Assembly: GCA_032622095.1 (NCBI GenBank)
Contig: CP136069.1
Coordinates: 128,259,123-128,323,122, forward strand
Length of the DNA stretch: 64,000 nucleotides
Source of the DNA: Siphonodentalium dalli
Lineage: Eukaryota; Mollusca; Scaphopoda; Gadilida; Siphonodentaliidae
Reading direction: 5' to 3'
Under the pieces are notes generated by a model. The model worked only from the letters and a program-made list of their open reading frames with translations, ran no database searches and was not told where the DNA came from. The position numbers and the translations under genes were made by a program. Position 1 is the stretch's first letter. Every line of letters starts with the position of its first letter. Shown piece by piece: positions 1 through 64,000 of the stretch.

Positions 1-84
1 TTGGAACTTTGGTACATTCGGGTCCATTCTACACGATAGTGCATACCCCATCACGCTCGGACCCACAGGGGCGGTCCGGTCGGC
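1..84. repeat. direct repeat, copy 1 (pairs with 354-437)
   Basis: The first 84 bases recur at 354-437 with only a few substitutions; both begin ttggaactttggtacattcg and end in the motif ggcggtccggtcgg. The spacing is 353 bp. This may be the end of a longer tandem array cut by the window edge. No coding capacity is recognised here. Confidence 0.85.
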
Positions 85-353
85 GGGTGTTAATTTCGGC
101 GTTTTTGCGTACATTTATAGCGAATTCGGCAGCATCGTATGGGTTAATTTATTCACTTCCGCTGCAGCTAGCGACTTGTCCGATCGCCCATGGATGCATA
201 TGGGTATTCACTTCATGATATAATGTCCATTTCCGTGGTCAGGCAGTCAGTGGAGGTGCGGTCGGCGCCTTTTTGGATTTCTCGTACCTGGCGGAAACGG
301 CCGCCAGTCAGGGGTTAACAGTGCCGTGACCGCTCGAGCTATCGACTTGGGGA

Positions 354-437
354 TTGGAACTTTGGTACATTCGGGTCCATTCTACACGATAGTGCAAACC
401 CCATCTCGCTCGGACCCCTGGGGGCGGTCCGGTCGGG
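354..437. repeat. direct repeat, copy 2
   Basis: Second copy of the 84-bp segment found at the window start, about 95 percent identical by eye. It runs directly into the ggtcgggtgc minisatellite at 431-487, whereas copy 1 continues into ggcgggtgttaatttcgg. Confidence 0.85.
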
Positions 438-487
438 TGCGGTCGGGTCCGGTCGGGTGCGGTCGGGTGCGGTCGGGTGCGGTCGGG
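431..487. repeat. 10-bp minisatellite (ggtcgggtgc)n
   Basis: About 5.7 perfect or near-perfect copies of ggtcgggtgc, with one unit reading ggtcgggtcc. The array is locally GC-rich and starts exactly where the copy-2 direct repeat ends, which suggests slippage seeded by the ggtccggtcgg end of that repeat. Confidence 0.9.
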
Positions 488-2944
488 TTTTAGTAGGACC
501 CGTCACATCTGTTCGAAAATGTTTGGCTGTTTCTTTTCGCAAGGTTTTTGATTTAAAGATTTGTTCTAAATATGACAATACGAGACAGTTCTTTCGTCAA
601 CACCAGTCTATCATGGGCAGCAACTATAGAATGCATCTAGGTAAGTTATCTTCTGTATTTGTATACGCGTGCAGGTCTAAAGACGGCCCACGGCAACAGG
701 GATGTCGATTTGATTTGCATAGATGGGTGGGGGTGGCACTGAGTTACGATTGGTTCCCCTATATAGTAAAAGTAGAACTTACCGTAACAGTATGTTGACA
801 TTTACATAACAATGGTTTCAATACATAGAGGACACCTATGTTTTTTGAGTGAATACATAATTATTTCATGAGTGACTAGCAGTGGAAATATCAATTTTCA
901 TCGAGCGACCGCAGGACGCGCGAGTCCAAATCCATATTTAATAAATAAATAAAACATCTACATGTATATGTATAGGTGTTCTATTTATTTATGCTTCAAC
1001 CATGTAGATAATTATTATTTGTAATGCTTAAAGTTGCTAAATTATGCAGCATTTCACTTATAATAGCACAGCAAATTAAACAATACACGGAACCGATCAG
1101 CTGATAGGTAGCCTAGTACACAGGCCAGAAAACGGGCGAGTAGCAGGAGTTGGGACAGTGTACCAATCTACTGATAGGTAGCAAACCGCTTTCAAGTGAT
1201 GACGTCAATCGACAAGCCACAGTATAGCTTATTTTACCGGAAGTATATAAGCGACAGTGAAGATATCATTTTGTAAAATCTAGACACTAAATACGATATT
1301 TACGTTTATAGTGCCTTGATATACGGTGTTAATAACAATCTATGCCATAAAATATTATAAAAATACTATAATTCATCAGCATGTGAAACGTTTGTGTCTC
1401 AGACGATGCGCATAGAGAAATAGAAAACAGCTGAAATTATAGAAAGATTTCCCCCATTATGGGTCCCAAAATGCAACAATATTCAAACTAAAGATGTATT
1501 CTCAATGGAACCGCAATAATAACTCTATATCTTAAAAAATAGAGTTACTCCCCTTCCGTTGAAAATAATGAAATAGTACAAAACACAAGTCGGTATGTCA
1601 ACAAAACAACATGTCCACAGTTTATTACACCGAATAAGTTGATAATACAATGTTTTGGAGCTTCTTTTTTCAAATGGTATCTATCTATATAATATGTCAT
1701 AATTATATTTTATATAAAATTATCTGGGCGTTCGAAAATTAAGTGGGCCTTTGATGGGGAAGCATATGATAAATAGCATTTCATTATTGGAGGATTATTG
1801 ATAATGAAAATTTACCAAAGTGTATTTTATCATGTTCTTCTTGGTGAATATTCGAAAACAAGGCCAAAAAAGATAGATATGACATATAATGTACAGAAAA
1901 CTATAGGGATGTCTTTTATTCCAAAATCTTGAGACTTTTCCCAAACTCTATCTCATGGGGAATTAACTTAAATTCGTTCCCTCGTACAAATATGACAGTG
2001 ATATGATGCGGCAGTATAAGTCTATATGTACTCTTATTAGAAAATTCTTCACATATTCTTGTCATGTCAAAGGGTGTTTATATCTCCACTGTATTGTGCA
2101 CATTTGTGGGTAAGTTACACAAACGCTGTGTCTGTATAAACGTATGCATGTTATAATACTGCATATAGGAAGTGTATAGTTATGAAAGATAATGTAGGGC
2201 GAGTTGGATGTGTGTAGGTGACAGAATGTGTTATTTGCCTGTGTTTGGTACGGAAGGGTGTGTATGGATTTCGAGAGAGACTATAATTGTGGTAACATAA
2301 TCTTTCGGCCATTTATAATTCCTATGTAATATACCGTTCACATTTGCTTAATCAATGGAACCATCTGCTTTATATGAATTAATTCTTAAATATTGTAATA
2401 GTATAAAATAAGTTGATATAATTGTACACCTATATTATTAGGGCATTATATCCCTGAAATGATTATATATATTACGGAGTTTTATGATTTTTCACGTATG
2501 CGAAGGCTTTGAGTACCTTTAACAATTTCCTGTGAAATGTTCTTATCATCACAAATGTAGTAATTAACAAATATTCAAGCATGTCCTTTACCGTAACATT
2601 CCCAGAAGCCATAATAATTGTAAATATTTCACCAATGTTAGATTAAGACAGAACATGTCGCACGCCCCATATGAACATATTGCCAAACAATTGCACTTTA
2701 CTATAGATGCGCGACTGGCTATAAAGTACATTATCGTATATCCTGCGGCTCTTTGTATACGCCAAATATTTCTAATTCATTATATCGAACCAACTCAAAA
2801 TATCTATTTAAATTTAACTCGCGTGGACTCAATTTCCGCGTATGCTGTATGGTTGCATAAACACCTCGGTAAAAAATGCAGTATATGTTTTACTGCTGTG
2901 TTTACTACATTCACAATACATTGCATACAGTAATACCCTAAGTA
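488..2944. other. unassigned AT-rich intergenic DNA
   Basis: No frame here resembles a known protein and no tRNA or rRNA signal was seen. The only repeat link noticed is a 21-bp string at 1732-1752 (core tcgaaaattaagtgggcct) that recurs at 19591-19611 inside a different element, so a worn transposon remnant may lie around 1700-1770. Confidence 0.5.
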
Positions 2945-3105
2945 ATCGACTCCTTAACCACAGCAGAATTATGGCTAACTTTTCAGGATTTTGTTGCCAT
3001 TCATCGGAAAGCTCAGTGAGAGCTTTCCGATGAATGGCAACAAGCCATATTTCCGACTAAATCCTGAAAAGTTACCCATAAATCTGCTGTGGTTAAGGAG
3101 TCGAT
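2945..3105. mobile_element. ATCGACTCC hairpin MITE, copy 1
   Basis: An almost complete palindrome with ends ATCGACTCCTTAACCACAGC and its complement, flanked by TA on both sides (TA at 2943-2944 and 3106-3107). The left arm lacks an approximately 18-bp block (core GTCGGAAATATGGC) that is present in its right arm and in both arms of the copy at 4371-4549. A TA duplication fits a Tc1/mariner-type non-autonomous element, but with no transposase here the superfamily is inferred. Confidence 0.85.
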
Positions 3106-3221
3106 TAATTAGTGCAAATGAAACGCGACAACGACACCTGCATAATACAAGTAAAGATCCGGTTCGCAAATGTACTACTACTCCAAAACATCAAACATAG
3201 CAGCTAGTACTCCGTTGTGGT

Positions 3222-3453
3222 TTAATTAGTCGTGCTCTACAGTGGATACTCCCATCAATTCTAAAGATATGCATTGGAATGATATATTATTCAGTTAGAG
3301 AGATGTTAGGGAAATATAAGCATACTGCAGTTATTAATACTGCAGAGGGAATCCAATTCATTGGAGAGAAATCTTCAGATAATAAGTTCGTTCAACAAAC
3401 GGCCTATATAACGGGACTATTCGTCGATGATTATTTGGTAAATAAATGGTTAA
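3222..3453. mobile_element. degenerate TTAACCC-family MITE
   Basis: The right half carries the family landmarks in order: cttcagataataagttc, a gttcaacaaacggc half-hairpin, an actattcgtcgatga block and a terminal ggtTTAA. The left half (gcattggaatgat) is a worn match to the copies at 17055 and 26168. The left boundary at a TTAA is inferred from those copies. Confidence 0.6.
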
Positions 3454-4370
3454 CATTGATTCAATGGTGTAGCAAAACCATACAATGTATACATTATAGG
3501 AGTATTCAGCAATACACTCGTTATGTCAAAACAATTCCCCATTATGACCACTTAAATCCTGAAAGTCCACACAAGTGGAAATATAATAGTTTAAACCTGG
3601 TTTGACAGCTAAATACATAGGTTTTACCCGAGACCACATATCTAAGTGACGCATTCGTCTTCTGTGTGCTCTGGTTTAAACCTGGTCCAGACACTCCCAT
3701 GGTTTAGCAGTAGTGTCTCTTTATCACTGAGCTAATTAATCGTACTTGCTAGCCGCGCTATTGTTTATTTTTGGACCGACCCCCACCTTTATTATGTTAT
3801 TCTACACGTATAAGTGCGTATACATGTCATAATTATCCTTCAAAGTTCGATGTATTGATTGTAATGATTCAATGGTTGTTTAGTTAAATGTGAACCAGGG
3901 TCGGTCTGTCTACATGTGTACTTTCTTTATGTCATACGATGTATGATTTATAAGAAATAAACCATTGGATTGGCTATTCGTCCGTTGCCCCTTGCATACT
4001 TGGACATGCAGGTATACAACGTGCCTGCGGTTCCGTGGAATCCTTTCATGAAACTCACATCAAACATGTTCGTGCGTGATCGAGTGATTAACAGAGAAGT
4101 ATAATGCTGTTTTCTTGCTTCAATCGATCGAAGTGATCTTAAATATTCATTACATCGGCTTCGTCGCGTACACTGGTCAATATACACTCAACGCATCCAT
4201 ATAAAATAGTATCGTGGTCTACGTGCGAACGGCAGGTGCGCCAATCGAAGAAGGAGCATGCATGGTATGATGATTGTGTTAAATTCCGTGGTAGCGCGTT
4301 TGCTATCGGCTGGTAATCTGGGTGTATCTGTATTCAACGACTCTGACATACCCGCAACGTCATCTAAACA
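3454..4370. other. unassigned intergenic DNA
   Basis: No recognisable gene, RNA gene or repeat was seen between the worn MITE and the second hairpin MITE. Confidence 0.5.
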
Positions 4371-4549
4371 ATCGACTCCTTAACCACAGCATAATTATGG
4401 GTAACTTTTCAGGATTTAGTCGGAAATATGGCTTGTTGCCATTCATCGGAAAGCTCTTGCCGAGAGATTTCCGATGAATGGCAACAAGCCCTATTTCCGA
4501 CTAAATCCTGAAAAGTTACCCATAATTCTGCTGTGGTTAAGGAGTCGAT
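4371..4549. mobile_element. ATCGACTCC hairpin MITE, copy 2
   Basis: A 179-bp near-perfect palindrome, homologous to 2945-3105 and more complete: both arms carry the GTCGGAAATATGGC block. The right flank is TA; the left flank is CA, probably a mutated TA. Two copies 1.4 kb apart with differing arm deletions indicate separate insertions or gene conversion, not a simple tandem duplication. Confidence 0.88.
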
Positions 4550-4590
4550 TATTTAGAGTATTACTTATGTGGGCTTACATTCTCACCCCT

Positions 4591-4991
4591 TTAACCCTTT
4601 ACCCAACAAACCGGCCAAAACCGGCCAAATAAAGCTTCAACAGCCTAAAATATCTTCGGTCTGTCTCAATAGAACCATACAAATATGGATATCATTGGAA
4701 CCGGCTCCTTGACCACATTGTGATAGTTACAGTTATGCCCTGTGCCAATGCATTCTTTTATATATGCGAGTCGACCATAGGTCGCCTCGCATATATAAGA
4801 GAATGCATTGGCCTAACAAAAAATCTGTTTTTAACACTTTTTACCATTTTTTCTTACATTCTTTAACAATTTTATATATTTTTTTGTGTTAAGCCAATGC
4901 ATTCTCTTATATATGCGAGGCGACCTATGGTCGACTCGCATATATAAGAGAATGCATTGGCACATGGCCCTTCTGTTGGGTAAAGGGTTAA
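4591..4991. mobile_element. TTAACCCTTTACCCAACA element with LINE fragment and two palindromes
   Basis: The ends are inverted repeats TTAACCCTTTACCCAACA and TGTTGGGTAAAGGGTTAA, with TTAA outermost. Inside, in order, are a LINE C-terminal fragment (4649-4738, minus) and two 69-bp near-palindromes (4744-4812 and 4893-4961) separated by a T-rich spacer. The LINE-to-palindrome junction is the same as at 31917-32091. The ends mark a DNA-type element. How it came to hold LINE sequence is unclear: capture, or insertion before the LINE piece was copied. Confidence 0.75.
4649..4738 (-). pseudogene. LINE C-terminal zinc-finger fragment
   Basis: Read on the minus strand this gives HICMVLLRQTEDI, matching the longer fragment at 31717-32005, where the frame continues as GDEFHYLLEC, the C-terminal zinc-binding region of non-LTR retrotransposon polyproteins. 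Here the homology stops abruptly after the codons for TEDI. It is far too short to function. Confidence 0.65.
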
Positions 4992-7900
4992 AAAAGAACG
5001 GGAGATCGACCAAATGACGTGGCGTACATGACCTCCTGTGCGTTTGCTAACGGCGGGTAACCATGTGGGAGGGTCTCACCACGGAGAGGAGAGCGCATCA
5101 AACGGATAACAAACTTAAAATAAGCCAGTGGGCTTGTTGTTTAATTCCCTTTTAATCATTCCATTTATTTACTATTATATTTACTTATATTGGAATTGAT
5201 GTTATTTACCTACATGTATGCTTTCGGGATTGTAAAATAAATATGTTTACACTAAGAATAGACCATTCCGATGTACACGTTTTAACGTTTTATGGAACGT
5301 TTTATAGCATGATCCTACCCTTATTCCATCAATAAACCCATTATATAAATTGTGATATGAAACGTTCGTCGCATAACAGGAAATAGTGCCAGGTGACCTT
5401 TGACTTCCGGTTTGTCGTCTGTTTATATTGCGTACTCTACGTCTAAAAAATATAAATATTTTTACAACAAGCTCTAATGAATGAAGAGTTTGAAAGGTTA
5501 TTTCATTAAATTTACGCCATTAAATACGTCAAATAATCTTTATTTATCTAGGACTATTTCTTTAACCGGGTAAACTATGCATAGCTACGTGAAACGTCAT
5601 CACATGCCTTATAGAAGCCGATGTTAGTTTCACGCCCCATTGTTGATTTAAATAAGTTTTATCAATGTTTTTGGATCATGTAATAAATAGAATCTACAAC
5701 TCGTCCCAAATTTATAGCGGAATTTACAAAACTAACCAGAATTTTGACTTTTATCGAACAAGCAAATATACCTAATTTTAGAACAACCTTGACAATAAGT
5801 ATCTAAAACATTGGATAATTAATTTTAACTGTCATCCAATTGAATAATACATTTCAGAATTATATATTATATTATCATGACAAATTAGGAAAAAAAAGAA
5901 AAAATTACATAAATATTTCCTTGGTGTTTTCTCAGTTGACAACCGATCTTCACGCGGAAAGTGACGTCACATTACAAAACGCTCGCAGTTACACCACCTC
6001 GGCGGATCATTCCATTCATTGCCCATTGTAGCCGAGCGTAACCAATGGAATCGCCCCCAAATCGTCGTCGTTATATATCTGCGAGCAGCGACCATAAATA
6101 AATGGGTTGTCAGTCTCGCCCGGTATAAACCACTTGGACTATTTATAAACTCCACCGATGAACATCACCGCTTGGTGTACCTGGTCTTTTCTTCGTCAGT
6201 TATCGTTGTTCGAATCGTCGGTTGCATATTAGGTCTTGAACGCGGATTCAAATACACTGCGTTAGTAGAAAACCCAGGACCGGCATTCTACAGAGCCATG
6301 TACGCCAAACGGTATATATATACTTGGTATATTTTCCATGCCGTGTGTGACTTAAACTAATTTTATAGTAATACAGTTTTCCGCTCTTACTTTGGATCAC
6401 CCAACCAACCAGTTTATGTACGGCTTATGACAGCCCAACGCACTATACACCTCACCGACTGACCCACTCTGGAATTGGTCTAAATGTGTGCGCATAATTA
6501 ATAAGCCTATATGTTTATAGCAACATGAGACGGCTTAATGTTCAATAACATTCGCAGCATCTCCATAAGTTGCATCTTCCAATCATTGCCTTATTGTTTT
6601 CGGAAGGTATTGTCGGTCAAAATATTAATCGCTATTTGTTGGGTAGCAACCAGACGCTATAGTCTGCCAGCCAGGTTACGATATGACGCGTTGTGTGGGT
6701 CTCTTAATCATTAAATGCAAACATATAACGGCTATGACCTCGTATAGCTCGTGTCTAGTCAAGTTACCCTGATACTTACTCGAGTAACCAAATTGCGAAT
6801 ATGTTTACAAGCGCGAATCCTGAGTCAATCAACGTGTTATGTTGTGACTCAGATTATACAGATTATCTTATTGGAAAATACGTATTGTCATAACTGTTAT
6901 ATATGTGTAGAGTTATCCCGTTCATTGAGAAATCACCCCATTGCATGTAGAAACCACTGGAAATCACCTGACAAACTTGCCGAGATACACGTACGTGTGT
7001 TAGGTTACCTCAACTGAGCGTGGAACACAAATCAACGCTCATCGGGATTGGAAACAGCTTCGTCGCGGCTGGTCGGTTTGTGTTGGCCTGATTCACATTA
7101 CTAACTGGGTCACTTGGGACATCCAGTGTTGATATAAATCAGACAGATTCGTACAATATTTAGAAGAGTTTCACTTTCACACGTATAGACCTTCGGAAAA
7201 CATCCCAAGTATCGAATTACTGGGGTATCGCTCACAGTGCATTTCAGTGGGTGACCTTCGGAAAATATTGACACTGGCATATAAGCACGTATACATGTCG
7301 CAAACGCAGTGAAGCAATCCAGAATCGATTACTCTGCAGCGTCGTTTTAAATGGTGTGTTAGTCACATAGTGGAGAATTATCACCTGGACCGAATGGTGA
7401 TGGCAATCATTTGATTGTACGATATTGGAAACATGTTGTGATTTCATCATATGAGTGGCACATGCTTCAGTGCACTAAATAAACCACGTTATACATCGAT
7501 ACTGCAAACACTATAAACAGCAATCATCATGCCCATTCATGCCATTGGAATCATTAATGACTACTGCAGTTAATATTGATACAAGAAAATGCATGCATAT
7601 ATGATCATATGGCGAAGTGTACACAGCTGATGGACATAATGAGTGGCAAAAGGCACATATCAGTATCACCCCTGGTTAAGTGGTCCTGCAAATTTGCCAC
7701 GATGTTCGTTGGTCATGCTGAATAGATATGATGCTGTTGGGGTAAAATTATGCTTTTAAGAAGAAGTGTATTTCATATTATAAATATCGTCGCATCGAGC
7801 CCCTGCCTTATTATCTTACAGCGGACTTGACGCCCAGATGCTGTGGCTGGATTTTTCGTCAAATTTTAAACGACTTTATCATACAACTCGATACAAAATG

Positions 7901-8384
7901 TTACATTTATCGGTTTATCAGAAAGAGCGATACTTTACGGTCATAATGATGTGTTATAATCTAACTGCTGTGTTAAATTACGTACAGGATATACCATGTA
8001 ATTTGGGAGTAACCTCACATTTGATCTGTTTGTTTACGTATATTATAGAGAAGACCCGAACTTTTGCGAAGCTCGCGACGTCAAATGATTTTGTATTCTT
8101 TTGAAATTATGTAAACAGTATGATAAAATAAAAAAAATCATATTAAATTACTACTTTCAGTTGACAACTCTTCTTCAGAACAAATATAATGTTTTCTATG
8201 GAATAAACCAAGTTACTGTCACAATTGTGACCTTTTTTTTACAATCATTGGTGAACTTAGTTGAGCGGGCGATTTACGTTTAAAGTCCACTATAGAAAAC
8301 TAAGGCAACCGTACTTCGACGCAAACCAGCATTTTCCCTATAAATTCCACAAGCTGGTTTACGACAAAGGAAACATGGGCTGTC
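4992..8384. other. unassigned intergenic DNA
   Basis: About 3.4 kb with no recognisable gene. The longest frame (6019-6360, plus, 113 codons) has no family resemblance. It contains NPGP but lacks the upstream acidic residues of a 2A peptide. No RNA gene or clear repeat was identified, apart from a loosely repeated gaccttcggaaaa at 7191 and 7254. Confidence 0.5.
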
Positions 8385-8600
8385 TTAACCCTTTCGTGAC
8401 TGGAGCTTCGCCGATGCAGCATTACATATCTGATGCCCCATATGGAGCCTCGCATATATAAGAGAATGCACTGGCTTACAATGTCATTGTAAATATTGTT
8501 AGGTCAATGTATGCGAGTTCCCTATGGTAGAATCGCATACATAAGAGAATTCATTGGCATTTCGCAATATCTCAGGAATCTCCAGTCATGGTAAGGTTAA
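8385..8600. mobile_element. TTAACCCTTTCRTGACTGG element with worn palindromes
   Basis: Inverted ends TTAACCCTTTCGTGACTGGA and, on the other strand, TTAACCTTACCATGACTGGA enclose two degenerate forms of the 69-bp palindrome (tatataagagaatgcactgg and a diverged partner). Related elements lie at 24385-24618 and 24786-24937, with halves at 20390-20466, 32838-32930 and 53995-54115. TTAA at both ends suggests a TTAA target site. Confidence 0.75.
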
Positions 8601-8988
8601 GCGATAGCGAAGTTGTATCGATTCCAGCTAAGCGCATATATATCCAAAAGGGAGTTTACCTAATTCATGTATCGGAACACGTTTGTCAATTGCTTACCGG
8701 CCATGGTTACTCTGTCATAGGCCAATGGGTAATATTTTTTTTCGAAAATGGCCAAACCAAATTTCATTTGGTCAAACTTTTGGCCAAAGTTTTTATTACC
8801 CCAAGATCGAAAATCTAGTTAAAAAACCCAAACTGACTTTGCAACGGGAGTGAAACGAGAATAAAATTTATAGTATTATCATCTGTTAATTGATTAGGTG
8901 ATACAGCTTAACATGTAACACAATGCACTCATGGCAGTGCACTACCAATCAATGAGCCACCAAATTCAATAAAAGACAGTAATGAGGA

Positions 8989-9490
8989 TTAAAGGCACGT
9001 GCGGCCTTAATTGTCGAAAATATTCATATTTGTTCCAAACACCGTAAACAGAAAAACATTAAAACGCATACAGTTCCGTTCATATATACCATGACCATCG
9101 CGTAAACAGCATGTTATCATAAAGATTTACTATATTTTACCTAAGCAAGAGCCTGATTGTGTTACAGAAGACAACACAATGCTGCTGGCTAATCACACAC
9201 AAATGGCATAAACGCTCTTTATTCGTTCCATATCAGGAATCCACCCACAAAGAACGCTCTTTATGTTTACCATCATAATATAAACAAACACCAGAAAAGT
9301 AACTTTTTAGGCTGTTGTTTACATAACAATGGTCAAACATATGACCATAACATACTGTTTATGCGATATTTCTTATTTGTATACGGACAAAGTCTATCTA
9401 CATTTTGATGTTCTTTCTGTTTGTGGCGGTTTTTGACAGGTGGATATATTTTCACAGGATACCCACCGCCAAGGCCGCACGTGCCTTTAA
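8989..9490. mobile_element. TTAA-flanked AGGYACG MITE, copy 1
   Basis: A 494-bp element bounded by TTAA on each side with inverted ends AGGCACGTGCGGCCTT and its complement. It is closely similar along its length to 57514-58014 (same orientation) and 20781-21280 (opposite), and more distantly to 45734-46230. The centre carries two aacgctcttta boxes 42 bp apart (9211 and 9253). There is no coding capacity. TTAA targeting is typical of piggyBac-type elements, so a piggyBac-like MITE is the leading inference. Confidence 0.88.
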
Positions 9491-10372
9491 CACTAATGAA
9501 TCCTTTGTCTGTCATAATGCTGAATGGTAGATGGTGTTGAGTGGTATACATGTATTATCAAGTAACATTGGTATGATTAAAGGCGTTTATACACGGTATT
9601 TGAAGGTATGGGCATAATTTTTATAGATGTTAGATGTTAAATAAAACAAACTTATTAATTAATTGTGACGGAGACCAGAAAATGAGGATTTAATTTGGCA
9701 ATTTGTTTTTATTTGGCTGAAAAATATTAACCAAAATATTGTTCGGCCCAGCGTGAACACTGTTACCGGTGGTCGGTGGTTTCTACGCGTGAATGGATTT
9801 CCCGTGGTCAAGCGACTGAACCGACGATAAACAAATCCTGCGTATGTGACAAAAGTCAGGTGAGATAAACAAGTTCAATGTCGTCTATGTATTCACTTTG
9901 CAAACATTTGGAAATAAACCCCCTCCAGGCAAAATGTATCCAAGGTGACTGATTAGAGTCGCCTATATGGCTGATGTCTCTCGTTTGTATATGGATTTGC
10001 TCGGCAAATAAACCGCGCTCTGCGCTAATATTATGACATGAATAATCACCGTATAGGTATATAAAATTATCGTAAAAATATCTGCCCTTTCTAAATTGAA
10101 GAACGTGTGTAAATTGAACGCATGTACAATGTTGTCCAGTCTAGTGTATATACTTTAACGTGTAAATTTGTGTGAAAATACACTTACGTGAATCTATTAG
10201 TTTGACTATGTTTGTTGCTATACGTGTATATTTATGATAGGTTTACCGTTGCTATGGACTCCCCGTCAATGATTCCTACCAATTATTCAAATGTTTCCGC
10301 TTCCCGTGTTAATATAGCATGATAAATAATGGATATTACCACAGCTGTCAATCAACTAAATATGACCAGATA
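9491..10372. other. unassigned intergenic DNA
   Basis: No recognisable gene or repeat was seen. Confidence 0.5.
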
Positions 10373-11522
10373 TGTGACCCGCCATATCAAATCCAGTCGT
10401 AAGTCGGGATTTTTTACCCTGTGCCAATGCATTCTCTTATATATGCGAGTCGACCATAGGTCGCCTCGCATATATAAGAGAATGCATTGGCCTAACAATT
10501 TTTTACAATTTTAATAATTTTTTTATTGTATTCTTTAACAATTTTATAATTTCACCCATACAGAACCCCAGACAAACATGAGCAGACGACACTCTTCTAT
10601 ATGCTTCTATATATGTGTGAGGCTCCCTGCAGGGAAAGGCAAAAAAGGTTTTGGTTCTCAGGCCCTGCCGCATTGAATAAAAAGGGCCGCATTAGGCCTT
10701 TTTATTGCAATGCCTGATGTTATGACAAAAAAACTTACGAAAAAATAAATTTGAAAAAAAAAGAAGAAAAAAATTCGGGATTTTATCATCATGTCCATAG
10801 CAGATATGTGTTGAATATTAGTGTGCATTGAGCTCTAACATGTAATGTGTTAAAATGTGACCTGCAGACTTACAACATGAAGTAGATGACTACAATTCAG
10901 AAAATGATTAGCTGATCCTCATGCTCTTCTTACAATTAGTCATTGTGAACAACTTACAATAATTGTAACTTTATACAATTGAAAGGCACAGGACTAAATT
11001 CAGGATAACATATTAGAATGGGGAGGTATCAGTTTTTAGACAACAATAATAGTAGTTAATGTCAGGGGCATTATATATTGTTAGGTAAATAAGGTAATCC
11101 CAGTCATACACTGGTAGTACAATGTCATTTTTATATAAGACTAAATGAGTTTATATGCATAACAGTTCCCTCTACCTTTCTGGTTATTACTAGACAGAGG
11201 AAGGTATCTTTGTCCATGCTTACAATGCGCAGAAAAAAAATAAAAATAAAACCCTCCCTCCCTCATTGATTTGAAAAAAAAATTGCCCGAGAACCAAAAC
11301 ACTTTCTTTTTTTTGGCCTAATGGATGTTTTTTATTTTATGTCCTAAAAATTGTAAGAAACGTTTATTTAAAAAAAATGATAAAAAATTGTTAGACCAAT
11401 GCATTCTCTTATATATGCGAGTCGACCATAGGTCGCCTCGCATATATAAGAGAATGCATTGGCACAGGGTAAAAAGTTAAAAAAATCCCGACTTACGACT
11501 GGATTTTATATGGCGGGTCACA
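10373..11522. mobile_element. TA-flanked TGTGACCCGCC element, long copy
   Basis: Terminal inverted repeats begin TGTGACCCGCCATATCAAAT and extend through cagtcgtaagtcgggatt and a 69-bp palindrome at each end (10423-10491 and 11395-11463). TA flanks both sides. The 50701-51120 and 59229-59690 relatives are only 420-460 bp; the extra length here is a nested insertion at 10635-11318. TA flanks suggest a Tc1/mariner-type MITE. Confidence 0.88.
10635..11318. mobile_element. element nested inside the TGTGACCCGCC MITE
   Basis: About 684 bp interrupts the sequence that reads ctgcagggtaatgg in the shorter relatives (50960-50973, 59484-59497). Its ends are imperfect inverted repeats: aggcaaaaaaggttttggtt on the left, and aaccaaaacac followed by a T-rich stretch and ggccta on the right. 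The interrupted site contains TA. No open frame inside is recognisable. Confidence 0.75.
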
Positions 11523-11789
11523 TATGTTCTACCAATCAGCGACGCAGCCGGTCGCTTGCTGGATTAAAATTTATTTGTACACCCTGTAATATTTAATATC
11601 AACGCATACTTTAAGTGTTAAGTTGCCCATTTTCAAACAATATATTTGTTGTCAAATGATAATGCATTGAAATTTCGATTTATGTAATGCTGTTGGAAAT
11701 TCATCCATGGTTATAGGCCTAACACTATTTTCATTTTGCGTGAAAAATCGTTATATTGTCCACAATTAAAGACGAAAATAATGTATATC

Positions 11790-12550
11790 TACACACCTAA
11801 AAAAAAGAGTTCCCACCCCCTAATATATTCGGTAATATTTTATGAGATATTGGATGGATTTTAACGAAACTTTACGCAAATATTTAGTGGTATCTGATAC
11901 ACAACCTGTGTGAGGCACCGTCTTGTGAGTTATGTTATGGCTGGCTGAGCATCAATTGAATGAATTTTCAAGTTTCAAAACACTGACATATTGAGTGGAC
12001 AGTCACTCCATTGTTCCATTGTTCACACAAGTTGTTACTGGCTGTAAATGTGGTCTAAAAGTGACACTATGAGTCCACGATAACATACGTGTCATCTTCG
12101 GGACACAAAGTTCCTGCTGCATATACCCAGGTCATTCAGTCTCACCACATTCCTTTGAAATGACACCTTGAAGTTTCATGTTGTGAGCAACACAGAGTTA
12201 TTGAAATCAGTATCTTTGAAACCATTTTTCAGTAAACCATATATCTCACCATGTAAGTCATTGAGGAACCAACATATAAGGATGTTCCAAGCATGTGCGA
12301 GAGGTGGGGACCAAGGCACAGCCGAATGTCCGTGATCACTCTAATTGTGTTTTTGCAACTTTTGAAAAGTGCCCCTCTTCCATTCAAATTGTGCTCACTC
12401 AAGCCACATCTCACCCCACAGCACAGTAATTAGCACACTTGATGTATTTGGTACCATAAATCATTTGTGGAAAGTTTCATCAAAATCCATCCAATATCTC
12501 GTAAAATATTACCGAATATATTAGGGAACTTTCTTTTTATGAGGTGTTTA
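11790..12550. mobile_element. TIR element, about 760 bp
   Basis: Inverted termini run about 90 bp: acacctaaaaaaaagagttc at the left and its approximate complement ending aggtgtt at the right, followed inward by matching ggtaatattttatgagatat arms. TA lies at both edges. No transposase frame is visible, so this is non-autonomous. No other copy was noticed in the window. Confidence 0.78.
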
Positions 12551-12957
12551 TTTCCATGTCTTTAATCCAACTGTATTTATATGTCATGTGTATCGATCTC
12601 TCCTATACTTGGAGGTAATACAGATATCTCAATTGGCAATTAGCAATAACTCTTGTTGTGGTAATGCTCGATAAACGGTCACGGGAGATGTCGTGTATAT
12701 ATGCGGGTAACATTTCGTGTAAACACAGCTTAAGGCTAGACCTGACACAGTAACACATATCGGAATTCATATGTTGAATATACCAGCGGGTTTTTGTCTG
12801 GTCACTTTCCTGTCACGTCTATATCGATTAGGCATCAATATACACAGCCTCGAGTGTTTTGTTGGTGCAGGGGTACCTTGAACTGACAATGTGTAAGTGA
12901 GAGTATATGGTACATGGTTTGAAACTTAACTATATGGTACCTTGATATATATATATT

Positions 12958-13111
12958 CAATCAACGTTGTTTTCGATGCATCTGGTGGCGTATAGAAGTG
13001 CCTGATGAATTACATACTCTATAATTTCGCGATGCGAAGTTATACTAAGTACATAGTTCGGCATCAAACACTTCTATACGCCGATAGATGCACCGTAAAC
13101 AATGTTGATTG
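12958..13111. mobile_element. 154-bp inverted-repeat element
   Basis: The left arm begins caatcaacgttgtt and contains ggcgtatagaagtg; the right arm carries the complements cacttctatacgcc and aacaatgttgattg. Arms of about 45 bp surround an AT-rich loop. Probably a small MITE; no second copy was seen. Confidence 0.7.
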
Positions 13112-13802
13112 CTTATAATTACGACAATCCGAATACATTAGTTGGTGATTAAAAGTTTTGTACGAAGAAACCATATTTAAAACACCAAAATAGAACAACA
13201 ACCGAAGTCATACTTGTGTCTGGGCTTCATCTGGTCTTTTAATGGACATTGGGAAATTGGTTCGAGAATAAATTGGGCGACCGTCTGGAAGTTCATAAAA
13301 TGCACACAATTCGATCTCTGTTTCAAACGTTAAAAGTACACAAAAGCAAGACACCACACCCGTAAACTATTAAACTGTACTACCTAATATCGTCCCTCAT
13401 AAACCTATGAACGTAAATATCAATGTAGTCCATAGGTTTATGAACACATTGTCATTAGAAATGGATTGTCGGACATGAACGACTCCACGTCCGGATTTGG
13501 CAAGAAGTTTGTTTTGATATATAATCAGTGTTGTTACCCTTCGCCCATGTCATCTGATTACACATCAGATAGGTCACACAACCCACATCTCGACAATTGT
13601 TGCCGTGACATTGCAACCTGCGGAGATCTCTCACTCACCGCCATGTTACAGTACAAACACGACACTTTGTTTCATCTTTCGAATCATCGCGAACAATGGT
13701 GTTTGCTCATTTGCATACTTATCGCTTTTAATTTGTAATTGAAATGCGTTGTGCGCATATAGTGATGCGACCAACGTAAATTCGTTTAAGGTGTAATATT
13801 CA

Positions 13803-14405
13803 TATAAGCCTTGTCACTGGTTCGCGATTTTCAAGATGGCCGATGGTTCCATATGGTCCGATTCTTAGCATTTTACCCAACCCACCGGTAAAAGGTCAAA
13901 GTTAAGAAGTAGCATCCATTTGTAAACATTCGACAGCTGAGTGCGAGCATTTTTTATCAGCATTTTATGGCTTAATATAAGTTATTCAGAGTGTAACTAC
14001 GGGTTTAAGAATTGTTTTGTGGCCATGTCATAGATCTACAGAGTTAGGATCTGGTGACGATGCGGACATTCAGACGTTTAAGCGATGGACACCCTCTTGT
14101 CAACGAACTTCCCATAATTTACTGATAAATAGCGAGTATTTGCGATAAAAAAAAATAACGCAAAAACATATACGTGATACACTCAATCGATCTACTTCGT
14201 GAAACCTACGTATTGTATGTATCCAGGGTGATTGTTTAATTAGTTTTATGAAGTTGTCGCACCAGCGATTCGGTAACGAACTGTTGCCATTTTATTTTTG
14301 GGAATTCCCAGACAGGAGCCATATGCTAAAAATAGATGCTACTTCTTAACTTTGACCTCCGGAGACCAAATGGCGGATTCACCGCGAGTTAGTGATCTCA
14401 CTTAT
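13803..14405. mobile_element. ATAAG...TTCGCG element, copy 1
   Basis: About 600 bp, repeated at 47043-47631 with high identity. Ends are imperfect inverted repeats: ataagccttgtcactggttc on the left, against aataagtgagatcactaact read from the right. Both arms carry the ggtcaaagttaagaagtagc block further in. No coding frame is recognised. Confidence 0.82.
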
Positions 14406-14467
14406 TGGGTCTTCTTGTAAGCAGCGTTATAATGAGCTAATACTGAAATACCGCAGACAAATGCAAA

Positions 14468-14578
14468 GCCGAGCGATGTTACAATACGTTTCGTGTTATA
14501 CTAAGCCGAGCGACGTTACAATACGTTTCGTGTTATACTAAGCCGAGCGACGTTACAATACGTTTCGTGTTATACTAA
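14468..14578. repeat. 37-bp tandem repeat, 3 copies
   Basis: Three head-to-tail copies of a 37-bp unit starting gccgagcgacgttacaatac; the first copy differs by one base (gcgatg), the other two are identical. Such uniformity indicates recent duplication. Confidence 0.95.
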
Positions 14579-15093
14579 GCGTTGATGTTCAAATAACCGC
14601 TCTACTCATATCATATCAGTAGAGTTTGATTATTTTTCCTGTCGCTACAAATATTCCCCCGACCTCACAAATATACCATTGTAGTAGAACGGCGTGTTGC
14701 CAATTTCTTATCCACAGACGAAAGTTGTAAGTTTCATATATAATCATGCTTGAAATCAACACGTCTAAATTCATTACAAGCTATAAAACAAGACATTTCG
14801 TCATATATAACGTTACTGTGAAATTGAGCTATTTCACTCTCCGTCAACGGATTCTCACAATTTGACCAACAAAATAACGGGACAGTAACAGTCTCAATCA
14901 TAAAATGGTTTACCGATACAAAATTTGAATGTTTAGTTTTCTAAAAAGCGAGGATTCGAACTGTCCGAACTGAACTCCATGCTTTATTTAAAGTTGAATA
15001 AATAGTGGGAAAGACAGACATGCAATCCTAGTCCATAATGAATATAAGTATACGAATATAAATAACAAACGGCGGATTCAACGTGTTCAAGGG
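14579..15093. other. unassigned intergenic DNA
   Basis: Nothing recognisable. A ggattcgaactg string at 14952 resembles part of a tRNA T-arm in antisense, but no cloverleaf can be drawn around it. Confidence 0.5.
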
Positions 15094-15181
15094 TTTTGAC
15101 GGCGATAAAATCCAGCAAACAACATGAACCCCGAAGCCCTTCGGGTTCATGCAGTTTGCTGAATTTTTCTCGCGGTCAAAA
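15094..15181. repeat. 88-bp hairpin
   Basis: Nested inverted repeats: ttttgac/gtcaaaa at the edges, cagcaaac/gtttgctg, and an inner stem atgaacccgaag-like against cttcgggttcat. Possibly a tiny foldback element or a recombination-prone cruciform; no second copy was seen. Confidence 0.7.
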
Positions 15182-17054
15182 TCCCACGACCACATTGAAA
15201 CCGCCGCTCATTTCTTATATATATTAAAAACGATTCTAAGACGATCTAATGTCATGGGCCCACTCAGAGTCAATAGATACTCGTCCAGTAAATTCCGCTA
15301 TAAGCTGGGGACGTTTGGACCACAAAATTGCCCTATACGAATGTATCTTGGCCCACTCTTGACGACCCATATAGTTTATGATCTATTTTAATCCGAAAAT
15401 TTCAATAGAAGAACAATGTATTCTATTCAGACTGTTTACCGGTATATACTAATTGATCGAACACAAATCGAAAGCTCGCATGGCTCTGACATACATAACT
15501 GTGTGCCATATGGATTTTAAATACTCTGAATAGTTTGCCATTTATCAGTGCATTTAATCATACACGTGTGCATTGATATTTCCAAATTAAAACCGCGACT
15601 CTTTTGATCAGCCCCTTTCATTACGGGCGTTCCGATTGCCAATCAGTGGTTATTATGAATCCAATACCTGTCTATCAGGTATCAACGAATCTTGTATTGC
15701 GTACATGTACATAGCAATATTCTTGTTAAGAATTACATATGTTGATTCTGGTGCGCTCAGGGTAACTATATACACAGTAATTGAATTCGTATTATGAGTT
15801 GTAAATATACATATAACTACACACTTTAACTCGGTTGTTATTAATATTGTTTATATGCAGTTAAGATAACCCTAACTTAGTTCACTATACGATGTCTTCA
15901 ATGTCACAATGTCACATAACATACACAATAATTATAATGGTTTTAAAAAGTTGATTGGACGTTACTAAATTGACTTAGTTGCACTTAAACTCTTCGCTGC
16001 TAAATGACATTACGATGTCGTGTGCTGGGCTGTTGACATTATTATCATTTCCAGACGAAAAATATAACGGGAATATCACAAGACCCATAAAACTGACTCA
16101 GTTTAATGGCTATTATCATTCACTATCTTGGCAGACCACACACTCTTTGAAACTTCAAGATACAGTTATTCCCATGCACCTATCTCTGAGTTTCAGTTAT
16201 GAATAATGGCCTACTGCTAGTGTGCTGAAGTACGGACATACGGACCATGTAGCACACGACGTGCACTTTTACGGCCGTAATAGTTACGGACGTAATATCA
16301 GCGAAGATGTTAAAGCCCCGTGGCGGTTTGAAGCCCCACATTATGGTCGCGTATGTTACACCCCGGCCCGGTAGCAGGGATTAAAATAAGTCGACACGTT
16401 TCTTTAAGGTGTTTTTACAACATAAACACTTATTCATCTCAATAGAATAAAAAGAAAAGGAGAATGGAGCAACTCGTAACCTCGTTAGTCACTTCCTGAT
16501 ATGATAAAAAATAAAGGGCGTTATTAAACGACCACAAACTTTCTTCTAAAAGTCCCATACTGAATGATACGGAAAGGGAGTTCATAAATCATTATATCTA
16601 CTGCATAGTCCTATAAATAGAACAGATGGGTTAATGAAAAGATCACGCGACGTCATGGGTTATTAATAGGAATTGTAATCCTGTTTATTAAATTTTGACT
16701 TCTTGAATCACATTGTTGTGCATTTGATGGATCCATGTACACATAATACACACGGGTCAGCAAGGTATCACAGGCCTAACTGGCTTGATAAAATTGGTAG
16801 ATCATATAATATAACAATTATTGCATTGTTTCGAGGTTGACAAGAGGATTTATCAACCCGATGAGGTTAATATTCACCGAGGCTGCAGGCCACATTTTGT
16901 GCGAAGCATTGAAACAGAGTGAGAATTGTTATGACTTTGAAGATCGTTAGAGTATATTAAATGCTGCATATTGGTTATTCGTGTATATATATTAACCTAT
17001 CTTATTTCTCCTGTCAAATTACACAATTTGGAGGTTCAAATGGGCTAGGTCCAA
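15182..17054. other. unassigned intergenic DNA
   Basis: About 1.9 kb without recognisable genes or repeats. Confidence 0.5.
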
Positions 17055-17313
17055 TTAACCCTTTTTATACTAAATGGATTATCCCAGTCTGTTAAAAAGT
17101 GTAGATCGGAATGGTCTATAAATGATTTGGATGGATGTTAAGGCGAACAGAGCAGACGTTGTATAAATAAAATGCAGAAGGAGCCCTATTTATTGAGGGA
17201 CATGTTTTTATACTAAGTTCAACAATATATATAGTCGTTTGTTGAACTAATTATCTGAACATTTCCTATGGGATAACTAGTCATCAATTAATGTTTAATA
17301 TGGAACTGGTTAA
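17055..17313. mobile_element. TTAACCC-family MITE, intact-looking copy
   Basis: Starts TTAACCCTTTTTATACTAAA and ends ggtTTAA. Internal landmarks are gatcggaatgg, agccctatttattgagg, an inverted pair around gtcgtttgttgaac, and atctgaacatttcctatggg. It is closest to 26168-26400 and serves as the reference for the interrupted copy at 28770-29814. Confidence 0.8.
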
Positions 17314-18077
17314 AATCCCATACTCAAATGTTTCATATATCACACTGTTCAACCGGCTCGTGGGCTATCAGTGAAACAGTGGCGTTATTAAACAATTTCA
17401 ACCAATTAAACAGCGGCATATATCAGTGTTTCACATAGGCCTATTAGTGTATTTTGTCAATTTCGAGGGATCACATGCTATTACGAATTGACAGAACATT
17501 GTTGAAATAAGATCATAACGGGAAGATTTATATAACCCGTTGGGAATTTACCTGGTTGAGGGGTCATCTGGCGATGTACAGTTCGACTTGGGGCAATGGA
17601 ACTCTTGTTTAAAGGCAACACCGGACTATATATGCGTTATAAGGGTACCTGATAATGAGCAGTGAAAGATCTTGTCAGTATGCTAGCCATATGGTATCCT
17701 GGCCTACTCTCGGCTGTAACTCCCCCTCTTCCCGGGGAGCAGTAGATGGTTACTGAGTGTTTAGGCTCATCAGGGTAATAATTGTAATACATTGAGCGCT
17801 TTGGGCCTCATGGGAAAGGCGCTTTACAAATGCTATACATTATTATATGATGTAGGTCAACTTTTCCCAATATATAGGCATTACATTTTTAGCAGGGTTT
17901 ACAGGGTTTTATGTAATTCCTGATCATCACATGTAGAGAGTTTGTTGAAAACATGCGAAATAGGATGAAACTGGTATCAATGGCACTGTAGTTCAAATTG
18001 AAGAGGGGATAATGTCATGGAACGATACAGAATGCGGAAAGTTAAAATGTTTAAAGTATTTAGTGATGCAAAGAGTA
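17314..18077. other. unassigned intergenic DNA
   Basis: No recognisable gene or repeat was seen. Confidence 0.5.
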
Positions 18078-18500
18078 AAATCCATGATGGCTGCTGGCAG
18101 TCATGTTTTTAATTGAATATCATTCAAATTCGATAGCTCCCATCTAGAAGTGGCCCTAAACATGCCAATTAATGTTCAAAACAATTCTCTGATTTGTGCG
18201 GGCTGCAAGGTATAACTGCATGTGGATTCAAATTTGAAATCCATGATGGCTGCATGTTGTTTAACGAATTTCATAAACAAAATCGATGGCTCCCATCTAG
18301 AGGTCACCCACTAAGATCCGAATGAAGTTCGTTCAAATTATATAGCTCCCATTTAGAGGTTATTCTAAACATGCATGCATGTAAATGTTCATACCAATTG
18401 TTCAATAAATGCGGTCTGCTACTGCAAGGCGTGCAGATGAATTCAAATTTGAAATCCAAGATGGCTGCTGGTGGCCATAGTTTTAACGAATTTCGGGGGG
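18078..18500. repeat. degenerate tandem repeats with atggctgctgg core
   Basis: Three diverged blocks centred near 18085, 18243 and 18460 each carry aaatccatgatggctgc or aaatccaagatggctgctgg, usually followed by a tagctcccatctagaggt-like segment. The core resembles the atggccgccagcagccatct core of the array at 39260-40235 in opposite orientation, so these may be old relatives of it. Confidence 0.6.
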
Positions 18501-18994
18501 GGGGGATTCAATATCTCCCGAAGATCCATATGAAGTTTGTACCACGCTATGTTGTGGGTACATTTCGATGGACACATTAAACAGCGATTTATCTAGTAAC
18601 CGGGAATATCGCATCCCAAACAGAGAACGATTTGTTCTAAAATGGTAAATCCGTTGGACAGCCGCGGTATATACTACATGTGCATGTACGTAACAAATGT
18701 ATCAACTGTCTTTAACGACACATAAATTACGCGGCTTATACTAAACAAGAAAACCATAGTCAGAAATAGTAACGCCACCAAGATCATATTATTCGCCAGA
18801 AATATAAATTATAATATAATTATAATATAAACTAGCTTTCAAATTACATCTGGGAAATTTGGATACTTCCATATATCAAGTTTTCCCGTTTCTCGTGTTA
18901 TACATTACATTCTTCAAACTGTCTTTTTTATTACACTAGCTGGTGGGCCCGACATCGTCCGGGCTGTTTCCCATCTTATTTCCGGCGAAATGCG

Positions 18995-19384
18995 CGATTT
19001 GACCTTGAATTGACTATTTTGAAAGTCTAGGTCAGGTCGGGGTCACGATTTGACCCGTCCAAAACACTCCCCGGAGAAAAGTACCCATAGGTATAAAATT
19101 TCGTCGAAATCCGTCCGTTTTACACGACTTGACCTTTAATTGACCATTTTGAAGGTCAAGTTCAGGTCGGGGTCACGATTTGACCCGTCCAAAACACTCC
19201 CCGGAGAAAAGCACCCATAGGTATCAAATTTCGTCGAAATCCGTCCGTTTTACACGACTTGACCTTTAATTGACCATTTTGAAGGTTAAGGTCAGGTCGA
19301 GGTCACGATTTGATCCGTCCAAAACACTTCCCGGACACAAGTACCCCTAAGTATAAAATTTCGTCGAAATCTATGGAAAGCTGA
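18995..19384. repeat. 130-bp tandem repeat, 3 copies
   Basis: The unit is marked by gaccttkaattgac at 19001, 19131 and 19261, exactly 130 bp apart, and by gatttgacccgtccaaaaca. Identity between units is high. The third unit is interrupted at 19374 by the start of an inverted-repeat element. Confidence 0.92.
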
Positions 19385-19670
19385 AGGGGACATATGCTAG
19401 TTGCTAATTGCTAGTTGCTAGTTATACGACGCACGACTTCACGCGGTTTTTTCAAGGTGTTTCAGGGTGTTTCAAACTAGGAGATAGAATTATTCTGCGT
19501 TTCAAATGGTGATGAATTATAATATTTTATTCATATTTTATGGCATAAATTATTATTAAAACCGTATATACTATTTAAAAAATCGATGACTCGAAAATTA
19601 AGTGGGCCTTTAACGTCAATACAACTAGCAACCAGCAATTAGCAACTAGCATGTCCCCTTCAGCTTTCCA
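19374..19670. mobile_element. TGGAAAGCTGAAGGGGACAT MITE
   Basis: A 297-bp element whose ends are inverted repeats of about 50 bp: tggaaagctgaaggggacat plus a run of ctagttgcta motifs on the left, with the complement (agcaactagcatgtcccctt and cagctttcca) on the right. Inside lies the tcgaaaattaagtgggcct string also found at 1732. It abuts and truncates the 130-bp tandem array. Confidence 0.85.
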
Positions 19671-20389
19671 TCTTTGATTATCACACGATGCCATGCTTTT
19701 CAAAGGGTGCTGTTTATAATACCAATATCAGCACAAATCAATTCAAGCTCGGACTATCGTGACTCTATCGGTACGGTTTACTCAAGTATGAGAATACCTA
19801 TATACCCATAATGCATTCGCCCATTGGTCCACGGGTTATTAAAATCTCCAAAACATCTTACACCTGTGGCGTAAATAAGACACCGAAAGCGCAAACATGG
19901 CTAGCACAAAAAGCCACTCTCGCCTTGGATACAGATTCGGATTTCAAGTCAAATCGCGTTCGTTCATCGATTAATATTGTCTCGTCCTTGACTACTCAAG
20001 TGAGGCGAGGCACGCGGTTTTATTTATGCACGCATAATAAATTTGCCTTTCAAGAATTGGGCACACAGGTGCATTAATGAGAATTAATCGTTTCCCTGAA
20101 AATTTGGCACGTATTCACTGTCGATAACAATTGTATGTTAGTTTTGATCAGAATAAATAGTATGTGACCCTCAAGGCGTTCGCGATGTAAATAGAAAGTT
20201 ATTGGAACTTCGCCGATCAAACAACAATTAACAAAATGCGCGATTGTAACCGCATCAAAATTTATACACGCTTGTCCTAGAAGAACAGTTTTCATGCATG
20301 CTTGGTAATTTTTACAAATATATATCACGGGGTAGGAACTTCTCCGCGGAACAGACTCCGCTGTCGATTTTTGGTCGAGTTGGAGACTC

Positions 20390-20466
20390 GCATAATTATA
20401 TAAGAGAATGAACCGGCACATGATCTTTAATGCTGCACCAGCGCATCTCCCGCCATGAATGGGTTA
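20390..20466. mobile_element. half of a TTAACCCTTTCRTGACTGG element
   Basis: A right-half fragment: cgcataattatataagagaatg (palindrome half), then ttaatgctgcaccagcgcat and a terminal ccatgaatgggTTAA. The equivalent right half is intact at 24540-24618. Confidence 0.55.
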
Positions 20467-20780
20467 AGTAATATCGAGAGTTTAGAGTGTGAATGTGTGG
20501 AGGTACTGACTCAGTATGTGCTCATATATAGCTTGATATATGCGTATATATCATTCCTTTTCATAATGTTCATAAAATACGAGTCTCGACACTTGGTATC
20601 GATGGTACATTTACGCAATCGGCCATTTTGATAACTTACTTGAAATTCGCTCAGTATTATTTTTCATTCAGTTTTACATTGGCGCACTTTGATTTTGCAC
20701 ACCCTGATGCGCGAATTTAAAACTCACAAAATATTTCCGAGGAAACCATGTATCCGACGGCACGCAAAGTTATGGGGTCC

Positions 20781-21280
20781 TTAAAGGTACGGTTGGCCTT
20801 GGCGGTGGGTATCCTGTGAAAATACTTCCACCCATCAAAAACCGCCACAAACAGAAAGAACATCAAAATGTAGACATACTTTGTCCGTAAACAAATAAGA
20901 AATATCGCATAAACAGTATGTTATTGTCATTTGTTTGGCCATTGTTATGTAAACAAAAGCATAAAAAGTTACTTTTCTTGTGTTTGTTTATATTATGATG
21001 GTAAACATAAAGAGCGTTATTTGTTGCTGAATTCCTGATGGACCTAATAAAGAGCGTTTATATCATTTGTGTGTGATTAGCCAGTGACACTGTGCTGTCT
21101 TCTGTGACACAATCAGGCTCTTGCTTGTGTAAAATATAGTAAGTCTTTATGATAGCATGCTGTTTACGCGATGGTCATGGTATATATGAACGAAACTGTA
21201 TGCGTTTTAATGTTTTTCTGTTTACGGTGTTTGGAACAAATATGAATATTTTCGACAATTAAGGCCAACCGTGCCTTTAA
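20781..21280. mobile_element. TTAA-flanked AGGYACG MITE, copy 2 (inverted)
   Basis: 500 bp including both TTAA sites, in the opposite orientation to 8989-9490. Ends are AGGTACGGTTGGCCTT and its complement. The taaagagcgtt boxes lie at 21008 and 21048 (40 bp apart). Retained ends and length suggest a relatively young copy. Confidence 0.88.
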
Positions 21281-22019
21281 TCATGCATGCATTTAATTGT
21301 TGAAATTAGATATGTAAAGACTATTACACCACGATATAAATGTCATCATATTCATGCGAGCGTAGGATATAACTCTTTCGTATTTAATCATGAAGATATG
21401 TATATCTCACACTTGGCCCAAAAATCATTATGGTATTTCAATAGTTAAGGGTATCACTGACGTAAAATCGAACAAAGTAAAGTTACCTGAACGACCATCG
21501 ACAGATTGCTAACTTCAGAAATGCCAGTTCTTAATTGACATGCATAATTTGAATATTGATTATTACACAGACCCGTTTATTTTCCCAGTTTGTTCGCTGA
21601 ACTATCTGAGTCGTAATATTTTTTCGCTCAGTTTTTAATGTGAGCGCGAAAAATTGTACTGCGCGAATTTAAACATGAGTAATGTATCGGCAGCAAACAT
21701 CACGTCTCTACACATAGGAACCACGTATGGTGCTACGTGCAAATTACAAGACAATTGTGAGCAGGAGTTTGAGAAAAGAGGCATATTGAACATGACCAAA
21801 CACGGCACTAACGTGGTTATGTAACAACATGAATGTACTGGTATACCGAATACATAATCTTTTTATCTTAAATCCCTGGAAGGTTCGCATTGTCAATGTC
21901 AATATCAAGTTATTGAAATTTCGCTGCCCAACGAACAAATAAATACTTCTATACGGATGATTTCGTATCGGTATATCAAATAAAATCATACATATTTCTT
22001 TACAGCTGTCAAAATTGTA
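21281..22019. other. unassigned intergenic DNA
   Basis: No recognisable gene or repeat was seen. Confidence 0.5.
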
Positions 22020-22600
22020 CTCATTACAGGGGGGGGGGGGTGAAAAAAAAAATTCCGGCACGTATGCCGGGGTGGGTGGGTGGGTGGTCAAAGCCACCAA
22101 CAAGCAATTTTTTCCGCAACTAAAAAAAAAAATTCCTGCTTGTTTTTTAGTGTTTTGGCAATGAGTTGGGCTTCAAAACCACTTTGAATGAGAGAAATAA
22201 TGTAATTCTAACTGTAAACTGACTGCAGGCAGTTATCGTGTTGTATTTTGTTGCAAATTTTTAAATCCAAGATGGCCGCTGGCAGCCATGTTTTTTTGGC
22301 CGAATGACCTCAAAATGACTCATTCCTATTTACATGTCCATGTTAACATCCATGATAAATAGTATGCACAGAAATTCATATACAGCTGTTTACAGTGAAT
22401 TCCCCCCCCCCCCCCCGCAAATCTCTGTTTTAGTGTTAAAAGGGGGGTGGGTGTCAAAAAATGGTCGGAAAAACTGCCGAAAACAGAAAAAAAATTGGCG
22501 GTGGGGGTGGGTGGGTACAAAAAATGATCGAAAGGGAAAAAATGCCATACGTGCCTGAAATTTTTTTCCGACCCCCCCCCCCTGCTCATTACGGTATTTA
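22020..22600. repeat. poly-G/poly-C repeat remnants in opposite orientations
   Basis: Two related pieces face each other: attacagggggggggggg followed by gtgaaaaaaaaaattcc and gggtgggtgggtgg near 22024-22087, and its complement around 22537-22598. Between them are a 16-base C run (22402), gggtgggtgtc and further G-rich text. Homopolymers this long are also prone to assembly error. The apparent frames in this area are low-complexity, not genes. Confidence 0.65.
22255..22370. repeat. single diverged copy of the 164-bp array unit
   Basis: Contains, in reverse orientation to 39260-40235, the ordered landmarks aaatccaagatggccgctgg, cagccatg, ggccgaatgacc, aaaatgactcat, catgt and ttaacatccatga. It is an isolated unit far from the main array, so the sequence is dispersed as well as tandem. 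Confidence 0.75.
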
Positions 22601-22649
22601 CAAGAATATTTATGCAAAGGGCTACAACTATTTTTTTCTTGTGTTTTAA

Positions 22650-24037
22650 TACCAATACATTAATATCAGACGACTTAATTAGTGTCCCCATTGCTGTTTC
22701 ATAGCGGGCTTCACGATAACCGACTATGATACTGAAAATGACATCGCGGTATATATGACTAAATAGCGTCACCAATAATCTTGGGTAGAACTGTTTGAGC
22801 ATGGTACTGGTAACAAGCAGAACAATTTATAGAATTATTGATTTTAAATACTTAGCAATATGTTGCATTCATTTGCTGGTAATAATTATGAACAAATGTT
22901 GCTTTGACATGTATACACAATAAATAGTTAATATAAATTGTCCGGAATTTATAAATGCCTGATGTCATCGGGAATTCCCTACCAACTGCAGGTCGCTTAT
23001 GACATTAAAGGTAACTAAAAGTCGCTTATGTGAATAATAACAGCAAACGTCATTATCCAGATTATGCAAACACCACTCATGTTCATTGTATTTGGACTGA
23101 AAACCTTCCAGCAATATTGAGCTGAGATCAGCCCATATAAACGTAAATTGCCGCTCATTGTGCTATGAGGTGAAGGAGAAGATCACTCGATCTTTTCGAC
23201 CATCCCGGGCGCTTCACGTCCAACCACTCTCCACTCCTCTCATTGTGTGAGGCATGCCTACGTGATTGTCTGCATTGTGTTGACAAACGTTAAGGGGGAA
23301 GTGAGAGCACCAATCACTAACGTGTTACCCCGAGCATACATTGTACTTATTTATGAAAAAGAAAATTGACGTCAGCAATTTTAATCACGAAATAAATCTC
23401 ACTTTTCTTCCCTTGCAAAAAGTGAAGTTTGTGCCCATCTGCATACAAAATAAATAGAACCACTGACTTAAACCATGAACTTAGGATACCACTAATGCGA
23501 CTATACCATGATTAATTTCTAAAATAGCTTGCATTCACGCCGAGGGGCATTACAACTATAATGGTAGCTATTGTGCCATCCGATTAACGCGATCATTTAA
23601 GTTTGCGCATTAACCATATTAAGCTGCAAAACAGTGTTCAGACCCCTCGCTACGCTATGTCTGACTGCTGCCAGCATGTGTATTTTCTTAATTAAATCTC
23701 ACATTTGTTATTGAAGTGTTTTGACAGTTCATTCTGGCTTGATCTAGACAATTTTCAAATGAATATGGACAGTTCAGTTTCTCAGAATAATGCAGAATGA
23801 ATTGTAACATACAAAAGTTTCAAATAAATATTTGATTTCTTCCCATTATGTGTGAGGTGCTGGCAGCTGTAAGTCCTGCGTGGCAGTGGATTGAACTCTG
23901 CATAGACATTGTCGAAAGTATATAACCAATGTATGAGTGTCTTGTGACTAATTGAGTCATTTCCGACCGAATGCCGGGTAGAAGGATCGGACTGCATTTT
24001 GCAGGTCCCTTCATCCTCATGTATTGTGGTGTGCGAA
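22650..24037. other. unassigned intergenic DNA
   Basis: About 1.4 kb with no recognisable gene, RNA gene or repeat. Confidence 0.5.
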
Positions 24038-24254
24038 TTAACCCTTATTTACTAAATGCATTCTCACATTAAGCTATGGGAATCTTCTATTATTGATATG
24101 GAGGGGTTTTCGGGAAATATGAGCAGACCACAAACATAAGAACTGATAATACAATTGATGGGAAATGTTCAGATAATAAGTTCAACAAAGGGCCTATGAA
24201 CAGTTTCTGATGGAACTACTCGTCAATGAGTATTTTTTTCATAGAAAGGATTAA
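24038..24254. mobile_element. TTAACCC-family MITE
   Basis: Begins TTAACCCTTATTTACTAAAT and ends catagaaaggatTAA in inverted orientation. It retains atgttcagataataagttc, caacaaagggcc and ggaactactcgtcaatgag landmarks. Its 217-bp length matches the family. Confidence 0.75.
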
Positions 24255-24384
24255 CAGTAGAGAGACGAAATGTCGATGCTGGGACCATAGATCATGTCAT
24301 GAATATCTACTCTGGCTACGCCTGTGGAGATCATATTCTTCCATTTCAAAACCTGGTAACGTTATGAACTTATTACGAGAACCT

Positions 24385-24618
24385 TTAAACCCTTACATGA
24401 CTGGAACTTCCGGAAATTTTGCGAAAATCCTGTGCCAATGCATTCGTTTATATATGCGGAGCCTCATTTATATAAGTAATACATATACATTTTAAGCCAG
24501 TGGATTCTCTTATATGTGCACGATGCTTCCTATGGGCGACTCGCATATATAAGAGAATGCACTGGCACAGGATATTTAATGATGCACCAGCGCAGCTCCC
24601 TGCATGAAATGGTTTAGT
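24385..24618. mobile_element. TTAACCCTTTCRTGACTGG element with two palindrome modules
   Basis: The left end is ttaaacccttacatgactgg followed by aacttccggaaattttgcg; the right end carries cgcagctccctgcatgaaat and ggttta. Between are two worn copies of the 69-bp palindrome with gccaatgcattcg- and gagaatgcactggc-type ends. This links the palindrome directly to this terminal-repeat family. Confidence 0.72.
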
Positions 24619-24785
24619 TATAATATCAAACAAATAACATATCTCATAGATAATAAATGCTCCTTAAGAATGTATTTCACAGAAGGTGAAGGTCCCAGCC
24701 CGAGGTCACATCAGTTAGGTAACGATTTTGAGATAAACTGTATGACTGTAAGCTAAAAAATAGAAGTACATTATTAAGGAACATA

Positions 24786-24937
24786 TTAACCCTTTCATGA
24801 CCGGGGCTTCCTAAAATTATGCGAAACCCCTATTATATATGAGATATGGATCTCGAGCCTCGCATGAAAAAGAGAATACATTTTCCTAACAGTATTTACC
24901 ATTACCTTGTAGGTCATACATGCAGTGGACGGGTTAA
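24786..24937. mobile_element. short TTAACCCTTTCATGACCGG element
   Basis: 152 bp between TTAACCCTTTCATGACCGGG and gcagtggacgggTTAA. One decayed palindrome remains (gagcctcgcatgaaaaagagaa). Probably a deletion derivative of the 24385 type. Confidence 0.65.
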
Positions 24938-25259
24938 CTAAGAAATATATATATCCTACGTTATGTGTTCGATGTCATAAGGTTCCCAGTGAAAACTTCA
25001 AAAACGTTCCCAGGCTTTGAACTATTGGAATATGAGCACCGTATAGATTCGTGTCGTGATCTACCGAAACCATTGCTGGTATACACGTACAGTGTTATGA
25101 TACATATGATATACACGTCAGTTATGCGAAGTAACCAATTCTCCAAAATACAGGGTATCACATTACAATGACGTTACCCGGTACACACAGGGACGTGACA
25201 TGGGGTATAGTTTTCTTATTTTGATTCCAAGATATGAAAACATTGATGAATAATACGGC

Positions 25260-25481
25260 TTAACCCTTTTCATACCCATTGGCGAGTGGTTATCCCTCAT
25301 GAAATGTTGAGATAATAAGTTCAACCAACGACCTGTTTGTTCAACTTAATATCTGACCACTTCCCACCAATAAATAGGATTACTTCAGCACTGTCTATTA
25401 CCTGTCATCTGCACATATTTCCTGAACATCCTTCCAGATTATTATACACCCTTCCAATGTATACTTTCGTGACTTAGTTAA
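25260..25481. mobile_element. TTAACCC-family MITE (holds an uninterrupted TTAATATCTG site)
   Basis: Starts TTAACCCTTTTCATACCCAT and ends gacttagTTAA. It contains gttcaacttaatatctgacc, the uninterrupted form of the site into which another element has inserted at 28884-29655. Other landmarks are ccaccaataaataggatta and cttccaatgtatac. Confidence 0.78.
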
Positions 25482-26167
25482 ATAATTCTATATAGTATAG
25501 ACAGAGTTAACCCGATACGGGACGCCAATCACGTCAACCAATTATAGTATATATTATTGATTACGAATATTTACGACGATTATAGAAGGTCATTAAATGT
25601 AAAAGGCTATGTGTGTCGTTGGAATATTAATACTCCCCACTAAGTTATCTATATGTTAAAGCTTGAAGTATTCGCACTAAATACGTATGCATAGCACAGT
25701 GCTTCAAATGACGGATAGTTCATCTTCACTTCCGCTCCGAACAAGTTGCATTGTGTGAACTGAACACACCGCCGCACAAAATACTGCAAACAGGACAATC
25801 TTAACCTTGCACTTCGACCTTGAAGGATGTTTGGTGCAAACGTCACCGCGATGTATCATCACACACTTGAGTAAGGAAGTCTTTTCACCTCCACTGGGTG
25901 CATGTTATGGCTCATTGATAATTATCGCGCATACGTGTGTGCTGGATGAAGGAGAATTATTTTTGTCATGTCGCCCATTGTCATCAACTCACTGCACTCC
26001 ATTGACTTGGATGATATTTAAGTTAATTGTTGCAGGTAAATATTTATACGAATATTAGCGCAAAGTACAAAGTCGTCAATATAATAAAACGAAAGCCTAG
26101 CAATCCGTTCATTAACATGTATGCTGTGTTAGTAACAATAACATTAATCATTTCTAAACTAAATAAA
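25482..26167. other. unassigned intergenic DNA
   Basis: No recognisable gene. Short frames at 25649-25846 (minus) and 25807-26058 (plus) show no family features. Confidence 0.5.
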
Positions 26168-26400
26168 TTAACCCAGTCAGTTAAAGAGTGTACATCGGAA
26201 TGGACTAATATTCATTTGGAAGGACGTTGGGTGATTAAAGCAGAAGACAGATAAATAGAAGTGAAGAAGGGGCCATATTTATTGAGATAAATGGTCAGAT
26301 AATAAGTGCAACAAACGACCCGGTTGTTGAACTTGATATCTGAACATATCCTACGGGATAGTTACTCATCAATGATGATTTATAATATAGAAATGGTTAT
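26168..26400. mobile_element. TTAACCC-family MITE
   Basis: Similar along its length to 17055-17313: ttaacccagtcagttaaaga, catcggaatgg, ggccatatttattgag, cagataataagtgcaacaaa and atctgaacatatcctacggg. The right TTAA is mutated to TTAT. Confidence 0.75.
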
Positions 26401-26492
26401 ACATGTGTATCTCAAATTGCCGTCAAATGAAAATGGCTCATTTGAACCTATGATGACGATGTAGACAAGTATGAAGATGTGCCTATAGAGTA

Positions 26493-26955
26493 CTGATGCT
26501 GGTGACGATACTGATGCTGCTGCTGATGATGATGATGATGATGATGATGACGAAGATGATGACGACGATGATAATAATGATGGTGATGTTGATGATGATA
26601 AATATTATGATGCTTATGACGATGTAGACAATTATGACGATATGACTATAGAGTGCTGATGATGACGGTGATAATGATGATGGTGATGTTGATTATGATA
26701 AACAAGATGATGATGATTATAATGAGCTAGACGATGACGGCACTGATGGCGGTGATACTACCAATGACTTTTGAGTGCTGGTGATGATGATGATGATGAT
26801 GACGATGATAATGCTGATGGTGAACCTATATGATGATGGCGACGTGGACAATTATGAAGATGTTCCTATATAGTACTGATGCTGGTGACGATGATGATGC
26901 TGCTGCTGATGATGACGAAGATGATGACGACGATGATAATAATGATGGTGATGTT
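26493..26955. repeat. (GAT)n-rich trinucleotide repeat region
   Basis: About 460 bp of imperfect gat/gac/gct repeats with longer-period structure: blocks containing gatgctggtgacgat and gatgatgacgacgatgataa recur at 26497-26590 and 26879-26950. One frame would encode an Asp-rich string, but stops interrupt it, so coding is unlikely. Confidence 0.88.
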
Positions 26956-27207
26956 CAGTCATGTTATTTATCTAATTCTCATGTTGCACATATTGTGTAA
27001 TAAACCATTACATTAAAGAAAATGTGATGCAGGGTACACATGGTTTGCTATCGGTGCTAACAAGGTTATGTCAACGGTGTTACTGAAAGTCTGGCGCCAA
27101 TCAGCAATTTATTTTCAGTTCATTCTAATTTCCACTGGAACGTAAATAATTATTCAAGCATAAATCGTGGCAGAAGAAAAACTAGAGGTGTGACTGTCCC
27201 AATGGGA

Positions 27208-27806
27208 CTACGGATACCCCCCCCCCCCTGTTTTTAAAATACTAAGATGTTTCACATGTCAGTAAACATTTATTTAAAATAATAAAATAACAGTTCCCAT
27301 TGCATGTGTACAACCATAACCCCAATCTTAAACCTATTGACCAAAAAATGTAGGAATAAAAGCTCGGACAAAATTATGCATGTTGCAAAAAAAGTTTCTA
27401 AGTCGAAAAAGGCGGATAACTCCACCAAAAAATGTCGGACAGACGTCATAATCGCAGGTGCACAAGCTCCCATGGTACTAAATATATGTGCCACGTTTTA
27501 AAAAAATTGACCGAAAAATGTAGGAATAAAAGCTCGGACAAAAGTATACATGTTGCGAACATTTTCTAAGTCGAAAAAGGGGGGATAACTCCAGCAAAAA
27601 AAGTCCGACAGACGTCATAATCGCAGGTGCACAGGTTCCCATGGTGGTTGATGTCTGTGCCAAGTTTCACGGAAATTGATCAAAAAACGACTGAGAAAAA
27701 CTCCGGACAAATTTATGTCCACGGACGGACGACGGACGACGGACGAACGGACGGACGGACAAGCTGACTCCAGTATACCCCCCTAACTTCGTTGCGGGGG
27801 GTATAA
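27208..27806 (-). repeat. molluscan ataaaagctcggac repeat, multi-unit
   Basis: Bounded by a C run (27218) and gcggggggtata, with two and a partial unit of about 175 bp. Each unit carries ttgaccraaaaatgtaggaa, aaagctcggacaaa, gtcgaaaaaggsggataact, cagacgtcataatcgcaggt and gctcccatggt. A (ggac)n stretch precedes the right end. This repeat type is, from memory, common in bivalves. Frames read through it on either strand are repeat artefacts. Shorter relatives lie at 30797-30985 and 46480-46890. Confidence 0.82.
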
Positions 27807-28769
27807 AAAACTAAACCACGTCATTTTGAACAAGACTTAAAACCATGTGTACCCTTCAGCTCATTTCAGCGAAATTGTGTACCCTTCACTGTACTCTTCT
27901 GCACTGTTTACGTGAGAGTAACCTCTTCAGCCATAATACTTCCTTTAACAATGTTATTGAAAACTTAAGAACCTAGCTATTGATTCTTGAATGGTATTTT
28001 TAACTTTAGTTTGGCGAAGACAGTTTGTGTGTGGATGGGCGTCTACTGGTGGCGATAGCATGATAACTGGAACAAATATAATCTGATTTTGTTGATATTT
28101 GGTTAATGACAATTGCTCAACAATATCATGATTGAGTTCAAAAACCGACCAGGTCCGCATATCTTGGGCAGAGTTACGGCCCTTAATTCGTTAAATTTTG
28201 TGAATTTGTAATGCGATAGTACAATATATTTGGACAGTTGGGGTCCGCGGGGGAATATTTGGTATTCATGTCAGACGTCATCAGCAGTTATGTTTACGAT
28301 AGCCATTTACATTTGATTCATTTTCAAATCAAGCCCATGTTTGGCATTGCTATAGTGCTGCAACTCGACCCAACACATCTGATGCGATTCTTATATTTAA
28401 TAAACAACGTCTGAGATGGCTATAAGTAGAACACTGGGTGCACCTTTTGTACAGCTAAGGTCATTGATCAGGCGTTCAGTGAACGTTCATTGTAAATGTG
28501 TACCTGCGTATATACAATCGATTCACTGCCATATATAGTATAGCTACGTCGTATTATACAGCGCCCCCACACAATATGTATGTCTGCATGGATCTGGTAC
28601 GATTATCAAATATAGATTAATATTACCAGAGCCAACGGGCAAGTGAAGCATCGATATCCTCATTGTACTCAAACTGTTCTACTTCGTCGTACTCTGACGC
28701 CATTCTCGTCGGTTGTACTATTATATATATGTCTGCGTCATTCAATGTGGCTGCTGGATTTTGAACATG

Positions 28770-29814
28770 TTAACCCTTTCTATACCAAATACTCATTGAA
28801 GAGTACATGGTGTTCACATTGGACATGTTCATATAATAAGTTCAACAAACGACTATGTATGTCGTTTGTTGAAAACGTCGAAATTAAAGGGACGGGCGGC
28901 CTTCGTTGTAGGTTATGATTTTGAAATAACATTTATCAAATTATGATAATTTCCTCAAGAATATACCAATAGCATAGCATAACTATGATATGAAAGCGAT
29001 ATTATTAAAAAAAAACTCTTTGTTTCAGAGTAAATGCAGGTCGAGTGTTGTTTAGTTTCTTGCAAAAAGCGCAGTTAGTTGTTTATAATGCAATCACGAT
29101 ATTGCGTCATTTCCTTATTTAGATTTGTAATACTATCATAGTAAATTCTTTATTTGGTATGTATTACCATATATAGGCTAGGAGAAAATACCAACTGGAT
29201 TCAAAGATATTCATCTCTTTGCAAGAACAATTATATCATGTACACGTTTTCTGTCTGATCATTTCCCAATCATGAATGTAACGTGGATTAGTTGGATTTT
29301 GAACTGACAGCGGGTAGAATGGGTCGATTAAAATAAAATTTGATGTGACTTGATTGCGATTTTTGACGGCGCCAATAATTTTATCTTCGCCTTCCACAGC
29401 ACAACGGAACATTTTCATTGGACGATCCGGTAGTTCTGAGCGTTTGTCTATAAACAAATGGTTCTGTAACGTTTTCGATGGTTGTTTACATAACAAAGCG
29501 TACAAAAGTGACAATAACATGCAATTTGCGCGATATTTATGATTGGTATACGAACAATATCTCTATTATAAAATATTCCTTCTGTTTATAGCGGTTTTAG
29601 CGGATGTGACAGTGTTAACAGCTGTACCCACCGCGAAGCCCACCCGTATCTTTAATATGATCTGAACCTGTCCCTCCAATAAATAGGACTCCTTCTGCAA
29701 TTTTAATATCTGTCTTAATTTTTCCTGATTACCCCTCCAGGTGAATAAATGGACCATTCCAATGTATAATGTTATTACTAAGTGTGAGAATCCATTCAGT
29801 GTAGAAAGGGTTAA
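28770..29814. mobile_element. TTAACCC-family MITE split by a TTAA element
   Basis: The left part (28770-28883) starts TTAACCCTTTCTATACCAAA and carries the gttcaacaaacgac hairpin. The right part (29656-29814) continues with atgatctgaacctgtccc, ccaataaataggactcc and ends tgtagaaagggTTAA. Removing the insertion at 28884-29655 gives an element of about 270 bp, similar to 17055-17313 and 25260-25481. Confidence 0.82.
28884..29655. mobile_element. TTAA-flanked AGGYACG MITE, long diverged copy
   Basis: Ends are TTAAAGGGACGGGCGGCCTT and, at the right, acccgtatctTTAA, with ccaccgcgaagcc just inside. The right third (ggttgtttacataacaaa, ttccttctgtttatagcggt) matches the 500-bp copies; the left part is longer and diverged. 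It sits at a TTAA within a TTAACCC-family element, which shows relative age: the host MITE is older. Confidence 0.75.
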
Positions 29815-30111
29815 TAGCCCACAAATAATGTGCAAGCCTCAAGATTAGGATAGTAATTTATAGCTTTTGTGACATTCAGGCGTTCAATATAGCTCGAAAA
29901 CACTTGATATTTACATGTATCTGGAACAAATTTGTCGAAATTATAATATATGGCTGAAAATATACGTGTTTTGTTTCTTATATTTCTCGATATATTTGAG
30001 ATAGTTTCGTTTAAGTTCCGGTATTTTTTGTTAAAGAATATTGTGGACTTTTTCGGGTTCGAAAAATTCATATTTAGTATTCCGTCGCCATGACAACACG
30101 GGGAATGTATC

Positions 30112-30345
30112 ATTCTATTAACATCGCTGAAAATCTCAAACAAATCAACCGAAGCACTCCAAAGAAAACATCGTCTGAACTTGGCTCAATTGTAAATATT
30201 TACTTCTCGATTCGGGACGCAACTATCGGCGATAAACTAACGAAAACAATTTAGCCACCGAGAGACACTGCATTTAATTAATAAATAAGAACGGCGGTGT
30301 GTGTTGTCAATTTCGATATAATATTTGTAAAAAAAAATAAAAAAT
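30112..30345. repeat. dispersed repeat, about 230 bp, copy 1
   Basis: Direct repeat of 62948-63175: shared landmarks cattctattaacatcgctga, ctcaattgtaaatatttac, tctcgattcgggacgca, tgcatttaattaata and cggtgtgtgttgtcaattt. No terminal inverted repeats or frame recognised. It could be a SINE or an old MITE end; no tRNA-like promoter boxes were seen. Confidence 0.72.
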
Positions 30346-30796
30346 ACTTTGAGCAAGATTGTTCTCCATTTATATTCCATGACCCCGCCGACCTGCAGAG
30401 TGTTTCATATCAGTTCTAAGTGCCACGAAAACAACTATACTAGCTGACGTTGTCAGCCATCCTTCAAATTATCTCACGCGGACCAAAATCATGACCTTGA
30501 AAAATTAATGTTATCATTCCTTCACGAAATGACATTCAATCGTATATGCTCTGAATTTGCGATGTCACATCCTATATGCATTCCAACTTTAATTTGATTG
30601 ACGTTTATGCCCATTACAGGAGTTTTTATGTTGTTGATGTTTTCATCATATTTAGTTTTATGAAGAGATATATAAGGGAAATCGGTTTATTAAATTTTAT
30701 TTGCAAATCTATAAACATCAGAATTGGTCAGAACTCATCAGGAAATTAATGAGTACATCTATATTCGGACAGCACTATTTATGTTACAAAATAATT

Positions 30797-30985
30797 GGAA
30801 GTCCAAAAAGGGAGATAAGTCATTTAAAAGGTCCGATCGCAGGCGCCCATTCTCCCGTTGTGTAAATATATATGTGTGAAGTTAAAATAAAATGTAGGAA
30901 TACAAGCTCGGACAAAGTAGCGTCGCCGGACGGACGGACGCCCGGACCGACTAGCCGATTCCACTATCCCCCACGTCCACGACTT
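30797..30985 (-). repeat. molluscan ataaaagctcggac repeat, partial
   Basis: A single worn unit: ggagataagtcat, gatcgcaggcgcccattctc, atgtaggaatacaagctcgg, then (cgga)n and a tatcccccacg end. Same family as 27208-27806. Confidence 0.75.
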
Positions 30986-31440
30986 CTTTGCTGGTGTATA
31001 CTGCTTATGCGGTATTAATACCGAATACGGTCGATAACAAAGTGTCAGCATTTGTCCTCTGATACCCTTTATACCTATTTGGTATCTCAATAACATATAG
31101 TTAACCTTAATATAAGAGTACCCGCTCTACGTGTTCAAGTGGAGTATTTAAAGACCACTTGACAGTCAAACCCCCTGCTATATTTCATTTGGAGTCACCA
31201 ATAAACATTTATGGGCCGTGTATTAAAATAGAGGTAAAACGTGTACCCCGTGAAGATACGAAACATGTGTGGCCTCGAAGTCCCAACTAAGCGATAGGAA
31301 TTTTTTCACTTCACCCTTGAGCATATCATCCTTTAATCCAGTATCCTCTGCGCATGGAAAATAAAGAGCGTAACGTGTAAATCGTTTCCTGGCAAGGCAA
31401 CAATAAAGAGCGCTTTTCTCATTGATATTCTGCAAGTTGA

Positions 31441-32287
31441 ATAATAATGCTTTATTCTCTGATCCAGATTACATGATAGGATATTGAGACAGAAGTATAT
31501 ACAAAGAGATGAAGCATATACACAATATTTACATCCGGTTTTACATGGTCTCAAAACCTTACATACAATTACATGTGCAATTTATATAATAAGTGTGTTG
31601 CTGTCGAGATAACGGGTTATATTACATTTATATGTTGTGTATCATGTGTATACGGTAGATTCATTGCTTGTGCGATAACAACAACAACAACAACAACAAC
31701 AACAACTTCAACCACGTTATGTGTTGCGAGTCTTTTCTACTTCACTAAATATAGTTTTGATAAAAGAACATAACTTGCGTAGGAAATGTGGGTCATTTGA
31801 GTTCAGAACGTCACTCATTGTTACTACATTAGCCCGTTCAGTGTGTCTATTTTGGATTAGATGGGATCTTTGAGTCTTGAATTTGTTACATTCTAAAAGG
31901 TAATGAAATTCATCTCCAATATCTTCGGTCTGTCTCAATAACACCATACAAATATGGATATCATTGGAACCGGTTCATTGACCACATTGTGATGGTTACA
32001 GTTATGCCCTGTGCCAATGCATTCTCTTATATATGCGAGTCGACCATAGGTCGCCTCACATATATAAGAGAATGCATTGGCCTAAAATCAACACTTTTTA
32101 CCATTTTTTCTTACATTCTTCAACAATTTTATAATTTTTTCTTACATTTAAAAAAAAAATTATAATATTTTTGTACATTCTTTGACAATTTTATCATTTT
32201 TAATATATGTTAAGCCAATCCATTCTCTTATATATGCGAGGCGACCTATGGTCGACTCGCATATATAAGAGAATGCATTGGCACAGT
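31441..32287 (-). mobile_element. 5'-truncated LINE joined to a palindrome pair, with 29-bp target duplication
   Basis: The insertion is bounded by an identical 29-bp direct repeat (31412-31440 and 32288-32316; core ctcattgatattctgcaag). On the minus strand the 3' end has AATAAA followed by an ATTATTAT tail. A (GTT)n run lies at 31678-31707, and a frame at 31717-32005 encodes a LINE C-terminal zinc-binding segment. The 5' part is not LINE coding sequence but two 69-bp palindromes (32013-32081, 32214-32282) with a T-rich spacer. The single target duplication implies that the whole composite arrived as one unit. Confidence 0.78.
31717..32005 (-). pseudogene. LINE ORF2 C-terminal fragment
   Basis: The frame reads HICMVLLRQTEDIGDEFHYL then LECNKFKTQR and ends about 50 codons later at a stop near 31717. 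The pattern Cys...GDEFHYLLEC is the usual C-terminal Zn-binding tail of LINE polyproteins that lies after the reverse transcriptase domain. The expected second Cys of the CxxC pair appears to be missing. There is no RT or endonuclease domain, so it is non-functional. Confidence 0.7.
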
Positions 32288-32394
32288 GCTTTTCTCATTG
32301 ATATTCTGCAAGTTGAAGATAGCCGTTAAACGGATATGGCTCATTTGAACTTCCAAATTGTATCTACATGATTTGGGAAGATGCATAAGATATG

Positions 32395-32682
32395 TTAATA
32401 AAGCGGAAGGGGTAAAAAAAAAAGTGCTGAAGGGTACACAGGTTTTGAAAATGTGCTGAAGAGTACACATGTTGAAATGTCATTCTAAATGACGTTTAGT
32501 GTTCGTATCTGCCATTATTTCTGTTAGAGAATAATTGTTTACGTTATAATGAACATTAAAATTAACAGAAAACCAACGGTGTTAGTGCCGATCACAAACC
32601 CTGTGTACTTTTCAGCACATTTTCAAACCCTGTGTACCCTTCAGCACTTTTTTTGGTGAGAGTGACCCCTTCAGCTTTAATA
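32395..32682. mobile_element. inverted-repeat element with gtgctgaagggtacac arms
   Basis: The outer arms are ttaataaagcggaaggggt and its approximate complement accccttcagctttaataa. Inside each arm a second motif is repeated directly: agtgctgaagggtacacagg then atgtgctgaagagtacacat on the left, and the complements on the right. A related worn segment (gtgtacccttcagc, gagagtaacctcttcagcc) lies at 27848-27935. Confidence 0.75.
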
Positions 32683-32689
32683 AATGGTC

Positions 32690-32775
32690 GAAATATTGAT
32701 ATACATGTGTCGAACGCTCTCTATTTCTACCATGTTAGGATTTACAGACTAACAGGGAACGCTTTTTATTATTGC
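32690..32775. repeat. AAAGAGCG-box pair, reverse orientation
   Basis: The segment gaacgctctctattt at 32711 and gggaacgctttttatt at 32755, 45 bp apart, with catgttaggatttacagact between. It matches the reverse of 42110-42175 and is probably a fragment of that element. Confidence 0.6.
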
Positions 32776-32837
32776 ATGAATGTCGAAGAAAGTTCTGGAC
32801 TCGAACTTTATGAGTTCCATCCCTTGTATTTAGGCCA

Positions 32838-32930
32838 TTAAACCTTTCACGACGGGAGCTTCCTGATATTTTGCGAAAACACGGTGCCAGTGCATTTTCT
32901 TATATATGCGAGTCACCAGATGCTACCAGT
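32838..32930. mobile_element. left half of a TTAACCCTTTCRTGACTGG element
   Basis: Starts ttaaacctttcacgacggga, continues gcttcctgatattttgcgaa, and breaks in the middle of a palindrome module (gccagtgcattttcttatat) at gagtcaccag. No right end was found. Confidence 0.6.
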
Positions 32931-33917
32931 TTCGTTAGTTCATTCTTACCAGACTTACAGTCCTTGATATTATTACTAAAAGAGCATTAATAAAGTCAGT
33001 GCGACCACGTGTACCGGGTAATGTGAATCGTAGTCTTCAGCCCTCATATATACATGCGTAGTAATGTATGACTCTTTTGCTTGTCACGTCGTTCCTGTGG
33101 TCGAAATATGCCAATGAATACATAAGATGCTTACCAATGGACTGTACACGCGTCACAATAACTTATTGCGGTAACTGGTGGGGGGGGGGTCGTGACAAAA
33201 TTTGCAGGCACAGGGTCGAAAAAATATTACCGCTACCTAACCACATACCCCACCCTCTGTGTACATTTTGTATTGTATCCAGGCCAACTGTATTGGTAGC
33301 CATCGCCACCCCCCGAAATTAGTAAATAAATCAGAACCATATGAAACAAAACTATAAAATGAATGACCATTATATAAATAAAGGTTACACAAACGTTTGT
33401 GTATACTGTTGGAATCCAGGACACATGAATCCACACGACATAGTGTAAATTCATCGGCTTAGGTGGAACGTTGGACGAGAGTCGGACAACCCACTTGACA
33501 AGGAGGCCAAACACTACACAAATATTCACAATATGACGAAATGTATTGTAATATAATGCATTATTATAAAATTGATAAACAGAAGATATACTTGCATGGT
33601 GTAGAGACTTACCCATTAACTAGGTAGAAACAAAAACTCTTGCGAGAAAGTTCCGAGGGCATGTAAACCATGCACGCAACCTTCGACGACGACAGAAATA
33701 ATCGCGGGCAGATTAGTCAGAGTATAACAATTATGGATGACTACATATGGATAGTTAGTTATCAGACATATCTCTTTAACATATGCGACATCATAAGTGT
33801 TTAAAATGATATATAAATATATAAAGATGTATATATATACATGAGACATTCCCCAAACTACATGTACTACAACCTGCTACATGTACCTGCTACATGTATA
33901 CACTACAACCTACTCAC

Positions 33918-34389
33918 CCATCACGTTAATGGTGGTAGCCTCTCTCTTCTTCAAGCGGTGCGACTCTATCAGACCGAACCACCCGTTCGGGTACACCGGT
34001 GGAATATTAGCACCTTGAGGTCGTTTCTGCATCAAATTAGAAACTTCCTTCGCTGTCAGAACTCCATCAGTAACGTAACCAACATCTCCTAATTTCATAA
34101 TTCTAGTATATGGTTTGAATAAAAACTGGTGCAGATAATAGAGGACAACAAATATCAGCACAAGAGCAGCATAAGTTTTCCAAGAAGTAAAATCCAAAAG
34201 TTCAACACATGCTGCTAAACTCGTTGTCATTCTTAACTGGGTGTCCAGCAATGCCCGGTACCAGAGTTGTCCAACTTCGAGAAGCGGGGATTTCAGAACT
34301 TTGTCTGCGAGGGCAGCGACCAGCGTTGCACACAATCCAATTATAGTGACTCCGCACAGGAAGCGTTTTGAAAAATAACTATTGGCCAT
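33918..34389 (-). CDS. nvd: Neverland/DAF-36-type sterol 7-desaturase, first coding exon
   Basis: The enzyme converts cholesterol to 7-dehydrocholesterol and belongs to the Rieske oxygenases of the ER membrane. This exon gives the first 157 residues plus one base. It has hydrophobic segments at about residues 11-29 and 72-92, then KLGDVGYV at 99-106 and IPPVYPNGWFGLIESHRLK at 129-147, the conserved block just before the Rieske domain in Neverland and DAF-36. ATG at 34389 has A at -3 and G at +4. The frame stays open upstream to GTG at 34413 and slightly beyond, but no earlier ATG is present. The exon ends with a strong GTGAGTA donor at 33917, phase 1, immediately before an in-frame stop. Rieske (CxH...CxxH) and C-terminal exons should lie below 33900 and were not recognised. 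Family assignment is by recalled motif, without a search. Confidence 0.85.
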
Positions 34390-36644
34390 AATTTCTGATA
34401 ATTCAGAGGTCACCTGACGTGCTAGAATTCAATATATCCGCGTCTTGAGATGACGGAGCACTTACTTATGAATTGTGTGTTGGTGATTAATCCCGACAGT
34501 TACGATGAAAATTAATCCTATTACAAAACGTTAATCCGTATACCGGAAACAGAATAATGCGTCAGCACGTAGGCGATTACGGCGTTGATAAATCTCCGTG
34601 AAATTGGTGCGCACCAGGATTCCACATTAACACTGCGCTTTAAACTCCAGGATGGTAAAGGGAGAGAAAGGCACAGCGATATCAGAATGACATGCGTGTG
34701 ACCACGTACCGCGTGCACCGCACACACGATAAGGATGGAGTCAAAATCTAGTTAAGCTTAACTCTGATTCAAACCGTCGGCGACAGAGATAATAACGCAG
34801 AGCTTGTATCATAAGGTCACTTTATAAAGCTAGCACGCTCTATCATTAATATATCCGGCTAAAATGTTTACCATCGCGACGCGAAAACTCAGTCGCTGGT
34901 GCATGAAGACCATTGCTTAACAACAACCATTGATTTTATTGTGTTTTGCCTCGCAGCTCTGTGGCATAACGGCTCGGGTACGATATCGGGTAGATGATAT
35001 CGGTGAAAGCCTGTTTGCGTCCAGTGTGTCTTTAATCGTTAAGACTCGCCGTTCGGTCGTAAATCTGTGGACGGACAGACCCCCACTATCGATTTTATTT
35101 ATGTACATCTCACATAGAGTGAAAGTGTCGCTACATCTCACATATTAAGAGTGAAAGTGTCGTTGGTAAATTATGTATGTCTTGATGAATTAGTGAGGGT
35201 CGTGTTATTACATATATTATAGCTTTTACGCACGTTAAACTTGTCCCCGTATACGACAGGAATGTTCAAGGCCACGAATCTACGTCACTAATGTAATATA
35301 TAAACCGTCGCGTCTGACGTTCGGAACTCATGCCGTCGAATTCTGGTATCTGGCCTGGACCAGGTTTCGCGTAAACTATAGTAAACCAAAGTGTGCCTTC
35401 TTGTTGTCATTCAAGCCTCTGTCTGTTAATAGTTCGTACTATGTGGTAAAGTACGAGTTATGGTCACGATTCACGAAACATACACTGTAGGTAACTTGTT
35501 TGAAGCGCAAATTGGAGAAGCTTTATAGAAAACTTAATGAGATTCGTATACCTATGAAGTTGTATTATTGTGTTCTATATATAGCCCACGTTACCTGAGA
35601 ATAGTATCAGAGCACGCGCTTAACGTAACGTAAAGTGGCGCTCTCTTAAACGAAAGGCGCAATAAAAACGATTATCCGATTGGTCAGATTGTCTATCTTA
35701 ACCAATCAGATTTGACGTTGCATAGACATGGTTGTTGCTAAGCCTTGTAGTTCAAATACAGAACTCATCACCTCGGCGTTATAAGTATTTCCACAAATTA
35801 CCTATTATAACACAACAAAAGGATGAGATGAAAACTATATACATAGAAGGTGAGTGATCTAAATAAAAAATGTACTTCATATATTGTTTCGGACCGAAAA
35901 ATGTCACCAAAACACTTCTTTTACTGCGATTTGAGACGTCCGTTGTTTGAGTCTGACTTGGTTGGTGAGTTGGTCAAGGACTCAAGTTTGTGTTTGAAAT
36001 CGACAGTTTCAAACTCTGAGTCTTTGTTATTGCCGTTTATGTTTCAATGAATGATTAGCTGAAAGTTAACTTGGCAAGATAACTAGATCATAGTTGCCAT
36101 CAACTGAATGAATTTAATCGCAAAAAAATGCCTCTAATTTATCAATTATCAGCAGTCTCTGTTCCAACTCCAAAGCTTAACAACAGTTGTCATTAGCGAA
36201 GACCGGAAAAAAAATCAAAACATATTTCCGGTTATTCCAACAAGGTGAAGGACAAGGTCGGGACAATTCTCAAAACAAAAATTAAAATCCTTGAAATTGA
36301 AATGAAATTAGGCTTCATGTTGGACGTGAGGAATTATTCTCACTTCGTCTTTTCATCGTGGATTTAGCGGGCGTTAGTTAAAAATTATCTGATTCTAATT
36401 AATGGCCAGATTTCCAGTTTACACTACTCACTTGTCACAACATGATTCATGAATTCCAAGGATTGTAATTTGTACTATTTGTATATACATTCCGCTTTAT
36501 TTAATTTGAATGTGATTACTACTAGTGCTAGTTTTGTGAAAGTAACATAAATAGGATACATATATACACAGAGACACGCTTGTCCCAAACCACATATCAA
36601 CACAAGTAAGAAGAACTAAGATGGATGCTGATTGTTTATATCTC
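34390..36644. other. upstream region of the nvd exon
   Basis: This should hold the 5' UTR, any 5' non-coding exon and the promoter of the minus-strand gene. An acceptor-like CAG lies at 34414-34416 read on the minus strand, so the start exon may itself be spliced to an upstream leader. No convincing TATA box or start site could be assigned. No other gene or transposon was recognised apart from a two-unit tandem duplication at 35104-35162. Confidence 0.45.
35104..35162. repeat. two-copy tandem duplication
   Basis: A unit beginning tacatctcacat and ending gagtgaaagtgtcg occurs twice (28 and 31 bp), the second with a three-base insertion. It lies 0.7 kb upstream of the nvd start. Confidence 0.8.
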
Positions 36645-39012
36645 GATCATGCCATGATTCATGAATCTCTACTAAAGCTAGAACGCCATAGAGATCATAT
36701 TCCACCTTTACAATTCCCAGGAAGTTTTTTTAAGTTTTGACAGGGAACCTTATAAAGTAACGCGGGGAATGTAGTTCTTTGTTCATACCTGTTGCTTACT
36801 AGTAAGGATTTATTCATCGGTACGGTACTAGTAAGTGAAGTTCCCGATTCCGCGATAAATATTTATTTTATTCCCTGTCACGAAAATTATTGTTGTTAGG
36901 CCAAAGTAAAAAGATACTATGTTTCCGTACATTGGATGAGCCTAAAAATAACCCGCCGACCCTAAACTTTTTATTGATATTTTGAGAAAAAGTAAACAAA
37001 TTCTAAAATTTACTGTTTTTTTACCACTAATGCTCATAAATATTGATGACCTTTAGTGTGCAAAACACATGGTTTCTATCATATCCCTGTGAAAAGTGAC
37101 CATGAATTGACGGCTGTCTCAAAGGCCCTAGGTGTGTGATTGGTTGTGGATTGATGGGCATACATTTTGCAATTTTAATTTCCTGCTTTTACAGTGCTTA
37201 ATGTCTTGTTTGGGACTTATGGAACACTATCAACAGACATGGTGGGTGTATATATACATGTATAGAGGTTATCACCACATATGTTAGGGCAACCCTGATA
37301 ATTAGGAATAATGTCCTAGGCAAAAAAAATGCCTTCAGAGGAGAAATATTTCTCCTAGGCAAAAACAGCATTCTCTTAGGCTTTTTTTTAAAACTAACTT
37401 AATGTACTTAAAATGATTAACAAATAACATTCATTGACATATTGAATGATGATTGAATAGATTCACTGAATATTTCTGTTAAGTTTCCACATTTTGAAAT
37501 ACTCAGTTACCTATTTCTTGATTTTCTGCATTCAAAGGCACACCCTTTCAGTAGTTTCACAGTTTAGTACAGCTATGATCTATGCACAATTAACGGCTTT
37601 GACACCGACCGATTACCGAGTGTCTCTAATTTCTAAATTTCTGAATCATTGGGAATAAAATTTCGATTTTTCGGTTTGATCTCGCTTTATTACCATCAAG
37701 CCAAAATACACGATTACAAATATATTTGCACACTATAAAATGGTGCTCTCGGATAATTTTGTGGCCCAATATATTCAGCAACATCGGTGAATTTAATGAG
37801 AATACGCATGGACAGAATTGTTTGAGGTCTGTTCGATTTGCGGTCTCACGGTTACTGCGTATATAAAACACGGAATACCACAAAGACGGAACTAAAATAA
37901 ACAAAGTTTAAATCAGGATTATAAATTTTATATCTATCTATATACTTTAATATTTATCCATCTATACTATAGTAACTATACATGCTAGCCATAAAAACTT
38001 CAAATACTATTATATTAAACCAGCATACACATCGCCAATATGCACCATATTTCTTTCCGGTTTGCGTTCCCGAAATTGGAAATCTCATAATTGTTTTCCG
38101 CACGGTAACACATTTGACTTAATAAACTTGGGGGTTGGGCAGCTTGTGGTGACAATATACCTGGTAGTTATCGTTGCCTAATGTCTGTTTATCATTTCTT
38201 CAGATAATGTCCTCGGCTATTTTTTAGCCGAGGATAATAAATTTTTCATCGGCAAAACGGTCGGCTTTGCCGATAGCCGACCGCTAATAATCAGGGTTGT
38301 AGGGGTAAAGCTACATCTACTGTCTCCAAAAACCAGGCATGCTCGGTGGACGTACTGGCTACCCCAGACAATGGGATGTAGTCGTCACAATACAAGTACA
38401 GTATAGTATATACATGTATAATGGTGGTATTATTGGTAAAATTCTTATAAAAAGTTAGTGACATCAATTTCCTACCAAGTTTATAGCCAAATTTATGAAA
38501 ATGTGCTACATGTCATGTATGTGAATAATAAAAAACATACCTAAGCATGAAATTGGATTTGTGTTATCAACCTTAATGTATATTTCCAGTTTCCACTGTG
38601 TTGATCAAGTAATACTTTCCCCACAACACAGGTTGGCATTTTATGTCACTTCGGTCAATGTTGTTGAACATTTCTGCAGCTGGATAAAAAATATCGAAAT
38701 AAATAAAAAAATTTAAAAATCCTACCTACCTACCCTAATTTTTTCGCTCCGTTACCGGAAACATACAATCTTTTTTCTTTGGCCTAAGCGACATAACGCG
38801 AAAGCAATTCTGTAATATTGAGCTGGGAACTTCACGTACCGATGAATAAATAATTAAGCAACAGGTACATGTATGAACAAAGAAGTACATTCCCCATGTT
38901 TTTTTTTTACTTTATACGGTTCCCTGTCAAAACTTAAAAAAAGTTCCCGGGTTTTGTACAGGTGGAATATGATCTCTACGGGTGTCAGCTTTAGTAGATT
39001 CATGGCATGATC
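36645..39012. mobile_element. 2.4-kb foldback element
   Basis: Long inverted arms of about 300 bp: gatcatgccatgattcatga at the left edge and its complement ending atggcatgatc at the right. Matching internal blocks include tttaagttttgacagggaac, gaatgtagttctttgttcat, cggtacggt/cgtaccgat with attcatcgg, and ggccaaagtaaaaagatact. The interior (about 37000-38690) has no recognisable gene; it contains small hairpins, for example cctcggctattttttagccg at 38211. Single-arm fragments with the gatcatattcc/tggaatatgatc motif lie near 24330, 25010, 42310 and 42610. Confidence 0.75.
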
Positions 39013-39259
39013 TAGTTTATGTCATGATGACATGTAAATCCTACCACACAGTGGCGCTCTCTATTTGAGGAACTTTTGGACAAATTGCATGCTGCTTCGG
39101 GGAAGGTTGTGCAAACTTACTGTAATTTCTACATTTCAGTCCGTTTATACCTATAATTCAAGTTGTTAGCTCAATTTACTTTGTAAAGCTTGAGCTATTG
39201 CCATGGCTTTGTCGTCCGTTGTCCGTGTGTGCCTGTGTACGTAAGGCATCAACATACTG

Positions 39260-40235
39260 AACAATGCAGGCTACAGGTCATAACTTTGGTCGGATCATTA
39301 TGAAATTTGTCATAGCTGTTGACATCAACATTTAGACCAGAATGATTAATTTTGGGGTCATTTGGAAACAAAACATGGCCCCAGTGGCCATATTGGATTT
39401 CAAAATTCAATCCATTAGCACGGGCTACAGGCCGTACTGTTTGTCTGATCATCATGAAATTTGTCATGGGTGTTAATAATGACATGTAGCTGGGAACGAG
39501 TCATTTTGGGGTCATTCGGCCAAAAAACATGGCCGCCAGCAGCCATCTTGGATTTTACTCTTTGTATGACTAAATCCTTTAGCACGGGCTACAGGTCGTA
39601 CCTTCAGTCTGATCATCATAAAATTTGTCATGGTTGTTGAAATTGGAATGTAGATGGGAACGAGTCATTTTGGGGTCATTCGGACAAAAAAAATGGCCGC
39701 CAGCAGCCATCTTGGATTTTACTCTTTGTATGACTAAATTCTTTAGCATGGGCTACAGGTCGTACCTTTAGTCTGATCGTCATAAAATTTGTCATGGATG
39801 TTATCGATGACATGTAGATGGGAACGACTCATCTTGGGGTATTTTCGCCCGAAAACATGGCCGCCAGCAGCCATCTTGGATTTTACCCTTTGTATGACTA
39901 AATGTTTAGCATGGGCTACATGTCATACCTTTAGTCTGATCATCATAAAATTTGTCATGAATGTTAATAATGACATGTAGATGGGAACGAGTCATTTTGG
40001 GGTCATTCGGCCAAAAAACATGGCCGCCAGCAGCCATCTTGTATTTTACTCTTTGTATGACTAAATTCTTTAGCATGGGCTACAGGTCGTACATTTAGTC
40101 TGATCGTCATAAAATTTGTCATGGATGTTAACGATGATATGTAGATGGGAACAACTCATTTTGGGGTCATTCGGCCGAAAACATGGCCGCCAGCAGCCAT
40201 CTTGGATTTGACTTTTCTCTTCATGTCTATAAACT
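39260..40235. repeat. 164-bp tandem array, six units
   Basis: Units are marked by gggctacaggtcgtac at 39271, 39425, 39589, 39753, 39916 and 40080, i.e. spacings of 154, 164, 164, 163 and 164. Each unit carries tctgatcatcataaaatttg, gacatgtagatgggaacga, cattttggggtcattcggcc and atggccgccagcagccatct. The first unit is shorter and more diverged, as expected at an array edge. Short frames in the array are artefacts. Confidence 0.93.
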
Positions 40236-41936
40236 AGTATTAGACATTCAACTTTCCACATTCCTAATCGCTCCATTGACTGTAATACATTAAATTATTC
40301 CCTTTCCAAGTTGAGCTACAGTGTCATTGACACTTTCATTTGAAATGGGTTTTGCTGCGTACATGCAATGCATATTCTGAACTGATAGTGTGCCCTTTTT
40401 TTTTTTTGGAACATCTCCGGGTACCAAATTTATTTGTTACAGAGTGTTTATTTTAGCTTAGGCATGGAATAGGATGCTATTTTAAATGAGAAACAAAATT
40501 ATCATTATACAAGGTCACCATTCGTCACTGCGTGCTGAAATTTCAATAATTTTTCCAAGTCTAAAAGACTAAATTGAATCGCGATGTGGATATAATATCA
40601 TATCATTGGTGCTATCAAGTACCAATCACTGTAGCAGAAGTGTACATGCAATATCCTGTTCATTGAATGAATCATGAGTGTAGCCTGGTTGAAATACTAC
40701 TTTGTGGCGAGTCACACTCGTCTTCGGGCTATTGAGGCCATGTATGCATGGTGTTATGAACGGTTTGTATTGTGAATGGGTTAAATTATCTGCTCGTAAA
40801 CCCTCACAGTAGACAATTTTATACCAGGTTCTATTCAGTATTCAGAAATAGCTCGCAATGGAAATTTGCATGGTACATATTTTGTTAAGATTTTTTGGTC
40901 AAAGGTGGTAGCCGGATATTTGGTTTAAATAACCATCAGTGGCAGTGCTTTGGTTTGTTTTGTCAACCAGTCTGTCTGGATCACTTTATGTTTTACTTTT
41001 ACAAACATATTTCAGAGTTAATAAATGGCTGATATATAGAGTCCTACAAATCTTCCAAAATGAGGACTTAGCCCACCAGATATACAGAGGCACAATGAAC
41101 CTCAATGCCTGACTTAAATAACTATTAGTTGTATTAAATGCTATTTCTAAATCATGTATATGAACCCCATGTTATGTAAACAAACAGTATATAAAGAGTA
41201 TGAGATAACCAAAACACTAATCGCCAGATATACCCCATGCATTAAGTGAACTTTGGTTAGAAATTCAATTCAGTATAGCGCTAGCTAACCCTCACCTTTC
41301 AAGATTTTGTGTTGAATGAGTCACTGCGAATAAGTCTCCTAAATACATTTCCTCGGTGTTGAGTGTTGTTCTTATTGCTCACTTTCTATGTGCTGTATAT
41401 AAACAAACGATCGACTCACACAATGTGTGTTTTGAGGATAATATGGCATTCATACTATCATAGTATTATAGTATAATATAAGTATATTCTTTACAACATA
41501 CAGGGTCAGGGTATTATAATTTAGTAACTGGTATTCCTAAGTTATAACATATAACGAAGGCCATCCATGTCTTAACCAATACGGTCCAAATGATATGTAT
41601 GCTTTCAGTAACAGTGCGTGGAACATACATTCAATTGTTATATACCGGTACATGTCCGTGAAATATAAATACACGGAACCATTGAAACCGGATTTAAACC
41701 GGCACATGCATGCTACTTTAGAATATACTTCAAAGTATCAACCTGTGCGGGTACAATTACCGGTATTATTCATCTAATCTAATTGTATATTTACATATCA
41801 TGGCCTTGGATGGAGTAAGTTTTCGAATAACGTAGTACGTTCTTATCATATTATTGCTATATGAGATGTAGAGTGAAGATTCCAATGATGTTTGAACTTG
41901 ATTTTTTTTTAGAATAATCGATATCGCAACAACCAT
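40236..41936. other. unassigned intergenic DNA
   Basis: About 1.7 kb without a recognisable gene, RNA gene or repeat. Confidence 0.5.
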
Positions 41937-42175
41937 TTAAACGGGCAGGACTCATTTGAACCTCTAACCTGTGTCTGCGTAATTTATAAATAGGTAAGAT
42001 ATGTATAAGATTAAATGAAAATAGCGGTAAAAAGGTGTTGTATTTCTCTGAAATATTGCGAAAGTTGTAGAAATTTTCCAGAGATGTTTATGTTTTCAAT
42101 CAGATTTGATGCGAACGCTCTTTATATCAACCGTATCAGGAATAGTCTAACAAGGAACGCTCTTTATTGATCCAT
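41937..42175. mobile_element. AAAGAGCG-box element, uninterrupted copy
   Basis: The left part is tttaaacgggcaggactcat, ttgaacctctaacctgtgtc and aggtaagatatgtataagat; the right part is two aacgctcttta boxes at 42114 and 42156 (42 bp apart) around ccgtatcaggaatagtctaa. Relatives of the left part occur at 26410-26440, 32320-32394, 42785-42870, 43561-43622 and 45463-45523. No terminal repeats could be fixed. Confidence 0.6.
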
Positions 42176-42289
42176 GCTCCCGAACTGGTACATTTGCCTA
42201 ATGATTAATGCATTATTAAAGAATGGGTGTCTACTAAGAAGTAAATTATACCTGTGTTAGTTTTTTTGATTTTATATAAAGTTGCCCGT

Positions 42290-42660
42290 CAGATCTTTCC
42301 CAGGTTTTGAACTGGTGGAATACGATCTCTCAGTCTGCATGTTCTCCTGAAAATAAGCTATATAACATATTTTTGAATAACAAATAAGCCCATATCGTAA
42401 TTGTTTTACGCTCTATATGAACCTAAATCGACTTGGATGTACCAGCTAGATGTATACACTCTATAATGTGTACTCACTGTTGTCCATGCCATAAAACGGA
42501 ATAACGGGTATATGTCCACTATATATGGGCTTATTTGAGAATCAAATAAGTCCAACATGAACCTATATATGTGAATATTTAGGTCAAATATGAACATATT
42601 TGTACGGGGATATGTTGGATCTCTACATAGTATAGATTCGTTGCGTGATCTAACCATATA
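42290..42660. repeat. solo fragments of the foldback arm
   Basis: At 42292-42335 cccgtcagatctttcccagg and ttttgaactggtggaatacg match the arm at 38935-38975. At 42611-42652 ggatctctac and tagattcgttgcgtgatcta match its outermost part. Probably old rearranged arms. Confidence 0.5.
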
Positions 42661-43501
42661 TAGATTTGTCCACGTGTCATGCGTATACCGCTGGAATCTT
42701 GGTGACTTATGTTGATATATAGGTAAGAAGTTTGCACCAATTCAAACTTTTACTATATGACTATTAGATAGAATTAGAACGACCATTAAACTGACATGGC
42801 TCCTTTTAACCTGTAACCCATGTATACATAATTTAGAAAGGAGTAAGATAGGTTAATTACTAAATGAAATACAGATTAACAGGCAAGTAAACAAAATTGC
42901 TAAAGTCATATACATTTTCCAGCTGTTTTCAAGTTTCACTCACATGACTCAGATAATTATGAATCTGAAACACTGTGGCAAAGCTTGACTATATATCCGA
43001 TTGTTTGAGTCGGATGTACTCAACCACCAATCTTGAAGTTATACAGGAGCGAAGCTGACAATGCGCTATTTCGTACGGCAGGTCGTCCAACTAATGGCTC
43101 ACGCAATATGACCGCCCTTGTACCAGCGGGTCTTTTATACACCACCCTCACCAGTCCTCACTAGAGCTACCCCACGGCATATCAATCAATCAATTTTATT
43201 ATAAACGCGTCATTTGGCTTGACATTCATGTTTAACACACATGTGTCCTCATTTACAGTTGTAAGATTAAAATAAATACATATCAAAGGTGGGAGAAACA
43301 CAGCAAATATTCAATGAATATGATCTTGATTATAATGGATGGGTAACTATACATATTCATGCAGACATTAATATACATATAACTGTGCGTAATATGCGTA
43401 TGCAAATAATAATACTGACAAGCAATAACAGAACATATATAATGTATGTGCACTATGTGGGTATTTATGGGACATGACATACATGTACGTAAACAATATC
43501 T

Positions 43502-43622
43502 GAGACACGTTATAGGTGCCTCGCAGTGCGGTGGTGAACACCGCGGGCCCACACGGATCATTTAAACGGACATGCTCATTTGAACATCCAACTGTTGTCT
43601 ATAAGTAATTTAGAAAATGATA
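43502..43622. repeat. 121-bp direct repeat at the LINE 3' side
   Basis: Nearly identical (2 mismatches in 121 bp) to 45403-45523, the two copies bracketing the LINE at 43623-45402. Begins gagacacgttataggtgcct and ends taatttagaaaatgata. Interpreted as an unusually long target-site duplication. Confidence 0.9.
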
Positions 43623-45402
43623 GAGAGAGAGAGATGTTTTATTGCCTCCTTGAAGGAGAGATATGTGTACAGGTATATACATGTTTATGAATACAACAGT
43701 GACATTCAAACTAAATCAATTTCACTTATATGAGGTTGGTTGACCTTTTGCATTGGTCAGATGGAGCAAAGGACACACACAAATATGAGACAATGAATAA
43801 ATAAGCGTTTCTCATCACACATGAGTTCCAGAGTAGGATGACTTCCACATCCACATGCATAAGTGAGGAATCCTACCGGCGAGAGTAAATCCAGGAATGA
43901 AAATGTAGGAATTCCGAATATGTTTATGATTTTATACCAGAATTCATTTCTGAGTTCCTGTATGTGCGGAGAGAAGCAATGGAGGTACATGTGTGACATG
44001 AGGTCAGAGTATTGGCACCCGCAGTGCTTGCATAGTGCGTTGTTGTCATATGTCGTTCTGGAGATGATGTTTGCCATATAGAGAGCTTTAGATTTGTACT
44101 TTGGGTGTTCCCTGCATAGTAGCCAGCCTCTCCAGATCGACATAGGATAGGATTTAACCATCCTAAAGAAATTCAGTGATTCATTTGTCAAATCACACCA
44201 TGGTGCTTGATATGCGAAGTTGTTGATCTTCTCTTTTACAATTTCTTTCCATTGTTTCTGTGATGGAAAGAACCCAGAATCAATAAAATTTGTGAGGTAA
44301 TCGATGAGATCATATGCGTGCAGGTGTGTGAATATTTCCTTCGCAAAGCCAGAGAGGGGCCGTTTATAGAGGAGGTGGCCCTGAACATTGAACAGAAACA
44401 CTCTTAGAGCATCGCGATGAGTGTTTGGAATATTTATTAGTGTTCCCAAGAATAAAAGTTTTTTCCGGTCTACTTCGACATGCAGTGGTGTTAAACCAAG
44501 TAATGACAGTGAAAGTTCTGTACTTGTTCTAGTAGGCAGACATTGAATATGTTTTATACACATACGATAGACTCTCTCAAGTTGCAGAACTTGTGTATTT
44601 GTCAGGCCATACCACATTTCACATCCATATAATGCCTTGGGGATTACTACACATTTCAAAATTTCAAGAGCAGACGAGGGAGTCAGGAATTTGGTGATTG
44701 GCGATCGGCATGCACCGAAGAATGTCCTTCTTAGCATTTCACATGCTCTGTCAATATTTCGAGATCTATCAGACCGATTATTTTGAGGGATACCAAGGTG
44801 AATAACGTCTTTGACTTCATTCAGAGTGTTCAGTCCGAGAAACCATTTATGTTCTCTCGCTGGAGCGTTTGAGCGTTTACGAGTGTCAAAGACGATAATT
44901 TCGCTTTTAGCAAATGAGTATTCAAATTTCCACGTTTTGCTGTACTTATAACATTTATTCAGAAGACTTTTTAAGCCACCTTCTGAGTAAGAAAGAACGC
45001 AGACATCGTCGGCAGTTGTCGGACATGAACACGAGATTGAATCTATATGAGCGCCCTCCGGTGATAATGAGAGTTCCTGTAGGAGGTCGTCTATATAGAT
45101 AAGGTACAGGAAAGGGGACAGAACACCCCTTGTCTTGTACCTTGCTCTATGGTGAACGGTTCTGAAAAATAGCCAGCATATCGCACTTTGCTTTTGATCT
45201 CCGAGTACATGGCAGCAACAACTCTAAGCATACGCCCTCCAAGGCCTTTCTGCATTAATTTATAGAGTAGTCCTTCGTGCCATACTCTGTCAAAAGCTTT
45301 TTGTGAATCCAAAAATGCGGCGTATACCTTAGAATTGTTGAGATGTGCATATTCGACGACATCTTGGAGTATATATGAGGTTACTGGGCAGCCAACCAGC
45401 CA
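43623..45402 (-). mobile_element. 5'-truncated LINE retrotransposon
   Basis: A minus-strand non-LTR retrotransposon copy of 1780 bp. The 3' end has AATAAA (in ggcaataaaacatc) and a (CT)n tail abutting the direct repeat at 43622. The 5' end is truncated inside the reverse transcriptase domain, before palm motif A, so endonuclease and ORF1 are absent. It is flanked by 121-bp direct repeats differing at two positions. Clade not assigned; the C-terminal layout suggests a polyprotein with a CCHC-type Zn finger as in many CR1/Jockey/I-group elements. Confidence 0.88.
43757..45402 (-). pseudogene. LINE reverse transcriptase, truncated and frameshifted
   Basis: It encodes the palm and C-terminal part of a non-LTR reverse transcriptase. 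Motif A is AFLDSQKAFDRVWHEGLL near 45290-45320. Motif B is GTRQG near 45130. Motif C is TADDVCVLSYS near 44990-45020. Downstream lie the IPKALYGCEMW region and a Zn finger CKHCGCQYSDLMSHMYLHC (C-x2-C-x9-H-x4-C, near 43970-44030). The frame is continuous from about 45115 to the stop at 43757. Just upstream, a one-base deletion in a G run (about 45122-45128), within the motif B/GG-LSP segment, puts the motif A part in another frame. It cannot make active enzyme. Confidence 0.88.
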
Positions 45403-45523
45403 GAGACACGTTATAGGTCCCTCGCAGTGCGGTGGTGAACCCCGCGGGCCCACACGGATCATTTAAACGGACATGCTCATTTGAACATCCAACTGTTGTC
45501 TATAAGTAATTTAGAAAATGATA
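45403..45523. repeat. 121-bp direct repeat at the LINE 5' side
   Basis: Partner of 43502-43622. The differences are g/c at base 17 and a/c near base 39. Its distal half contains the tttaaacggacatgctcatt block of the AAAGAGCG-box family, so the LINE landed beside or in such an element. Confidence 0.9.
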
Positions 45524-45574
45524 AGATGATTATTGTTTCGATTTATAAACGAAAACCAGATGAACAGGATGTAT

Positions 45575-45667
45575 ATACTCTAGTCCGAAGGTTCCCTATT
45601 CCGACAGTATCAAGGGGGTTCATTATTCCGAAGGTTTTCTGTTCTGAAGGTTCTTTATTCCTATTAT
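45575..45667. repeat. ccgaaggttc/ctattcc repeats
   Basis: Short motifs tccgaaggttc and ctattccga alternate several times. The inverse arrangement (cggaatagcgaaccttcg) is at 47995-48045, 2.4 kb away, so the two may be ends of one element or separate fragments. Confidence 0.55.
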
Positions 45668-45733
45668 AAAAAATCTATATGTTACCATCCCCCAACCCCG
45701 TCATGAAATGGAAAATACTAGTACCACAGAACA

Positions 45734-46230
45734 TTAAAGATACGGGCGGCGTTGGCGGTGGGTATGTGTTCAAATATTCACCTCCGTCAAAAACCGACAT
45801 AAACAGAAAGAATCGTAAAATATAGACAAAATTTGTTCTTATAGCAATCAGAAATATGGCATAAACAGTATGTTATTGTCAATTTCCCCCCTATGTTATG
45901 TAAAAGAAAAAAACGTTACATTACCTGGCTTTTGTTTAGATCCGGATATGGTAAACATAAAGAGCATTATTTGTTACTGTTTTCCTGATATGAAAATAAT
46001 AAAGAGCGTTTATATCATTTGTGTGTGATTAACCATTATAATTGCGCTGTGTTATATAAACAGAAGCACAACTTCTGTAACACGAGCAGGCTTGACGACA
46101 ATATACTATTTACGCGATGATTATGTTTGGCATATGAACAAAACTATATATATATTTTAATATTCCTTCTGTTGATGGCGATTTGAACAAATATGAATAT
46201 TTCTGCAACGAACGCCGCCCGTGCCTTTAA
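45734..46230. mobile_element. TTAA-flanked AGGYACG MITE, copy 4 (inverted)
   Basis: 497 bp including the TTAA sites. Ends are AGATACGGGCGGCGTT and, at the right, aacgccgcccgtgcct. Same order of landmarks as 20781-21280 but more diverged. Boxes taaagagcatt (45958) and taaagagcgtt (46000) are 42 bp apart. Confidence 0.85.
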
Positions 46231-46479
46231 TACTTCATATTCTAATTTCCAAAATTGTTCCACATTACGGTTGTAAAAAATAATATGGATAAACTCCGCA
46301 CGAACTGGCTTCTGGAAAATTAAAAAAAAACAATAAAAGGTCGGAGACCAAAATGTTCCCTGACGAAGGTGGCAGATTTGAAGAATTAATGGGTTTCAGA
46401 TCCCTATACTACAAACTGTAGGAGGAATTGATTACACCAATATGATACAAAGTGCATATTCAATAAATGTGTTGAACAT

Positions 46480-46890
46480 ATTCAGTGTGTCGAGAAATGG
46501 TCAATAACTCTATCAAATATAAAACATTTATGTCGACAAATGGCAATAACTCGGCCAAAAGGACTCCGACTAAACTCAAAATCGCAGGTGCGCTGGTTCC
46601 CATGCTGGTTGACATCTGACATGTGCCAAGTTTTAAACAAATTGACTGGAAAATGACAGAATACAGTCTCGACAAAAGATGCGTTCCATGATGTACGATT
46701 CTATGTCGAAATTGGCAATAACTCCGCCAAAATGAGTCCGACCGAACTCAAAACTGCAGGTGCGCAAGTGCCAAGTTAAAAAACAAAATTGACCAGAAAA
46801 TGACAGAATACAGGCTCGGATAAAGTTCCGGACGTACGGACGCAGGGTCACACGGAAATTACTATAGTCCTCCGACGGAATGTCGGGGGA
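46480..46890 (-). repeat. molluscan repeat related to 27208-27806
   Basis: Two worn units with tggcaataactcggccaaaa, ctcaaaatcgcaggtgcgct, attgactggaaaatgacaga and acaggctcggataaagt, ending in (ggac)-like sequence and a tccgacggaatgtcggggga hairpin. Frames here are repeat artefacts. Confidence 0.75.
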
Positions 46891-47042
46891 CAAATAAAAT
46901 GACACTTCACCACTCACATGTGTGTTCGTCACCCGTCGAGTCATCGATATGCAGTAAGTGATTTGAGTCCCAATGCTGACATAGAAAGGGTCAGATAACT
47001 ACGAGTCGGGCGAATGGTTCGATGTGGACAAGGACCAGTCTA

Positions 47043-47631
47043 ATAAGCCTTATTACTGGTTCGCGATTTTCAAGATGGCCGATGGTTCCATATGGTCCGA
47101 TTCCTAGCTTTTTATCCAACCCACCGGTAAAAGCCGGTAAAAGGTCAAAGTTGAGAAGTAGCATCGATTTGTAAACATTCGACAGCTGAGTGCGAGAATT
47201 TGTTATCAACATTTTATGCTTAATTTCATTTATTCTGAGTGCAACTACGTGTTTAAGAATTGTTTTGTGGCCATGTCATCTATAGAGTTAGGATCTGGTG
47301 ACGATGCAGACATTCAGACGCCCTTTTTTGTCAACGAACTTCCCATAAGTTACTGATAAATAGCGAATTCTTGCGTTAAAAAAATAACTCAAAAACATAC
47401 GTGATACATCCAATCCATCTACTGTGCGAAACCTACGTATTGTATGTATCTAGGGTGAGTGTTTAATTAGTTTTATGAAGTTCTCGCACCTGCGATTCGG
47501 TAACGACCTGTTGGCATTTTATTTTGGGAATTCTCAGACTGGAGTCATATGCTTAAAATAGATGCTACTTGTTAACTGTGACCTCCGGAGACCAAATGGC
47601 GGATTCACCGCGAGTAAGTGATATCACTTAT
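47043..47631. mobile_element. ATAAG...TTCGCG element, copy 2
   Basis: 589 bp, homologous to 13803-14405 over its whole length with scattered small indels (for example an extra aaagccggt after the ccaccggt motif). Edges read taATAAGcc and cacttATTAg, consistent with a short duplication at the target. Confidence 0.82.
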
Positions 47632-47994
47632 TAGCGCAATTCGGCAACTGTCTAAATTTCTACTTCAAGTTCATGGAAGTAAAAGTACATTTTAATAATA
47701 AAAAAAGAAATTCATTCCAAAGTTGGTGAATGCTAACTGCTATCTGACTGCCGTCTGTCATTGTTCCTGTGACTCTCGTGTTTGTTTATTTCGCACTCAA
47801 TGTCTCCTGTTGAGTAGACTGGTTCCAGGTCTAAAACTGCAAAAATCTGAAAACTTAACCTGCTGACTCCAGCAATACTGATTGCGAGTGACAACGCAGC
47901 AACTATATATATTCTTGTCAATTATGACTGTATAAGTCCTTCAGATGTCTCACAAAAACTCGGAAGACCCCTCAAGACTTTTTGAATAAAGAAC

Positions 47995-48045
47995 ATTCGG
48001 AATAGAGTGCCTTCGGAATAGCGAACCTTCGACATAGCAAACTAT
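47995..48045. repeat. ttcggaatag/gaaccttcg repeats
   Basis: Reverse-complement relatives of 45575-45667: attcggaatagagtgccttc followed by ggaatagcgaaccttcgac. Three short imperfect units. Confidence 0.55.
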
Positions 48046-50439
48046 TTATATTAAATGGTGGAGCATGTTCAATTGATTTCGATGTTCATTTTGTTTCGTG
48101 TTCTTTTTGTTTTTCACCAGTCATTGCTTAAGCTCAATAAACTGTTCGCGTTTTGTGTGAATGAAACTTCCAGAAGAATATTCGAGGAAAGGTATACAAA
48201 CCGTCCAATGTACATACTTTGGTCATGCTGGATCTGATTATGGTGTCTGTCAATCCGCTATTCCACTTTTTAATTCCCAATTATCAATTCTTTTAATTTA
48301 AAATTATGTTTTACTATCGCGGGCCTCCATACTGACAACACGTAGGTAAACAACCTTCACATTAACTTCGAACGTTTGTGATTTAAAAATAATTTAAAGG
48401 TGGATTATCTCTTTGTAAACATGTGTTATATAGTTACCGGGGAATAAAACATTAGATCTGAATCGAAGACTCATGCCCGGAAATGCTTCTATCGATTAAT
48501 ATTCATTTTATTTCGAATATTTTCTGGTCTAAAAGGGTGTTTAGCTAACGAACAATAGTGGTTACTGTTAACAGAGACCAGAAATTTTATTGTGTAATTT
48601 TGTCACACATAAACGTTAATTATTCTCATTATCGCTTATAACTATGGAATAAAACAATACAACCAATCAATCTGGGACATTTGACGTTCGGTACTTAGCC
48701 ATCGGAACAGCCTAATGCTCTATATCGCTATATGGTATCACCCGAATGGTCTGTTCTAAAAATAGACAAATAAACGGTCCCAATAAAATATTCGAAATAA
48801 AATCAATATTAATTGATATGAGCCTTTCCGGACAGGGGTCTTCAGTTCATATTTATTATTTTATACCCACGCAACTATTTCAAATTTGTTATTTAAAGAG
48901 ATAATCCATCTTTAAATGCTGCTGCCATTCTGACATTATATTAATGAACAATCTCTAATAATTTTGCCGGTAATAATGCCAGAAGTATCACATAATGTGT
49001 ATCCATATATTGTGTGCAGATCAAAATGATGAATATATTATAAGAAATACATGTTGATAATTCACAGACCTGTCAAAAACTGAATAACTCGTGTGGTGGA
49101 ACTTTGTTGGGAAAGGCGGTTGACGTACTGTGCACATGCCAGACCCTCGTTCATGGTTATAATGTGTGCAGTATTTTTGAGCAATAATTGAAGAGAAAAT
49201 CATGATTTTGTTTGTGGCGATATTACTGAATAAAAATACGCGATAAATTTATACATTTTTGGCTACGTATAGTGGCCGTCACAATTAGTGAACACGGTTT
49301 TAAATGATTAACTGGTAGTTATATTTGTGTTTTGTACTTTTTTCCTGTGCAAAAATGTCAGAGATGAGAAAAACATAAAGTCACCTGTCGTGATGTTTAT
49401 TTGATATATGTACATTTATGTGCGTTTTCCTGATGTGGACTGCACATGTGCCATGTACAGTCAATGGCATATCCATATATCAGCATGGGTGATTAGTCGT
49501 ATATTATATGGATAGCTGTGTATGCAGCACACATGATAACTGATATATTGCACAAATAGGTGTAACTGGTATATACAACCACGTTTAAGTACCGTAATTG
49601 GAGGTGACTTGAAACAGTTTTATGGTATTTCAAAGGTAACTTGAAGTGGATGATTAGGACTAAAGCCACATCACTCGAAGTTTATCACACTTCCTCTCTC
49701 TCAGCAATTGATCCCTTGTAAATAGTTCTATTTGGTTATACTCTATGATAAATGTCAAAAATAATGTCCAAATAGGCGTCTGAAGTACGTCACTCCGGCA
49801 ATGGGTGACTTGAGACAGATGTGTCCTACTGTACATATGTGACACCTTGTTCGGTTGCTCGAGTACATATATAGATTATATTTATCAAAGGGACGCCCTG
49901 CCAGTACAGGGCTTCGGTTTCAGAACCGCATAACCACCCACCTCCACATTAAACGCGTTTGCATGGGAACATTTATGGTAACTGCTGTTCTATAATGAGC
50001 CACTTGCGAACAAGAGCAGGCCATTTGAACAAGTTGCCTGCCCTGGAGTGTGTCGCACTAACATCTGTTCTTGCATTTCTGTCTTTGGCGTGACCAGAAT
50101 TCGAAAGGTAGTCCACGTGTACTGTTTTGTATATGACAACTGAAATCAAAGAAACCACGACCTGTCGTAAGAATGGTGACTCGCTGATCTCCAACGATGT
50201 TGGGGTATTCCCACAGTACATGATTCTTAGCTTCGACCAGGCTATTAAAAACCAATATTTGTCATTCATTGATAAGACACTTCAAAGTATTGATGAACAA
50301 ATGAACTATGTCGAACAGATTAGGACCGGGCCAGTGACTGGCTCCCCTGATTGAATTTTCAAAGAAATATGATGCTTTGTTGCAGTTAACAGCTATTACA
50401 CAAACGCCTGTCACGCTTTCTCCTCACAAAACTTAGAAT
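48046..50439. other. unassigned intergenic DNA
   Basis: About 2.4 kb without a recognisable gene. The last few hundred bases (from about 50120) could be worn upstream ORF1 of the retrotransposon that follows, but no motif supports it. Confidence 0.45.
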
Positions 50440-50492
50440 AGTAACAAAGCATTTTGAGAAATCTCCGACTCTTTCTCAGTCGGATATTTTGG

Positions 50493-50600
50493 CTGAGTTG
50501 GCACCACATGGAGTTACTGAGTTGGCACCACATGGAGTTACTGAGTTGGCACCACATGGAGTTACTGATGTTCGCACCACACGGAGTTACTGATGTTCGC
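50493..50600 (+). repeat. 24-bp in-frame tandem repeat in the LINE ORF1
   Basis: Three exact copies of ctgagttggcaccacatgga-gtta (24 bp), then a 25-bp variant with ctgatgttcgcaccacacgg and a partial fifth. In the gag-like frame each 24-bp unit encodes ELAPHGVT; the 25-bp unit shifts the frame. Confidence 0.92.
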
Positions 50601-50700
50601 ATGTTGTCTAGGACAGTTGAATGACTAAAAGTTCCTTTGCATAGTTATATTTTGACTTTTAATGAGTGCGAACATCCGCCAGCATTGAAGGTTGGATATA

Positions 50701-51120
50701 TGTGACCCGCCATATCAAATCCAGTCGTAAGTCGGGATTTTTTTTACCCTGTGCCAATGCATTCTCTTATATATGCGAGTCAACCATAGGTCGCCTCGCA
50801 TATATAAGAGAATGCATTGGCCTAACAATTTTTTACAATTTTAATAATTCTTTCTTGTATTCTTTAACAATTTTATAATTTCACCCAATACAGAGCCCCA
50901 GACAAACATGAGCAGACGACACTCTTCTATATGCTTCTATATATGTGTGGGGCTCCCTGCAGGGTAATGGATGTTTTTTTATTTTATGTCCTAAGAAAAA
51001 TTTGTTTTAAAAAAATGATAAAAAATTGTTAGGCCAATGCATTCTCTTATATAAGAGAATGCATTGGCACAGGGTAAAAAAAATCCCGACTTACGACTGG
51101 ATTTTATATGGCGGGTCACA
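50701..51120. mobile_element. TA-flanked TGTGACCCGCC element, short copy
   Basis: 420 bp with TA at 50699-50700 and 51121-51122. The left palindrome (50755-50823) is full length; the right one (51033-51068) has lost its centre and is a 36-bp perfect remnant. The element lies inside the LINE ORF1 pseudogene. Compared with 10373-11522 it lacks the 684-bp nested insertion and shows the empty site at 50960-50973. Confidence 0.9.
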
Positions 51121-51868
51121 TATGATATATTTTGTCTACATAAGTTCCAAATCCCTTACAATGTTTTAAAAGGCATGGTATGGTCGTGGACAGGAACATT
51201 GTAAACGTAACTAAACCATATGTGCACGCTGTTTTGTTTCTGGTCATGATAATGAGGATTGTGCTAAACCAAAAAAGTTTTCAAAATGCCAAGGTTCACA
51301 TGCTGCAGTGGACCGAGCATGCCCCATATGGGACTATGAATTCAAAATTCAATGGTGTAAGATTGAGACACAGCTATCATATCTCGATGTAAAGAAAGTA
51401 GTTGGTACTCGACCATCAATTTAACCAGTCACATACACTGCTTTCGTTTCCACAAAACGTGTGGTGATGCCAGCACTCAGACAACAACCAGACCAACACC
51501 ATTCGAGTATCACAATCGACACAACTTGACGTAACTGATTTTACTCCTGTCCCAGAACCTGTATCACATGGCGCGGAAACGTCTACTGAAGATGCACCCG
51601 TTGCCCACAAACAATCCACTCAAGTTGAGCCAGTTACTGCAACACAGTCTATTCGTGTTGATGCTATTGCTACACAACAAAATTCGCCTGTTGCTTTGAA
51701 AAAAAATCACCAAAGTCTCTCCAATGTTTTATCAGGCCGTGACATGGGATTTGAAAAAAAAAGGACTATATCTGTTATGGCAGATTTATCAGGCTGCCGC
51801 CTGACAAGTGGATGCTACCTGTTCCTCTTTCAATCAGGAGAGCAGGTAGCCGTGGATAAGGCATATAA

Positions 51869-52056
51869 GATCATCATCACATGGGTCAGGGAATATTTTT
51901 ATTTTATTATATTATTTTAGAAGGGTCACATCTCAGATTGTGAGGAAATCACACCAAGCTTGGGGAAAATGATTTTCTCAAAATTGGAGATGTGACGGTT
52001 CTAAAAAAAAATAACATAACATAAAAACAAAATTTTCCGGACCCATGTGATCATGA
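51869..52056. mobile_element. 188-bp foldback MITE
   Basis: Arms of about 85 bp: gatcatcatcacatgggtca plus a tagaagggtcacatctcaga block on the left, and the complements (ggagatgtgacggttcta, ggacccatgtgatcatga) on the right. It terminates the recognisable LINE ORF1; the C-terminal residues of that open frame are translation of this element. Confidence 0.82.
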
Positions 52057-53103
52057 TACATGTTTTATTATAACTGGTTGTCTCGATTGTTTTCAAAAGC
52101 GTTTTCAATTTTTCCAAGCTATATTCGGTTCTAGAGAATACGACTAGGGAATAATCCTCTTGATTGATTAAGTGCTTAATAACAGGGAAAGTTACTCCAA
52201 CAGAATCCACGATCAGGTTAAAAGTGGTACACAAGCTGCAAAAACGAGTTCAGGCCCTCGCTACGGTATGTCTATATAGTCCTGCATATATGGGACTGAA
52301 CTCTGCATGGAGCTTGGTGGTACGATACTCAGACTGAATGTACACATCCATGTACAAGAGTTTCATTTCCTGTTGCTTAGGATCTGGTTATGGAATATTG
52401 TATGAAAAGAGTACACATGCAACAGAAATCGTGACAGGGCCTCTTGTGGTATGATAATAAAGAGCGTTACCTGTATATGTATATGACATTGGTCAAATTA
52501 AAGAGCGTTCTTCGCATTTCTGTGCTGAAAACTGAAAGCAGTTAGTCACCTGCAGGTAATAAAATGAATGGAAATGTTCGCTTCCTATTTGCTCAACGTA
52601 ATGCACGACGTCGCCAGCATCCGCCATTCTATAGTAGGTTACCATGCAGAGCGAATTGCGTCATTGCACTGCCAGATGTTGCGGGGAAGATAACCCCGAA
52701 TAAATCAAGATATCCAGTGGAAAGACCACAAGAAGTAATTAACCTTAATGCAAATGATAATATTCGATGCAGCTAGTATTTGGCAAAAGAATCAGCAAGG
52801 CGCGCGCGTGTTGAGTCTTTTGTCGAATACCCGATGCTGAGAAAATTAGCTGATTTAAAACCTTCCCACCGAAGTATCATTGGAGCCGACTAGCCAGTCG
52901 GTCTGGCCCACTGCTCTGTCCCGATTCCCTGTTTATACACCCATAGTTCATCGCGGACAGTTATTATTGTCAAAAAGCAACACGTTTCAATTATTTAATT
53001 CGAATCTAGAGGGACTGCATGTCCTCCGAAGTTGTCCGTTGCGCTGTGTATTCGGCTAGTGTGAGCTATATTTCTATTCAATTTTATGTTTATGCCATTT
53101 TTT
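52057..53103. other. unassigned intergenic DNA with one AAAGAGCG-box pair
   Basis: No gene recognised. At 52458 and 52499 two taaagagcgtt boxes lie 41 bp apart, flanking a spacer unlike that of the 500-bp MITEs. The 52564-52776 frame has no recognised family. Confidence 0.5.
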
Positions 53104-54850
53104 AGCTCATCTGAGACGAAGTATGCGGTGGAGCTATAGTCATCACTCCTCGTCCGTCGTCCGCCCGTCCATCCATCCGTCCGTCCGTCAACAATTCTTT
53201 GAACATCTTCTCCTCTGATTACATTGGACGGAATGGGTTCATATTTGGTGTGGATGTTCCCTAGGTGAATCCCATTCAGATTTGTTCAAATGAGGTCACT
53301 GGGTCAAATAGTTGCGAAGCCAGGGCCATAACTCTTTCCCTCCATAGTATTTATTAAAAACAACTTCTTGTCTAGAACCATTGGTCCGATTTAGCTTATA
53401 TTTGGTATGAAGTGTTCTTGAATGACTAGGGTTCAGATTTGTTCAAATGAGGTCACCAGGTTGATTAGTGAGAAACCAGGGCCATAACTCTATTCCTCAT
53501 AGTAATTCTTAGAATGACATCTTCTCAAGAAAGATTGGGCCGATTTAGCTTATATTTGGTACGGAGGGACCTAATGGGTGAATGGAGTTTTTTTCAAATT
53601 GGGGCACTGGGTCAAATAGGGGCAGAGCCAGGGACATAACTCTAAATACAAAAAATAACATTTTTGCATTTTGATCTTTGATTTTATTTAGACACATCAC
53701 AGCCACCCACCCCACCCCACCTCCTGTCCCTGTCTCACCATGCTGTACCATACCATATTATCTCTGCCTACTTCACCGCATTAAAATCCTTGTTTTGATC
53801 ACAGCTGTAGGAGTAACACAATACATTGGTATTGCTCTGCAAAATGTTTGTGCCATAATTAATTATCTCCATGTCAACAGGTATCCCAGACATTCTGGTA
53901 GCTGATAGTGGCTTTATGAATGGAATTTTATCCCATGTTTATCTCAGATACAAATTACCTGTTTGACAGATAAAGTTTATTTTTACTATTAATATTAACC
54001 ATTTCATGACCACAGTTGTGCTGGTGAGAGCAATGAAGACACTGTGCTTGTGCATTCTCTTATATATGCTCCCATGGGGAGCCTCCCATATAAAAGAGAA
54101 TGCACTGGCTTTCAAGGTCGAGGAATTTGTTTTAAGCCAATAGTGTCATGCATTTAAATAAATCATGTATGTCATATTCTTGCAGGGATGTCCCTACTGT
54201 GTTGGGGTGATTTACAGATGTGTTCAATGAAATGTAATTTTTGAGCTCACATCTTCTCTCGACTGAATGGGTTCATATTTGGTGTGGATGTTCCCTAGGT
54301 GACTCATATTCAGATTTGTTCAACTGGGGTCACTCTGTAAATGGCTATGAAGGCAGGGCCATAACTCTTGCCCTCCATAGTAATTCTTAAAAACTACTTC
54401 TTCTGCTGTATCATCAGGTTGAATGGGTTCATATTTGGTATGAAGGGTCCTTGGGTGACCCGGAGTTCAGATTTTTTCAAATGGGGTCATTTGTTTTAAA
54501 TGGGTTCACCTGGTCAACTAGAGGCCAGGCAAAGGACAGTTTTCCTCTTAATATGCTTCCTTCACACGGACCATCAGGTCTATTTTACTGATATTTAGTA
54601 TGAAGGGTTCTTTGGTGTCTGGGATTCAAATTTATTGAGATGGGGTCACCAGATTAAATAGAGTGGGACCAGGGACATAACTGTATGTCTCTCTAGTAAT
54701 ATTTAAAATGTCTTCTCAAAAGAGGTTGGACTATTTAGCTTACATATAGTATGGAGGATCCTTTAGTGACTGCGATTCAGATTTGTTAACATGAGGTCAA
54801 CCTGTTAAGAAATGACGGGGATATGGGGACTTCACTTAAAACATCTACCT
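53104..54850. repeat. molluscan ggccataactct repeat array
   Basis: Opens with agctcatctgagacgaagta and a (tccg)n stretch, then about eight diverged units of roughly 170 bp carrying ttcatatttggtatgaagg, cagatttgttcaaatgaggt, cactgggtcaaatag, and gccagggccataactct. This composition is, from memory, common in bivalve genomes. A TTAACCATTTCATGACC element fragment (53995-54115) is inserted within it. No coding potential. Confidence 0.8.
53995..54115. mobile_element. fragment of a TTAACCCTTTCRTGACTGG element
   Basis: Starts TTAACCATTTCATGACCACA and includes a palindrome module with a changed centre (gtgcattctcttatatatgc ... taaaagagaatgcactggc). It interrupts the ggccataactct array, so it is younger than that array. 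Confidence 0.62.
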
Positions 54851-57513
54851 TGGAACTACCTGACTGATTAATCTGACATATATATATGGTGTTTTCGGGT
54901 CCATGGATAATTGGGCTTCAAACATGTCTAAATAGTTTATAAAAAGGTGCTTGTGAGATTGGAAATTTCGAACAATTGAGAAAGTTTGAGACGTCAGTTG
55001 TGAAATTCCAACCTAAGACTTGGGAGTCTGGAGCCCGGTCAGGAGGGGATATGTTGAGCTGGAGGGGGGGGGGTGATCTGTAGTGTTCCATTGGTAATTT
55101 AAAGGTAGATATTCACCGATCGACATGAATCCTCTCTAGTCACATATCCTGTTTAGATCTACTTCTTTTAAAGTTCTGACTGTTATGGTCTCAAGAGTCC
55201 CAGTCTTATCAGTCTTTGCAGTCTGGTGAGCGACCCCACAGTCTTTGACTGTCTAGTTTCTTTTGTGATTTAAAGATACTCCATCAAATAGGACACCAAC
55301 TGCATTAACATTGTATAAGACATTTTATCCATTTCATCAGGTGTATAAAAGATAATGGCAATCAACGACAGTTGGTCTAAAAACCATCACAATCCTCGCT
55401 AATTACTAATTGCCCCCTGAGTCCCTGTTACGATAGTTGTCTTGTGCGTCGTATTATTCGATGCTATCGACATGCGACCAGAGTACACATGAAATAATCC
55501 CTTTCGTATTCTTAAAATAATACCCGGGGCGTTATAAGAACACCCATGTTATCACGACAAAGAGATAACACGCAGGTGGGTTTTAACTTGAGTATCATAC
55601 TACAATCTTAAAATGCGCTGCATGAAGATCGATATTGACCTTTGGTGGTGACATTTGTTCATTTCCCTAGCGTTCGTGACAGCCGTAGAGTACACCTACA
55701 GTACACGTGGATCAAATTCGCAATTACTTTTGAAAGTACGTGTCTTATTTTGGAACTTCCATAAACTTTACAACAACGACAATGTTATATATTACTCACA
55801 TCAATTCCGAAGCATCTCCCCGACTGCCGACTGTGTTCGATTGAGCCCAGCAACAGTGTTGCACTGAGTGAATAACATATCCATCCAGATTACCTGAATC
55901 AAAATGACCTTTAATGATGAACACGATGATGTTCTATCGTGACTTTGTTCACTTTTATCCAACAAACTGTGCTGAATAATATGCCCGTATACCATAACCA
56001 TATGTGGACTATGCATGCTAGTACTCAGTAATGACTATTGATATAAAATAAATTTGCATTTGTCATCTCGAAAATGTTTATTGTTTTCTGATAATGAACG
56101 GTTAGAATTGAACAATAAAGAGCACTTATGTGCATCTTTTCATAGTGTTTATAGCGCTTCTACATGCCAATTTCTAAACATCTACCTTCATGTGTGACAA
56201 AGCTAGTGCTCATTATGCAACGCCATTGTGATACATGCTTACAAGTGTATATATGACATAACTATATGAGTGGTATAGTGTAGACTTAAAGATTATAGGT
56301 CACTTTAAAATAAGAAATCGAAATATTCAAGGGACATCTGCATGACTATTTCGAATCTGGTGAAGACTGAATAGCAGAATAATTACATGCTGGTAACTGG
56401 GGACTGTATCATATGATATGGTTTTATGGCTATATAATTTTGGAAACTAATTATTATCAGTAACTTACGTCAACCATGCAATGAGGTACACAGGCACACA
56501 CATACATGTCCAAAAGTCTTATGCAATTTCCGCTAACGTTAGACATTTTGTGTGCATAACATATATCCCTCTACTAAAGTTTAGAGAGTAGAGAACAATT
56601 ATATTAATTAATCACAAGCAGCAAAACTTTCAAAGTCCCATTACTTTGATTACATTCCCATATTCCCTAACATTTTGCTTTTTCTGGCTAATTTCTGTTC
56701 GAAGGCTAACATGAAATCGGAGAGTGGTAAATACGCTTATTATGTGTATCTCGGCTTTCTGTCATTTTGGATCAGTACCAATTCTTATTTTGATTTTGTC
56801 CTGGTGTTCAAGGGAAGTAATTTTTTTCCAAAATTATATTTTTAGTTTTTCCAACCTACCCAACAAATGGAATTCATGGTACATTTAGTCCTCCGAATCA
56901 TCATGATGTTATATAATGCTTTCCAGTGTGTTCCGATTTGAAATGTTCATCCTCTGACGCCAAACTACTAAGCACATATTGATATATTTATGTGACGTAT
57001 TTAGTTTCTTCAGCAAACACCCTGCTATATAATATAATGTATTTATTTCAGGTAGGGGTGAGGCGATATCATGAATATGGATACTTGGAGAGATTTTATT
57101 TGGAGATTGTGAATGCTTGGCGTTTTCTGATGCTGCAGCTACATAGTCATGATCATTTTTTGTGTTATCAATTTATCAGAAACATTCCCAGAAGCCTCTA
57201 CAGCTGAGACTATTGAAAGTAGAAAGCAATATGTCGTCGTCATCTTTATAATTACTGCCTTTTGGCTTCTTCGACATCAGATTGATAAGGCATTGTTTGT
57301 AAGCAGAGACCAATTATGCAGTATCTCTACATATATCTGCTTGTCGAATTAAGGAGAAGACAATCTTGGTTGAGCCGATTTGTCGAACGGAAATTGAACG
57401 TCTCGTTCTCTGCTTATTCTTTCCATAAGCCACACGTGGCACTGCTGTAAATAAGCCATCATTTGATGAAATGCAATATAGCCTAAGATATACATACAGG
57501 CTGCAACTCATGG
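54851..57513. other. unassigned intergenic DNA
   Basis: About 2.7 kb; a short G run at 55064 and scattered AT-rich sequence, no recognised gene or repeat. Short frames near 56992-57352 (plus) show no family features. Confidence 0.5.
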
Positions 57514-58014
57514 TTAAAGGCACGTGAGGCCTTAGTTGTCGAAAATATTCATATGTGTTCCAATCACCGTAAACAGAAAAACATTAAAACGCATACAGTT
57601 TCGTTCATATATACCATGACCATCGCGTAAGCAGCATGTTATCATAAAGATTTACTATATTTTACCTAAGCAAGAGCCTGATTGTGTTACAGAAGACAAC
57701 ACAATGCTGCTGGCTAATCACACACAAATGGCATAAACGCTCTTTATTCGTTCCATATCAGGAATTCACCCACAAAGAACGCTCTTTATGTTTACCGTCA
57801 TAATATAAACAAACACCAGAAAAGTAACTTTTTATGCTTTTGTTTACATAACAATGGTCAAAAATATGACAATAACATACTGTTTATGCGATATTTCTTA
57901 TTTGTATACGGACAAGTCTGTCTACATTTTGTTGTTCTTTCTGTTTGTGGCGGTTTTTGACGGGTGGAAATATTTTCACAGGACACCCACCGCCAAGGCC
58001 AACCGTACCTTTAA
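57514..58014. mobile_element. TTAA-flanked AGGYACG MITE, copy 5
   Basis: 501 bp including both TTAA sites, same orientation as 8989-9490 and the closest to it in sequence. Ends are AGGCACGTGAGGCCTT and aaggccaaccgtacct. Boxes aacgctcttta at 57736 and 57778, 42 bp apart. Confidence 0.9.
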
Positions 58015-58121
58015 CTCCGGCACTGCTAGCAGAGGATTGTCGTGAACCGAATTGGATGTTACCTTTGTGTGACGAGAATTGAAGCAGTCAAATAGCTGAT
58101 CGTACCGAATCAGGAATTCAG

Positions 58122-58225
58122 CACAGGTCCCCAGAACAAAAATTGACCCAACCCCCAATAGTACTTAATCCTATAGGATTAACAGTACTATTGGGGTGGG
58201 GTCAATTTTTTGTCTGGGACCTGTG
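58122..58225. mobile_element. 104-bp hairpin MITE with 8-bp target duplication
   Basis: A near-perfect palindrome with ends CACAGGTCCC and GGGACCTGTG, and inner arms attgaccc/gggtcaat and ccaatagtact/agtactattgg around taatcctataggatta. Both sides carry GAATTCAG (58114-58121 and 58226-58233), an 8-bp duplication typical of hAT-type transposition. No other copy was noticed in the window. Confidence 0.88.
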
Positions 58226-58233
58226 GAATTCAG

Positions 58234-59228
58234 AGCTGTGTATGGCTTTTAGAGGCAGCTAACAAGATTATGTTGCTATAGCATGCAGCAGCAACTGAAT
58301 GACTCAAGCCTTGTGATAGACCCGCATCTTGGAGAAATGGTTCATATTAAGATGTTTTGGTGTTAGTTTTGGACACATACGGATTGGAAGTTTTGCATCC
58401 ATCTTGTATAAGTCATAATATATCTCAAATTTATTGTATTTCATAAGGTTATTGTGGCACTCTTAATACGATGAGGAGGGTCATAGAAACAGAACATTTT
58501 GTTACCGTTGAATGTTAATGACTAGTGTCATTTTCACTAACACCAAGCTTGAAATATGTGGACCTGTTTGTGTAACCCCGATCACATACAATACATTTAA
58601 TGTTACACCTAGCATCTTGTAATATAGGTATTATCTCAAACACTAGATATTATATTAGTGCTGCATCTGAACAACCAGATGTAAAAAATACTCTATTATA
58701 GGCTGCTTCCGTTTGACATTTAAACCTCTTACAATGAACTCGGGTGCCTTTTTTTTTTTTAGCAATTTTAGAGCTTTTAGAAATTGTGGCGTCATCCAGA
58801 CCGATCGAATCCGTGCGACTGTTGCACTTCATCTTGAGCGCTTGCTTTATTGACATCTCATCGAAACTCATGATACAACATCGATCTTTGTTACCGAATA
58901 ACTTGATTTATCTTTGAGAATGTTGATGACTACTGGATGGAAGCTTATGTCTGTTGTAAATGACCGAATCCACATTTTAACTGAACTGACAGATGGTAAC
59001 ACACAGTATGGAGAGAGTAGCCGGTATGTCTTTTGTTACTATAGTAGATAGATAAAGCCAAACGTTTGTCCTCATCTGTCAATCTTCATTCATGTTTTAG
59101 CCTTGTCGACATCAAGGCCTGACTCTGGAGAAAAACTGCTGCATTGACGGAGGAATGACTTTCACAGCAGCTTCAATTATCGCATTTGTTCGTTTTACCC
59201 GGAGAGACTGATTTTAGTTGTACTACCC
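58234..59228. other. unassigned intergenic DNA
   Basis: No gene or repeat recognised. Confidence 0.5.
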
Positions 59229-59690
59229 TTTTCCTTTCCATATCAAATCCAGTCGTAATTCGGGATTTTTTTTACCCTGTGCCAATGCATTCTTGTATAT
59301 ATGCGAGTCGACCATAGGTCGCCTCGCATATATAAGAGAATGCATTGGCCTAACAATTTTTTACAATTTTAATAATTTTTTCTTGTATTCTTTAACAATT
59401 TTATAATTTCACCCATACAGAGCCCCAGACAAACATGAGCAGACGACACTCTTCTATATGCTTCTATATATGTGTGGTGCTCCCTGCAGGGTAATGGGTG
59501 CTTTTTTATTTTATGTCCTAAAAATTGCAAGAAACATTTATTTTAAAAACATTATATACAAAATTGTTAGGACAATGCATTCTCTTATATATGCGAGGCG
59601 ACCTATGGTCGACTCACATATATAAGAGAATGCATTGGCACAGGGTAAAAAATTCCCGACTTACGACTGGATTTGATATGGCGGGTCACA
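59229..59690. mobile_element. TGTGACCCGCC element, left end eroded
   Basis: Similar to 50701-51120 from ccatatcaaatccagtcgta to ggcgggtcaca. The outermost nine or so bases of the left end are replaced. Both palindromes are full length (59281-59349 and 59571-59639), and the ctgcagggtaatgg empty site is at 59484-59497. Confidence 0.85.
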
Positions 59691-60570
59691 AATGGCTGCC
59701 TGCTTCTGTTGATTATTGTTTTGAATGCTTTGTTCTTGTTTGCGATATATTTAATCTTCTCATTTGATGTACATGTACTGATGGAACTATCTGCTGCATA
59801 AGAAGATGGACAAATATGCTGCTTCTTCCGGGTAGGTGTGGTCGTTGAGAGCACTTGTTTCGCCATTTTGTTTTTGTGTAAAGAATTCCTAATCTGACTA
59901 TTGGCTTTAACCAATAGAAAACCACTTCAAATGTTTGGAAAGATTTGAATAATTCTCAACGCCGGGAACCATTCTGGACTCCTCGACCTGTGACCTCTTA
60001 GGTGTGGTTACGGAGAATGACGAGATTTGCCCAATAGCTGCATGGGTAACCTGCTAGTGATATATGACTATACTATTATTTTAGCTACCTATCTAATTTG
60101 GTATTTTATTGTGATGATGGTACAAACGCGTAGGTCTATGTATATTCGAGTGGTGTACTAATAGTGGACTGTAAGTTAATTGTGGCTCTACACCTAATTA
60201 TCACCATATAATTATAGTAATATCGAATCGCAGCATATGTGGTTGCTCCACTTCGTGTCACGTGCGATCATATTACCGAGTTCAGTTATGATTGATAGTA
60301 ATCTGGTAACGATTACTGTCGCGAATAATTAATCGAGCTTATGTTCCAGTTGTCAGATATCGCCTTTCAAACGGAGAAGTCGCACACTTTTTGTCAGGTG
60401 AGCAAAACTGTCAATATGATCGTCGATGATGACGAGCGCCATTGGTTTCGTTTCCGAAATGCTGTATCTAATAAATAACGTTCCTAATTATGAGTATATG
60501 TAATGGTTTCAACATGTGGAACCTCTTGTGGATTCTCGTGATGCCTGTGCAATACATAGATAGAAATACA
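59691..60570. other. unassigned intergenic DNA
   Basis: No gene or repeat recognised. Confidence 0.5.
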
Positions 60571-60710
60571 AATAGAACCGCATGAGTGTCTGGATTTTGA
60601 CGAAATTATCGCACGAGATTTGTTGGCAGTCCCGCACGAGAGGTATCGCGTTCCGCCAACAAATCTCGTGCGATAATTCGTCAAAATCCAGACACTCATG
60701 CGGTTCTATT
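60571..60710. repeat. near-perfect 140-bp inverted repeat
   Basis: The left arm starts aatagaaccgcatgagtgtc and reaches tttgttggc at 60627; a loop of about 26 bp follows; the right arm (60654-60710) is its complement with only a one-base length difference (gacgaaatt against gacgaatt). Ends lack an obvious target duplication. It could be a young MITE or a hairpin RNA source. Confidence 0.85.
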
Positions 60711-61448
60711 TTTATTACATATCTCCGTATCATAGTAAGTTGACTCACAATCGTATATCTCCGGTACAGAAAATGTGAATTTAATTGAGTTTTAACGGCA
60801 TTTTAGGGTTAACGCAACAATCAGACAGGTAGCCCATCTATCCGCGAGTGACATTGACCCATCTTTAATGATGCGTTTGAAATTAAATTCTGTGCCTCGA
60901 CAAACATATTCTTGAAATTAAACTATGCTTGAATGAATCATCTCATCGATTGACCGCTTATTGTTTCTTTATTGTCGTGATTGAAAACGTAAAAATAGTA
61001 ACGGCGAGAACCAGTCTAACAACACTGAATGAAATAGTTCCGTCGACAGATTGCACTAGTGCGGTTCTGAGAATTATCACACGCCTGGAAACTCGTGCGA
61101 TCATGCGATTTACGTTGATAGATATGTAATACAAACGATGGTTATTACAAATATCTTTTATCGTTTGTCTGGAAAGCTGAAATTTACCGTGGGAAAGTGA
61201 TTATTAGGTGTCAAATCGGACCGCGACTACGAAGCAGCTGTAAACTATTTGATGTCAGAGTCAAAAACTTGAACTTGAACAATTATAACCGGGCCAGGTT
61301 TATCCACTGCCTGTATTATATTGCCTACACACAGCCTGCTCGATATATAGTCGTTACGTCAACGTAGCTGTATTAGGTCAGTGTAGCTTTATTAGGTTAC
61401 ATTATTCCTGCACGGCGTAATTGTTTCTGCAAATTGCGCCATGTGATT
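60711..61448. other. unassigned intergenic DNA
   Basis: No gene or repeat recognised; 60929-61129 (plus) is an open frame without recognised features. Confidence 0.5.
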
Positions 61449-61476
61449 TAGAGAGAGAGAGAGATAGAGAGAGAGA

Positions 61477-61538
<62 letters not shown>

Positions 61539-61551
61539 GAGAGAGAGAGAT
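61449..61551. repeat. (GA)n microsatellite
   Basis: About 100 bp of ga repeats with a few interruptions (gata, gagg). Frames across it give Arg-Glu or Ser-Leu runs on the two strands and are not genes. Confidence 0.97.
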
Positions 61552-62947
61552 AGTTGAACTGTGCTGTTTTGGGAAGATAGCGGATGGCGGAAGAATATCA
61601 CCAGAGCCGAAGACTCAAGGGGTATCCTTCCGCAACCCACTCAAGTAAGGTAATCTTACCAAAAACAAACACAAGTGCGGCTCTATGTTGATCACATATC
61701 CCAAATAGAAAACAAACCTGACATTATCTTGAACTTTTCCGATCAATAGTTGTTTATGATGTTTGTGTCACAAACTTCCTAAGTTCACATTGGTCGCCTT
61801 TAGCAACGTAATTACGTCATGCGTCTCAATTAGGACACCAGGGTCACACTATAGAGCTAACTGTCGAAATTACAACATATAGGCTTGAACGAAGGAAACA
61901 ACAGCGAGTGTATAATAATAAATGTGAAAACAACGGGAACTGTTTTTCGTTCGTTCTGAAACATATATAAACTATTAGAGCAGGTAAAGTGTTAAACAAG
62001 TATCAGGGAAATGAAGAACTCTTTCATTTCTTCTGCACTCTGGTCTGCCCACGTCACGATTACTAACTAGTATCCACGTACGTACTCATACGTGAACGGA
62101 CGGACGCCGTCGAAGAAATAATGAATCTCTTTATCTCGGGAAAATGACACATTTCCTATACAAAGGATAAGTTTTGTGCGTTTAATAAATAAAATACATA
62201 GCCAATGATGTCTATCAAACTGTTAATGTCCACTCGCGGGAATTGGTATCAATCTATTTGACTCGGCTAATAGATGCTCAAATCCCCCGCATCTACAAAA
62301 ACACTTTAAGCGATGGCACTAGCTACAAATTCTATAAATATTTACATTACGGTGTATTGCATGTGTCAATGCCCCCGAACAAAATCTAGACTGACTGCAT
62401 GGGGTCATCAGACATGTTTACCTTAACTGTGGGCAGTTCGTGTCACTGCGGTTTTCCGGCTTTCTGCCAATAAACTAGAGGTGTTTGTAACATGCTACTG
62501 TCAACAAAAGTACATAGCTTAAATTGTTTGGTCGATAACTGGAGATGATGTTTTTATCATGTTGCATATAAAACACATGCATACCTTGAATTTTACCACA
62601 GAATTGTGAGACATACATGTATATTCCCTGGTCTACTTGATGTAGATTACGGGGATCATTCATCCCTGGATAAGTGGTCCCTGTTATTTTGATATGATGC
62701 TGGGTTGGGGGGGGTCTGCTTAATTGATCGGTGATGATGTTGGAGCAAAGTGATGATGTTTAAAAAAAAGGTACCGTTATTGTTGTTTTCTAAAGTTGCA
62801 ATGTTCAAACCAGTGTGCATGAAACATTCAAGAACATACATATTCATATATATCAGCGCTGGTTTTTTTTAGACATATTATGGACTTGTTCAGGCGTGTG
62901 AAACTGACAAGTTAGTACTCAAGCGCTATGCCAACTAGAGGAATTTA
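61552..62947. other. unassigned intergenic DNA
   Basis: About 1.4 kb without a recognised gene or repeat. Confidence 0.5.
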
Positions 62948-63175
62948 GCATTCTACTAACATCACCGAAAATCTCAAGCAAATCGACCGTACCATTCCAT
63001 AGAAAATATTGTCTAAAATGCGCTCAATTGTAAATATTTACGTCTCGATTCGGGACGCATCAATCGGCGATTAGCTAACGAAAACGATTTCGTCATCGGT
63101 AGTCGCTGCATTTAATTAATATATAACAACGACGGTGTGTGTTGTCAATTTGGATATAATATTTGTAAAAAATAA
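62948..63175. repeat. dispersed repeat, about 230 bp, copy 2
   Basis: Homologue of 30112-30345 in the same orientation, about 85 percent identical by eye, from agcattctactaacatcacc to atataatatttgtaaaaaat. Nothing in it is coding. Confidence 0.72.
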
Positions 63176-63879
63176 CTGCTTTATTTCTATTTGATCACCC
63201 TACCAGTTTGTTTCTCATCACTTTAAACGACAGTTATATACTTTTTGATTATGGTTGGTTTGCAACAACCATTCACAGAAAGTTATAACAAAGTTAAACA
63301 GATACATGTATGTGTTGCAGCTCTATGTTGTAGAAAGTGTTATACACACGCTGTTTTATTCTTCATTCGCACAAATTACACAAAGGCCGCAAAATGGCTA
63401 CTCGAGAAACACAACGGTACTTTTTCTTATATCATCAACGGTTTGCCCCACCAGCATCATAGCAATTTAACGGAACCCACAAACATAGCAAATTAGCAGT
63501 ACTTAATTAGGGTGGAATTGCATTAAGACAATACAGTGCCCAACAACGGCGGCAGTGACACGACAAAAATGGATACGTATCATGACAACATATAACTTGG
63601 TCAAATGAAGAAGCCAGAAACACTCAATCGCCTGAACGTGACAAAACCATGTGAATTCCACGGATCTATCTCCATCCCAAAGATAGTGAGCCGCTTTCAT
63701 CAGAGGACTTGAACCAATAACCAATGACATGTCCGATATTACATCATACATAATATAGATAGATTCTCACATTCAGTTATAAAAACATATTTTCGAATGG
63801 TCTATCATTCATTTGGATGAGCGTTCGCGTAATAAAACCAGACGACAGACAGAAAAACAGATAATATAATTTAAGAGCA
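63176..63879. other. unassigned intergenic DNA
   Basis: Overlapping short frames at 63245-63496 (plus) and 63503-63751 (minus) have no recognised features. Confidence 0.5.
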
Positions 63880-63958
63880 GAATTCATTGGTTAGAAATGT
63901 TCAGATAATAATTTCCTAATGTAACTACTCGTCAGTGAGTATTTAGTATAGAATGGGA
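63880..63958. mobile_element. TTAACCC-family MITE, right-end fragment
   Basis: Contains gaaatgttcagataataatt, aactactcgtcagtgagtat and agtatagaatggg, the right-end landmarks of the family as at 24170-24254. The terminal TTAA is replaced by ATAC. The left part is not recognisable. Confidence 0.6.
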
Positions 63959-64000
63959 TACTATGAGGTTTCGATGGCCTAGCTAGAACTTCCATGCTTA

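Follow-up and report, generated by a model that had tools for sequence, protein, structure and literature searches.

The usual definition of a MITE rests on its ends. For the elements described here, the closest precedent found in a literature search is the CMITE families of Acropora corals, which we compare by description rather than by sequence. In the account given of them (PMC2872659), these are TTAA-flanked MITEs of ~100 bp and ~1600 copies, with CC[C/T]T-type ends and a 75-base internal region that, across several families, is more conserved than the TIRs. Tandem arrays occur, and in CMITE-IN a new element was built around an older one—though the origin of the shared core is given there as unknown. 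Two further systems bear on such a core. The ends of piggyBac and piggyBat are described as carrying subterminal palindromes bound by the transposase (19 bp in piggyBac; PMC11707139), and template switching at inverted repeats as leaving homogenised arms, paired substitutions and spacer inversion (PMC8604942, PMC8794818).

Here we examine a 69-base near-palindrome (P) that recurs in several kinds of element in a 64-kb stretch of DNA (the window) and throughout the genome around it. A text search of the literature for P and for the end sequences found no relevant paper. On balance we lean toward reading P as the conserved core of a very large MITE-like group, not a mobile unit, to which new ends have repeatedly been given by a mechanism that we infer.

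Results

Palindrome structure and copies in the window

P comprises two 33-base arms around a 3-base centre, with one recurrent stem mismatch. The earlier note had predicted a hairpin with a stem of about 30 bp, and the computed fold bears this out: 32 pairs, with a folding energy for the copy at 10423 of -54.3 kcal/mol (z -14.3). A worn copy (8417-8480) folded as RNA no better than chance. As a known structured RNA P was rejected, Rfam families giving no matches across the window at gathering scores.

The window contains 29 matches to a 20-base half-site (≤3 mismatches); 100 shuffles gave 0.01 on average and never more than 1. All nine full copies listed earlier were recovered, eight at the starts given and the ninth at 50753 instead of 50755 (Table 1). 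The shortened copy at 51033 proved to be an exact 36-base palindrome, the worn copies were all located, and one more, at 24857-24897, was added.

Table 1. P-bearing elements and associated features in the window.
Feature	P copies	Position	Strand
Type B element, TTAACCC...GGGTTAA ends	4744-4812 and 4893-4961, inverted pair	4591..4991	+
Type D element, worn	remnants 8422-8475 and 8507-8558	8385..8600	+
Type A element, TGTGACCCGCC ends beside TA	10423-10491 and 11395-11463 (second centre flipped)	10373..11522	+
Type D right end, worn (20418-20467), adjoining P half	half 20381-20417	20381..20467	-
Type D element, worn	remnants 24434-24458 and 24496-24566	24386..24616	+
Second worn type D copy, right limit approximate	fragment 24857-24897	24786..24911	+
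Exact 30-base target duplication of retro-insertion-like unit, left copy		31412..31441	+
Retro-insertion-like unit: AATAAA-ended part (31442-~31917) and truncated type B	32013-32081 and 32214-32282	31442..32287	-
Exact 30-base target duplication of retro-insertion-like unit, right copy		32288..32317	+
Type D left end with half P	half 32886-32918	32838..32918	+
D-like TTAA end; also matches inner left part of B	54046-54109	53995..54109	+
Type A element	50753-50821 and centre-deleted 36-base 51033-51068	50701..51120	+
Type A element without first nine left-end bases	59281-59349 and 59571-59639	59238..59690	+

Four sets of ends around one core

The elements with TTAACCC ends, treated as one kind in the earlier note, exist, but the window holds two families of them, B with TTAACCCTTTACCCAAC and D with TTAACCCTTYCATGAC. 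A fourth family, E, was seen elsewhere in the genome and carries one P only, so that pairing is usual, as had been claimed, without being universal. Ends are of TTAACCCTT type in D, B and E, and TGTGACCCGCC, flanked by TA, in A. P-bearing elements span ~0.2 to 1.2 kb and are apparently non-coding.

The LINE-linked insertion, proposed earlier as a separate kind of host with P at its 5' end, is rejected as such: its P belongs to a truncated B element inside the insertion, and the unit has an exact 30-base target duplication on both sides (Table 1). This copy is a chimera, an insertion carrying a truncated B element. The identification of its AATAAA-ended part as a LINE is a by-eye call, and a Pfam search of that part gave nothing above cut-off.

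What the elements share is larger than P. The common block begins with CCCTGT, continues through P into an AT-rich inner flank or spacer and usually closes with an inverted second P and ACAGGG; comparisons of A, B and the LINE-linked copy over 131-145 bases of it give 86-88% identity. P lies just inside the end at 14/14 A ends, and the half-site test was passed by 11 of 12 left and 8 of 10 right B ends (the three that failed carry a shortened P) and by 10 of 12 left E ends, the other end of E having P in 0/16. D ends were also found with young P (L018, L033). Outside P, homology between the type consensuses is limited to 6 to 8 bases, a comparison made on 37 of the 43 exact junctions (six untyped rows dropped) and with an A consensus blurred by poly-T length. 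It finds an internal region common to families with different TIRs, as is required of CMITEs, and it upholds the claim that elements unlike in ends and target sites share P, here with four end types.

It also bears on whether a single ancestral transposon gave rise to the four types by degeneration, its ends having diverged in place. Such descent would fit the likeness of the inner flanks, in A and B as in the LINE-linked copy, as well as the TTAACCCTT start common to D, B and E and an apparent old D-type end enclosed by B within its own ends (score 41 against a best of 35 in 5000 shuffles, in a comparison that included a P-less E row). The B match fails against the D consensus, where 131 of 2000 shuffles score as high. 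Because B holds this apparent end, the families are not fully independent. Yet the homology ends sharply within 6 to 8 bases of P, which is not what internal deletion forms of one transposon would show, and A has a different target site and does not resemble the D ends, its match to them being equalled by 1344 and 1895 of 2000 shuffles. We consider a single ancestor very improbable.

Abundance and position of P in the genome

The 2.23-Gb genome (nine contigs) holds 279,479 exact copies of a 27-base half-site, 258,145 of which (92.4%) stand at one or other of two fixed junctions; a scan of viral contigs found none. A 301-kb set contains 60 full-length copies: the outer junction (CCTGT-like flank) is present in 51, and the remaining nine lie in 97-base tandem arrays. 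No clearly free-standing P was found among the 169 half-sites of that set, of which 91 were classed as inward-facing by a loose four-base rule; score thresholds in this check were too high, random flanks having contained real copies, and nine sites were judged by eye. The suggestion that the palindrome moves as a unit is thus unsupported, with most junctions fixed and no clearly free-standing copy in that set. Repeated recruitment of a subterminal signal, the companion suggestion, agrees better with the data—though what is shared is the larger core and not P alone.

Could the core, with CCCTGTGCC...GGCACAGGG as its ends, instead be a transposon in its own right, one that landed inside other transposons and travelled with them? 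TA stands on both sides of the A core (TTTTTTA before CCCTGT, TAAAAA after ACAGGG), the left flank in E ends with TA, and a P-less relative of E exists in the merged set (C1_137524 2121-2308). But that relative differs from E in more than the core, E carries a single P, neither TA nor any other common duplication marks the B and D junctions, and the core sits at an identical position in all types. With the lack of a clearly free-standing copy, these observations make nested insertion distinctly unlikely.

Target sites and transposases

Both ends of B, D and E begin with TTAA and continue with CC(C/T)T (e.g., B at 4591-4991, E at C1_109563 1451-1688), and in old D copies the TTAA is often mutated. 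The 12 A ends with a complete terminus lack the target expected of a piggyBac/TTAA MITE: ten have ATA directly outside and none TTAA. The genome holds at least 128 matches to the piggyBac transposase (PF13843), many with long open frames. Readable ends upstream of these are TTAACCCTTTATCTGC (L052, L054, L056) and, in L061, TTAACACGTTGAGTGCC. Resemblance to a MITE end, that of E, is confined to the L061 end and is weak: out of 2000 shuffles, 13 and 21 did as well, in a set of 15 comparisons. Ten transposase-linked upstream stretches and three more contain no P half-site, a complete end being recognised in only some. Among the transposase-linked stretches examined, neither a coding transposon containing P nor a transposase linked to A, B or D was found.

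Variation among copies of P

The duplicated unit C1_540608 was left out of the variation, P-consensus and pair-preserving analyses. The 69-base consensus of P is identical in A, B and E (the P-consensus and paired-P tests included the P-less E row). The earlier note had proposed asking whether palindrome phylogeny follows element phylogeny; among 37 copies, P barely sorts by type (1.84% difference within and 2.22% between types; 230 of 5000 permutations as extreme). Copies of P paired in one element show no more than the expected similarity, and concerted evolution between them has no overall support (permutations as close: A 323/2000, B 2000/2000, D 536/2000).

Differences that preserve pairing separate D from the young types. 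In 39 cells both partners of a pair are changed, against 21.0 ± 3.3 when shuffled (0/1000 as high; slid controls 10 to 25), an excess that relatedness among copies can inflate and that is absent from young copies alone. D, as carrier of the most diverged P, is probably the oldest host. Some centres are flipped (11395; L037 2405) and others deleted (e.g., 51033). As sequence patterns, the paired changes, flips and deletions are compatible with template switching.

Selection on one inherited core, with P kept as a transposase or host-factor site or as an RNA hairpin, might account for the sharing more than template switching does. Variation is lower in the arms than in the outer ends, both in A (10/738 vs. 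24/609, p 0.003; we prefer this outer-end figure to 36/525, which came from an alignment apart from P and is probably poly-T-inflated) and in B (3/591 vs. 20/660, p 0.001). Two transposase-linked stretches (L058, L061) contain an inverted pair of 18-20-base palindromes, and the transposase-bound palindromes described for piggyBac and piggyBat supply a parallel. Against this, arms and outer ends do not differ in E (4/384 vs. 4/400, figures that leave out the P-less element) and differ little in D (p 0.09 and 0.025), E works with one P and none at its other end, and A would require another transposase using the same site. We judge this explanation unlikely.

Discussion

If P is a core repeatedly given new ends, D, B and E would presumably be mobilised by genome-encoded piggyBac-type transposases, and A, with its TGTGACCCGCC ends and TA sites, should need a different one. 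Acting in cis, P may be a subterminal binding site, by likeness to the short palindromes of piggyBac ends. Template switching at the hairpin during DNA repair or replication synthesis could keep P symmetric, through arm copying, centre flips and centre deletions, and might occasionally join the core to new ends, the result then being amplified by another transposase. We infer such end capture from sequence and not from directly observed joints. The stronger proposition, that the hairpin core is a docking joint capturing ends of unrelated transposon groups (TTAA/piggyBac-type and TA-type) via template switching at palindromes, is tentative and somewhat doubtful; were it true, one non-coding sequence would be spread by several transposases, a parasite changing its vehicle.

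A very-high-copy core here retains its identity while ends and target sites change, and the change apparently spans TTAA and TA types. Where a core originates and how it acquires ends, questions posed by the coral CMITEs, become testable in a single genome that holds hundreds of thousands of copies. The copies of P would also make up an extensive natural archive of template switching at near-perfect hairpins.

Comparison with known systems

As in the inverted repeats described in PMC8604942 and PMC8794818, P shows homogenised arms, paired substitutions and spacer inversion; those accounts concern the arms of a single repeat, and exchange of transposon ends is what we would add. Subterminal palindromes and, in B, D and E, TTAA-type ends are shared with piggyBac and piggyBat as described in PMC11707139, but P is 69 bases long where theirs are short (19 bp in piggyBac), and it occurs also in a TA-flanked family. 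The description of CMITEs (PMC2872659) matches in more respects: TTAA with CC[C/T]T-type ends, an internal region conserved above the ends, tandem arrays, and new elements built around old. Unlike those elements of ~100 bp and ~1600 copies, the ones here span ~0.2 to 1.2 kb with hundreds of thousands of half-sites, and their core, usually an inverted pair, takes the form of a long palindrome present in a TA-flanked family as well.

Abundance and setting of the palindrome

The 69-base palindrome P reads GCCAATGCATTCTCTTATATATGCGAGTCGACC ATA GGTCGCCTCGCATATATAAGAGAATGCATTGGC, and the copies that an earlier note claimed in the window are present (nine full, one of 36 bases, several worn), with 29 half-sites there against 0.01 expected. 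Across the genome comprising the window (nine contigs, 2,226,750,531 bases), the 27-base half-site, in which one position is two-fold, has 279,479 exact matches, and the same pattern read backwards has none. The repeats, together with a reverse-transcriptase match that falls short of the curated cut-off, are compatible with a eukaryotic and probably animal genome. P was present in 11 of 20 10-kb pieces whose coordinates were picked blind, at 36 palindromes per 200 kb, which by simple scaling extrapolates to ~400,000 in the genome.

Most commonly P is bordered by CCCTGT outside and by CTAACA or TTAACA inside, and the usual element closes with a second, inverted P followed by ACAGGG. Genome-wide, CTGT directly precedes 131,850 exact half-sites and TTAR 126,295, together 92.4% of the total. 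The window, the 20 blind pieces and ten stretches from close to the beginning of contig 1, chosen for containing P, were merged into 301,030 non-redundant bases. Among the 60 full-length P in this set, 51 are flanked by a CCTGT-like sequence (three or more of five letters matching), the remaining nine all lying inside 97-base tandem arrays of one region. The same set holds 169 half-sites with at most three mismatches: 68 at recognised ends, one at an edge, 91 classed as inward-facing by a loose four-base rule, and nine left by these rules that are, by eye, seven D-type, one LINE chimera and one B copy whose right flank is foreign.

Four sets of ends around one core

That P is common to elements with different ends, as previously proposed, is borne out; its junctions are fixed, and there are four end types, named A, B, D and E. 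P is carried by all 14 type A ends, with ATA directly outside 10 of the 12 that have a complete terminus, and the A junction has 18,049 exact matches genome-wide, against counts of 38,000 for the B left junction and 3,047 for the E left 32-mer. Among D ends that extend as far as the junction, the half-site test detects P in 19/21 on the left and 17/19 on the right; P is absent from 16 D-end matches that stop short of the junction, and young P also occur with D ends (L018 and L033, two stretches outside the window). In E, P lies at 10/12 left ends and 0/16 other ends, both P-less left ends belonging to a single relative in the merged set. When outer flanks were compared as type consensuses (37 of 43 junctions), the last 6–8 bases agreed and only scattered matches lay beyond, in 10/10 comparisons.

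A LINE-linked insertion had been counted as a third kind of host. Because the part that bears P is a B element cut short (its left flank and B share 94.7% identity across 95 bases), the insertion is instead a chimera. Its other part terminates in AATAAAGCATTATTA and, judged by eye, resembles a LINE, with no Pfam match above cut-off.

Element types, P-related loci and other features
Feature	Position	Strand	Description
Type A ends			TGTGACCCGCCATATCAAATCCAGTCGTAAGTCGGGATTTTTTA
Type B ends			TTAACCCTTTACCCAAC; arms unlike
Type D ends			TTAACCCTTYCATGACTGGAGC; old, diverse; two P ~28 bases apart; at times in arrays
Type E ends			TTAACCCTTTGAGTGCCAGG; single P, left end
P-less E relative	C1_137524 2121-2308		E-left-type ends on either side
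Insertion with P at 32013/32214	window 31442-32287	-	flanked by exact 30-base direct duplication (31412-31441, 32288-32317)
Tandem P arrays	C1_540608 (merged L024-L028)		direct, 97-base period; adjoin repeated D-type left ends
Regular P half-sites	contig C1, 735-926 kb		regular spacing of ~14.5 and ~11 kb; possibly large tandem units
Open frame, 172 codons	window 33910-34428	-	no Pfam match; reminiscent of the N-terminus of a neverland/DAF-36-type oxygenase
Open frame, 488 codons	window 43757-45223	-	weak reverse-transcriptase match (25.6 bits; curated cut-off 29.6); probably a LINE remnant
Tandem array	window 39409-40213		164-base unit, ~4.9 copies; pieces also match 22263-22366
Separate ~500-base repeat	window 8989-9491, 20781-21285, 57514-58015		92-96% alike
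Worn relatives of that repeat	window 45734-46231, 29485-29656

Origin of the ends

In B, the inner left part is similar to the D-like TTAA end at 53995, scoring 41 where 5000 shuffles reached at most 35, but gave no match to the D consensus (131 of 2000 shuffles as high). We read it as a putative old end enclosed by new ones, an arrangement like that of coral CMITE-IN (PMC2872659).

The genome holds at least 128 piggyBac transposase matches. Among 13 stretches upstream of transposases, an element-like end, TTAACCCTTTATCTGC, starts in L052, L054 and L056 (L055 has the same without TTAA), and another, TTAACACGTTGAGTGCC, starts in L061, with L058 beginning inside it; the end in L051 is doubtful, and the others show no clear end. 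Read at one end each, both sequences are likely element ends. The latter weakly resembles E at equal distance from TTAA (13 and 21 of 2000 shuffles; 15 comparisons). L052, L054, L056, L058 and L061 are all likely piggyBac ends, and each has subterminal palindromes of its own: an inverted pair of 18–20 bases in L058 and L061, and, by eye, GCGACATAAGTCGC in the other three. The 13 stretches contained no P half-site, the closest sequence having 7/20 mismatches.

Evolution of the palindrome

The P consensus is the same over all 69 bases in A, both B ends and E. In the D consensus, stem pairs 30-40 and 31-39 differ, each on both sides, and at pair 5-65 the left end has A-T where the right end has G-C; the left end has one more, uncompensated difference at position 62. 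In 41 distinct P, both sides are changed in 39 cells, against 21.0 ± 3.3 when shuffled (0/1000 as high) and 10 to 25 with a slid pairing partner, 20 against 11.5 in D only (8/1000 shuffles) and 0 against 1.0 in young P, counts that sequence relatedness may inflate. The copies at window 11395 and L037 2405 have a flipped centre, and that at 51033 is among those in which the centre has been deleted; flipped or deleted centres and paired changes correspond to the reported products of arm-to-arm template switching (PMC8604942, PMC8794818).

To the question of whether palindromes follow their elements, the answer is that they hardly do: distances are 1.84% within and 2.22% between types (37 copies; 230/5000 permutations as extreme), and paired P within an element are overall no closer than chance. 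In one A element (L043 5886-6333) two private changes are common to both P, suggesting that one end was copied onto the other; no other element shows such sharing.

Template switching at P would keep the hairpin and would also let new ends be captured, and that it does both is, tentatively, the mechanism we rank first. The main alternative is that P is a selected cis-acting site, and both may hold. P arms are less variable than outer ends in A (10/738 vs 24/609, p 0.003) and B (3/591 vs 20/660, p 0.001), weakly so in D (p 0.09 and 0.025), and not in E (4/400, 4/384).

The nearest published case that we found is CMITE (PMC2872659), from which the elements described here differ in their palindromic core, inverted pairs, copy number and presence in a TA-flanked family.
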